Shown here: positions 1 to 64,000 of the stretch, piece after piece | Position numbering within the stretch: the stretch's first letter is position 1 | How the letters are laid out: every line of letters starts with the position of its first letter | Assembly: GCA_033675265.1 (NCBI GenBank) | Contig: JAUJYZ010000742.1 | Location: forward strand, 424,780-488,779 | DNA from: Actinostola sp. cb2023 | Lineage: Eukaryota > Cnidaria > Anthozoa > Actiniaria > Actinostolidae | Length of the DNA stretch: 64,000 bases | Reading direction: 5' to 3' | Program-made: the position numbers and the translations under genes | Notes under the pieces: model-generated | Seen by the model: only the letters and a program-made list of their open reading frames with translations | Databases searched by the model: none | What the model was told of the DNA's origin: nothing

Positions 1-2
1 TG

Positions 3-218
3 TACACTGGTAGAGACGGCGTTGTGCGCGCAGCTAAGTTGCGTAAAGGTAAAGGGCACATAGAACGAGCGATTCAGCATTTGTACCCTCTTGAGCTGTC
101 ATGCGATGTTGAGCCGGTACCCAACAACAACCCGGGGGCTACAGTGCCACGCCCAAGACGGGACGCTGCAGTTGCTGCTGGTCTACGCATGCAGAATATC
201 TCACAGGATCAAGATTAG
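3..218 (+). pseudogene. BEL/Pao retrotransposon Pol, C-terminal end (partial)
   Basis: The reading frame is open from the window edge to a TAG at 216-218. It contains the motif GRDGVVRAAKLRKGKG followed by a YPLEL motif, which resembles the DUF5641 domain that closes BEL/Pao Pol proteins downstream of the integrase. Only this tail (about 71 residues) is in the window, so the integrity of the rest of the element cannot be judged. No methionine is needed because the frame runs in from upstream. A purine tract and LTR-like sequence follow about 130 bases after the stop, as expected for the 3' end of such an element. The assignment rests on recalled family motifs, not on a search. Confidence 0.7.
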
Positions 219-590
219 TCAGAGGACTTTCTAACGGACATTGTGCAGAAAACTCTACAGACTCTGTTTAGAACATTTATTAGTACATTTATCGTTTTGT
301 TTTGAACTGTTTCCTCATCCTACATATGACTATGTTGCCAAGTCATATGGGGGGAGTGTGTCGGAAACCGTATTTTAGTTAGATTCAGTGATTATAAGAT
401 TATAAATATAAGGTCGTGACAGTGCGTGACGGATATGGGTGTGTCCGTGAGTGTGTAATACTAGTGACCGGACTGAGTGTTTTTACATGTGGTGTCTAAC
501 TAAGAGAGAGTTAGTCGAGTGACCGAGAACCTAGCGATTCAAATCTGTGATTGTAACACAAATCTAACGTGAATAAAGTGAGTAACCAGG
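219..590 (+). mobile_element. BEL/Pao 3' polypurine tract and LTR start
   Basis: After the Pol stop there is a short untranslated stretch and a purine run at 349-356. Sequence beginning TGTGTCGGAAACCG at 357 then starts with the TG expected of an LTR. A TATAAATATAAGG stretch near 400 and an AATAAA at 573 could be the LTR promoter and polyadenylation signal. The far LTR end is not defined because no second LTR is in the window; 590 is only a working limit. Confidence 0.5.
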
Positions 591-705
591 AGACGTCTAG
601 CAGTATCGCGTTTGGCGTTTTCGACAAGGGCGATGAAGAAAGTAGTAATAAATGGGAGAGGAAGTATAACAACAAAATTTGGAAGACCGATGGTGGCGAG
701 CGTGA

Positions 706-1257
706 TCCATATATCAGGCTTTCATTGAGTACCTTAATCACCGTCCCAAGGGCGATAATGTCCCCAGCTGTTTTTTTCTATCTCCTGTTGACAACCCGAA
801 GACCAACATTTGGTATATGAAGAGTCCAGTGGGTGTCAATGCACTGAGTAAGATGATGGCGACCATTAAATCAACTGCTGGAATACAGGGCAAGTTCACC
901 AACTCAATCGGCCGTAAAACAGCCATACAATCTCTTCGTGGTGAATTCAGTCCTCTTGAGATCGCTGAGATCACGGGTCATGCCAACTCCGACTCAATAT
1001 CCAGCTATAGTCACAATCCCCTCGAGAAACAGCGACGAATGTCCAACAAATTGGCTGGTTATACGCCAGCGATAACAGCCACAAACACGATCGTGACGAG
1101 TGCAATTGAAACCACTACTTCTAGTGCCAGCTCAGCGATTTCCTCATCTACATCAACAAATCCGACTATGTTGTGTCCAGCAGTTCCACAAGCTCGAAAT
1201 GTAGGGTCGTTTGGCTGCCTAACTGAAGCTGTTAGTGGATTATTGAAGTATTCTTGA
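706..1257 (+). pseudogene. Tyrosine-recombinase-like (Crypton/ZMYM-type) C-terminal domain
   Basis: The frame is open from just after an in-frame TGA at 703-705 to a TGA at 1255-1257. It reads through NHRPKGDNVPSCF, then WYMKSPVGVNALSKMM, then GRKTAIQSL, and ITGHANSDSISSYSHNP. The order of an Arg in GRKT, a His in ITGH and a Tyr in SSYSH matches the catalytic R..H..Y layout of the tyrosine-recombinase domain (DUF3504-like) in Cryptons and in domesticated ZMYM/QRICH1-type proteins. The N-terminal part is missing, so this is a truncated copy. A Ser/Thr-rich tail of about 60 residues follows the domain. It sits directly downstream of the BEL LTR, so either could have inserted next to the other. 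It may be a retroelement or Crypton remnant rather than a host gene. Confidence 0.6.
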
Positions 1258-1954
1258 GAGTTTGTTAGCTCGGTTATACCATTAAAACGACCTATTCTCT
1301 TGACAATAGTTTCTTCTGGTTTAAATAAACAACTTTGTTTACATCTTAGTGCTAGACATTGTTGCTTAAAGCAGTATTTTGAAGTGAAAAACAGACACCG
1401 ATCGAAGGCCACGAGATTGAATTGAGGACAAAACAATCAAATCTACCAAACTCAGCTTTTTTCTGATTGGCTCACACGTATATAACCACCGAATGGCTTC
1501 TAGCCAGGTGGTGATTTCACTACGACCGCAATGCATGATTTCCACAAATTGCAACATGGCGTGATAACGGCTTGTTCAAGTGGACTGAAATGCCGGTAAG
1601 AAATTATGCTTTAAAATTACATTTTAGCAATGTCATGTAACTTTATAGATAGATTTGAGAACTGTAAGTTGCCCTTTCAATGATTATAGGTTTTTTTTAG
1701 CTAGGTCCTTGTGCCTTTTTGCCTAAATTTTGCGTTCAAATTTATTGTTATTTTGGAGGGAGTTTTACTCTCGAAAGTACACCTTGAAAAAAGTTACAAA
1801 TATGGATATCCACGGCAGCTTATTCATTTCTGACATGATAATATCATTCTACATTTGTGTAAGATTCTAAAAATCCAACTCCTCCCCAAAGCGCCCCTCG
1901 TTTAATGTTCGTTTAAGTGCCTCGATTTCTGACTATTTTACTACGTATTTACAG
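1258..1954. other. Intergenic or intronic stretch with promoter-like boxes
   Basis: No coding frame is convincing here. A CCAAT-type box in inverted form (GATTGGCT near 1466) is followed by TATATAACC near 1480, upstream of the SANT exon. This spacing is compatible with a promoter but is weak evidence. The right end is a splice acceptor (TATTTACAG, 1946-1954) feeding the exon at 1955. Confidence 0.25.
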
Positions 1955-2299
1955 TGATCGAGCAGACATCGATTGAGCATGAAATAAGAAATATGAAGAA
2001 ACGCCGGCACTCGGCAAAAGCCGACAATACACCCTCAACGGGAAAGCCCCAGAAAAAAACCCCAAGACCATTGGATTCTAGAGCGAGGAAAAGGTTGTTT
2101 TCAAATGATGGTCAGGAAAAAAACCCGAAATATAACACATCAAAGTGGACGGAGGCTGAAATTGGTGCTCTTGTACAGTACATAGCCCTATATTGGGAAG
2201 GCAGTTATACCGATTCCTGGCCGAAAATGAAGAAAGATTCCTTTTGGAATGCATGTTCTGCAGTTATAGCAGAAACTACAGGATACTCTCTTCGATCAG
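1955..2299 (+). CDS. Exon encoding a basic region plus SANT/Myb-like domain
   Basis: The exon is bounded by an acceptor TATTTACAG and a donor CAG|GTCAGT at 2300. Its frame (GTG at 1954 in the ORF) encodes a Lys/Arg-rich stretch (KKRRHSAK, RARKRLF), likely nuclear targeting. This is followed by KWTEAEIGALVQYIALYW and WPKMKKDSFWNACSAV, whose spaced tryptophans resemble the first helices of SANT/Myb-like DNA-binding domains. The exon ends inside the domain, so the third helix should lie in a further exon. It is on the same strand as, and upstream of, the gene remnant beginning at 5832. I infer it could be its 5' exon, since SANT N-termini are common in transposon-related and invertebrate orphan proteins, but 3.5 kb of intron containing other insertions separates them. 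Confidence 0.5.
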
Positions 2300-3245
2300 G
2301 TCAGTCTCCACAGCTATAAAATGTAAAAACGGAGAAAATACATTACGGAATACCCAATACATAATATATTTTCTCCCAACTACCAACCGTCAATATTTTG
2401 TGGTATCGCCGTCTCAAAATTGCAATTAGTTTTGTATCACGATTCTACAATAATTCGAAAGAACTAATAAAATAACAAGGAATGCATTTTGATTTGGTTC
2501 AAATTCTCACCACCTCACGCGCGTCGTAGCTACGATTGCTTCAAAAAGATTAAGAAAATTAAAAAGAACTTTTGTCCTCTTTTATGTCATGACAAACATT
2601 TCGTCTCTTATTTTGGCAGAAAAGCGAATGAAATAAAATGCATAGCTTGCCGTACGGTTCGCCGATTGATTGTGAATCGATTCAGTGAAACATAACTTAG
2701 TTTCGTGAAAATCCATGCCAACGATGTTTTAATCCTTTGATCTTCTGTATATACCAGGACAAATGTTACTGCAATATGTCAGTCGAAGTCAAGTTGTAAT
2801 TGTAATTCACAAGTTTTATCATTAGAGTTATTTTGTGTTGTAGCTTTCGTTTCTCAATCCAACTGCTGCTGAAGATAAATTTTAGCTGTGAATGAGTTTG
2901 AAAGAATCGTTTCTCACCATAAATCCACCTTAGCTGCCTTGTTTATACACATGACATAGACTGCTGTCCTACATAATTGTATAACGTCTGCAGAAATTGT
3001 TTTTTACGGTGGCACTAGACGCATAAATGCGTGCACTCGGGCTTCCTGGGTATTGATGACTTTCTATGCATCGGTGCACTGGTGACACACAAAGCACCAA
3101 ATCGAGGTAGTAAGGTCCAAATTTGAATAATCCTTGTTCTTTTTGCTTGCATACAAAGGGTGTGAGAACTAACTAGTTTACACCTTTGAGTTTAAATGAA
3201 ACACTTGAACTGTTATACAGAGTTTGGAAATAATTCATTAATTCA
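2300..3245. other. Non-coding stretch, probable intron
   Basis: I see no supported gene. Short Lys-rich open frames (for example 2489-2695) lack recognisable motifs. The sequence is AT-rich with no clear terminal repeats. Confidence 0.4.
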
Positions 3246-3933
3246 TTTAGGGTTTGTACTTCTACAAGTTCCTTTAGGATGAGGCATACCAAATGAATCT
3301 CAAGCATGGGAGTCAAATATGTTCAATATACCATCGGTAGTACAATAAATGGCCATAGTACTACATCCAATAGTCAAAACAAATGAATTGTAATTTTCTC
3401 TTATTAATAATTGCAAAGCATTATCCAGGGGCATATAGTAAATGAAATCATCTAATGTACAGGCACCATGTATACTGCCAACTTGGACTGTATTGAAGCT
3501 GATAATAAATTATAGTATCGAACAGTGTGATCATTCCAGGTAATTCTGTTAATAGCATGAATGCTTGGTTGTATAACCTTGATAGTGTTGAATATAATTG
3601 ATTTCCAATATTCATTATGTTTGCCAAGTCCATTGGCGAAGTAATTGAATTTATGTGGTTATATATCAGAGCACACAGTGACATAGCTACACACTGACGA
3701 CCGGCATTGACACCAAATAATGCAACATTACCTTGACTATAGGGAGCAACAATTGTTTTACTAGGATCAATATAATGTGAAGGTCCTGGATTTTTTTCTA
3801 TATCTCTACAAAGGCTGAACTTGCAACAATTTGCTCTGTGATTGAGAGTCTTGTAAGTATTTGGAACAGTACATGTAAATAGTGGATAATATTTACCTGC
3901 CTTATTCGTGTGTTTCTTAACATAGGAGAAATC
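3246..3933 (-). pseudogene. Decayed OTU-like cysteine protease with upstream 2A motif
   Basis: On the minus strand the frame is open from 3933 (upstream stop at 3934-3936) to a TGA at 3448-3450. It reads a Cys-rich leader, the 2A motif, then VAPYSQGNVALFGVNAGRQC followed by VAMSLCALIYNHI. The Gln-Cys pair (Cys codon 3691-3693) looks like the oxyanion Gln and nucleophile of OTU-like or viral-tegument-like cysteine proteases. After one frameshift near 3480 the frame resumes and reaches NIFDSHA, whose His codon is 3306-3308. It then meets a TGA at 3300-3302 exactly where this family has Arg (a CGA to TGA change), followed by DSFGMPHPKGTC. Both catalytic positions therefore survive but the gene is broken twice. 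Such 2A-plus-protease proteins occur in invertebrate mobile elements (Helitron-like elements are one candidate). The parent element is not identified. Confidence 0.6.
3781..3804 (-). other. 2A ribosome-skipping motif (DIEKNPGP)
   Basis: The codons read D-I-E-K-N-P-G-P, matching the consensus D-V/I-E-x-N-P-G-P. In known 2A peptides the ribosome skips the final Gly-Pro bond, separating the upstream leader from the downstream protein. Here the upstream leader is Cys-rich (two Cys pairs within 25 residues) and the downstream product would begin with Pro and carry the OTU-like domain. Confidence 0.75.
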
Positions 3934-3936
3934 TCA

Positions 3937-5831
3937 GGTGAATGACATTTCTTTAGTCGTTTGGAAGCTTTTTTTTTCTAACTTTATGTATAAACTTCAG
4001 CACGTGATTCTCATACCTCGTTTTATGATCTTTCACTTTCAGACCTTTATTAAAACAATGAATTTTGGTGCATTTTTCAGGATATTCTTCCAGATATAAA
4101 ATCTCCTTAGTTTTCTGCTCTTGTATAAGACGTTTCAGTTTTATCAGTGGAATATTGCTTGGTTCACGATCACGCCGACCGCCATGACAGGAACATACAA
4201 CACGGTTGCAATTATAATAAACAAACTTCGCATAACGAGATCTAGTCTTTTCTCATCTTTATTGTCACTGAATCATCATGATGAATATTTACATATAACT
4301 GCATAGCTTTCTCTAGTAAGTTATATGATCAAATGTATTCACAACAGGTTCTGCTGATGACATAAACAAGAACACTAATATGCACAACGTTGTGAGAGAT
4401 ACGCTCGAGAAGAGCAACACAAAAGTAATATTTTGTGACGCATACATTGTACCAATAATAACTGAAACGCAAAAAAGTAATATAGTCATCATATTCACTT
4501 TAATGTTTTCAAGTTTAAAGCGGTTTTTCGCGTACTATAATTCATTTGCCAAGTGATTTGGTTACTGTCCTTCACGTGTGCTTACAAGATGGCGAATGTT
4601 TCGTACTTCTTGTCGTACATCAAGGCCGGGATCAAGCAGGTTGACTTGTTTTCTTTGACAGCATCTGAGTATCTGAGTAGTACTTTTCAGTACAAGAGTT
4701 GATAGTCTTGTCACTTAGCTGTGCTAGTTTTAAAATAGCTTCTCAATCTCATTTGATTTCTCTTTGAGTTCGCGGACCGACCCCTTCATAAATCGCTTGC
4801 CATCTTTTGGTGTGGGCCTACCGCGAATGACTTGTGCATTTGTAAGCATAGTGAGCGTTTGGAGAAGAAGACGACGTATAACTTCGAACAACATCCTTTC
4901 AAAGAACTAATGGCGGATGACGAAGACGCTCATGAATCATGTACGTACGTCACCATGAAATACGTTGCCATGGTTTCGATTATTTTTGAGCCAATCGAAA
5001 ACCTTATTACATACATTCCTGTCATTCCTCGACGAAAAGAACATGACACAAACTGCAGATTTAGACTCGGCTACCACGGTAGCCCGAGTAATAACCTTGA
5101 ATTTTCCTTGAAAAATCGAAGAACATTTGCATTGTACATGTGTCATGTACTGATGTAGTTGAAAGCCAGAAGCCAGAAGCCAAAAAAATGTCATTCGCTG
5201 TCAATCATATCCTGTGAACCAATCCGTAATTTTTGAGACGTCAATACCTATATTGACATCTAAAACAAAGTGACTATTCTGTATATAGGGATATTTTTCA
5301 GTTTGTTATCTTATTCCAATAATTTATTCTTGTAATACTTAATATTTATATATATATATATTTATTTTTTTGGGATATTTTAATGGTGTAAATAGAAACT
5401 CGGGTGGGGTATAGATAGGTGTCTCCAATTAGTTTCCTGTAAACTAGAATAGTATGACAATAATAAAGTTATTATTATTATTATTATACTTGAAAATCGT
5501 GATACTTCATGCTTACATGTATAATATTAAGAAAGCATGGAAGAACTCTAATAACATGTATCGTTTTAATACATTTACGTTTAATACTAGACAACACTTT
5601 CGATTTCGCATCAAGTCTAGGACCAATCAAAATAATATATATTTACAGTTTTAGTCTTGAAACAAAAATCGAAATTATAATAATTATCATCATGTAATGA
5701 TATTTGTGTAATAAAATCTAAAGATAGATAAGAATAAAATGAAATAAATAAAATGTATAAAAATAAAATAAAATCATATTTAATTACTACATTGAGAATT
5801 AATATAAATATAAGATATATTTTCTCTTTAG
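3937..5831. other. AT-rich non-coding stretch with minor open frames
   Basis: A Lys-rich minus-strand frame at about 3980-4120 (motif EEYPEKCTKIHCF) lies just upstream of the protease remnant and may be its degraded N-terminus. A 61-residue minus-strand frame at 4313-4498 is hydrophobic (two membrane-like stretches) but has no family resemblance. A good initiation context, AAGATGGCG at 4590, opens a 35-codon frame. A 108-codon plus-strand frame (4832-5158) has no recognised motif. A triple AGAAGCC run lies at 5164-5184. The right end (TTTCTCTTTAG) is a splice acceptor. Confidence 0.3.
5344..5488. repeat. Simple repeats (AT and TTA)
   Basis: An alternating TA run lies at about 5345-5362 and a (TTA)n run at 5469-5487. 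Both are ordinary microsatellites within very AT-rich DNA. Confidence 0.7.
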
Positions 5832-6106
5832 GTGCTTCTTGTCGTACCAAAGTTACAAAGTTTTTGATGGTTGAGTTTAAATGATGCAGAAGAACGATAT
5901 GGGGTAAATTATTTTGAAAACTTTCCAACAGCTAAGGAACAGCCAAGCTGCAACATACCTCTATATCTCATATTCGGCCACTCACCCAATACAGCAAGAA
6001 CAATTAACTGAAGTACGATTGGGGATACATTTCCAAATTTTATTGGCCAATTCAAGAGTCAAATGACCACAAGAATGAGGAAGCAGCTGATCGAGCACTT
6101 ATTTAA

Positions 6107-7201
6107 AGGGGTACTGTCACGACGCATGCGTCAATTTTAATGATATGCAGATATTTTTAATGATATGCAGAGGTCAACGAACTCGCTTGTTTACAAAAAG
6201 AATCGCGATGAATGTTGTGTTTCAAAGTGTTTTACGATCAAGCTTTTGCAGAATGCTTCCAAGTTATTCAGAATATACAACCTTTACAGTGTGTGACCTA
6301 AATATTTCATGAAATAAGTACTTATTATAGCGACTTCTGGTGAAGGAACGGCGATAAATAGCAGACAATCCGAGGTGACAACTCAGTCTCAGAAGTTATT
6401 CACATTTCACATCGCTAAAAAACAAGTCCGTATTTCTTCTTTGCTTCAAGAAAGACTAACGAAGATGTACATGTCACTACTGCATAATAAAGGTACTTGT
6501 GTTTTCTCAAATTGTAAGAGTACAAAATAGTACAAAAAGAACTGCACAATATAATTCCCGTGTGAAAAGTATGAAGGTCAATCTCAACTGAGTTCTCTTT
6601 GCCGTTGTGTCAGTACTTCTAAACATGCAATGTGACAATTGTTTGCAATAGCTTCAGTTTATATGAACTCGAAGGAATACATTAGGATGTATACAACTGA
6701 GTTAGTTTTGAGAACATAATAATTCGAGTGAATAAGTCAATGAACGCGTTGTCAAACATTGTTGTTGTCGTTCGGAATACTTAACAGCTCTGGTACTCCA
6801 GAGCTGTTAAAGAGAAGTATAGCGAACTCAGAATCTGTAGTATAACCGTATTTTATCTTTCCAGTAAACCAAAACTTATAAACCTGTCGCCTGAAGACAT
6901 TCGTTGTCAACCACTACATCCCGGCGGCCGCCATGAGAAGCCATCGCCATCGCTCTCGCCGATTAATGAAAAACGTATAAAATTGGACTTCAAACCAAAA
7001 ATAACTACCTACAAATACGAAACAACAATCAGTCTAAACAACTGAATAAGTATAATCTTCTAGAGTGCAAGGTCACAATGATATAATTCGATATATTAAC
7101 ACACTGAATTTGAATTTTCCTCGGGTTTCTTGAAAGATTTGGTCAACGATTTCAAGATTGAAGCCAAGATTCGCGCATGCGCGTGTCATGACAGTGCCCC
7201 T
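6107..7201 (+). mobile_element. Non-autonomous TTAA-type DNA element, copy A
   Basis: The element is flanked by TTAA at 6103-6106 and 7202-7205. The ends are inverted repeats: AGGGGTACTGTCACGACGCA and, read inward from the right, AGGGGCACTGTCATGACACG, continuing as GCGCATGCG. TTAA duplications with AGGGG ends fit the Kolobok superfamily; piggyBac also uses TTAA but has different end bases. It holds no transposase frame. It sits inside the exon at 5832-8390, and removing it with one TTAA restores the frame precisely (HLFK joined to IYVQEQF). A related copy lies at 38228-39362. Confidence 0.75.
6781..6810. repeat. Perfect 13-bp inverted repeat with 4-nt loop
   Basis: TTAACAGCTCTGG and its exact complement CCAGAGCTGTTAA flank TACT. 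The sister element at 38228-39362 has only the right arm, so the left arm was gained or lost after the copies separated. Confidence 0.8.
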
Positions 7202-7826
7202 TTAAGATTTATGTTCAAGAGCAGTTTAGTTTAAATTTCTTGCATTTTGTAAAACGAGATGCAATTGATAGTATGCTATCTGGAATGAAATTTCTATACG
7301 ATCAAGGGAAGAACAATATTGTGTATGACCTGGCAGACATAATTGCCAATGGAAAGATGAAGCTTGACAGGATGCCAATTGGACTTATTGACTACAATAT
7401 TAGATTTTTGCTGCTGAGTTTTTTGATAAGCTTACAATGGAAGATCACCGTGGTCCTATGTGGGCATATGAAACAGACACACAGCAAGATAATCATCCAT
7501 GTAATATTCTAGCTGAGGCGATGCTGTCTGGAATTGAAGATAATCAAGTTACAGACAATGTTTCAGGGATGGAAAATGTTGGAATACATGTAGTAGAATG
7601 TGAGGCTTCTGGAGGAAGAGATAGTGTCAGAGATGATTTAATCATTGGAGGCAGTAATGAAGTTGCGGTTGGGAACTGTGTTGGACATGTTGAAAGTCGG
7701 TTGTCAGAGGAGGAAGATGTACAGTTTGTTGTTGAAGAAAGTGAGGAAGTGATGGTTGAGGAAAGTAGGGAAATAGCGATTGAAGAGAGTTGTGAATTTT
7801 TGAATGGTCAGGAAGAGGTGGGACTA

Positions 7827-8088
7827 CAATCGTTTGCAAAATACCTTGACACACTTTGAGAAATTCGGACACTTTTTGGCACGCACGAATTTGGGTTTTC
7901 GTCCCCCCTCCCCCTTTCCAATGTTGATTGAGGGCGATGTCGATCTACTGCGTCGTGTTCACCACTCAACATTGTAGTGGGGGAAGGGGGGTTGAGAGTT
8001 CTAAGAATATTATTTCAGGCGCAGTGTCACATTTCTGAAATATCGGTATAAAAAAGACTATTTGTGTCAACTATTTTGCAAACGACTG
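7827..8088. mobile_element. 262-bp foldback MITE with Tc1-like ends
   Basis: The ends read inward as CAATCGTTTGCAAAATACC and CAGTCGTTTGCAAAATAG, both followed by TTGACACA. TA at 7825-7826 and 8089-8090 forms the target duplication typical of Tc1/mariner. Further inside, a CCCCCCTCCCCCTTTCCAAT block pairs with ATTGTAGTGGGGGAAGGGGG, so nearly the whole element can fold into one hairpin. It lies in a coding exon: deleting it with one TA gives VGLAGDCVQF in frame. One copy begins every unit of the downstream array. Confidence 0.8.
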
Positions 8089-8648
8089 TAGCTGGTGATT
8101 GTGTACAGTTTGTTGTTGAAAAAAGTGAGGAAGTGATGGTTGAGGAAAGTAGGGAAATAGTGATTGAAGAGAGTTGTGAATCTGTTTTGAATTGTCAGGA
8201 AGAGGTGGATAGTAGGGGCGAATTTGTAGAGGGGGCTGTATCAGGATTATCCACATTGTGATGTACATTATCACCACAGGAAATGGTCGAACTGAAGGGT
8301 AACAATCCCTTTGATATTGAGAAGCAACATGGTGTAACACCACAGAAAGGAATTCGACAAAGGAATCAACACACATACAAAACAGATAAGGTTTGTAAAA
8401 TAGATTTGTCAGACAGGATTTTTTATCCATGTTATAGGGCTGATTGGCTTATTTATTGAATTTATAAATTACAAAAACACAGAGCTGGAGTGGGACATGT
8501 ATAATCCTTCACATTTTTCTTTTTCTTTTACTCTAAAAAGTATATATATAATATATATATAAAACTTGAATATGAGAAAAGGTAGGCCAATGACGAGCTT
8601 CCAGTAGAAGGATTCCAGAAGGAATTCACAGTCTGCTCTCCATATCAA

Positions 8649-8734
8649 TAGATTAAATATGACGAAACGTTAATATATTATTTGGAACAGTCAGAGGTTG
8701 CCTGCGTCTCTTCTTCTTCGTCATATTTAATCTA
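8649..8734. repeat. 86-bp hairpin with 18-bp perfect inverted repeat
   Basis: TAGATTAAATATGACGAA at 8649-8666 pairs exactly with TTCGTCATATTTAATCTA at 8717-8734 across a 50-bp loop. It recurs in every unit and in the partial ninth. It lies in an intron of the gene remnant and is probably a tiny MITE; no transcript evidence is available. Confidence 0.75.
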
Positions 8735-9010
8735 TATAATATAGATAGATAGATTTATTTCAAGTATTTGTAGCATGATAATTATTTGGAAATATTTTCT
8801 TGTAAAGAAGGGGAAATTCTATTATGTCTTTCATTCCACCATCCAATTTACAATTCCATATTACGCTGTATTTTCAATTTTTAATCATCTCACACTCACT
8901 ATACTTTGAGATTGTACAAAAGCCTGAAACAAGGCTCCAGTGTTTAGATTCATTATAGCATACTTCTGAATATTGTGATCAATTAATGTACATTTTGTCT
9001 TAATACCTAG

Positions 9011-9097
9011 GCATATGTCAATATAGCTGGACTTGGATCAACACAGCTTTTGAAAAGGATTAAAGATTCAGGGTTTAAGCGGGATGCCCAAATTCAG
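9011..9097 (+). pseudogene. 87-bp exon of the unnamed gene (unit 1 copy)
   Basis: Acceptor ATACCTAG and donor CAG|GTACAG bound exactly 29 codons in phase 0, reading AYVNIAGLGSTQLLKRIKDS and then GFKRDAQIQ. The frame connects in phase to the previous exon (ends at 8390) and the next (starts at 9370). Identical exons occur in each full unit at offset about 1184 from the unit start. Confidence 0.6.
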
Positions 9098-9369
9098 GTA
9101 CAGTAATGTGAATGGGTCCTTACTAGCTGGGGGTCACATATATGACCATGCATGTCAATCAAAAAGCTTTGCCAAGTACAACTTTGATGCTAGAAATGAA
9201 ACAAGCAAAAATAAGTAACCAGGTTTCAGCTTTACTAGTTCTGCATGGGTAAGTTGTTAGTCAAAGTACTGTACAAAGTACCTACTGTAAAATATGTACA
9301 TAGGGGAAGTCACATTTTTGGTGATATTTCACCTGTTCAAATGTTAATCATGTCCATACATGTATATAG

Positions 9370-10033
9370 GTAACTGCTCTTAAGAATATCCATGAAAGTA
9401 ATCCAAAGGGTAGATAATGGCAGATGGCAGATGCATGCGATGTCAGGAAAGGACTTAGAGAGTATATGTCAGGAATGTGGGCTGGGGATGAGAATCTTGA
9501 TGATGGAGAACTGGACAAGCATACACAGGAATACAAACATAGGGTTGAATTTGTCTCAAGTCTTGGAATGAAAGATAGAGAGAGATGCTTTCTTGAGGAC
9601 ATATCCATCATAGTCTCATGGCTCCAAGATGAGATGGTCTTTTTAAACGATGGCTTGAAACATTCAACCGAAGTCTATGAGAAAAAAAGAACAGTTCCAA
9701 ATACACCAGAGGAAATTAAAATGGAACTATCTTGGAACATGACTGGATTTGAAGGACTGATCAAGGAGTCAAAGAACTGACTGCCTTAGAGAGTTGTGTG
9801 TACTTGAATCAAAGCAGCAAAGTTTGGGGAGAAAACTGAGAGAATTCAAAGATGATCTGTTAGCATACACAAAGCAGCTGTACAGAAAGAAAAGAACTGC
9901 AGCATCACATTTAATGGTGTTCATGGTGGCCAGTGAATTAGGAAATGTGAAACCTTATGCTATACCAGTACGTGTGATGCCATATCAGTCAATAAAAGAT
10001 GCAATGTTCAGGGACCACATGGGCATGCCAGTT
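9370..10033 (+). pseudogene. Exon of the unnamed gene with stop and frameshifts (unit 1 copy)
   Basis: The acceptor is GTATATAG and a donor candidate GTTAGT follows 10033. The frame starts VTALKNIHESNPKGR and meets TAA at 9415-9417, then continues in frame as WQMADACDVRKGLREYMSGM to a TGA at 9778-9780. One added base near 9763 and another near 9834 would join this to EFKDDLLAYTKQLYRKKRTA and to the conserved-looking stretch GNVKPYAIPVRVMPYQSI, ending DHMGMPV. The VKPYAIPV..PYQSI pattern is one I associate with repeat-rich orphan families of cnidarians and sponges; function unknown. The same defects recur in all units, except that unit 6 carries an extra A (near 26680) that repairs one junction. 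The breaks therefore predate amplification or are systematic homopolymer errors. Confidence 0.55.
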
Positions 10034-10229
10034 GTTAGTATGTACAAATGTATTAATTTATTATTGTTTTCACTTTACCTAAAATCCTTAGATCCAATCA
10101 GCTCAGAAATGCTATTTGTCACATGACATCAGGGATTTACATGTAGTAAATATATAATATATCATGAGGAACTTAGTGCGACTTTGAATTGCTCAGCAGG
10201 TTCTCTACTTATAGAAATAAAATGTATTT

Positions 10230-10257
10230 CAACACTGTCTTAATCTGTACAGTGTTG
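10230..10257. repeat. 9-bp inverted repeat hairpin
   Basis: CAACACTGT pairs with ACAGTGTTG across a 10-nt loop. It is present in every full unit except unit 4, where it lies within the 192-bp deletion. Confidence 0.6.
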
Positions 10258-10536
10258 ATAACGCTAAACAGCTGCTTTTAATACTTAACACGGTGGGAAC
10301 ATGATACATACCGGAACACGATTTTCAAGGTCATGAGTTGTAAATCATATTCGCGGGCTTTCTCCACACGATAACACATCACTCTGTAAAATCGGTCATT
10401 TTATAAAATACATTTCTATTTTATTTGGTCTATTTTTCTCGGTGCTCATTGTGACTTGAAATCGTATTTAACTCGAAAACGGCAACTAATTATTTTGGCG
10501 GGAACAACACTTCAAATCGGACTTGACTACGTGTCT

Positions 10537-10758
10537 AATTGGCGTCCTGGAAGCAGCAGAGAAACTTGGCCCGCAAGAGCTGTATTTCTGTGAGTATTAC
10601 AGTTTACGGTGATCTCCAGGTGCTTCCTTGGGAATCTAATTCAGCCGGCTTTCGAACATTCGAATTCGCACGACCTGGAATTGCTTAAATTGGCGTCCTG
10701 GAAGCAGCAGAGAAACTTGGCCCGCATAGAGCTGTATCTCTGTGAGTATTGCAGTTTA
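10537..10758. repeat. Imperfect ~70-bp direct repeat within each unit
   Basis: AATTGGCGTCCTGGAAGCAG starts both 10537-10606 and 10688-10758, and the copies differ at about five positions. The second copy overlaps the 3' end of the minus-strand transposase frame, so that frame's tail is probably duplicated filler rather than transposase. Confidence 0.7.
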
Positions 10759-11030
10759 CTGGGAATCTGTGTCGTCCGTAGCTCCGTTAGCGATCGTATC
10801 ATTCGTCGTTGTAAATGGTCATGTATTTTTAGTTTCCTTCCAGGTACTTTTTTCTGATCCTTATTTCGTGATTGTCCTTGACGTCTAAGAATTCTATATA
10901 TTGACGATCTACTTACTCCGATTTTCATAGCTATGTTGGTGATATTGACCTTTCCTAGTTGGTATAAACATTGCACCAGCGTTTTTCGGGCGTAATCATT
11001 GATGTAAAGACCATGACTTGAAAACAGCGC
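10641..11030 (-). pseudogene. Tc1/mariner-like transposase N-terminal HTH fragment (unit 1 copy)
   Basis: The minus-strand frame contains INDYARKTLVQCLYQLGKVN upstream of its first ATG. It continues ITNIAMKIGVSRSSIYRILR and PGRKLKIHDHLQRRMIRSL. This is the layout of the paired-type helix-turn-helix DNA-binding region of Tc1-like transposases, with a GRxxK linker to the second subdomain. It then runs into the ~70-bp direct repeat and stops, so the DDE catalytic domain is absent. Full-length relatives are about 340 residues; here about 60-70 are recognisable. Identical frames occur at 14040-14375, 17449-17784, 20665-21000, 24076-24411, 27486-27821, 30895-31230 and 34302-34637. Confidence 0.55.
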
Positions 11031-11226
11031 ACGCTAATTACATTTTTGGTGTTCACGTCATGTTGGTGTCATGTAATTGTTTTTCGAACTGATGCTCGCT
11101 CACTTTTTCCCAATTCTGCTCGAGCATATAAATAACTTAACCCATAATGCTTTGCGGGTCAAGCAGCACCTCTGTCGTTCATTTTCTTGGAGTTGGGCAT
11201 ATAATTCACATATTATAGCTCTCAGA

Positions 11227-14200
11227 CAATCGTTTGCAAAATACCTTGACACACTTTGAGAAATTCGGACACTTTTTGGCACGCACGAATTTGGGTTTTC
11301 GTCCCCCCTCCCCCTTTCCAATGTTGATTGAGGGCGATGTCGATCTACTGCGTCGTGTTCACCACTCAACATTGTAGTGGGGGAAGGGGGGTTGAGAGTT
11401 CTAAGAATATTATTTCAGGCGCAGTGTCACATTTCTGAAATATCGGTATAAAAAAGACTATTTGTGTCAACTATTTTGCAAACGACTGTAGCTGGTGATT
11501 GTGTACAGTTTGTTGTTGAAAAAAGTGAGGAAGTGATGGTTGAGGAAAGTAGGGAAATAGTGATTGAAGAGAGTTGTGAATCTGTTTTGAATTGTCAGGA
11601 AGAGGTGGATAGTAGGGGCGAATTTGTAGAGGGGGCTGTATCAGGATTATCCACATTGTGATGTACATTATCACCACAGGACATGGTCGAACTGAAGGGT
11701 AACAATCCCTTTGATATTGAGAAGCAACATGGTGTAACACCACAGAAAGGAATTCGACAAAGGAATCAACACACATACAAAACAGATAAGGTTTGTAAAA
11801 TAGATTTGTCAGACAGGATTTTTTATCCATGTTATAGGGCTGATTGGCTTATTTATTGAATTTATAAATTACAAAACACAGAGCTGGAGTGGGACATGTA
11901 TAATCCTTCACATTTTTCTTTTTCTTTTACTCTAAAAAGTATATATATAATATATATATAAAACTTGAATATGAGAAAAGGTAGGCCAATGACGAGCTTC
12001 CAGTAGAAGGATTCCAGAAGGAATTCACAGTCTGCTCTCCATATCAATAGATTAAATATGACGAAACGTTAATATATTATTTGGAACAGTCAGAGGTTGC
12101 CTGCGTCTCTTCTTCTTCGTCATATTTAATCTATATAATATAGATAGATAGATTTATTTCAAGTATTTGTAGCATGATAATTATTTGGAAATATTTTCTT
12201 GTAAAGAAGGGGAAATTCTATTATGTCTTTCATTCCACCATCCAATTTACAATTCCATATTACGCTGTATTTTCAATTTTTAATCATCTCACACTCACTA
12301 TACTTTGAGATTGTACAAAAGCCTGAAACAAGGCTCCAGTGTTTAGATTCATTATAGCATACTTCTGAATATTGTGATCAATTAATGTACATTTTGTCTT
12401 AATACCTAGGCATATGTCAATATAGCTGGACTTGGATCAACACAGCTTTTGAAAAGGATTAAAGATTCAGGGTTTAAGCGGGATGCCCAAATTCAGGTAC
12501 AGTAATGTGAATGGGTCCTTACTAGCTGGGGGTCACATATATGACCATGCATGTCAATCAAAAAGCTTTGCCAAGTACAACTTTGATGCTAGAAATGAAA
12601 CAAGCAAAAATAAGTAACCAGGTTTCAGCTTTACTAGTTCTGCATGGGTAAGTTGTTAGTCAAAGTACTGTACAAAGTACCTACTGTAAAATATGTACAT
12701 AGGGGAAGTCACATTTTTGGTGATATTTCACCTGTTCAAATGTTAATCATGTCCATACATGTATATAGGTAACTGCTCTTAAGAATATCCATGAAAGTAA
12801 TCCAAAGGGTAGATAATGGCAGATGGCAGATGCATGCGATGTCAGGAAAGGACTTAGAGAGTATATGTCAGGAATGTGGGCTGGGGATGAGAATCTTGAT
12901 GATGGAGAACTGGACAAGCATACACAGGAATACAAACATAGGGTTGAATTTGTCTCAAGTCTTGGAATGAAAGATAGAGAGAGATGCTTTCTTGAGGACA
13001 TATCCATCATAGTCTCATGGCTCCAAGATGAGATGGTCTTTTTAAACGATGGCTTGAAACATTCAACCGAAGTCTATGAGAAAAAAAGAACAGTTCCAAA
13101 TACACCAGAGGAAATTAAAATGGAACTATCTTGGAACATGACTGGATTTGAAGGACTGATCAAGGAGTCAAAGAACTGACTGCCTTAGAGAGTTGTGTGT
13201 ACTTGAATCAAAGCAGCAAAGTTTGGGGAGAAAACTGAGAGAATTCAAAGATGATCTGTTAGCATACACAAAGCAGCTGTACAGAAAGAAAAGAACTGCA
13301 GCATCACATTTAATGGTGTTCATGGTGGCCAGTGAATTAGGAAATGTGAAACCTTATGCTATACCAGTACGTGTGATGCCATATCAGTCAATAAAAGATG
13401 CAATGTTCAGGGACCACATGGGCATGCCAGTTGTTAGTATGTACAAATGTATTAATTTATTATTGTTTTCACTTTACCTAAAATCCTTAGATCCAATCAG
13501 CTCAGAAATGCTATTTGTCACATGACATCAGGGATTTACATGTAGTAAATATATAATATATCATGAGGAACTTAGTGCGACTTTGAATTGCTCAGCAGGT
13601 TCTCTACTTATAGAAATAAAATGTATTTCAACACTGTCTTAATCTGTACAGTGTTGATAACGCTAAACAGCTGCTTTTAATACTTAACACGGTGGGAACA
13701 TGATACATACCGGAACACGATTTTCAAGGTCATGAGTTGTAAATCATATTCGCGGGCTTTCTCCACACGATAACACATCACTCTGTAAAATCGGTCATTT
13801 TATAAAATACATTTCTATTTTATTTGGTCTATTTTTCTCGGTGCTCATTGTGACTTGAAATCGTATTTAACTCGAAAACGGCAACTAATTATTTTGGCGG
13901 GAACAACACTTCAAATCGGACTTGACTACGTGTCTAATTGGCGTCCTGGAAGCAGCAGAGAAACTTGGCCCGCAAGAGCTGTATTTCTGTGAGTATTACA
14001 GTTTACGGTGATCTCCAGGTGCTTCCTTGGGAATCTAATTCAGCCGGCTTTCGAACATTCGAATTCGCACGACCTGGAATTGCTTAAATTGGCGTCCTGG
14101 AAGCAGCAGAGAAACTTGGCCCGCATAGAGCTGTATCTCTGTGAGTATTGCAGTTTACTGGGAATCTGTGTCGTCCGTAGCTCCGTTAGCGATCGTATCA

Positions 14201-14635
14201 TTCGTCGTTGTAAATGGTCATGTATTTTTAGTTTCCTTCCAGGTACTTTTTTCTGATCCTTATTTCGTGATTGTCCTTGACGTCTAAGAATTCTATATAT
14301 TGACGATCTACTTACTCCGATTTTCATAGCTATGTTGGTGATATTGACCTTTCCTAGTTGGTATAAACATTGCACCAGCGTTTTTCGGGCGTAATCATTG
14401 ATGTAAAGACCATGACTTCTGCGACTTGAAAACAGCGCACGCTAATTACATTTTTGGTGTTCACGTCATGTTGGTGTCATGTAATTGTTTTTCGAACTGA
14501 TGCTCGCTCACTTTTTCCCAATTCTGCTCGAGCATATATAAAAACTTAACCCATAATGCTTTGCGGGTCAAGCAGCACCTCTGTCGTTCATTTTCTTGGA
14601 GTTGGGCATATAATTCACATATTATAGCTCTCAGA
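11227..14635 (+). repeat. Array unit 2
   Basis: Private C at 11682 (CAGGACATGG; other units have CAGGAAATGG). GGGG form near 12703. Private CATATATAAAAAC form near 14534. The exon copies are at about 12410-12496 and 12769-13432. Confidence 0.9.
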
Positions 14636-17600
14636 CAATCGTTTGCAAAATACCTTGACACACTTTGAGAAATTCGGACACTTTTTGGCACGCACGAATT
14701 TGGGTTTTCGTCCCCCCTCCCCCTTTCCAATGTTGATTGAGGGCGATGTCGATCTACTGCGTCGTGTTCACCACTCAACATTGTAGTGGGGGAAGGGGGG
14801 TTGAGAGTTCTAAGAATATTATTTCAGGCGCAGTGTCACATTTCTGAAATATCGGTATAAAAAAGACTATTTGTGTCAACTATTTTGCAAACGACTGTAG
14901 CTGGTGATTGTGTACAGTTTGTTGTTGAAAAAAGTGAGGAAGTGATGGTTGAGGAAAGTAGGGAAATAGTGATTGAAGAGAGTTGTGAATCTGTTTTGAA
15001 TTGTCAGGAAGAGGTGGATAGTAGGGGCGAATTTGTAGAGGGGGCTGTATCAGGATTATCCACATTGTGATGTACATTATCACCACAGGAAATGGTCGAA
15101 CTGAAGGGTAACAATCCCTTTGATATTGAGAAGCAACATGGTGTAACACCACAGAAAGGAATTCGACAAAGGAATCAACACACATACAAAACAGATAAGG
15201 TTTGTAAAATAGATTTGTCAGACAGGATTTTTTATCCATGTTATAGGGCTGATTGGCTTATTTATTGAATTTATAAATTACAAAACACAGAGCTGGAGTG
15301 GGACATGTATAATCCTTCACATTTTTCTTTTTCTTTTACTCTAAAAAGTATATATATAATATATATATAAAACTTGAATATGAGAAAAGGTAGGCCAATG
15401 ACGAGCTTCCAGTAGAAGGATTCCAGAAGGAATTCACAGTCTGCTCTCCATATCAATAGATTAAATATGACGAAACGTTAATATATTATTTGGAACAGTC
15501 AGAGGTTGCCTGCGTCTCTTCTTCTTCGTCATATTTAATCTATATAATATAGATAGATAGATTTATTTCAAGTATTTGTAGCATGATAATTATTTGGAAA
15601 TATTTTCTTGTAAAGAAGGGGAAATTCTATTATGTCTTTCATTCCACCATCCAATTTACAATTCCATATTACGCTGTATTTTCAATTTTTAATCATCTCA
15701 CACTCACTATACTTTGAGATTGTACAAAAGCCTGAAACAAGGCTCCAGTGTTTAGATTCATTATAGCATACTTCTGAATATTGTGATCAATTAATGTACA
15801 TTTTGTCTTAATACCTAGGCATATGTCAATATAGCTGGACTTGGATCAACACAGCTTTTGAAAAGGATTAAAGATTCAGGGTTTAAGCGGGATGCCCAAA
15901 TTCAGGTACAGTAATGTGAATGGGTCCTTACTAGCTGGGGGTCACATATATGACCATGCATGTCAATCAAAAAGCTTTGCCAAGTACAACTTTGATGCTA
16001 GAAATGAAACAAGCAAAAATAAGTAACCAGGTTTCAGCTTTACTAGTTCTGCATGGGTAAGTTGTTAGTCAAAGTACTGTACAAAGTACCTACTGTAAAA
16101 TATGTACATAGGAAAAGTCACATTTTTGGTGATATTTCACCTGTTCAAATGTTAATCATGTCCATACATGTATATAGGTAACTGCTCTTAAGAATATCCA
16201 TGAAAGTAATCCAAAGGGTAGATAATGGCAGATGGCAGATGCATGCGATGTCAGGAAAGGACTTAGAGAGTATATGTCAGGAATGTGGGCTGGGGATGAG
16301 AATCTTGATGATGGAGAACTGGACAAGCATACACAGGAATACAAACATAGGGTTGAATTTGTCTCAAGTCTTGGAATGAAAGATAGAGAGAGATGCTTTC
16401 TTGAGGACATATCCATCATAGTCTCATGGCTCCAAGATGAGATGGTCTTTTTAAACGATGGCTTGAAACATTCAACCGAAGTCTATGAGAAAAAAAGAAC
16501 AGTTCCAAATACACCAGAGGAAATTAAAATGGAACTATCTTGGAACATGACTGGATTTGAAGGACTGATCAAGGAGTCAAAGAACTGACTGCCTTAGAGA
16601 GTTGTGTGTACTTGAATCAAAGCAGCAAAGTTTGGGGAGAAAACTGAGAGAATTCAAAGATGATCTGTTAGCATACACAAAGCAGCTGTACAGAAAGAAA
16701 AGAACTGCAGCATCACATTTAATGGTGTTCATGGTGGCCAGTGAATTAGGAAATGTGAAACCTTATGCTATACCAGTACGTGTGATGCCATATCAGTCAA
16801 TAAAAGATGCAATGTTCAGGGACCACATGGGCATGCCAGTTGTTAGTATGTACAAATGTATTAATTTATTATTGTTTTCACTTTACCTAAAATCCTTAGA
16901 TCCAATCAGCTCAGAAATGCTATTTGTCACATGACATCAGGGATTTACATGTAGTAAATATATAATATATCATGAGGAACTTAGTGCGACTTTGAATTGC
17001 TCAGCAGGTTCTCTACTTATAGAAATAAAATGTATTTCAACACTGTCTTAATCTGTACAGTGTTGATAACGCTAAACAGCTGCTTTTAATACTTAACACG
17101 GTGGGAACATGATACATACCGGAACACGATTTTCAAGGTCATGAGTTGTAAATCATATTCGCGGGCTTTCTCCACACGATAACACATCACTCTGTAAAAT
17201 CGGTCATTTTATAAAATACATTTCTATTTTATTTGGTCTATTTTTCTCGGTGCTCATTGTGACTTGAAATCGTATTTAACTCGAAAACGGCAACTAATTA
17301 TTTTGGCGGGAACAACACTTCAAATCGGACTTGACTACGTGTCTAATTGGCGTCCTGGAAGCAGCAGAGAAACTTGGCCCGCAAGAGCTGTATTTCTGTG
17401 AGTATTACAGTTTACGGTGATCTCCAGGTGCTTCCTTGGGAATCTAATTCAGCCGGCTTTCGAACATTCGAATTCGCACGACCTGGAATTGCTTAAATTG
17501 GCGTCCTGGAAGCAGCAGAGAAACTTGGCCCGCATAGAGCTGTATCTCTGTGAGTATTGCAGTTTACTGGGAATCTGTGTCGTCCGTAGCTCCGTTAGCG

Positions 17601-18043
17601 ATCGTATCATTCGTCGTTGTAAATGGTCATGTATTTTTAGTTTCCTTCCAGGTACTTTTTTCTGATCCTTATTTCGTGATTGTCCTTGACGTCTAAGAAT
17701 TCTATATATTGACGATCTACTTACTCCGATTTTCATAGCTATGTTGGTGATATTGACCTTTCCTAGTTGGTATAAACATTGCACCAGCGTTTTTCGGGCG
17801 TAATCATTGATGTAAAGACCATGACTTCTGCGACTTGAAAACAGCGCACGCTAATTACATTTTTGGTGTTCACGTCATGTTGGTGTCATGTAATTGTTTT
17901 TCGAACTGATGCTCGCTCACTTTTTCCCAATTCTGCTCGAGCATATAAATAACTTAACCCATAATGCTTTGCGGGTCAAGCAGCACCTCTGTCGTTCATT
18001 TTCTTGGAGTTGGGCATATAATTCACATATTATAGCTCTCAGA
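14636..18043 (+). repeat. Array unit 3
   Basis: Carries GGAAAAG near 16112 instead of GGGGAAG. Otherwise matches the unit consensus, including the in-frame TAA in the exon starting near 16178. Confidence 0.9.
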
Positions 18044-21000
18044 CAATCGTTTGCAAAATACCTTGACACACTTTGAGAAATTCGGACACTTTTTGGCACG
18101 CACGAATTTGGGTTTTCGTCCCCCCTCCCCCTTTCCAATGTTGATTGAGGGCGATGTCGATCTACTGCGTCGTGTTCACCACTCAACATTGTAGTGGGGG
18201 AAGGGGGGTTGAGAGTTCTAAGAATATTATTTCAGGCGCAGTGTCACATTTCTGAAATATCGGTATAAAAAAGACTATTTGTGTCAACTATTTTGCAAAC
18301 GACTGTAGCTGGTGATTGTGTACAGTTTGTTGTTGAAAAAAGTGAGGAAGTGATGGTTGAGGAAAGTAGGGAAATAGTGATTGAAGAGAGTTGTGAATCT
18401 GTTTTGAATTGTCAGGAAGAGGTGGATAGTAGGGGCGAATTTGTAGAGGGGGCTGTATCAGGATTATCCACATTGTGATGTACATTATCACCACAGGAAA
18501 TGGTCGAACTGAAGGGTAACAATCCCTTTGATATTGAGAAGCAACATGGTGTAACACCACAGAAAGGAATTCGACAAAGGAATCAACACACATACAAAAC
18601 AGATAAGGTTTGTAAAATAGATTTGTCAGACAGGATTTTTTATCCATGTTATAGGGCTGATTGGCTTATTTATTGAATTTATAAATTACAAAACACAGAG
18701 CTGGAGTGGGACATGTATAATCCTTCACATTTTTCTTTTTCTTTTACTCTAAAAAGTATATATATAATATATATATAAAACTTGAATATGAGAAAAGGTA
18801 GGCCAATGACGAGCTTCCAGTAGAAGGATTCCAGAAGGAATTCACAGTCTGCTCTCCATATCAATAGATTAAATATGACGAAACGTTAATATATTATTTG
18901 GAACAGTCAGAGGTTGCCTGCGTCTCTTCTTCTTCGTCATATTTAATCTATATAATATAGATAGATAGATTTATTTCAAGTATTTGTAGCATGATAATTA
19001 TTTGGAAATATTTTCTTGTAAAGAAGGGGAAATTCTATTATGTCTTTCATTCCACCATCCAATTTACAATTCCATATTACGCTGTATTTTCAATTTTTAA
19101 TCATCTCACACTCACTATACTTTGAGATTGTACAAAAGCCTGAAACAAGGCTCCAGTGTTTAGATTCATTATAGCATACTTCTGAATATTGTGATCAATT
19201 AATGTACATTTTGTCTTAATACCTAGGCATATGTCAATATAGCTGGACTTGGATCAACACAGCTTTTGAAAAGGATTAAAGATTCAGGGTTTAAGCGGGA
19301 TGCCCAAATTCAGGTACAGTAATGTGAATGGGTCCTTACTAGCTGGGGGTCACATATATGACCATGCATGTCAATCAAAAAGCTTTGCCAAGTACAACTT
19401 TGATGCTAGAAATGAAACAAGCAAAAATAAGTAACCAGGTTTCAGCTTTACTAGTTCTGCATGGGTAAGTTGTTAGTCAAAGTACTGTACAAAGTACCTA
19501 CTGTAAAATATGTACATAGGAAAAGTCACATTTTTGGTGATATTTCACCTGTTCAAATGTTAATCATGTCCATACATGTATATAGGTAACTGCTCTTAAG
19601 AATATCCATGAAAGTAATCCAAAGGGTAGATAATGGCAGATGGCAGATGCATGCGATGTCAGGAAAGGACTTAGAGAGTATATGTCAGGAATGTGGGCTG
19701 GGGATGAGAATCTTGATGATGGAGAACTGGACAAGCATACACAGGAATACAAACATAGGGTTGAATTTGTCTCAAGTCTTGGAATGAAAGATAGAGAGAG
19801 ATGCTTTCTTGAGGACATATCCATCATAGTCTCATGGCTCCAAGATGAGATGGTCTTTTTAAACGATGGCTTGAAACATTCAACCGAAGTCTATGAGAAA
19901 AAAAGAACAGTTCCAAATACACCAGAGGAAATTAAAATGGAACTATCTTGGAACATGACTGGATTTGAAGGACTGATCAAGGAGTCAAAGAACTGACTGC
20001 CTTAGAGAGTTGTGTGTACTTGAATCAAAGCAGCAAAGTTTGGGGAGAAAACTGAGAGAATTCAAAGATGATCTGTTAGCATACACAAAGCAGCTGTACA
20101 GAAAGAAAAGAACTGCAGCATCACATTTAATGGTGTTCATGGTGGCCAGTGAATTAGGAAATGTGAAACCTTATGCTATACCAGTACGTGTGATGCCATA
20201 TCAGTCAATAAAAGATGCAATGTTCAGGGACCACATGGGCATGCCAGTTGTTAGTATGTACAAATGTATTAATTTATTATTGTTTTCACTTTACCTAAAA
20301 TCCTTAGATCCAATCAGCTCAGAAATGCTACATACCGGAACACGATTTTCAAGGTCATGAGTTGTAAATCATATTCGCGGGCTTTCTCCACACGATAACA
20401 CATCACTCTGTAAAATCGGTCATTTTATAAAATACATTTCTATTTTATTTGGTCTATTTTTCTCGGTGCTCATTGTGACTTGAAATCGTATTTAACTCGA
20501 AAACGGCAACTAATTATTTTGGCGGGAACAACACTTCAAATCGGACTTGACTACGTGTCTAATTGGCGTCCTGGAAGCAGCAGAGAAACTTGGCCCGCAA
20601 GAGCTGTATTTCTGTGAGTATTACAGTTTACGGTGATCTCCAGGTGCTTCCTTGGGAATCTAATTCAGCCGGCTTTCGAACATTCGAATTCGCACGACCT
20701 GGAATTGCTTAAATTGGCGTCCTGGAAGCAGCAGAGAAACTTGGCCCGCATAGAGCTGTATCTCTGTGAGTATTGCAGTTTACTGGGAATCTGTGTCGTC
20801 CGTAGCTCCGTTAGCGATCGTATCATTCGTCGTTGTAAATGGTCATGTATTTTTAGTTTCCTTCCAGGTACTTTTTTCTGATCCTTATTTCGTGATTGTC
20901 CTTGACGTCTAAGAATTCTATATATTGACGATCTACTTACTCCGATTTTCATAGCTATGTTGGTGATATTGACCTTTCCTAGTTGGTATAAACATTGCAC

Positions 21001-21260
21001 CAGCGTTTTTCGGGCGTAATCATTGATGTAAAGACCATGACTTCTGCGACTTGAAAACAGCGCACGCTAATTACATTTTTGGTGTTCACGTCATGTTGGT
21101 GTCATGTAATTGTTTTTTCGAACTGATGCTCGCTCACTTTTTCCCAATTCTGCTCGAGCATATAAATAACTTAACCCATAATGCTTTGCGGGTCAAGCAG
21201 CACCTCTGTCGTTCATTTTCTTGGAGTTGGGCATATAATTCACATATTATAGCTCTCAGA
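18044..21260 (+). repeat. Array unit 4, with a 192-bp internal deletion
   Basis: The sequence jumps from AGAAATGCTA to CATACCGG at about 20330, removing the segment present at 10112-10303 in unit 1. The join shares TA on both sides. The deletion changes the downstream frame so that an ORF here ends in a different tail (116 instead of 110 codons). Confidence 0.9.
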
Positions 21261-24200
21261 CAATCGTTTGCAAAATACCTTGACACACTTTGAGAAATTC
21301 GGACACTTTTTGGCACGCACGAATTTGGGTTTTCGTCCCCCCTCCCCCTTTCCAATGTTGATTGAGGGCGATGTCGATCTACTGCGTCGTGTTCACCACT
21401 CAACATTGTAGTGGGGGAAGGGGGGTTGAGAGTTCTAAGAATATTATTTCAGGCGCAGTGTCACATTTCTGAAATATCGGTATAAAAAAGACTATTTGTG
21501 TCAACTATTTTGCAAACGACTGTAGCTGGTGATTGTGTACAGTTTGTTGTTGAAAAAAAGTGAGGAAGTGATGGTTGAGGAAAGTAGGGAAATAGTGATT
21601 GAAGAGAGTTGTGAATCTGTTTTGAATTGTCAGGAAGAGGTGGATAGTAGGGGCGAATTTGTAGAGGGGGCTGTATCAGGATTATCCACATTGTGATGTA
21701 CATTATCACCACAGGAAATGGTCGAACTGAAGGGTAACAATCCCTTTGATATTGAGAAGCAACATGGTGTAACACCACAGAAAGGAATTCGACAAAGGAA
21801 TCAACACACATACAAAACAGATAAGGTTTGTAAAATAGATTTGTCAGACAGGATTTTTTATCCATGTTATAGGGCTGATTGGCTTATTTATTGAATTTAT
21901 AAATTACAAAACACAGAGCTGGAGTGGGACATGTATAATCCTTCACATTTTTCTTTTTCTTTTACTCTAAAAAGTATATATATAATATATATATAAAAAC
22001 TTGAATATGAGAAAAGGTAGGCCAATGACGAGCTTCCAGTAGAAGGATTCCAGAAGGAATTCACAGTCTGCTCTCCATATCAATAGATTAAATATGACGA
22101 AACGTTAATATATTATTTGGAACAGTCAGAGGTTGCCTGCGTCTCTTCTTCTTCGTCATATTTAATCTATATAATATAGATAGATAGATTTATTTCAAGT
22201 ATTTGTAGCATGATAATTATTTGGAAATATTTTCTTGTAAAGAAGGGGAAATTCTATTATGTCTTTCATTCCACCATCCAATTTACAATTCCATATTACG
22301 CTGTATTTTCAATTTTTAATCATCTCACACTCACTATACTTTGAGATTGTACAAAAGCCTGAAACAAGGCTCCAGTGTTTAGATTCATTATAGCATACTT
22401 CTGAATATTGTGATCAATTAATGTACATTTTGTCTTAATACCTAGGCATATGTCAATATAGCTGGACTTGGATCAACACAGCTTTTGAAAAGGATTAAAG
22501 ATTCAGGGTTTAAGCGGGATGCCCAAATTCAGGTACAGTAATGTGAATGGGTCCTTACTAGCTGGGGGTCACATATATGACCATGCATGTCAATCAAAAA
22601 GCTTTGCCAAGTACAACTTTGATGCTAGAAATGAAACAAGCAAAAATAAGTAACCAGGTTTCAGCTTTACTAGTTCTGCATGGGTAAGTTGTTAGTCAAA
22701 GTACTGTACAAAGTACCTACTGTAAAATATGTACATAGGGGAAGTCACATTTTTGGTGATATTTCACCTGTTCAAATGTTAATCATGTCCATACATGTAT
22801 ATAGGTAACTGCTCTTAAGAATATCCATGAAAGTAATCCAAAGGGTAGATAATGGCAGATGGCAGATGCATGCGATGTCAGGAAAGGACTTAGAGAGTAT
22901 ATGTCAGGAATGTGGGCTGGGGATGAGAATCTTGATGATGGAGAACTGGACAAGCATACACAGGAATACAAACATAGGGTTGAATTTGTCTCAAGTCTTG
23001 GAATGAAAGATAGAGAGAGATGCTTTCTTGAGGACATATCCATCATAGTCTCATGGCTCCAAGATGAGATGGTCTTTTTAAACGATGGCTTGAAACATTC
23101 AACCGAAGTCTATGAGAAAAAAAGAACAGTTCCAAATACACCAGAGGAAATTAAAATGGAACTATCTTGGAACATGACTGGATTTGAAGGACTGATCAAG
23201 GAGTCAAAGAACTGACTGCCTTAGAGAGTTGTGTGTACTTGAATCAAAGCAGCAAAGTTTGGGGAGAAAACTGAGAGAATTCAAAGATGATCTGTTAGCA
23301 TACACAAAGCAGCTGTACAGAAAGAAAAGAACTGCAGCATCACATTTAATGGTGTTCATGGTGGCCAGTGAATTAGGAAATGTGAAACCTTATGCTATAC
23401 CAGTACGTGTGATGCCATATCAGTCAATAAAAGATGCAATGTTCAGGGACCACATGGGCATGCCAGTTGTTAGTATGTACAAATGTATTAATTTATTATT
23501 GTTTTCACTTTACCTAAAATCCTTAGATCCAATCAGCTCAGAAATGCTATTTGTCACATGACATCAGGGATTTACATGTAGTAAATATATAATATATCAT
23601 GAGGAACTTAGTGCGACTTTGAATTGCTCAGCAGGTTCTCTACTTATAGAAATAAAATGTATTTCAACACTGTCTTAATCTGTACAGTGTTGATAACGCT
23701 AAACAGCTGCTTTTAATACTTAACACGGTGGGAACATGATACATACCGGAACACGATTTTCAAGGTCATGAGTTGTAAATCATATTCGCGGGCTTTCTCC
23801 ACACGATAACACATCACTCTGTAAAATCGGTCATTTTATAAAATACATTTCTATTTTATTTGGTCTATTTTTCTCGGTGCTCATTGTGACTTGAAATCGT
23901 ATTTAACTCGAAAACGGCAACTAATTATTTTGGCGGGAACAACACTTCAAATCGGACTTGACTACGTGTCTAATTGGCGTCCTGGAAGCAGCAGAGAAAC
24001 TTGGCCCGCAAGAGCTGTATTTCTGTGAGTATTACAGTTTACGGTGATCTCCAGGTGCTTCCTTGGGAATCTAATTCAGCCGGCTTTCGAACATTCGAAT
24101 TCGCACGACCTGGAATTGCTTAAATTGGCGTCCTGGAAGCAGCAGAGAAACTTGGCCCGCATAGAGCTGTATCTCTGTGAGTATTGCAGTTTACTGGGAA

Positions 24201-24670
24201 TCTGTGTCGTCCGTAGCTCCGTTAGCGATCGTATCATTCGTCGTTGTAAATGGTCATGTATTTTTAGTTTCCTTCCAGGTACTTTTTTCTGATCCTTATT
24301 TCGTGATTGTCCTTGACGTCTAAGAATTCTATATATTGACGATCTACTTACTCCGATTTTCATAGCTATGTTGGTGATATTGACCTTTCCTAGTTGGTAT
24401 AAACATTGCACCAGCGTTTTTCGGGCGTAATCATTGATGTAAAGACCATGACTTCTGCGACTTGAAAACAGCGCACGCTAATTACATTTTTGGTGTTCAC
24501 GTCATGTTGGTGTCATGTAATTGTTTTTCGAACTGATGCTCGCTCACTTTTTCCCAATTCTGCTCGAGCATATAAATAACTTAACCCATAATGCTTTGCG
24601 GGTCAAGCAGCACCTCTGTCGTTCATTTTCTTGGAGTTGGGCATATAATTCACATATTATAGCTCTCAGA
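21261..24670 (+). repeat. Array unit 5
   Basis: Full-length unit with GGGGAAG near 22738 (as in units 1 and 2) and an extra A in the run near 21555, which breaks the Glu-rich frame in this copy only. Confidence 0.9.
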
Positions 24671-27600
24671 CAATCGTTTGCAAAATACCTTGACACACTT
24701 TGAGAAATTCGGACACTTTTTGGCACGCACGAATTTGGGTTTTCGTCCCCCCTCCCCCTTTCCAATGTTGATTGAGGGCGATGTCGATCTACTGCGTCGT
24801 GTTCACCACTCAACATTGTAGTGGGGGAAGGGGGGTTGAGAGTTCTAAGAATATTATTTCAGGCGCAGTGTCACATTTCTGAAATATCGGTATAAAAAAG
24901 ACTATTTGTGTCAACTATTTTGCAAACGACTGTAGCTGGTGATTGTGTACAGTTTGTTGTTGAAAAAAGTGAGGAAGTGATGGTTGAGGAAAGTAGGGAA
25001 ATAGTGATTGAAGAGAGTTGTGAATCTGTTTTGAATTGTCAGGAAGAGGTGGATAGTAGGGGCGAATTTGTAGAGGGGGCTGTATCAGGATTATCCACAT
25101 TGTGATGTACATTATCACCACAGGAAATGGTCGAACTGAAGGGTAACAATCCCTTTGATATTGAGAAGCAACATGGTGTAACACCACAGAAAGGAATTCG
25201 ACAAAGGAATCAACACACATACAAAACAGATAAGGTTTGTAAAATAGATTTGTCAGACAGGATTTTTTATCCATGTTATAGGGCTGATTGGCTTATTTAT
25301 TGAATTTATAAATTACAAAACACAGAGCTGGAGTGGGACATGTATAATCCTTCACATTTTTCTTTTTCTTTTACTCTAAAAAGTATATATATAATATATA
25401 TATAAAAACTTGAATATGAGAAAAGGTAGGCCAATGACGAGCTTCCAGTAGAAGGATTCCAGAAGGAATTCACAGTCTGCTCTCCATATCAATAGATTAA
25501 ATATGACGAAACGTTAATATATTATTTGGAACAGTCAGAGGTTGCCTGCGTCTCTTCTTCTTCGTCATATTTAATCTATATAATATAGATAGATAGATTT
25601 ATTTCAAGTATTTGTAGCATGATAATTATTTGGAAATATTTTCTTGTAAAGAAGGGGAAATTCTATTATGTCTTTCATTCCACCATCCAATTTACAATTC
25701 CATATTACGCTGTATTTTCAATTTTTAATCATCTCACACTCACTATACTTTGAGATTGTACAAAAGCCTGAAACAAGGCTCCAGTGTTTAGATTCATTAT
25801 AGCATACTTCTGAATATTGTGATCAATTAATGTACATTTTGTCTTAATACCTAGGCATATGTCAATATAGCTGGACTTGGATCAACACAGCTTTTGAAAA
25901 GGATTAAAGATTCAGGGTTTAAGCGGGATGCCCAAATTCAGGTACAGTAATGTGAATGGGTCCTTACTAGCTGGGGGTCACATATATGACCATGCATGTC
26001 AATCAAAAAGCTTTGCCAAGTACAACTTTGATGCTAGAAATGAAACAAGCAAAAATAAGTAACCAGGTTTCAGCTTTACTAGTTCTGCATGGGTAAGTTG
26101 TTAGTCAAAGTACTGTACAAAGTACCTACTGTAAAATATGTACATAGGAAAAGTCACATTTTTGGTGATATTTCACCTGTTCAAATGTTAATCATGTCCA
26201 TACATGTATATAGGTAACTGCTCTTAAGAATATCCATGAAAGTAATCCAAAGGGTAGATAATGGCAGATGGCAGATGCATGCGATGTCAGGAAAGGACTT
26301 AGAGAGTATATGTCAGGAATGTGGGCTGGGGATGAGAATCTTGATGATGGAGAACTGGACAAGCATACACAGGAATACAAACATAGGGTTGAATTTGTCT
26401 CAAGTCTTGGAATGAAAGATAGAGAGAGATGCTTTCTTGAGGACATATCCATCATAGTCTCATGGCTCCAAGATGAGATGGTCTTTTTAAACGATGGCTT
26501 GAAACATTCAACCGAAGTCTATGAGAAAAAAAGAACAGTTCCAAATACACCAGAGGAAATTAAAATGGAACTATCTTGGAACATGACTGGATTTGAAGGA
26601 CTGATCAAGGAGTCAAAGAACTGACTGCCTTAGAGAGTTGTGTGTACTTGAATCAAAGCAGCAAAGTTTGGGGAGAAAAACTGAGAGAATTCAAAGATGA
26701 TCTGTTAGCATACACAAAGCAGCTGTACAGAAAGAAAAGAACTGCAGCATCACATTTAATGGTGTTCATGGTGGCCAGTGAATTAGGAAATGTGAAACCT
26801 TATGCTATACCAGTACGTGTGATGCCATATCAGTCAATAAAAGATGCAATGTTCAGGGACCACATGGGCATGCCAGTTGTTAGTATGTACAAATGTATTA
26901 ATTTATTATTGTTTTCACTTTACCTAAAATCCTTAGATCCAATCAGCTCAGAAATGCTATTTGTCACATGACATCAGGGATTTACATGTAGTAAATATAT
27001 AATATATCATGAGGAACTTAGTGCGACTTTGAATTGCTCAGCAGGTTCTCTACTTATAGAAATAAAATGTATTTCAACACTGTCTTAATCTGTACAGTGT
27101 TGATAACGCTAAACAGCTGCTTTTAATACTTAACACGGTGGGAACATGATACATACCGGAACACGATTTTCAAGGTCATGAGTTGTAAATCATATTCGCG
27201 GGCTTTCTCCACACGATAACACATCACTCTGTAAAATCGGTCATTTTATAAAATACATTTCTATTTTATTTGGTCTATTTTTCTCGGTGCTCATTGTGAC
27301 TTGAAATCGTATTTAACTCGAAAACGGCAACTAATTATTTTGGCGGGAACAACACTTCAAATCGGACTTGACTACGTGTCTAATTGGAGTCCTGGAAGCA
27401 GCAGAGAAACTTGGCCCGCAAGAGCTGTATTTCTGTGAGTATTACAGTTTACGGTGATCTCCAGGTGCTTCCTTGGGAATCTAATTCAGCCGGCTTTCGA
27501 ACATTCGAATTCGCACGACCTGGAATTGCTTAAATTGGCGTCCTGGAAGCAGCAGAGAAACTTGGCCCGCATAGAGCTGTATCTCTGTGAGTATTGCAGT

Positions 27601-28080
27601 TTACTGGGAATCTGTGTCGTCCGTAGCTCCGTTAGCGATCGTATCATTCGTCGTTGTAAATGGTCATGTATTTTTAGTTTCCTTCCAGGTACTTTTTTCT
27701 GATCCTTATTTCGTGATTGTCCTTGACGTCTAAGAATTCTATATATTGACGATCTACTTACTCCGATTTTCATAGCTATGTTGGTGATATTGACCTTTCC
27801 TAGTTGGTATAAACATTGCACCAGCGTTTTTCGGGCGTAATCATTGATGTAAAGACCATGACTTCTGCGACTTGAAAACAGCGCACGCTAATTACATTTT
27901 TGGTGTTCACGTCATGTTGGTGTCATGTAATTGTTTTTCGAACTGATGCTCGCTCACTTTTTCCCAATTCTGCTCGAGCATATAAATAACTTAACCCATA
28001 ATGCTTTGCGGGTCAAGCAGCACCTCTGTCGTTCATTTTCTTGGAGTTGGGCATATAATTCACATATTATAGCTCTCAGA
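24671..28080 (+). repeat. Array unit 6
   Basis: Extra A near 26680 joins VYLNQSSKVWGE to KLREFKDDLL in one frame, unlike any other unit. First unit carrying A in ATTGGAGTCC (near 27387). Confidence 0.9.
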
Positions 28081-31000
28081 CAATCGTTTGCAAAATACCT
28101 TGACACACTTTGAGAAATTCGGACACTTTTTGGCACGCACGAATTTGGGTTTTCGTCCCCCCTCCCCCTTTCCAATGTTGATTGAGGGCGATGTCGATCT
28201 ACTGCGTCGTGTTCACCACTCAACATTGTAGTGGGGGAAGGGGGGTTGAGAGTTCTAAGAATATTATTTCAGGCGCAGTGTCACATTTCTGAAATATCGG
28301 TATAAAAAAGACTATTTGTGTCAACTATTTTGCAAACGACTGTAGCTGGTGATTGTGTACAGTTTGTTGTTGAAAAAAGTGAGGAAGTGATGGTTGAGGA
28401 AAGTAGGGAAATAGTGATTGAAGAGAGTTGTGAATCTGTTTTGAATTGTCAGGAAGAGGTGGATAGTAGGGGCGAATTTGTAGAGGGGGCTGTATCAGGA
28501 TTATCCACATTGTGATGTACATTATCACCACAGGAAATGGTCGAACTGAAGGGTAACAATCCCTTTGATATTGAGAAGCAACATGGTGTAACACCACAGA
28601 AAGGAATTCGACAAAAGGAATCAACACACATACAAAACAGATAAGGTTTGTAAAATAGATTTGTCAGACAGGATTTTTTATCCATGTTATAGGGCTGATT
28701 GGCTTATTTATTGAATTTATAAATTACAAAACACAGAGCTGGAGTGGGACATGTATAATCCTTCACATTTTTCTTTTTCTTTTACTCTAAAAAGTATATA
28801 TATAATATATATATAAAACTTGAATATGAGAAAAGGTAGGCCAATGACGAGCTTCCAGTAGAAGGATTCCAGAAGGAATTCACAGTCTGCTCTCCATATC
28901 AATAGATTAAATATGACGAAACGTTAATATATTATTTGGAACAGTCAGAGGTTGCCTGCGTCTCTTCTTCTTCGTCATATTTAATCTATATAATATAGAT
29001 AGATAGATTTATTTCAAGTATTTGTAGCATGATAATTATTTGGAAATATTTTCTTGTAAAGAAGGGGAAATTCTATTATGTCTTTCATTCCACCATCCAA
29101 TTTACAATTCCATATTACGCTGTATTTTCAATTTTTAATCATCTCACACTCACTATACTTTGAGATTGTACAAAAGCCTGAAACAAGGCTCCAGTGTTTA
29201 GATTCATTATAGCATACTTCTGAATATTGTGATCAATTAATGTACATTTTGTCTTAATACCTAGGCATATGTCAATATAGCTGGACTTGGATCAACACAG
29301 CTTTTGAAAAGGATTAAAGATTCAGGGTTTAAGCGGGATGCCCAAATTCAGGTACAGTAATGTGAATGGGTCCTTACTAGCTGGGGGTCACATATATGAC
29401 CATGCATGTCAATCAAAAAGCTTTGCCAAGTACAACTTTGATGCTAGAAATGAAACAAGCAAAAATAAGTAACCAGGTTTCAGCTTTACTAGTTCTGCAT
29501 GGGTAAGTTGTTAGTCAAAGTACTGTACAAAGTACCTACTGTAAAATATGTACATAGGAAAAGTCACATTTTTGGTGATATTTCACCTGTTCAAATGTTA
29601 ATCATGTCCATACATGTATATAGGTAACTGCTCTTAAGAATATCCATGAAAGTAATCCAAAGGGTAGATAATGGCAGATGGCAGATGCATGCGATGTCAG
29701 GAAAGGACTTAGAGAGTATATGTCAGGAATGTGGGCTGGGGATGAGAATCTTGATGATGGAGAACTGGACAAGCATACACAGGAATACAAACATAGGGTT
29801 GAATTTGTCTCAAGTCTTGGAATGAAAGATAGAGAGAGATGCTTTCTTGAGGACATATCCATCATAGTCTCATGGCTCCAAGATGAGATGGTCTTTTTAA
29901 ACGATGGCTTGAAACATTCAACCGAAGTCTATGAGAAAAAAAGAACAGTTCCAAATACACCAGAGGAAATTAAAATGGAACTATCTTGGAACATGACTGG
30001 ATTTGAAGGACTGATCAAGGAGTCAAAGAACTGACTGCCTTAGAGAGTTGTGTGTACTTGAATCAAAGCAGCAAAGTTTGGGGAGAAAACTGAGAGAATT
30101 CAAAGATGATCTGTTAGCATACACAAAGCAGCTGTACAGAAAGAAAAGAACTGCAGCATCACATTTAATGGTGTTCATGGTGGCCAGTGAATTAGGAAAT
30201 GTGAAACCTTATGCTATACCAGTACGTGTGATGCCATATCAGTCAATAAAAGATGCAATGTTCAGGGACCACATGGGCATGCCAGTTGTTAGTATGTACA
30301 AATGTATTAATTTATTATTGTTTTCACTTTACCTAAAATCCTTAGATCCAATCAGCTCAGAAATGCTATTTGTCACATGACATCAGGGATTTACATGTAG
30401 TAAATATATAATATATCATGAGGAACTTAGTGCGACTTTGAATTGCTCAGCAGGTTCTCTACTTATAGAAATAAAATGTATTTCAACACTGTCTTAATCT
30501 GTACAGTGTTGATAACGCTAAACAGCTGCTTTTAATACTTAACACGGTGGGAACATGATACATACCGGAACACGATTTTCAAGGTCATGAGTTGTAAATC
30601 ATATTCGCGGGCTTTCTCCACACGATAACACATCACTCTGTAAAATCGGTCATTTTATAAAATACATTTCTATTTTATTTGGTCTATTTTTCTCGGTGCT
30701 CATTGTGACTTGAAATCGTATTTAACTCGAAAACGGCAACTAATTATTTTGGCGGGAACAACACTTCAAATCGGACTTGACTACGTGTCTAATTGGAGTC
30801 CTGGAAGCAGCAGAGAAACTTGGCCCGCAAGAGCTGTATTTCTGTGAGTATTACAGTTTACGGTGATCTCCAGGTGCTTCCTTGGGAATCTAATTCAGCC
30901 GGCTTTCGAACATTCGAATTCGCACGACCTGGAATTGCTTAAATTGGCGTCCTGGAAGCAGCAGAGAAACTTGGCCCGCATAGAGCTGTATCTCTGTGAG

Positions 31001-31489
31001 TATTGCAGTTTACTGGGAATCTGTGTCGTCCGTAGCTCCGTTAGCGATCGTATCATTCGTCGTTGTAAATGGTCATGTATTTTTAGTTTCCTTCCAGGTA
31101 CTTTTTTCTGATCCTTATTTCGTGATTGTCCTTGACGTCTAAGAATTCTATATATTGACGATCTACTTACTCCGATTTTCATAGCTATGTTGGTGATATT
31201 GACCTTTCCTAGTTGGTATAAACATTGCACCAGCGTTTTTCGGGCGTAATCATTGATGTAAAGACCATGACTTCTGCGACTTGAAAACAGCGCACGCTAA
31301 TTACATTTTTGGTGTTCACGTCATGTTGGTGTCATGTAATTGTTTTTCGAACTGATGCTCGCTCACTTTTTCCCAATTCTGCTCGAGCATATAAATAACT
31401 TAACCCATAATGCTTTGCGGGTCAAGCAGCACCTCTGTCGTTCATTTTCTTGGAGTTGGGCATATAATTCACATATTATAGCTCTCAGA
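28081..31489 (+). repeat. Array unit 7
   Basis: Extra A in GACAAAAGGAATC near 28615. Shares ATTGGAGTCC with units 6 and 8. Confidence 0.9.
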
Positions 31490-34400
31490 CAATCGTTTGC
31501 AAAATACCTTGACACACTTTGAGAAATTCGGACACTTTTTGGCACGCACGAATTTGGGTTTTCGTCCCCCCTCCCCCTTTCCAATGTTGATTGAGGGCGA
31601 TGTCGATCTACTGCGTCGTGTTCACCACTCAACATTGTAGTGGGGGAAGGGGGGTTGAGAGTTCTAAGAATATTATTTCAGGCGCAGTGTCACATTTCTG
31701 AAATATCGGTATAAAAAAGACTATTTGTGTCAACTATTTTGCAAACGACTGTAGCTGGTGATTGTGTACAGTTTGTTGTTGAAAAAAGTGAGGAAGTGAT
31801 GGTTGAGGAAAGTAGGGAAATAGTGATTGAAGAGAGTTGTGAATCTGTTTTGAATTGTCAGGAAGAGGTGGATAGTAGGGGCGAATTTGTAGAGGGGGCT
31901 GTATCAGGATTATCCACATTGTGATGTACATTATCACCACAGGAAATGGTCGAACTGAAGGGTAACAATCCCTTTGATATTGAGAAGCAACATGGTGTAA
32001 CACCACAGAAAGGAATTCGACAAAGGAATCAACACACATACAAAACAGATAAGGTTTGTAAAATAGATTTGTCAGACAGGATTTTTTATCCATGTTATAG
32101 GGCTGATTGGCTTATTTATTGAATTTATAAATTACAAAACACAGAGCTGGAGTGGGACATGTATAATCCTTCACATTTTTCTTTTTCTTTTACTCTAAAA
32201 AGTATATATATAATATATATATAAAAAACTTGAATATGAGAAAAGGTAGGCCAATGACGAGCTTCCAGTAGAAGGATTCCAGAAGGAATTCACAGTCTGC
32301 TCTCCATATCAATAGATTAAATATGACGAAACGTTAATATATTATTTGGAACAGTCAGAGGTTGCCTGCGTCTCTTCTTCTTCGTCATATTTAATCTATA
32401 TAATATAGATAGATAGATTTATTTCAAGTATTTGTAGCATGATAATTATTTGGAAATATTTTCTTGTAAAGAAGGGGAAATTCTATTATGTCTTTCATTC
32501 CACCATCCAATTTACAATTCCATATTACGCTGTATTTTCAATTTTTAATCATCTCACACTCACTATACTTTGAGATTGTACAAAAGCCTGAAACAAGGCT
32601 CCAGTGTTTAGATTCATTATAGCATACTTCTGAATATTGTGATCAATTAATGTACATTTTGTCTTAATACCTAGGCATATGTCAATATAGCTGGACTTGG
32701 ATCAACACAGCTTTTGAAAAGGATTAAAGATTCAGGGTTTAAGCGGGATGCCCAAATTCAGGTACAGTAATGTGAATGGGTCCTTACTAGCTGGGGGTCA
32801 CATATATGACCATGCATGTCAATCAAAAAGCTTTGCCAAGTACAACTTTGATGCTAGAAATGAAACAAGCAAAAATAAGTAACCAGGTTTCAGCTTTACT
32901 AGTTCTGCATGGGTAAGTTGTTAGTCAAAGTACTGTACAAAGTACCTACTGTAAAATATGTACATAGGAAAAGTCACATTTTTGGTGATATTTCACCTGT
33001 TCAAATGTTAATCATGTCCATACATGTATATAGGTAACTGCTCTTAAGAATATCCATGAAAGTAATCCAAAGGGTAGATAATGGCAGATGGCAGATGCAT
33101 GCGATGTCAGGAAAGGACTTAGAGAGTATATGTCAGGAATGTGGGCTGGGGATGAGAATCTTGATGATGGAGAACTGGACAAGCATACACAGGAATACAA
33201 ACATAGGGTTGAATTTGTCTCAAGTCTTGGAATGAAAGATAGAGAGAGATGCTTTCTTGAGGACATATCCATCATAGTCTCATGGCTCCAAGATGAGATG
33301 GTCTTTTTAAACGATGGCTTGAAACATTCAACCGTCTATGAGAAAAAAAGAACAGTTCCAAATACACCAGAGGAAATTAAAATGGAACTATCTTGGAACA
33401 TGACTGGATTTGAAGGACTGATCAAGGAGTCAAAGAACTGACTGCCTTAGAGAGTTGTGTGTACTTGAATCAAAGCAGCAAAGTTTGGGGAGAAAACTGA
33501 GAGAATTCAAAGATGATCTGTTAGCATACACAAAGCAGCTGTACAGAAAGAAAAGAACTGCAGCATCACATTTAATGGTGTTCATGGTGGCCAGTGAATT
33601 AGGAAATGTGAAACCTTATGCTATACCAGTACGTGTGATGCCATATCAGTCAATAAAAGATGCAATGTTCAGGGACCACATGGGCATGCCAGTTGTTAGT
33701 ATGTACAAATGTATTAATTTATTATTGTTTTCACTTTACCTAAAATCCTTAGATCCAATCAGCTCAGAAATGCTATTTGTCACATGACATCAGGGATTTA
33801 CATGTAGTAAATATATAATATATCATGAGGAACTTAGTGCGACTTTGAATTGCTCAGCAGGTTCTCTACTTATAGAAATAAAATGTATTTCAACACTGTC
33901 TTAATCTGTACAGTGTTGATAACGCTAAACAGCTGCTTTTAATACTTAACACGGTGGGAACATGATACATACCGGAACACGATTTTCAAGGTCATGAGTT
34001 GTAAATCATATTCGCGGGCTTTCTCCACACGATAACACATCACTCTGTAAAATCGGTCATTTTATAAAATACATTTCTATTTTATTTGGTCTATTTTTCT
34101 CGGTGCTCATTGTGACTTGAAATCGTATTTAACTCGAAAACGGCAACTAATTATTTTGGCGGGAACAACACTTCAAATCGGACTTGACTACGTGTCTAAT
34201 TGGAGTCCTGGAAGCAGCAGAGAAACTTGGCCCGCAAGAGCTGTATTTCTGTGAGTATTACAGTTTACGGTGATCTCCAGGTGCTTCCTTGGGAATCTAA
34301 TTCAGCCGGCTTTCGAACATTCGAATTCGCACGACCTGGAATTGCTTAAATTGGCGTCCTGGAAGCAGCAGAGAAACTTGGCCCGCATAGAGCTGTATCT

Positions 34401-34896
34401 CTGTGAGTATTGCAGTTTACTGGGAATCTGTGTCGTCCGTAGCTCCGTTAGCGATCGTATCATTCGTCGTTGTAAATGGTCATGTATTTTTAGTTTCCTT
34501 CCAGGTACTTTTTTCTGATCCTTATTTCGTGATTGTCCTTGACGTCTAAGAATTCTATATATTGACGATCTACTTACTCCGATTTTCATAGCTATGTTGG
34601 TGATATTGACCTTTCCTAGTTGGTATAAACATTGCACCAGCGTTTTTCGGGCGTAATCATTGATGTAAAGACCATGACTTCTGCGACTTGAAAACAGCGC
34701 ACGCTAATTACATTTTTGGTGTTCACGTCATGTTGGTGTCATGTAATTGTTTTTCGAACTGATGCTCGCTCACTTTTTCCCAATTCTGCTCGAGCATATA
34801 AATAACTTAACCCATAATGCTTTGCGGGTCAAGCAGCACCTCTGTCGTTCATTTTCTTGGAGTTGGGCATATAATTCACATATTATAGCTCTCAGA
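31490..34896 (+). repeat. Array unit 8
   Basis: Lacks GAA near 33334 (ATTCAACCGTCTATG), removing one Glu codon from the exon frame. Its inverted counterpart at 60251-63666 does not share this deletion. Confidence 0.9.
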
Positions 34897-36000
34897 CAAT
34901 CGTTTGCAAAATACCTTGACACACTTTGAGAAATTCGGACACTTTTTGGCACGCACGAATTTGGGTTTTCGTCCCCCCTCCCCCTTTCCAATGTTGATTG
35001 AGGGCGATGTCGATCTACTGTGTCGTGTTCACCACTCAACATTGTAGTGGGGGAAGGGGGGTTGAGAGTTCTAAGAATATTATTTCAGGCGCAGTGTCAC
35101 ATTTCTGAAATATCGGTATAAAAAAGACTATTTGTGTCAACTATTTTGCAAACGACTGTAGCTGGTGATTGTGTACAGTTTGTTGTTGAAAAAAGTGAGG
35201 AAGTGATGGTTGAGGAAAGTAGGGAAATAGTGATTGAAGAGAGTTGTGAATCTGTTTTGAATTGTCAGGAAGAGGTGGATAGTAGGGGCGAATTTGTAGA
35301 GGGGGCTGTATCAGGATTATCCACATTGTGATGTACATTATCACCACAGGAAATGGTCGAACTGAAGGGTAACAATCCCTTTGATATTGAGAAGCAACAT
35401 GGTGTAACACCACAGAAAGGAATTCGACAAAGGAATCAACACACATACAAAACAGATAAGGTTTGTAAAATAGATTTGTCAGACAGGATTTTTTATCCAT
35501 GTTATAGGGCTGATTGGCTTATTTATTGAATTTATAAATTACAAAACACAGAGCTGGAGTGGGACATGTATAATCCTTCACATTTTTCTTTTTCTTTTAC
35601 TCTAAAAAGTATATATATAATATATATATAAAACTTGAATATGAGAAAAGGTAGGCCAATGACGAGCTTCCAGTAGAAGGATTCCAGAAGGAATTCACAG
35701 TCTGCTCTCCATATCAATAGATTAAATATGACGAAACGTTAATATATTATTTGGAACAGTCAGAGGTTGCCTGCGTCTCTTCTTCTTCGTCATATTTAAT
35801 CTATATAATATAGATAGATAGATTTATTTCAAGTATTTGTAGCATGATAATTATTTGGAAATATTTTCTTGTAAAGAAGGGGAAATTCTATTATGTCTTT
35901 CATTCCACCATCCAATTTACAATTCCATATTACGCTGTATTTTCAATTTTTAATCATCTCACACTCACTATACTTTGAGATTGTACAAAAGCCTGAAACA
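34897..36000 (+). repeat. Array unit 9, partial (first 1.1 kb)
   Basis: Contains the MITE, Glu-rich exon tail and hairpin, then ends after CCTGAAACA in the intron. Has a private T at 35021 (CTGTGTCG) that is also present in the inverted copy near 60125. Confidence 0.9.
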
Positions 36001-37506
36001 TGTCCTATCTTAGGTAGCCTAACCATTGTTTCTGAGGCTATTTATAATTATAAAAAATATATATTTGCATGCGTGCGTCTTTTTTTGATGGGTTTCCTGT
36101 GGTAGAGCGCGCGCGCGATACGCATTATATTGGGAACCCTGTGCATATAAATGTATAATGTTGGGATCCCTGTGTACGTCATGCGGGACGCGCCCGCAGC
36201 AATGTGTATATTGAAACAAGGTATGAAACTCGGTCACGTGACAAATATGTTTTTGCCCCTAATCTTTGAATAACTAAACTTGACCGTATTCACTAAACAC
36301 TTCATAAGTATCAGTCATCTAACTTCACCGTAAGCGGAGAAACTTGATATTTTGCGCCTTATGGACCGATGTGCGCCGCATCTAGCTGGTGCACTTTTCG
36401 TGAAACATTCGGGATTTTGCCTTCGAGAGGACATCGGCAAGCGCTCGTCAAATCTGAACTGTGCTCTTTTTGGCAGTTTTAGTATTTCTATTTTCACTAA
36501 ACATAAGTCAAAACATCTACAATATACTTTATGTGTTTTGTGTTTTGATTTTTATAAAGTATTTGTTTTGTGTTTTGATTTTAATCAATTAAAATGCTTC
36601 AGAATTGAGGCATTGTGTTTTAAAATGCTGAATAGTCTCAATATTTAGTACTGTACAACACATTTTTGCTATCAGTGCTTGTACACAAAATGACAAACAA
36701 ACGTATTTATTTCAACAATCAGTTAACATAAGTTCACTAGCTTTCTACGCACTGTTTTGCCGTTCTTTCTGTGCAATTTATTCACTATATTGATCAGTAA
36801 TACCACTATATTGATCAGTAATACCACAATCGACAAGTTGTGAATGAATAACAATTCGTAATATGAACAATTTGTAAGAACTTCGGGACTTGGATATTTA
36901 CGTTCTTACGAAAACCGTATTATTTAATTACTCTTTGTTTCTCTCAGTGATAGTCATTTGCCGGCTAAATGAGTTGTTCTATTTCAATGACAATAATGAA
37001 GAACTGTTGATTTTTACTGAGTTCACATCAACTTAATTCATGAGTCGTCCATCTTCATTCATGTCTCCTTCGATGTCAGTGAATTTGAGTTTGTCTATAT
37101 TTTTGCTTTAGATGGTTTATGCTGTGTTGGCATTCCCTTGTGTTTTAAGAACAACTGTAAGAAAGTAAAAAAAATACGTCAAATACTTTCTAGATGAGAC
37201 AGTCAAAATGTTTAAAAAAAACAGGTGAAGTACCATCAGTCGGTTGAGAAGTGAGTTTTGATCACTGAAATTGACGGACAGTACTTACACAAGTCAAATA
37301 GCTCAGTCATAATTTATAAAAAAAAAAATTTGCTGAGGATTACTAAGCCCTTCTGCCCTAGTATAGGCAAGTCCTTTTATTAGAGAACATTTAGAGCAAA
37401 TACTACGTTATTACCTCAATAAATCTCTTCAGATGTCTCACCTACGGTGGACGAGAAGGGCCACTTCAAACTTCAAACTTCAAACTTCAAATAGCGTCTT
37501 CTGACA
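36001..37506. other. Single-copy stretch with small repeats, no gene seen
   Basis: Holds an alternating GC run at 36108-36116 (GCGCGCGCG), two ~20-bp direct repeats of TTGGGAACCCTGTG type near 36130-36175, and two copies of TGTGTTTTGATTTT near 36537-36582. A 22-bp direct repeat (ACTATATTGATCAGTAATAC type) lies at about 36784-36828, and four CTTCAAA units at about 37463-37492. Open frames here show no family motif. Confidence 0.5.
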
Positions 37507-37671
37507 ATGTGGTCAGCGGGGATTTTGTCACGCTATCCACGGCGTAACACGACTAACACAGCAAAAATACGAGAGCTCGTTAAACAAATAAGAGAAAAAC
37601 GTACAACATCAGCTTCTGATGTTGCAACATCAACTTCCAGTGTCACTAATCGTTCTTCCAGAACGAGCAAG
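37507..37671 (+). CDS. Candidate first coding exon (55 codons)
   Basis: The ATG at 37507 opens an uninterrupted 165-bp frame ending at a strong donor AAG|GTAGGT in phase 0. The peptide begins MWSAGILSRYPRRNTTNTAK and continues into a Lys/Arg-rich helix-like stretch (IRELVKQIREKR) and a Ser/Thr-rich tail. No domain is recognised. It is on the same strand as the kinase exons further right and could be their first exon, but the 7 kb between is mostly transposons. The inverted copy at 57473-57637 is unchanged in frame. Confidence 0.35.
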
Positions 37672-38223
37672 GTAGGTTAAATTGTGCGTTAAAAAGGCTT
37701 ACCAGCCTTTTGTCTAGATAACGATGGCTCCTCGTGTACCACGATCTATTCGTTCTGTACAATGGGTGGTCTTTGAATCTATTGTTTTTGACTTTTGTTT
37801 GAAAAGAATGATGTCTGTTGTGCTCTTCTACACGAAGTTAATGACATAAATCAAGCTTTCTTTATAATAGGGGGTGGGGCCGTTTGGTGTTTGGCCAGAG
37901 TACACCCTCGCATATTTGAATAAGAATAGAGTTCTTTGTTTTATGATAACTTGCGCGCGTTCTATAAGAAATTTAGTAGTATTTAAGAGTGAATGTCTGA
38001 TAGAACCGAGAATCGCAGGTCAGCGACCCCTTGGACAAATGTCTCAAATTTTGCCAGATGATACCTTTGGGTAACCTATTTTCGAAAAGCATATTAAAAG
38101 GTTCCAGCGCCTTTTTTCATTTTTTTTTAAATTTGAGAAAGTTCAAAAGTGTGGTCGAAGTGCTGTTTTTTTGATTGTCGCGCTGTCCAAATAATGGCGC
38201 GAGTACTAAGCGTCACTGTAGCC
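37672..38223. other. Non-coding stretch, probable intron
   Basis: I see nothing here apart from poly-T tracts near 38115-38130 and an unremarkable 66-codon frame (37874-38074). Confidence 0.4.
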
Positions 38224-38227
38224 TTAA

Positions 38228-39362
38228 AGGGGCACTGTCACGACGCGCGCATGCGTCAATTTTAATGATATGCTGAGATTTTTAATGATATGCAGAGGTC
38301 AACGAACTCGTTTGTTTACGAAGAGAAATGCGCTAGTAAATTTCAATGTTGTGTTTTGAAAGTGTTTTACCGTCAAGCTTTCGCAGAGTGCTTCCAAGTT
38401 ATTCAGAATATACAACCTTTACAGCGTGTGACCTAAATATTTCATGAAATAAGTACTTATTATAGCGACTTCTGGTGAAGGAACGTCGATAAATAGCAGA
38501 CAATCCGAGGTGACAACTCAGGTCTCAGATGAAGTTATTCACATTTCACATCGCTAAAAACCAAGTCCGTATTTAACTTCTTTGCTTCAAAAAAGACTAA
38601 CGAAGATGTACATGTCACTACTGTATAAGGTACTCGTGTTTTCTTAAATTGTAAGAGTACAAAAGAGTGCAAAAAGAACTGCACAATATAATTCCCGTGT
38701 GAAAAGTATAATCACTGAGTTCTCTTTGCCGTTGTGTCACTACTTCCAAACCTCGCAGAAATAAAAACTCATACAATGTGACAGTTGTTTGCAATAGCTT
38801 CAGTTCATATGAACTCGAAGGAATACATTGATATGATGTATACAACTGAGTTCTTTTTGAGAACATAATAATTCGAGTGAATATAATTAAGTCAATGAAC
38901 GCATTGTCAAACATTGTTGTTGTCGTTCGGAATACTTTCCTACCTCCTTTGGTACTCCAGAGCTGTTAAAGAGAAGTATAGCGAACTCAGAATCTGTAGT
39001 ATAACCGTATTCTATCTTCCCAGTAAACCAAAAACTTATAAACCTGTCGCCTGAATACATTCGTTGTCAACCACTACATCCCGGCGGCCGCCATGAGAAG
39101 CCATCGCCATCGCTCTCGCCGATTAAATAAAAAGCGTATAAAATTGGACTTCAAACCAAAAATAACTACCTACAAATACGAAACAACAATCAATCTAAGT
39201 ACTGAATAAGTATCATCTTCTAGAGTGCAAGGATTACAATGATATAATTCGATATATTAACACACTGAATTTGAATTTTCCTCGGGTCTCTTGAAAGCGT
39301 TGGTCAACGATTTCAAGATTGAAGCCAAGATTCGCGCATGCGTGTGTCGTGACAGTGCCCCT
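38228..39362 (+). mobile_element. Non-autonomous TTAA-type DNA element, copy B
   Basis: Flanked by TTAA at 38224-38227 and 39363-39366. Ends AGGGGCACTGTCACGACGCG and, read inward from the right, AGGGGCACTGTCACGACACA. Closely related to copy A along most of its length, including the CCCGGCGGCCGCCATGAGAA block, and lacks a transposase frame. Its right TTAA is shared with the next element. Confidence 0.75.
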
Positions 39363-39731
39363 TTAAGTAGCGGTCCAGCTAAGAGGTAGGCAGAATAACA
39401 ATAGACCGATACAGTGTGGTATGTTGGTGAACTTTTCGGTAATCCTTTAATTAAATTAAATCAATGCCTGCTATTGGACGAGAGGCCAAAAAAGCGCGCG
39501 AAATTTGAATTTGTTTCATAATTATCATGCTCGTTCAAAGTATTTGACCGTATTTTGTTTATTGCTATGGCTTACCAGTAACTTTTGTTGGAACATACTC
39601 AAATTTTGCCAAAATCGTATGCGCCAAAGCTCTGAATAGGAGCAGAATATATATATTTGCGAACTTTGGGGCCGGAACATATCAATTATCGGCAGTGATG
39701 TCATAGAAGAAATGTCATATTTATTTGTGGT

Positions 39732-40569
39732 GATTTAAATAACTATCGTTCCATTTCAGTACTGCCAATTTTGTCTAAAGTATTGGAGCGTCACGTTCAT
39801 ATCCATCTTTATGAATATCTTAACAACAATAACCTCTTGTATGCCTGCCAGTCTGGCTTCCGAAGACATCATGGAACAGATACAGCTCTCATTAAAACCG
39901 TAGATAAAATCCTTCTCGACTTGGACAAAGACTGTGTAAATGGCTTAGTGCTCATCGACTACCGCAAAGCATTCGACATGGTTGATCATAACATTCTGAT
40001 GGCGAAACTAAAGGTTTATGGAATGTCAGACTGCACGAGTAAATGGTTCTCCTCCTACCTCAACCACAGACAGCAGTGTGTTTCTCTTGATGGACAGTTA
40101 TCTAATTGTATGGATGTCAAACATGGGGTGCCTCAAGGAAGTATTTTGGGTCCGTTGTTTTTTATTATTTACATCAAAGACCTGCCACTTCATATTCAGT
40201 CTTCCAATGTACAAGTAGACCTTTATGCTGATGACACAAGCTTGTCCTACTCCACGAATGTGACCTCCATGGACAATATGAACAACACCTTGAATTGTGC
40301 TTGGAGTGATGTTGAAAATTGGGTGAACGCCAATAAACTTCCATTAAATGAATCGAAGACAAAAACTATGTTAATCACTGGAAAACGTTTGGATGCCAAG
40401 CTAACATCTGATGAAAGGCAGTTATCTATCAATACGTCTGGTGGTGAAGTTATAGAGCAAGTTGATTCAGCAAAGCTACTTGGCTTAGTCATCGACAAAC
40501 AAATGTCATTTACCAACCATATTGATACACTATGTAAAAAACAATCTCAAAGGATAGGTGTACTTAATA
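39732..40569 (+). pseudogene. LINE ORF2 reverse transcriptase, N-proximal part
   Basis: The frame contains NNYRSISVLPILSKVLER (RT domain 0/1), SGFRRHHGTDTA, LVLIDYRKAFDMVDH (block A with the first catalytic Asp), KHGVPQGSILGPLFF (block B) and DLYADDTSLS (block C, YADD at 40224-40235). It then runs on through the thumb region to RIGVLN. The YADD box and block order are those of non-LTR retrotransposons of the CR1/L2/Jockey group. The apparent extension to 40676 is read into the inserted transposon. The endonuclease and 5' half are missing, so it cannot be autonomous. Confidence 0.85.
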
Positions 40570-42821
40570 GACCTTTTGCGTATAAGACATGTGTCCTATG
40601 TACCAGAATGTCCTACTTATGTCAGGGTATTGTTATGCATGCACGTGAGAGACATAGGGATCCATTAATGGCGTGAAAACATGAAGTATGCAGATTAATA
40701 TTTCGCCATTGTGAAAGTTGTGAATTTTATTGCTGCATGCAAGCGAGTGTGACTGTGGAATTCTTTGCAAACGCGGAATGTAATACGATTAGTATAGAGT
40801 GTTCGTTTGCCTTGCGTTGCCGAAACTGAGATCAAGGTTGACTGTCAGGGCTTGCCTGATATTTGTTTGCGGGTTTTGGAACCCTAAAATATAAGAAAAC
40901 ACACAATTTGTAGCGACCACAATGCACTTTGGTCTGGGAATGCAATATGCAACAAAACCTAGGACAACGTGTTTTTGAATTGTATCAGGAGCCCATTACT
41001 ATTATGGGCTCCTGGCTGTATACACGTATATCCATGTTGGAAAGTTAAAATAAATATGTGGATATAGTATTAAAAATGATTAGTGTTGGTTTAGATGGGC
41101 ATTGGCGCATTGGGTAAGTCTCTGCAGTTACTCGTAGGCTAATGAAGCAAAATTTAGACCCCCTAATTGTCTGAGCTCTCGTAAGCGACCATCTCCCGTA
41201 AGCAACCACCTCCCGTAAGCGACCAATAGGCTTGACATTTTGGGTGGTCGCTTAATGGAGGTTCGACTGTATTTATTTTGCTATGCATGGTTTATTGTTT
41301 GCCATCTATTTCATGCTAGCGCTGACATTGTGTGCGCTTTTCTCTAGTTCTTAGTTTTATACTAAAGACTGGTTCGCATTTGATCACTACGTTCGTCGAA
41401 TCGAAAAACGTGCCCAGCGATCGCAGCGATTCACACAAATTTTAAAACATAATCCCGAATAATCAAGTTACCACACAGATGTCAGCTGCATTTATACCTC
41501 GTTCTGGTGTCAGATTACTATTAATTTACTTACTTTTTAGCAATTTCAATTGAAAGTGGATAGAAATACCTCTAAATAACATCGGAATTAACGCCGTAGA
41601 ACCTCCATGTATCAATAAACTAAGTTAACATTTAAAAAAATAGATTATTAAGGTGAATAGTGGCGCTATATAAAATGTATTATTATTATTATTATTTATA
41701 TTGAAGTGATTTCTAAAATAAAAAAATAAGGGTGATAGACACGTTAAAATTGATAAATAATGAATTAATAAAAGGTAATAAAAAAGAATGAATTGATAAA
41801 ATAAATTTAAAATCAGGATTTTGAAAAACTGATCATTGTTTGCAAGACAAATTAATGCAATTTTAGGACACTCGATCGTTGCCGTCAGTTCCGCAGTCCA
41901 AACTTTTCAGATTCTCAAATTTCCCAGGATCACTTTTGCGGCGACTTGGGGATCATTTTTGCGGCGGTACAAGTAGCCTGCGTATCGATCCAAAGGGAAG
42001 TGGGAAGGGGGGAGGAGGAGTGGAAGGGAAAGCGGGAGAGGGATTGGCAAGGATATTAGTGTCAATATGCAAATATCATTAATTTACTATATTTATCACT
42101 TCATCTCAGCTTCACGTGTGAAAATCTCCTTTGGGTAGAAATAAAGAAAAATAGATATTGAATGTTTATAGAAACTAACGGAATTCCACATAAATATAAT
42201 GTCTAATGCAAAAAAAAAACCAATGATTGTCACAGTTGACTCTGACATAGACAATTTCAGTCGATGGAGTGCACGCGTTGTATCCGTAAAATACTAACTA
42301 TTTAGCGACTATAAATAAATTGCATATTTCAGTTAGCACAGTTGCACAATATATTGCGGTTCAAACAATAACAACCACGTTGAATGGTTTGAACAACTTT
42401 ATTTCATTTTATTTTGTTTTATTAGCTTTGCCATATAGCAGGGTCACCACAACAGCGTTAGCCAATCACTGCGGGCCCGTAGGACAGACCATACTTTACA
42501 AAATTTTATCGATTTACATCAATCCTTTGTTGTTATTTTTTTTTTTTTTCTGATGGTTATAATGCGTGCACACAAAATCCTTTGTTGAAACTAGTGGTAT
42601 TTTGCACTATTTGTTCGAATTGTTCGTGCTATTGAATGCACTCTAGCATTAATGGTATGCAGCTTACAAACTAACAAAAGATGCTGATAACTATATAGCA
42701 CATTGTTGGTAATGTGAAAGCATGCAGATCGGCGGTGTGAACCTCCTCATTATCTTGTTCGCGTGCCCTGATAAGTAGGACGTCCTGGTACATAGGACAT
42801 ATGTCTTATACGCAAAAGGTC
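40570..42821. mobile_element. 2.25-kb DNA transposon nested in the LINE
   Basis: Terminal inverted repeats of 56-58 bp (40570-40627 and 42766-42821) begin GACCTTTTGCGTATAAGACA on both strands and differ at about four positions. The flanks carry TAATA at 40565-40569 and 42822-42826, a 5-bp target duplication (3-bp AAT if the ends include one more base). Excising it with one TAATA rejoins the LINE frame exactly. No transposase frame is present, so it is non-autonomous; the superfamily is unresolved. Confidence 0.75.
41161..41271 (-). mobile_element. Pogo/Tigger-like terminal fragment with 18-bp subrepeats
   Basis: On the minus strand, CAGTCGAACCTCCATTAAGC follows a TA and continues GACCACCC, resembling pogo-type ends. 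Inside it, three ~18-bp units built on CCGTAAGCGACCA lie at about 41178-41229. Only one terminus is seen. Confidence 0.45.
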
Positions 42822-42826
42822 TAATA

Positions 42827-43365
42827 GGATCAAGTCGTGCTTACCATTACAACAAAGAGTTCTCTACTACAATGCAATGATAAGACCTGTAATGAGCTAT
42901 GCCAGTGTTGTTTTGGCATAAGTGCTGTAAGGACAGTTTGCTGAGGATCCTACGCCTTCAAAAGAGAGCTGCGAGAACAATTCTTGACGCTCATGCAAGA
43001 TCTTCTTCAGTTATGCTGTTTAACAAACTACGATGGTTGTCATTCTACAATGACGCGAAAATTGCCAAGTGTCTCATCATGTATAAGAGATCTCAGAACA
43101 TTGTGCCTCAGTATTTAATTGACTCCTTAATATTAAACTCAAATGTACATTCTAGGAACACTAGATACTCCAAAAGTAGTTTTGTTTGCCCTAAATTCAA
43201 AAGGGTGTCTGAAGGAGGAAAATCTTTTGTAGTTTTTCAGCAACTCAACTTTGAAATAGCCTACCACACAATATGAAAACCAAACCTAGTTTGAAGTCAT
43301 TTAAGTCAGCCATTTATAATATGTTTTTTGACGAACAGTCTTCGTTCAATCATTTTAATCCGTAA
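42827..43365 (+). pseudogene. LINE ORF2, C-terminal part
   Basis: Continues the reverse-transcriptase frame after the nested transposon: RIKSCLPLQQRVLYYNAM, IRPVMSYASVVWHKCC, LLRILRLQKRAARTILDAHA, and a C-terminal tail ending at TAA 43363-43365. This matches the C-terminal domain of CR1/L2-like ORF2 proteins. The left-arm copy has an extra T near 42911 and extra T's near 43235 that break the frame; the right-arm copy lacks these. In both arms a TGA stands where relatives have Trp (43257-43288 region), so the LINE is dead regardless. Confidence 0.75.
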
Positions 43366-43640
43366 AGTTTACGTATCAATTATTATCAGCTATTTAAATA
43401 TTTAATAATTAGTGTTGAAATATATAAAATTTATTATTGCATAGTATATGGATATATAATTATTAATTGTTATAAATACATTGTATATCAATCTAAATCT
43501 AAATCTAATTGTAGTATAGTGTAATTGTAGTGTAGGTTTTTAAGATATTTATATTATATTGTTATTTATTAAGTTTAGTGAGGGCCACAAGTTTGTAAGT
43601 GTATTTAACTTTTATGTGTTCCCCTCTTGAAATAAAGTCT

Positions 43641-43662
43641 TCATCATCATCATCATCATCAT
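43641..43662. repeat. (TCA)n tail of the LINE
   Basis: About seven TCA units follow AATAAAGTCT and mark the 3' end of the LINE. Confidence 0.8.
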
Positions 43663-44542
43663 TGTTTATTTCGTGAATTTCACAAGGTTTCTGAGTTCTA
43701 TTCAGTGTAGTTACTCTGAAAAGCTTCTGAAACGTTACATATTCTCATAATACGCTGCCCTAAACCACAACAGAGCAAATTAACAGAACGCGATAGGAAA
43801 AGTTTTCTTGATACAATAAATTAGCGCTTTTATTCAATCTGGCTTTTGAATTATCGTAACAAAGTAGTATATACTTGCTAGCAAAACGTTTGTTTTTTAA
43901 GTTTATGACCGAATTTCAAAAGACTTCTATTTTCTTTGTAGGTAAAAGGTCTGCGACATGTTACAACATATTATTGACAGGTCAACAGAGGTGCTTTGAT
44001 ACCGATTGGTTCACCTTGGTCTTTATGACACCTATAAAAATAGGATACTTCACTTGGGAAAAACCGTACACGTTTGTTGCCATTTATAGAACTATCTATA
44101 AGACTATTTTGATATGTTACAATCAAATATGTATGTAATTGCGTTGTATTTTGATATACCGGTATTTCTGACTACGATAGCTCATCCTTGCAATCGTTGT
44201 TGTTCATAGTAGAAAGCGACCTTCGACCTTCAAGATCGAAGCGTCCGTCACGTGCGTTCGTGTTTTTATTCGTAGGTCCTTTTTAGCGCATACGATTTTG
44301 ATTATATTTGGCGTAGAGAGCCTTATATGGCTCGGAATTAATCCAACGTCAAATTATCGTGGTAAAATCGGTTGGTCGTATTTTTGTTGATTTTTCGTGT
44401 TTTATCCAATAGGAAAGCCGGATTTAATTGGATAATTGGCAAATTGTTGACAGATCGTTTATTTGTTTTTGTATTTCGACTGCCTACCTCTTAGGCGAAC
44501 TGTTACTTAAAACTATTTTAATACCAATCAAACTTTACACAG

Positions 44543-44695
44543 ATAAAGAAGCACTATCGACAATTAATTTGAGTCCAAACATTGTTCTGATCTGTAAATC
44601 AAATATTTTTGCGAGCCATTTCGAGAATGAGTATAAATTGCACAGAAAGTTACGGCGAAAAATAGGGTATATTAAATCGCTTAAAAAGGTTCCTG
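44543..44695 (+). CDS. Candidate exon upstream of the kinase gene
   Basis: Acceptor CTTTACACAG and donor CCTG|GTATGT bound a 153-bp open stretch containing INLSPNIVLICKSNIFASHF and a basic run YKLHRKLRRKIGYIKSLKK. The phase fits the next candidate exon at 44800: the split codon G|AA gives Glu. No family is recognised. It starts 33 bp after the TTAA that bounds the large element. Confidence 0.35.
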
Positions 44696-44799
44696 GTATG
44701 TCATTTTTTCTACATTTAAACTTTATAGCCTTAAAGATATGTTATTGTAGTTTGTCTCTACCAAATTTCACGGTCAAAATCGCATTCTTTCCCAATCAG

Positions 44800-45024
44800 A
44801 AAATCGATCGTCCGAGTACTACTTTTGGCTGGAGCGTCATACTTTGACTCTTGAAAAGACATCAAAGTGGGCCGATAAAATTCGAAAACTACTTCTAAAG
44901 AAGTCTCAATGCACAGCTATTGAAGTTAAAAGACAGCGAAATGCTTTGCAAATCAATTCAATTCAATTTCTGCTAGACCTCACTAGTCTTAATCCCATAA
45001 CTTGTCAACAATATAATTTAATTA
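44800..45024 (+). CDS. Candidate exon, Lys-rich, upstream of the kinase gene
   Basis: Acceptor TTCTTTCCCAATCAG after a 104-bp intron. The frame reads NRSSEYYFWLERHTLTLEKT, SKWADKIRKLLLKKSQCTAI and EVKRQRNAL with no stop until 45119. A donor candidate GTACAT follows 45024, but the true end is uncertain. The right arm has one A fewer near 50270, which breaks the frame there. Confidence 0.35.
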
Positions 45025-45303
45025 GGTACATGATGGTACGTCTCATTTGCATTATTCATACTCTTGCTCGATTCGATCGCTCTCATAAACAACCGCATTC
45101 AATTCCAATAAAACAAGACTAGAAGATCATAACAGATCAAATCATTTAATATTCTGTTATTGACATTAAAAATAGTATTACTATTATTAAATTTGAAAAA
45201 CTTTTTGTGAAATAAAAAAAGGCTAATAGCTTCTTTCTGATACAAATTTAATTGGTCACAAAGCATGTTCTTTGTTAACTGTTATACATTCTTTTTCCTT
45301 CAG

Positions 45304-46367
45304 GGAAGGAAGCCCTTGTATATTTACTTTGGCTGAAAAAAAAGAAGAGCTAATGGGAAGTATACCCAAGTAAGACTCCCAGATGGTGGGGGGCTGAGGC
45401 GCCATCCATTTGAAGAAGGAGTGTCAATTGGACAGATTGAAAAAAATAGCACTAACAACATTTATAGACAATTGGACTGACAACGATTTGAAGAATGCAG
45501 AAGTGGCCAACTTTAAGGGTAATGAAATTGTTGAAGAATCCTTCATTTTAGAGGATTATTTGAAGAAGAATGGATTGTTTGCCTCACGAATACGGTTCTA
45601 TTTACTAACCAACTCAGCTGAGTTGAAAGAGAAAGACATCGGAGGAGAATCTGAATTTGATGACGATGAAGAGGAAGAGGGGGTGCCGGTTGAGTTTGAG
45701 GGCATCAACGAAAAATTATGTATTTCTGGACTCCAGCTCCAACACAGACTTGATGTTGAACTGGTATAAAGTCATAACTTCCAAGTATTCTGGCCAGCCA
45801 AGTCTGTGTATCGTCTCAGGATGGGACGACACCTATGATACGCGTTCTACTGACTGTTTGGATGATGATAGAGAAGAGTACAATCCTTTAAAGGACAAGT
45901 ACTTTGTCGGGGAAGTCATGATCGACAATAAAATATACCTCCAAAAGCAGTTGGTTCCAAACACAGATGAATTTATTTTCAGTTATCCAGAAGACAAACT
46001 AGTACCAGCAATTATGTATGAACCCGATGTTATCAATGGCTACAATGGGGACAATCTGATAATTGGAGTCATTGCAAATTTCCACAATGAACTTGGAGTA
46101 ATGTACTCCTGGTACAAAGATGAGCAGCTCATGTGTAATGGTAACAACCAGTGTCTTATTAAAGTGTTAGAAATAGGTACATATGTTGCTCAGGTATTAT
46201 ATGGTGAAGAAAGTTTTAGATCAGAACCGGTTAAAGTTGGTTTTGGAGGATGTGGGCAGTGAACCTAAGGAGAATAAAACTCAAGCAACAGCAAAAGAGA
46301 CCACACAGAGTTCCAGTGGACCTGGAGTACCCAAACTTCCTATTGGCCCTGAGAATGAGAGACAGAG
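45304..46367 (+). CDS. Ig-like/TKL-like kinase gene: exon with N-terminal and Ig-like domains
   Basis: Acceptor TTTTCCTTCAG and donor AGAG|GTAAGT. The exon encodes KYTQVRLPDGGGLRRHPFEE and an unnamed domain ending FASRIRFYLLTNSAELKEK, then an acidic linker (FDDDEEEEG). An Ig-like fold follows: LGVMYSWYKDEQLMC, CLIKVLEIGTYVAQV and FRSEPVKV, with the B-strand region and W but no second canonical Cys. It ends in a Ser/Thr/Pro-rich linker (SSSGPGVPKLPIGPE). No signal peptide or membrane segment is seen, so it is probably not a receptor. The frame needs corrections at homopolymers near 45437, 45713 and 46245. The right arm has the correct base at the last site but other errors elsewhere; the shift at 45713 is shared by both arms. 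Confidence 0.6.
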
Positions 46368-47100
46368 GTAAGTAAAGGTAAAATATTTTTACAAAGCATT
46401 TATATTTATTCAATAGGCAAGCGTTTGCAAGCATTAGACCACTTATACCAATATATCCATTTAGACACTATCCAATAAACTGTGAACATACTACATATTA
46501 ACTATCTGGGGAACATGGACTTGCACCTGAGGGGGGAGGTACTGCTGGACATGCTGGATAAGGTTGTACTGCCTATAGACCTAAAAATATAAAAGGACAC
46601 TGTATGGTAGACATATACCCAGAGAATGTACACCATTTCTAACCTAAAAAGTCAAAATCAATACCCTGTTCCAGTATGCACTTATGTACTTGTAATAGTT
46701 ATCACAGTGCTGAGGTAATAACTGAAATTCCACAAAAAGGGATACAGCTACTGGGCAAAAGATGCACACTCAAGCTGAAATAATACCCTATCCCAGACCA
46801 CAGAGTACAGACAACACCATACCCTAAAGGGCAGAATACCCATATAGCTCACATAAGGTGTGCCCATGGGTTGCCTCCTCTTGCCCTCTTCCAAGTTTGG
46901 TTGTCTGTCATCAATACAGACATATCAACAAGGCCATTGGGTGTCACCCAGCCCATTGTCCTGTAGACAACTTCTACCATGTTTTTTTTTTTTGGCAGTG
47001 TTCCCTTCTTGAGATACTAATTTTTCTGAAATTGACTAACTGACTACCCAAACATTATATATAATAACAACATAATAATAATTACCTTTGTAAATTTCAG
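46368..47100 (+). other. Intron of the kinase gene
   Basis: GTAAGTAAAG at the 5' end and TTTGTAAATTTCAG at the 3' end. 733 bp with no repeats recognised, apart from a poly-T run near 46983. Confidence 0.6.
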
Positions 47101-47567
47101 TGACACACTGACGGAGACAGCAAGCTCTTTAGTTCATGAGATTGACTTCGAAAGCCTGAATGTGAACTTCAAAGACATACTTGGAACTGGGGCATATGGC
47201 ACAGTGTACAGAGGGAAGTGGGTGGGGACAGAAGTTTGCAGTAAAAGTAATTAAAAGAGCGATCTCCTACAAGAATGTAGTTCTGAAAGAGGCACACCTC
47301 CATGCCACTTTACGGCACCCAAATATCGTTACCCTGATGGGGGTGTCTTTCCACAAAAAAGACATCGCATTTGTTACGGAACTTGTTTAATGGCAATTCA
47401 CTCCAATATTATATCGATGAAGAAAATTACATTGCTGAAGAAACGTTTGTCTAAAGTGGTAGCTGGTATCGTCAAAGGAGTGGCATACCTCCATGAAGTT
47501 ATGGTGGTACACGGGGATGTGAAGCCAGCTAACATTTTTAGTCCAGCCAGGAGATGCATGCCAAAAT
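47101..47567 (+). pseudogene. TKL-like protein kinase domain, cut at the activation loop (left arm)
   Basis: The exon starts SDTLTETASSLVHEIDFESL and reaches the glycine loop ILGTGAYGTVYRGKWVGTE. It continues with the beta-3 Lys region (VAVKVIK, needing removal of one T near 47233), then KEAHLHATLRHPNIVTLMG with the alpha-C Glu. Next come VAYLHEVMVVHGDVKPAN, a catalytic loop with HGD in place of HRD but Asp and Lys present. The domain runs straight into the palindrome centre where DFG should follow. HGD-type loops and overall spacing suggest a tyrosine-kinase-like family member. The lower half of the C-lobe is absent from the window. Left-arm errors near 47233, 47397 and 47445 break the frame. 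Confidence 0.6.
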
Positions 47568-47580
47568 CCACAAATTTTGG
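47561..47580. repeat. Centre of the giant inverted repeat (7-bp stem, 6-nt loop)
   Basis: CCAAAAT, CCACAA and ATTTTGG lie in that order. Read on the minus strand, the loop is TTGTGG and the codons spell PKFVDFG. That is the DFG motif at the right distance (19 residues) from the HGD Asp, so the minus-strand orientation of the loop is the genuine gene sequence. The flanks GATGCATG and CATGCATC continue the symmetry outwards. Confidence 0.85.
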
Positions 47581-48047
47581 CATGCATCTCCTGGCTGATC
47601 TAAAATGTTAGCTGGCTTCACATCCCCGTGTACCACCCATAACTTCATGGAGGTATGCCACTCCTTTGACGATACACAGCTACCACTTTAGACAACGTTT
47701 TCTTCAGGCAATGTTAATTTCTTCATCGATATAATATTGGAGTGAATTGCCATTAACAAGTTCCGTAACAAATTGCGATGTCTTTTTGTGGTGAAAGACA
47801 CCCCCATCAGGGTAACGATATTTTGGGTGCCGTAAAGTGGCATGGAGGTGTGCCTCTTTCAGAACTACATTCTTGTAGGAGATCGCTCTTTTTTAATTAC
47901 TTTTACTGCAACTTCTGTCCCCACCCACTTCCCTCTGTACACTGTGCCAATATGCCCCAGTTTCCCAGTATGTCTTTGAAGTTCACATTCAGGCTTTCGA
48001 AGTCAATCTCATGAACTAAAGAGCTTGCTGTCTCCGTCAGTGTGTCA
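47574..48047 (-). pseudogene. TKL-like kinase exon, inverted copy
   Basis: Mirror of 47101-47567. Here the beta-3 region reads VGTEVAVKVI correctly and the HGD-to-DFG stretch ends PKFVDFG before turning round. It has its own errors: extra A's before the KRAISYKN region (near 47890), an altered GTGAYG region (47950-47965), and an extra base near 47710. Confidence 0.55.
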
Positions 48048-48781
48048 CTGAAATTTACAAAGGTAATTATTTTATGTTGTTATTATATATAATGTTTGGG
48101 TAGTCAGTTAGTCAATTTCAGAAAAATTAGTATCTCAAGAAGGGAAACACTGCCAAAAAAAAAAACATGGTAGAAAGTTGTCTACAGGACAATGGGCTGG
48201 GTGACACCCAATGGCCTTGTGATATGTCTGTATTGATGACAGACAACCAAACTTGGAAGAGGGCAAGAGGAGGCAACCCATGGGGCACACCTTATGTGAG
48301 CTATATGGGTATTTATGCCCTTTAGGGTATGGTGTTGTCTGTACTCTGTGGTCTGGGATAGGGTATTATTTCAGCTTGAGTGTGCATCTTTTGCCCAGTA
48401 GCTGTATCCCTTTTTGTGGAATTTCAGTTATTACCTCAGCACTGTGATAACTATTACAAGTACATAAGTGCATACTGGAACAGGGTATTGATTTTGACTT
48501 TTTAGGTTAGAAATGGTGTACATTCTCTGGGTATATGTCTACCATACAGTGTCCTTTTATATTTTTAGGTCTATAGGCAGTTACAACCTTATCCAGCATG
48601 TCCAGCAGTACCTCCCCCCTCAGGTGCAAGTCCATGTTCCCCAGATAGTTAATATGTAGTATGTTCACAGTTTATTGGATAGTGTCTAAATGGATATATT
48701 GGTATAAGTGGTCTAATGCTTGCAAACGCTTGCCTATTGAATAATATAAATGCTTTGTAAAAATATTTTACCTTTACTTAC

Positions 48782-49849
48782 CTCTGTCTCTCATTCTCAG
48801 GGCCAATAGGAAGTTTGGGTACTCCAGGTCCACTGGAACTCTGTGTGGTCTCTTTTGCTGTTGCTTGAGTTTTATTCTCCTTAGGTTCACTGCCCACATC
48901 CTCCAAACCAACTTTAACCGGTTCTGATCTAAAACTTTTCTTCACCATATAATACCTGAGCAACATATGTACCTATTTCTAACACTTTAATAAGACACTG
49001 GTTGTTACCATTACACATGAGCTGCTCATCTTTGTACCAGGAGTACATTACTCCAAGTTCATTGTGGAAATTTGCAATGACTCCAATTATCAGATTGTCC
49101 CCATTGTAGCCATTGATAACATCGGGTTCATACATAATTGCTGGTACTAGTTTGTCTTCTGGATAACTGAAAAATAAATTCATCTGTGTTTGGAACCAAC
49201 TGCTTTTGAGAGGTATATTTTATTGTCGATCATGACTTCCCCGACAAAGTACTTGTCCTTTAAAGGATTGTACTCTTCTCTATCATCATCCAAACAGTCA
49301 GTAGAACGCGTATCATAGGTGTCGTCCCATCCTGAGACGATACACAGACTTGGCTGGCCAGAATACTTGGAAGTTATGACTTATACCAGTTCAACATCAA
49401 GTCTGTGTTGGAGCTGGAGTCCAGAAATACATAATTTTTCGTTGATGCCCTCAAACTCAACCGGCACCCCCTCTTCCTCTTCATCGTCATCAAATTCAGA
49501 TTCTCCTCCGATGTCTTTCTCTTTCAACTCAGCTGAGTTGGTTAGTAAATAGAACCGTATTCGTGAGGCAAACAATCCATTCTTCTTCAAATAATCCTCT
49601 AAAATGAAGGATTCTTCAACAATTTCATTACCCTTAAAGTTGGCCACTTCTGCATTCTTCAAATCGTTGTCAGTCCAATTGTCTATAAATGTTTGTTAGT
49701 GCTATTTTTTTTTTCAATCTGTCCAATGACACTCCTTCTTCAAATGGATGGCGCCTCAGCCCCCCACCATCTGGGAGTCTTACTTGGGTATACTTCCCAT
49801 TAGCTCTTCTTTTTTTTCAGCCAAAGTAAATATACAAGGGCTTCCTTCC
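48782..49849 (-). CDS. Kinase gene exon with Ig-like domain, inverted copy
   Basis: Mirror of 45304-46367. It reads EPVKVGLEDVGSEPKENKTQ without the left-arm T insertion, but has one extra A at 48941, extra A's near 49710, and a changed stretch near 49170-49205. Confidence 0.5.
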
Positions 49850-50128
49850 CTGAAGGAAAAAGAATGTATAACAGTTAACAAAGAACATGCTTTGTGACCA
49901 ATTAAATTTGTATCAGAAAGAAGCTATTAGCCTTTTTTTTATTTCACAAAAGTTTTCAAATTTAATAATAGTAATACTATTTTTTAATGTCAATAACAGA
50001 ATATTAAATGATTTGATCTGTTATGATCTTCTAGTCTTGTTTTTATTGGAATTGAATGCGGTTGTTTATGAGAGCGATCGAATCGAGCAAGAGTATGAAT
50101 AATGCAAATGAGACGTACCATCATGTAC

Positions 50129-50353
50129 CTAATTAAATTATATTGTTGACAAGTTATGGGATTAAGACTAGTGAGGTCTAGCAGAAATTGAATTGAATTG
50201 ATTTGCAAAGCATTTCGCTGTCTTTTAACTTCAATAGCTGTGCATTGAGACTTCTTTAGAAGTAGTTTCGAATTTTATCGGCCCACTTTGATGTCTTTTC
50301 AAGAGTCAAAGTATGACGCTCCAGCCAAAAGTAGTACTCGGACGATCGATTTT
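50129..50353 (-). CDS. Lys-rich candidate exon, inverted copy
   Basis: Mirror of 44800-45024, with a one-base deletion near 50270 relative to the left arm. Confidence 0.25.
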
Positions 50354-50456
50354 CTGATTGGGAAAGAATGCGATTTTGACCGTGAAATTTGGTAGAGACA
50401 AACTACAATAACATATCTTTAAGGCTATAAAAGTTAAATGTAGAAAAATGACATAC

Positions 50457-50608
50457 CAGGAACCTTTTTAAGCGATTTAATATACCCTATTTTTCGCCGT
50501 AACTTTCTGTGCAATTTATACTCATTCTCGAAATGGCTCGCAAAAATATTTGATTTACAGATCAGAACAATGTTTGGACTCAAATTAATTGTCGATAGTG
50601 CTTCTTTT
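50457..50608 (-). CDS. Candidate exon upstream of kinase gene, inverted copy
   Basis: Mirror of 44543-44695. Differs at the acceptor-proximal codons (CAGAAAAGAAG here, CAGATAAAGAAG in the left arm). Confidence 0.25.
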
Positions 50609-51784
50609 CTGTGTAAAGTTTGATTGGTATTAAAATAGTTTTAAGTAACAGTTCGCCTAAGAGGTAGGCAGTCGAAATACAAAAACAAATAAACGATCTG
50701 TCAACAATTTGCCAATTATCCAATTAAATCCGGCTTTCCTATTGGATAAAAACACGAAAAATCAACAAAAATACGACCAACCGATTTTACCACGATAATT
50801 TGACGTTGGATTAATTCCGAGCCATATAAGGCTCTCTACGCCAAATATAATCAAAATCGTATGCGCTAAAAAGGACCTACGAATAAAAACACGAACGCAC
50901 GTGACGGACGCTTCGATCTTGAAGGTCGAAGGTCGCTTTCTACTATGAACAACAACGATTGCAAGGATGAGCTATCGTAGTCAGAAATACCGGTATATCA
51001 AAATACAACGCAATTACATACATATTTGATTGTAACATATCAAAATAGTCTTATAGATAGTTCTATAAATGGCAACAAACGTGTACGGTTTTTCCCAAGT
51101 GAAGTATCCTATTTTTATAGGTGTCATAAAGACCAAGGTGAACCAATCGGTATCAAAGCACCTCTGTTGACCTGTCAATAATATGTTGTAACATGTCGCA
51201 GACCTTTTACCTACAAAGAAAATAGAAGTCTTTTGAAATTCGGTCATAAACTTAAAACAAACGTTTTGCTAGCAAGTATATACTACTTTGTTACGATAAT
51301 TCAAAAGCCAGATTGAATAAAAGCGCTAATTTATTGTATCAAGAAAACTTTTCCTATCGCGTTCTGTTAATTTGCTCTGTTGTGGTTTAGGGCAGCGTAT
51401 TATGAGAATATGTAACGTTTCAGAAGCTTTTCAGAGTAACTACACTGAATAGAACTCAGAAACCTTGTGAAATTCACGAAATAAACAATGATGATGATGA
51501 TGATGATGAAGACTTTATTTCAAGAGGGGAACACATAAAAGTTAAATACACTTACAAACTTGTGGCCCTCACTAAACTTAATAAATAACAATATAATATA
51601 AATATCTTAAAAACCTACACTACAATTACACTATACTACAATTAGATTTAGATTTAGATTGATATACAATGTATTTATAACAATTAATAATTATATATCC
51701 ATATACTATGCAATAATAAATTTTATATATTTCAACACTAATTATTAAATATTTAAATAGCTGATAATAATTGATACGTAAACT

Positions 51785-52325
51785 TTACGGATTAAAATGA
51801 TTGAACGAAGACTGTTCGTCAAAAAACATATTATAAATGGCTGACTTAAATGACTTCAAACTAGGTTTGGTTTTCATATTGTGTGGTAGGCTATTTCAAA
51901 GTTGAGTTGCTGAAACTACAAAAGATTTTCCTCCTTCAGACACCCTTTTGAATTTAGGGCAAACAAAACTACTTTTGGAGTATCTAGTGTTCCTAGAATG
52001 TACATTTGAGTTTAATATTAAGGAGTCAATTAAATACTGAGGCACAATGTTCTGAGATCTCTTATACATGATGAGACACTTGGCAATTTTCGCGTCATTG
52101 TAGAATGACAACCATCGTAGTTTGTTAAACAGCATAACTGAAGAAGATCTTGCATGAGCGTCAAGAATTGTTCTCGCAGCTCTCTTTTGAAGGCGTAGGA
52201 TCCTCAGCAAACTGTCCTTACAGCACTTATGCCAAACAACACTGGCATAGCTCATTACAGGTCTTATCATTGCATTGTAGTAGAGAACTCTTTGTTGTAA
52301 TGGTAAGCACGACTTGATCCTATTA
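51785..52325 (-). pseudogene. LINE ORF2 C-terminal part, inverted copy
   Basis: Mirror of 42827-43365. This copy reads IRPVMSYASVVWHKCC and SFVVSATQL without the T insertions of the left arm, then the same TGA in place of Trp. Confidence 0.75.
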
Positions 52326-54581
52326 GACCTTTTGCGTATAAGACATATGTCCTATGTACCAGGACGTCCTACTTATCAGGGCACGCGAACAAGATAATGA
52401 GGAGGTTCACACCGCCGATCTGCATGCTTTCACATTACCAACAATGTGCTATATAGTTATCAGCATCTTTTGTTAGTTTGTAAGCTGCATACCATTAATG
52501 CTAGAGTGCATTCAATAGCACGAACAATTCGAACAAATAGTGCAAAATACCACTAGTTTCAACAAAGGATTTTGTGTGCACGCATTATAACCATCAGAAA
52601 AAAAAAAAAAAAATAACAACAAAGGATTGATGTAAATCGATAAAATTTTTGTAAAGTATGGTCTGTCCTACGGGCCCGCAGTGATTGGCTAACGCTGTTG
52701 TGGTGACCCTGCTATATGGCAAAGCTAATAAAACAAAATAAAATGAAATAAAGTTGTTCAAACCATTCAACGTGGTTGTTATTGTTTGAACCGCAATATA
52801 TTGTGCAACTGTGCTAACTGAAATATGCAATTTATTTATAGTCGCTAAATAGTTAGTATTTTACGGATACAACGCGTGCACTCCATCGACTGAAATTGTC
52901 TATGTCAGAGTCAACTGTGACAATCATTGGTTTTTTTTTGCATTAGACATTATATTTATGTGGAATTCCGTTAGTTTCTATAAACATTCAATATCTATTT
53001 TTCTTTATTTCTACCCAAAGGAGATTTTCACACGTGAAGCTGAGATGAAGTGATAAATATAGTAAATTAATGATATTTGCATATTGACACTAATATCCTT
53101 GCCAATCCCTCTCCCGCTTTCCCTTCCACTCCTCCTCCCCCCTTCCCACTTCCCTTTGGATCGATACGCAGGCTACTTGTACCGCCGCAAAAATGATCCC
53201 CAAGTCGCCGCAAAAGTGATCCTGGGAAATTTGAGAATCTGAAAAGTTTGGACTGCGGAACTGACGGCAACGATCGAGTGTCCTAAAATTGCATTAATTT
53301 GTCTTGCAAACAATGATCAGTTTTTCAAAATCCTGATTTTAAATTTATTTTATCAATTCATTCTTTTTTATTACCTTTTATTAATTCATTATTTATCAAT
53401 TTTAACGTGTCTATCACCCTTATTTTTTTATTTTAGAAATCACTTCAATATAAATAATAATAATAATAATACATTTTATATAGCGCCACTATTCACCTTA
53501 ATAATCTATTTTTTTAAATGTTAACTTAGTTTATTGATACATGGAGGTTCTACGGCGTTAATTCCGATGTTATTTAGAGGTATTTCTATCCACTTTCAAT
53601 TGAAATTGCTAAAAAGTAAGTAAATTAATAGTAATCTGACACCAGAACGAGGTATAAATGCAGCTGACATCTGTGTGGTAACTTGATTATTCGGGATTAT
53701 GTTTTAAAAATTTGTGTGAATCGCTGCGATCGCTGGGCACGTTTTTCGATTCGACGAACGTAGTGATCAAATGCGAACCAGTCTTTAGTATAAAACTAAG
53801 AACTAGAGAAAAGCGCACACAATGTCAGCGCTAGCATGAAATAGATGGCAAACAATAAACCATGCATAGCAAAATAAATACAGTCGAACCTCCATTAAGC
53901 GACCACCCAAAATGTCAAGCCTATTGGTCGCTTACGGGAGGTGGTTGCTTACGGGAGATGGTCGCTTACGAGAGCTCAGACAATTAGGGGGTCTAAATTT
54001 TGCTTCATTAGCCTACGAGTAACTGCAGAGACTTACCCAATGCGCCAATGCCCATCTAAACCAACACTAATCATTTTTAATACTATATCCACATATTTAT
54101 TTTAAACTTTCCAACATGGATATACGTGTATACAGCCAGGAGCCCATAATAGTAATGGGCTCCTGATACAATTCAAAAACACGTTGTCCTAGGTTTTGTT
54201 GCATATTGCATTCCCAGACCAAAGTGCATTGTGGTCGCTACAAATTGTGTGTTTTCTTATATTTTAGGGTTCCAAAACCCGCAAACAAATATCAGGCAAG
54301 CCCTGACAGTCAACCTTGATCTCAGTTTCGGCAACGCAAGGCAAACGAACACTCTATACTAATCGTATTACATTCCGCGTTTGCAAAGAATTCCACAGTC
54401 ACACTCGCTTGCATGCAGCAATAAAATTCACAACTTTCACAATGGCGAAATATTAATCTGCATACTTCATGTTTTCACGCCATTAATGGATCCCTATGTC
54501 TCTCACGTGCATGCATAACAATACCCTGACATAAGTAGGACATTCTGGTACATAGGACACATGTCTTATACGCAAAAGGTC
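52326..54581. mobile_element. DNA transposon nested in the LINE, inverted copy
   Basis: Mirror of 40570-42821 with TATTA (complement of TAATA) at 52321-52325 and 54582-54586. Confidence 0.75.
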
Positions 54582-55420
54582 TATTAAGTACACCTATCCT
54601 TTGAGATTGTTTTTTACATAGTGTATCAATATGGTTGGTAAATGACATTTGTTTGTCGATGACTAAGCCAAGTAGCTTTGCTGAATCAACTTGCTCTATA
54701 ACTTCACCACCAGACGTATTGATAGATAACTGCCTTTCATCAGATGTTAGCTTGGCATCCAAACGTTTTCCAGTGATTAACATAGTTTTTGTCTTCGATT
54801 CATTTAATGGAAGTTTATTGGCGTTCACCCAATTTTCAACATCACTCCAAGCACAATTCAAGGTGTTGTTCATATTGTCCATGGAGGTCACATTCGTGGA
54901 GTAGGACAAGCTTGTGTCATCAGCATAAAGGTCTACTTGTACATTGGAAGACTGAATATGAAGTGGCAGGTCTTTGATGTAAATAATAAAAAACAACGGA
55001 CCCAAAATACTTCCTTGAGGCACCCCATGTTTGACATCCATACAATTAGATAACTGTCCATCAAGAGAAACACACTGCTGTCTGTGGTTGAGGTAGGAGG
55101 AGAACCATTTACTCGTGCAGTCTGACATTCCATAAACCTTTAGTTTCGCCATCAGAATGTTATGATCAACCATGTCGAATGCTTTGCGGTAGTCGATGAG
55201 CACTAAGCCATTTACACAGTCTTTGTCCAAGTCGAGAAGGATTTTATCTACGGTTTTAATGAGAGCTGTATCTGTTCCATGATGTCTTCGGAAGCCAGAC
55301 TGGCAGGCATACAAGAGGTTATTGTTGTTAAGATATTCATAAAGATGGATATGAACGTGACGCTCCAATACTTTAGACAAAATTGGCAGTACTGAAATGG
55401 AACGATAGTTATTTAAATCA
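54582..55420 (-). pseudogene. LINE ORF2 reverse transcriptase, inverted copy
   Basis: Mirror of 39732-40569. The translated 301-codon frame is identical to the left-arm copy, an unusual degree of identity for an ancient duplicate. Confidence 0.85.
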
Positions 55421-55785
55421 CCACAAATAAATATGACATTTCTTCTATGACATCACTGCCGATAATTGATATGTTCCGGCCCCAAAGTTCGCAAATATAT
55501 ATATTCTGCTCCTATTCAGAGCTTTGGCGCATACGATTTTGGCAAAATTTGAGTATGTTCCAACAAAAGTTACTGGTAAGCCATAGCAATAAACAAAATA
55601 CGGTCAAATACTTTGAACGAGCATGATAATTATGAAACAAATTCAAATTTCGCGCTTTTTGGCCTCTCGTCCAATAGCAGGCATTGATTTAATTTAATTA
55701 AAGGATTACCGAAAAGTTCACCAACATACCACACTGTATCGGTCTATTGTTATTCTGCCTACCTCTTAGCTGGACCGCTACTTAA

Positions 55786-56919
55786 AGGGGCACTGTCACG
55801 ACACACGCATGCGCGAATCTTGGCTTCAATCTTGAAATCGTTGACCAACGCTTTCAAGAGACCCGAGGAAAATTCAAATTCAGTGTGTTAATATATCGAA
55901 TTATATCATTGTAATCCTTGCACTCTAGAAGATGATACTTATTCAGTACTTAGATTGATTGTTGTTTCGTATTTGTAGGTAGTTATTTTTGGTTTGAAGT
56001 CCAATTTTATACGCTTTTTATTTAATCGGCGAGAGCGATGGCGATGGCTTCTCATGGCGGCCGCCGGGATGTAGTGGTTGACAACGAATGTATTCAGGCG
56101 ACAGGTTTATAAGTTTTGGTTTACTGGGAAGATAGAATACGGTTATACTACAGATTCTGAGTTCGCTATACTTCTCTTTAACAGCTCTGGAGTACCAAAG
56201 GAGGTAGGAAAGTATTCCGAACGACAACAACAATGTTTGACAATGCGTTCATTGACTTAATTATATTCACTCGAATTATTATGTTCTCAAAAAGAACTCA
56301 GTTGTATACATCATATCAATGTATTCCTTCGAGTTCATATGAACTGAAGCTATTGCAAACAACTGTCACATTGTATGAGTTTTTATTTCTGCGAGGTTTG
56401 GAAGTAGTGACACAACGGCAAAGAGAACTCAGTGATTATACTTTTCACACGGGAATTATATTGTGCAGTTCTTTTTGCACTCTTTTGTACTCTTACAATT
56501 TAAGAAAACACGAGTACCTTATACAGTAGTGACATGTACATCTTCGTTAGTCTTTTTTGAAGCAAAGAAGTTAAATACGGACTTGGTTTTTAGCGATGTG
56601 AAATGTGAATAACTTCATCTGAGACCTGAGTTGTCACCTCGGATTGTCTGCTATTTATCGACGTTCCTTCACCAGAAGTCGCTATAATAAGTACTTATTT
56701 CATGAAATATTTAGGTCACACGCTGTAAAGGTTGTATATTCTGAATAACTTGGAAGCACTCTGCGAAAGCTTGACGGTAAAACACTTTCAAAACACAACA
56801 TTGAAATTTACTAGCGCATTTCTCTTCGTAAACAAACGAGTTCGTTGACCTCTGCATATCATTAAAAATCTCAGCATATCATTAAAATTGACGCATGCGC
56901 GCGTCGTGACAGTGCCCCT
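55786..56919 (-). mobile_element. TTAA-type element copy B, inverted copy
   Basis: Mirror of 38228-39362, between TTAA at 55782-55785 and 56920-56923. Confidence 0.75.
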
Positions 56920-57472
56920 TTAAGGCTACAGTGACGCTTAGTACTCGCGCCATTATTTGGACAGCGCGACAATCAAAAACAGCACTTCGACCACACTTTT
57001 GAACTTTCTCAAATTTAAAAAAAAATGAAAAGGCGCTGGAACCTTTTAATATGCTTTTCGAAAATAGGTTACCCAAAGGTATCATCTGGCAAAATTTGAG
57101 ACATTTGTCCAAGGGGTCGCTGACCTGCGATTCTCGGTTCTATCAGACATTCACTCTTAAATACTACTAAATTTCTTATAGAACGCGCGCAAGTTATCAT
57201 AAAACAAAGAACTCTATTCTTATTCAAATATGCGAGGGTGTACTCTGGCCAAACACCAAACGGCCCCACCCCCTATTATAAAGAAAGCTTGATTTATGTC
57301 ATTAACTTCGTGTAGAAGAGCACAACAGACATCATTCTTTTCAAACAAAAGTCAAAAAACAATAGATTCAAAGACCACCCATTGTACAGAACGAATAGAT
57401 CGTGGTACACGAGGAGCCATCGTTATCTAGACAAAAGGCTGGTAAGCCTTTTTAACGCACAATTTAACCTAC

Positions 57473-57637
57473 CTTGCTCGTTCTGGAAGAACGATTAGTG
57501 ACACTGGAAGTTGATGTTGCAACATCAGAAGCTGATGTTGTACGTTTTTCTCTTATTTGTTTAACGAGCTCTCGTATTTTTGCTGTGTTAGTCGTGTTAC
57601 GCCGTGGATAGCGTGACAAAATCCCCGCTGACCACAT
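57473..57637 (-). CDS. Candidate first exon, inverted copy
   Basis: Mirror of 37507-37671 with the same 55-codon frame and donor. Confidence 0.3.
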
Positions 57638-59146
57638 TGTCAGAAGACGCTATTTGAAGTTTGAAGTTTGAAGTTTGAAGTGGCCCTTCTCGTCCACCGT
57701 AGGTGAGACATCTGAAGAGATTTATTGAGGTAATAACGTAGTATTTGCTCTAAATGTTCTCTAATAAAAGGACTTGCCTATACTAGGGCAGAAGGGCTTA
57801 GTAATCCTCAGCAAATTATTTTTTTTATAAATTATGACTGAGCTATTTGACTTGTGTAAGTACTGTCCGTCAATTTCAGTGATCAAAACTCACTTCTCAA
57901 ACCGACTGATGGTACTTCACCTGTTTTTTTTAAAACATTTTGACTGTCTCATCTAGAAAGTATTTGACGTATTTTTTTTTACTTTCTTACAGTTGTTCTT
58001 AAAACACAAGGGAATGCCAACACAGCATAAACCATCTAAAGCAAAAATATAGACAAACTCAAATTCACTGACATCGAAGGAGACATGAATGAAGATGGAC
58101 GACTCATGAATTAAGTTGATGTGAACTCAGTAAAAATCAACAGTTCTTCATTATTGTCATTGAAATAGAACAACTCATTTAGCCGGCAAATGACTATCAC
58201 TGAGAGAAACAAAGAGTAATTAAATAATACGGTTTTCGTAAGAACGTAAATATCCAAGTCCCGAAGTTCTTACAAATTGTTCATATTACGAATTGTTATT
58301 CATTCACAACTTGTCGATTGTGGTATTACTGATCAATATAGTGGTATTACTGATCAATATAGTGAATAAATTGCACAGAAAGAACGGCAAAACAGTGCGT
58401 AGAAAGCTAGTGAACTTATGTTAACTGATTGTTGAAATAAATACGTTTGTTTGTCATTTTGTGTACAAGCACTGATAGCAAAAATGTGTTGTACAGTACT
58501 AAATATTGAGACTATTCAGCATTTTAAAACACAATGCCTCAATTCTGAAGCATTTTAATTGATTAAAATCAAAACACAAAACAAATACTTTATAAAAATC
58601 AAAACACAAAACACATAAAGTATATTGTAGATGTTTTGACTTATGTTTAGTGAAAATAGAAATACTAAAACTGCCAAAAAGAGCACAGTTCAGATTTGAC
58701 GAGCGCTTGCCGATGTCCTCTCGAAGGCAAAATCCCGAATGTTTCACGAAAAGTGCACCAGCTAGATGCGGCGCACATCGGTCCATAAGGCGCAAAATAT
58801 CAAGTTTCTCCGCTTACGGTGAAGTTAGATGACTGATACTTATGAAGTGTTTAGTGAATACGGTCAAGTTTAGTTATTCAAAGATTAGGGGCAAAAACAT
58901 ATTTGTCACGTGACCGAGTTTCATACCTTGTTTCAATATACACATTGCTGCGGGCGCGTCCCGCATGACGTACACAGGGATCCCAACATTATACATTTAT
59001 ATGCACAGGGTTCCCAATATAATGCGTATCGCGCGCGCGCTCTACCACAGGAAACCCATCAAAAAAAGACGCACGCATGCAAATATATATTTTTTATAAT
59101 TATAAATAGCCTCAGAAACAATGGTTAGGCTACCTAAGATAGGACA
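57638..59146. other. Inverted copy of the single-copy stretch 36001-37506
   Basis: Same small repeats in reverse order, including the CTTCAAA run (57652-57680, as TTTGAAG) and the GC run at 59031-59040. Confidence 0.6.
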
Positions 59147-60250
59147 TGTTTCAGGCTTTTGTACAATCTCAAAGTATAGTGAGTGTGAGATGATTAAAAA
59201 TTGAAAATACAGCGTAATATGGAATTGTAAATTGGATGGTGGAATGAAAGACATAATAGAATTTCCCCTTCTTTACAAGAAAATATTTCCAAATAATTAT
59301 CATGCTACAAATACTTGAAATAAATCTATCTATCTATATTATATAGATTAAATATGACGAAGAAGAAGAGACGCAGGCAACCTCTGACTGTTCCAAATAA
59401 TATATTAACGTTTCGTCATATTTAATCTATTGATATGGAGAGCAGACTGTGAATTCCTTCTGGAATCCTTCTACTGGAAGCTCGTCATTGGCCTACCTTT
59501 TCTCATATTCAAGTTTTATATATATATTATATATATACTTTTTAGAGTAAAAGAAAAAGAAAATGTGAAGGATTATACATGTCCCACTCCAGCTCTGTGT
59601 TTTGTAATTTATAAATTCAATAAATAAGCCAATCAGCCCTATAACATGGATAAAAAATCCTGTCTGACAAATCTATTTTACAAACCTTATCTGTTTTGTA
59701 TGTGTGTTGATTCCTTTGTCGAATTCCTTTCTGTGGTGTTACACCATGTTGCTTCTCAATATCAAAGGGATTGTTACCCTTCAGTTCGACCATTTCCTGT
59801 GGTGATAATGTACATCACAATGTGGATAATCCTGATACAGCCCCCTCTACAAATTCGCCCCTACTATCCACCTCTTCCTGACAATTCAAAACAGATTCAC
59901 AACTCTCTTCAATCACTATTTCCCTACTTTCCTCAACCATCACTTCCTCACTTTTTTCAACAACAAACTGTACACAATCACCAGCTACAGTCGTTTGCAA
60001 AATAGTTGACACAAATAGTCTTTTTTATACCGATATTTCAGAAATGTGACACTGCGCCTGAAATAATATTCTTAGAACTCTCAACCCCCCTTCCCCCACT
60101 ACAATGTTGAGTGGTGAACACGACACAGTAGATCGACATCGCCCTCAATCAACATTGGAAAGGGGGAGGGGGGACGAAAACCCAAATTCGTGCGTGCCAA
60201 AAAGTGTCCGAATTTCTCAAAGTGTGTCAAGGTATTTTGCAAACGATTGT
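59147..60250 (-). repeat. Partial array unit 9, inverted copy
   Basis: Carries the same private variant as the left-arm unit 9 (ACACAGTAGATC near 60122), showing that it copies that specific unit. Confidence 0.85.
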
Positions 60251-63200
60251 CTGAGAGCTATAATATGTGAATTATATGCCCAACTCCAAGAAAATGAACG
60301 ACAGAGGTGCTGCTTGACCCGCAAAGCATTATGGGTTAAGTTATTTATATGCTCGAGCAGAATTGGGAAAAAGTGAGCGAGCATCAGTTCGAAAAACAAT
60401 TACATGACACCAACATGACGTGAACACCAAAAATGTAATTAGCGTGCGCTGTTTTCAAGTCGCAGAAGTCATGGTCTTTACATCAATGATTACGCCCGAA
60501 AAACGCTGGTGCAATGTTTATACCAACTAGGAAAGGTCAATATCACCAACATAGCTATGAAAATCGGAGTAAGTAGATCGTCAATATATAGAATTCTTAG
60601 ACGTCAAGGACAATCACGAAATAAGGATCAGAAAAAAGTACCTGGAAGGAAACTAAAAATACATGACCATTTACAACGACGAATGATACGATCGCTAACG
60701 GAGCTACGGACGACACAGATTCCCAGTAAACTGCAATACTCACAGAGATACAGCTCTATGCGGGCCAAGTTTCTCTGCTGCTTCCAGGACGCCAATTTAA
60801 GCAATTCCAGGTCGTGCGAATTCGAATGTTCGAAAGCCGGCTGAATTAGATTCCCAAGGAAGCACCTGGAGATCACCGTAAACTGTAATACTCACAGAAA
60901 TACAGCTCTTGCGGGCCAAGTTTCTCTGCTGCTTCCAGGACTCCAATTAGACACGTAGTCAAGTCCGATTTGAAGTGTTGTTCCCGCCAAAATAATTAGT
61001 TGCCGTTTTCGAGTTAAATACGATTTCAAGTCACAATGAGCACCGAGAAAAATAGACCAAATAAAATAGAAATGTATTTTATAAAATGACCGATTTTACA
61101 GAGTGATGTGTTATCGTGTGGAGAAAGCCCGCGAATATGATTTACAACTCATGACCTTGAAAATCGTGTTCCGGTATGTATCATGTTCCCACCGTGTTAA
61201 GTATTAAAAGCAGCTGTTTAGCGTTATCAACACTGTACAGATTAAGACAGTGTTGAAATACATTTTATTTCTATAAGTAGAGAACCTGCTGAGCAATTCA
61301 AAGTCGCACTAAGTTCCTCATGATATATTATATATTTACTACATGTAAATCCCTGATGTCATGTGACAAATAGCATTTCTGAGCTGATTGGATCTAAGGA
61401 TTTTAGGTAAAGTGAAAACAATAATAAATTAATACATTTGTACATACTAACAACTGGTATGCCCATGTGCTCCCTGAACATTGCATCTTTTATTGACTGA
61501 TATGGCATCACACGTACTGGTATAGCATAAGGTTTCACATTTCCTAATTCACTGGCCACCATGAACACCATTAAATGTGATGCTGCAGTTCTTTTCTTTC
61601 TGTACAGCTGCTTTGTGTATGCTAACAGATCATCTTTGAATTCTCTCAGTTTTCTCCCCAAACTTTGCTGCTTTGATTCAAGTACACACAACTCTCTAAG
61701 GCAGTCAGTTCTTTGACTCCTTGATCAGTCCTTCAAATCCAGTCATGTTCCAAGATAGTTCCATTTTAATTTCCTCTGGTGTATTTGGAACTGTTCTTTT
61801 TTTCTCATAGACTTTGGTTGAATGTTTCAAGCCATCGTTTAAAAAGACCATCTCATCTTGGAGCCATGAGACTATGATGGATATGTCCTCAAGAAAGCAT
61901 CTCTCTCTATCTTTCATTCCAAGACTTGAGACAAATTCAACCCTATGTTTGTATTCCTGTGTATGCTTGTCCAGTTCTCCATCATCAAGATTCTCATCCC
62001 CAGCCCACATTCCTGACATATACTCTCTAAGTCCTTTCCTGACATCGCATGCATCTGCCATCTGCCATTATCTACCCTTTGGATTACTTTCATGGATATT
62101 CTTAAGAGCAGTTACCTATATACATGTATGGACATGATTAACATTTGAACAGGTGAAATATCACCAAAAATGTGACTTTTCCTATGTACATATTTTACAG
62201 TAGGTACTTTGTACAGTACTTTGACTAACAACTTACCCATGCAGAACTAGTAAAGCTGAAACCTGGTTACTTATTTTTGCTTGTTTCATTTCTAGCATCA
62301 AAGTTGTACTTGGCAAAGCTTTTTTGATTGACATGCATGGTCATATATGTGACCCCCAGCTAGTAAGGACCCATTCACATTACTGTACCTGAATTTGGGC
62401 ATCCCGCTTAAACCCTGAATCTTTAATCCTTTTCAAAAGCTGTGTTGATCCAAGTCCAGCTATATTGACATATGCCTAGGTATTAAGACAAAATGTACAT
62501 TAATTGATCACAATATTCAGAAGTATGCTATAATGAATCTAAACACTGGAGCCTTGTTTCAGGCTTTTGTACAATCTCAAAGTATAGTGAGTGTGAGATG
62601 ATTAAAAATTGAAAATACAGCGTAATATGGAATTGTAAATTGGATGGTGGAATGAAAGACATAATAGAATTTCCCCTTCTTTACAAGAAAATATTTCCAA
62701 ATAATTATCGTGCTACAAATACTTGAAATAAATCTATCTATCTATATTATATAGATTAAATATGACGAAGAAGAAGAGACGCAGGCAACCTCTGACTGTT
62801 CCAAATAATATATTAACGTTTCGTCATATTTAATCTATTGATATGGAGAGCAGACTGTGAATTCCTTCTGGAATCCTTCTACTGGAAGCTCGTCATTGGC
62901 CTACCTTTTCTCATATTCAAGTTTTATATATATATTATATATATATACTTTTTAGAGTAAAAGAAAAAGAAAAATGTGAAGGATTATACATGTCCCACTC
63001 CAGCTCTGTGTTTTGTAATTTATAAATTCAATAAATAAGCCAATCAGCCCTATAACATGGATAAAAAATCCTGTCTGACAAATCTATTTTACAAACCTTA
63101 TCTGTTTTGTATGTGTGTTGATTCCTTTGTCGAATTCCTTTCTGTGGTGTTACACCATGTTGCTTCTCAATATCAAAGGGATTGTTACCCTTCAGTTCGA

Positions 63201-63666
63201 CCATTTCCTGTGGTGATAATGTACATCACAATGTGGATAATCCTGATACAGCCCCCTCTACAAATTCGCCCCCCTACTATCCACCTCTTCCTGACAATTC
63301 AAAAACAGATTCACAACTCTCTTCAATCACTATTTCCCTACTTTCCTCAACCATCACTTCCTCACTTTTTTCAACAACAAACTGTACACAATCACCAGCT
63401 ACAGTCGTTTGCAAAATAGTTGACACAAATAGTCTTTTTTATACCGATATTTCAGAAATGTGACACTGCGCCTGAAATAATATTCTTAGAACTCTCAACC
63501 CCCCTTTCCCCCACTACAATATTGAGTGGTGAACACGACGCAGTAGATCGACATCGCCCTCAATCAACATTGGAAAGGGGGAGGGGGGACGAAAACCCAA
63601 ATTCGTGCGTGCCAAAAAGTGTCCGAATTTCTCAAAGTGTGTCAAGGTATTATTGCCAACGATTGT
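60251..63666 (-). repeat. Array unit 8, inverted copy with differences
   Basis: Contains the Tc1-like fragment (60509-60844, plus strand here) and the exon frames 61359-61691 and 61705-62061. It keeps the codon deleted in left-arm unit 8 but as AAA instead of GAA (K for E). It also has REHMGIPVV where all other units have RDHMGMPVV. Other differences lie near 62326, 62709, 63272 and 63527. Confidence 0.8.
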
Positions 63667-64000
63667 CTGAGAGCGTATAATATGTGAATTATATGCCCAA
63701 CTCCAAGAAAATGACGACCAGAGGTGCTGCTTGACCCGCAAAAGCATTATGGGTTAAGTTATTTATATGCTCGAGCAGAATTGGGAAAAGTGAGCGAGCA
63801 TCAGTTCGAAAACAATTACATGACACCAACATGACGTGAACACCAAAAATGTAATTAGCGTGCGCTGTTTTCAAGTCGCAGAAGTCATGGTCTTTACATC
63901 AATGATTACGCCCGAAAAACTGCTGGGCTGCAATGTTTATAGCCAACTAGGAAAGGTCAATATCCCAACATAGCTATGAAAATCGGAGTAAGTAGATCGT
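63667..64000 (-). repeat. Start of array unit 7, inverted copy, dense indels
   Basis: Matches the right end of a unit but with many one-base insertions and deletions (for example near 63655, 63714, 63741, 63921 and 63964). This is far above the rate between any two left-arm units and typical of unpolished long-read sequence. Confidence 0.75.

Follow-up and report, generated by a model that had tools for sequence, protein, structure and literature searches.

The stretch of DNA analyzed here (hereafter the window) comprises 64,000 nucleotides of a contig of Actinostola sp. cb2023 (JAUJYZ010000742.1). Its main features are a tandem array and a large palindrome, which has a protein kinase gene at its center. 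The array (7826-36000) consists of about 8.3 copies of a unit of about 3.41 kb, which are about 99.6-99.9% identical in self-comparison. One unit is shorter (about 3.22 kb, 18043-21260), and one 118-aa frame piece of the unit gave no Pfam match. A dispersed direct repeat of about 1.15 kb (6103-7206 and 38224-39367, 90% identical) flanks the array on both sides. Both palindrome arms carry a reverse transcriptase open reading frame (ORF) of 325 aa, located at 39699-40676 on the plus strand and at 54475-55452 on the minus strand (RVT_1, E 1.3e-28 in Pfam for the left copy). No tRNA was found in the window by ARAGORN with the bacterial code, and nothing in it reached the gathering score of Rfam.

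We infer that the window belongs to the PacBio/DBG2OLC/Racon/Pilon genome described in PMC10803348, a paper tied to it by species name only. According to that description, reads of a 20-kb PacBio library and Illumina reads, both deposited under SRR25988563-SRR25988567, were processed with LoRDEC, DBG2OLC, Racon (run on uncorrected PacBio reads), Pilon, and Redundans. The same paper reports a coverage of 280x and a heterozygosity of 0.9%.

A BLASTN comparison of the window with its own reverse complement returned a single inverted self-match over 31158-64000, with 99.34% identity over 32,932 columns, which cannot be a product of chance. This agrees with the earlier note, which had described the sequence from about 31.1 to 47.57 kb as mirrored up to the window end. 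The self-match contains 40 mismatches and 149 gap openings, each of them counted twice because the match spans both halves. The palindrome is centered between 47570 and 47571, and the arms measure at least 16.4 kb each; the palindrome ends at 64000 because the window ends there, leaving its true outer end out of view. About 11.6 kb per arm is situated outside the tandem array. The outer 4.8 kb (31158-36000 and 59147-64000) lies inside it and would therefore also match other array units.

At the center we located the 7-bp stem and 6-nt loop that the earlier note had pointed out. Read straight off the sequence, the exact inverted match extends over 24 nt on each side (CAGCCAGGAGATGCATGCCAAAAT), and the 7-bp stem is thus the inner portion of a longer match. 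The description of the palindrome as spacerless was nearly right, as the arms abut except for 6 nt between them. In other words, a sequence is directly succeeded by its own reverse complement, the arrangement looked for in a fold-back artefact. A 29-base stretch near the center had no exact match in genome and viral contig collections, from which records of the own genome had possibly been left out, and a literature search found no published account of a palindrome in Actinostola.

Table 1. Palindrome, kinase exons, and associated features (positions in the window)
Feature	Position	Strand	Basis and remarks
Left palindrome arm	31158-47570	+	BLASTN self-comparison; 31158-36000 inside the tandem array
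Right palindrome arm, inverted copy up to the window end	47571-64000	-	BLASTN self-comparison
Palindrome center: 7-bp stem CCAAAAT/ATTTTGG, 6-nt loop CCACAA (minus strand TTGTGG)	47561-47580	.	
Kinase exon 1, left arm (QZH41_015868 residues 9-197), 1 frame error	45798-46365	+	tblastn, frameshift-tolerant alignment
Kinase exon 2, left arm (residues 198-356), aligned span	47099-47581	+	tblastn, frameshift-tolerant alignment
Kinase exon 2, right-arm copy, aligned span	47561-48049	-	tblastn, frameshift-tolerant alignment
Kinase exon 1, right-arm copy, 3 frame errors, each +1	48784-49353	-	tblastn, frameshift-tolerant alignment
QZH41_003150 pieces, overall extent	46823-63204	-	tblastn of QZH41_003150 (P0002)
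Outer 2.5 kb of the right arm, excess of private differences	61450-64000	-	7-row alignment

The kinase assignment rests on a 131-aa composite of window frames, which passed the Pfam Pkinase model (PF00069) over residues 9-131 with 105 bits (cut-off 31.7, E 5.8e-30). A deposited protein on another contig of Actinostola sp. cb2023 (328,839 bp), namely QZH41_015868 (P0030; partial, 417 aa), is 98% identical to a 343-residue composite query, 98% of which is covered, and judged by this identity it is the same kinase gene as the one at the palindrome center. When its residues 9-355 are searched as exact 5-residue words, 335 of the 347 are recovered in the left-arm exon region, 332 in the right one, and 343 in either; the four unmatched residues are V344, which sits at a frame error, and C-D-F at the junction. 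Past DFG (KICDFG-GIGKLRQKLSV...), the sequence of QZH41_015868 (...NILVSQEMHAKICDFG) runs on for 62 more residues. This tail was not found as exact 5-residue words in the exon regions of the arms, and tblastn against the whole window gave chance matches only (best E 3.0). The check proposed earlier, whether the kinase continues past DFG elsewhere in the genome, thus has a positive answer at the protein level: an uninterrupted locus is predicted on another contig. Since that contig is known from its length and one protein, it could represent the other allele or a paralogue.

The two strands of the center do not read equally well. Read from the minus strand, the loop together with the second half of the stem gives the native C-D-F-G codons, apart from one inserted base and one base lacking at the last G, which falls where the inverted copy begins. 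The plus-strand reading, on the other hand, requires one insertion and two wrong residues. As the minus-strand reading through the loop is the better one, it was probably the 3' end of the sense strand that folded back, using a short inverted repeat that occurs there naturally. A native coding loop on the minus strand is as predicted for snap-back priming, and it lends support to the earlier suggestion that the center is a site where a strand can fold back and prime on itself.

We also compared the arms with each other. Their differences amount to 85 merged events, of which 22 remain after homopolymer compression. Isolated substitutions, taken as those with six identical columns on either side, number six in the whole arm comparison. 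Five of these, including one within an AT run, lie in the array part (31633-33688), whereas the sixth, beside a poly-A at 37326, is the sole one in 33700-46500. In this 12.8-kb interval about 115 would be expected at 0.9% heterozygosity; a further few substitutions there adjoin indels. The arms are hence free of haplotype-level substitutions, and such a near-absence of isolated substitutions is as expected if both arms derive from one molecule. The differences, mainly homopolymer indels, are of the sequencing type, although the five isolated substitutions at 31633-33688 fit less well. A 151-aa ORF at 51896-52351 is present in the ORF list of the right arm only.

The differences are also crowded toward the center. 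Counted over 84 events, with the center gap excluded, 19 lie within 500 bp of the center (2.6 expected), 26 within 1 kb (5.1 expected), and 42 within 3 kb (15.4 expected), and 20 are found in the 10.4 kb of 34158-44564. Another 15 occur in the outermost 1 kb, an excess that the center argument does not explain. Raw PacBio sequence is characterized by insertion-rich errors. Frameshift-tolerant alignment to the residues of QZH41_015868 yielded 10 events in exon 2 of the left arm (seven of +1, one of -1, and two wrong residues), the last three at the center itself, and 14 in its right-arm copy (eleven of +1, one of +2, one of -1, and one wrong residue), the last two at the center. Exon 1, situated 1.2-1.8 kb from the center, contains one event in the left arm and three in the right. 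Errors are therefore a property of both arms and not of the right arm alone, with one event in exon 1 and ten in exon 2 on the left. Near the center both arms are of poor quality, insertions making up 7 of the left and 12 of the right exon 2 events in the manner of raw PacBio sequence.

Two other causes of this gradient were considered and rejected. Nanopore base-calling quality is described to drop at inverted duplicates (PMC7229812), but the paper connected with the assembly describes PacBio and Illumina reads (PMC10803348). Ambiguous short-read mapping should hit the whole arms, yet the middle of the arm is cleaner.

The part of the palindrome inside the tandem array was studied in a 7-row alignment of 4.85 kb, consisting of the right arm and six left-hand stretches. 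At columns 1080 and 3884 the right arm agrees, among the six, only with the corresponding last left-hand stretch, and it thus looks like a copy of that array end. It has 27 private columns, 26 of which are concentrated in its outer 2.5 kb, whereas the left-hand stretches have two in each of five and twelve in one. The excess in the outer right arm, which takes in most of the isolated substitutions and likewise does not follow from the center argument, may mark either a patched join in the array or the point where a fold-back read ended.

We are highly confident that the palindrome is an assembly artefact of one kind or another. The earlier note had left two readings side by side, a fold-back molecule or assembly error and a real palindromic duplication; the intact QZH41_015868 and the error gradient support the former and render the latter unlikely. 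Counting against an artefact are the errors found in the left arm as well, the 151-aa ORF listed for the right arm only, and the surplus of differences at the outer end. As the specific route, a hairpin-ended library molecule is the one we favor, and we hold it to be reasonably likely.

During PacBio library making, a fragment would have ended within the kinase exon, and the 3' end of its sense strand (...CCAAAAT-TTGTG-ATTTTGG) would have snapped back on the inverted repeat that the AKICDFG codons and their neighbors make up. Through end repair and ligation, this end of the fragment could then have become a closed, natural hairpin. A polymerase would have followed the sense strand, rounded the hairpin with no adapter in its path, and continued on the antisense strand, yielding a forward-plus-reverse-complement read that DBG2OLC presumably built into the contig. 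In the polishing steps, Racon and Pilon would have corrected the arms using ordinary reads of the true locus, but not the center. The latter would be left as it was because reads of the true locus run past DFG and get clipped there, and such clipping predicts cleaner arms and a dirty center, as observed.

Molecules of this kind are not without precedent. Of the unamplified PacBio control reads examined in the paper on Pacasus (PMC6218980), 0.5% contained palindromes; the paper points to missed or missing SMRTbell adaptors as well as to false positives, and it states that palindromic reads harm assemblies. The term "siamaera" appears in PMC6557899, where it is used for amplicon concatemers. As in siamaera-type PacBio reads, a sequence is followed at once by its reverse complement, with both apparently coming from one molecule; unlike those reads, the palindrome is known here only after assembly and polishing, and it has a native 7-bp stem, a short loop, and no adapter sequence. 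For libraries of historic DNA, hairpin loops at natural inverted repeats that are extended in library preparation have been proposed (PMC3946424). Both cases share the short natural inverted repeat and a 3' end folded onto the strand to which it belongs, whereas those palindromes were described for short-read libraries of historic or ancient DNA and the arms here reach at least 16.4 kb each.

Among the alternatives, an undetected SMRTbell adapter at the center would also make the palindrome an artefact, but we consider it unlikely. Missed adapters are a recognized source of palindromic PacBio reads (PMC6218980), and consensus building could have erased a remnant of one; the 6 nt at the center, however, are too small for an adapter. 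A search of the window, thus of consensus sequence only, for the adapter core (21 bases) with up to three mismatches gave no match, and the hairpin-ended molecule is therefore favored over an undetected adapter.

A pure assembler join, in which two normal reads of opposite strands are connected at the inverted repeat and no fold-back molecule exists, is a third kind of artefact and in our view rather improbable. In DBG2OLC, short-read contigs serve as anchors on long reads, and the outer 2.5 kb of the right arm does look patched. Nonetheless, a native loop that passes into the reverse complement after seven paired bases would better suit a self-priming strand, and joining on the basis of overlap should need a longer common sequence.

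Critically speaking, a real inverted duplication would resemble the hairpin product in several respects. It would have to be very recent, be present in one haplotype or at a second locus, and have arisen by fold-back priming in vivo at the same inverted repeat, which we deem very improbable. Just as improbable is the scenario that follows from it, with a young head-to-head copy segregating in the anemone, the AK-I-x-DFG codons of the kinase as the repeat, and the intact contig as the parental, unrearranged form. Near-identical arms and a native stem with a short loop are equally expected from fold-back in vivo. Large inverted duplications formed in this way are the topic of PMC3907307, and the palindrome shares their geometry, in which a short spacer separates the inverted arms at a naturally occurring inverted repeat. 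At 280x, however, many reads would be expected to span such a junction and polishing to work there as well as in the adjoining sequence, whereas the consensus errors peak precisely there: no other part of the arms is as poor as the center, where both carry insertion errors. A junction of the poorest quality, together with an intact gene predicted elsewhere in the assembly on a different contig, sets the palindrome apart from the duplications described in that paper.

Finally, a head-to-head join of two haplotypes, for which a heterozygous genome and a redundancy-reducing step in the pipeline (PMC10803348) could be put forward, was rejected as next to impossible, since one isolated substitution in 12.8 kb stands against about 115 expected and two array columns are common to the right arm and the last stretch only.

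A probable artefact of this kind is ordinary as biology but useful for curation. A false inverted duplication appears to sit in the contig and in at least one deposited protein, QZH41_003150, and could be mistaken for gene duplication or amplification in counts. This protein (312 aa) is a deposited Actinostola sp. cb2023 sequence on the 488,779-bp contig and is built from array, LINE, exon-1, and antisense-intron pieces. Its pieces follow one another on the minus strand at 63204-63094, 62475-62389, 59799-59686, 55302-55123, 49848-49786, 49183-49034, and 48966-48781, and then at 46906-46823 beyond the center. The early pieces match both arms or other array units equally. Residues 222-283, on the other hand, fit the right arm better (95% vs 81%), and residues 283-310 match the left-arm antisense strand at 100% against 68% for the right-arm mirror. 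Because the pieces run from the right arm into the left-arm antisense strand, we conclude that this chimeric gene model was predicted across the palindrome center and that the window lies on the 488,779-bp contig. The combination used here, sequencing-type differences crowded at a center and an intact copy elsewhere, can be applied without raw reads and could serve to screen further assemblies of long reads.

Two minor features lie to the left of the array. On the minus strand, an open stretch at 3448-3933 contains DIEKNPGP, which we take to be a 2A-like motif, followed by a weak Herpes_teg_N match (E 9.1e-5, under the curated cut-off). At 706-1257, weak DUF3504 and phage-integrase matches under their curated cut-offs perhaps point to a tyrosine-recombinase element.
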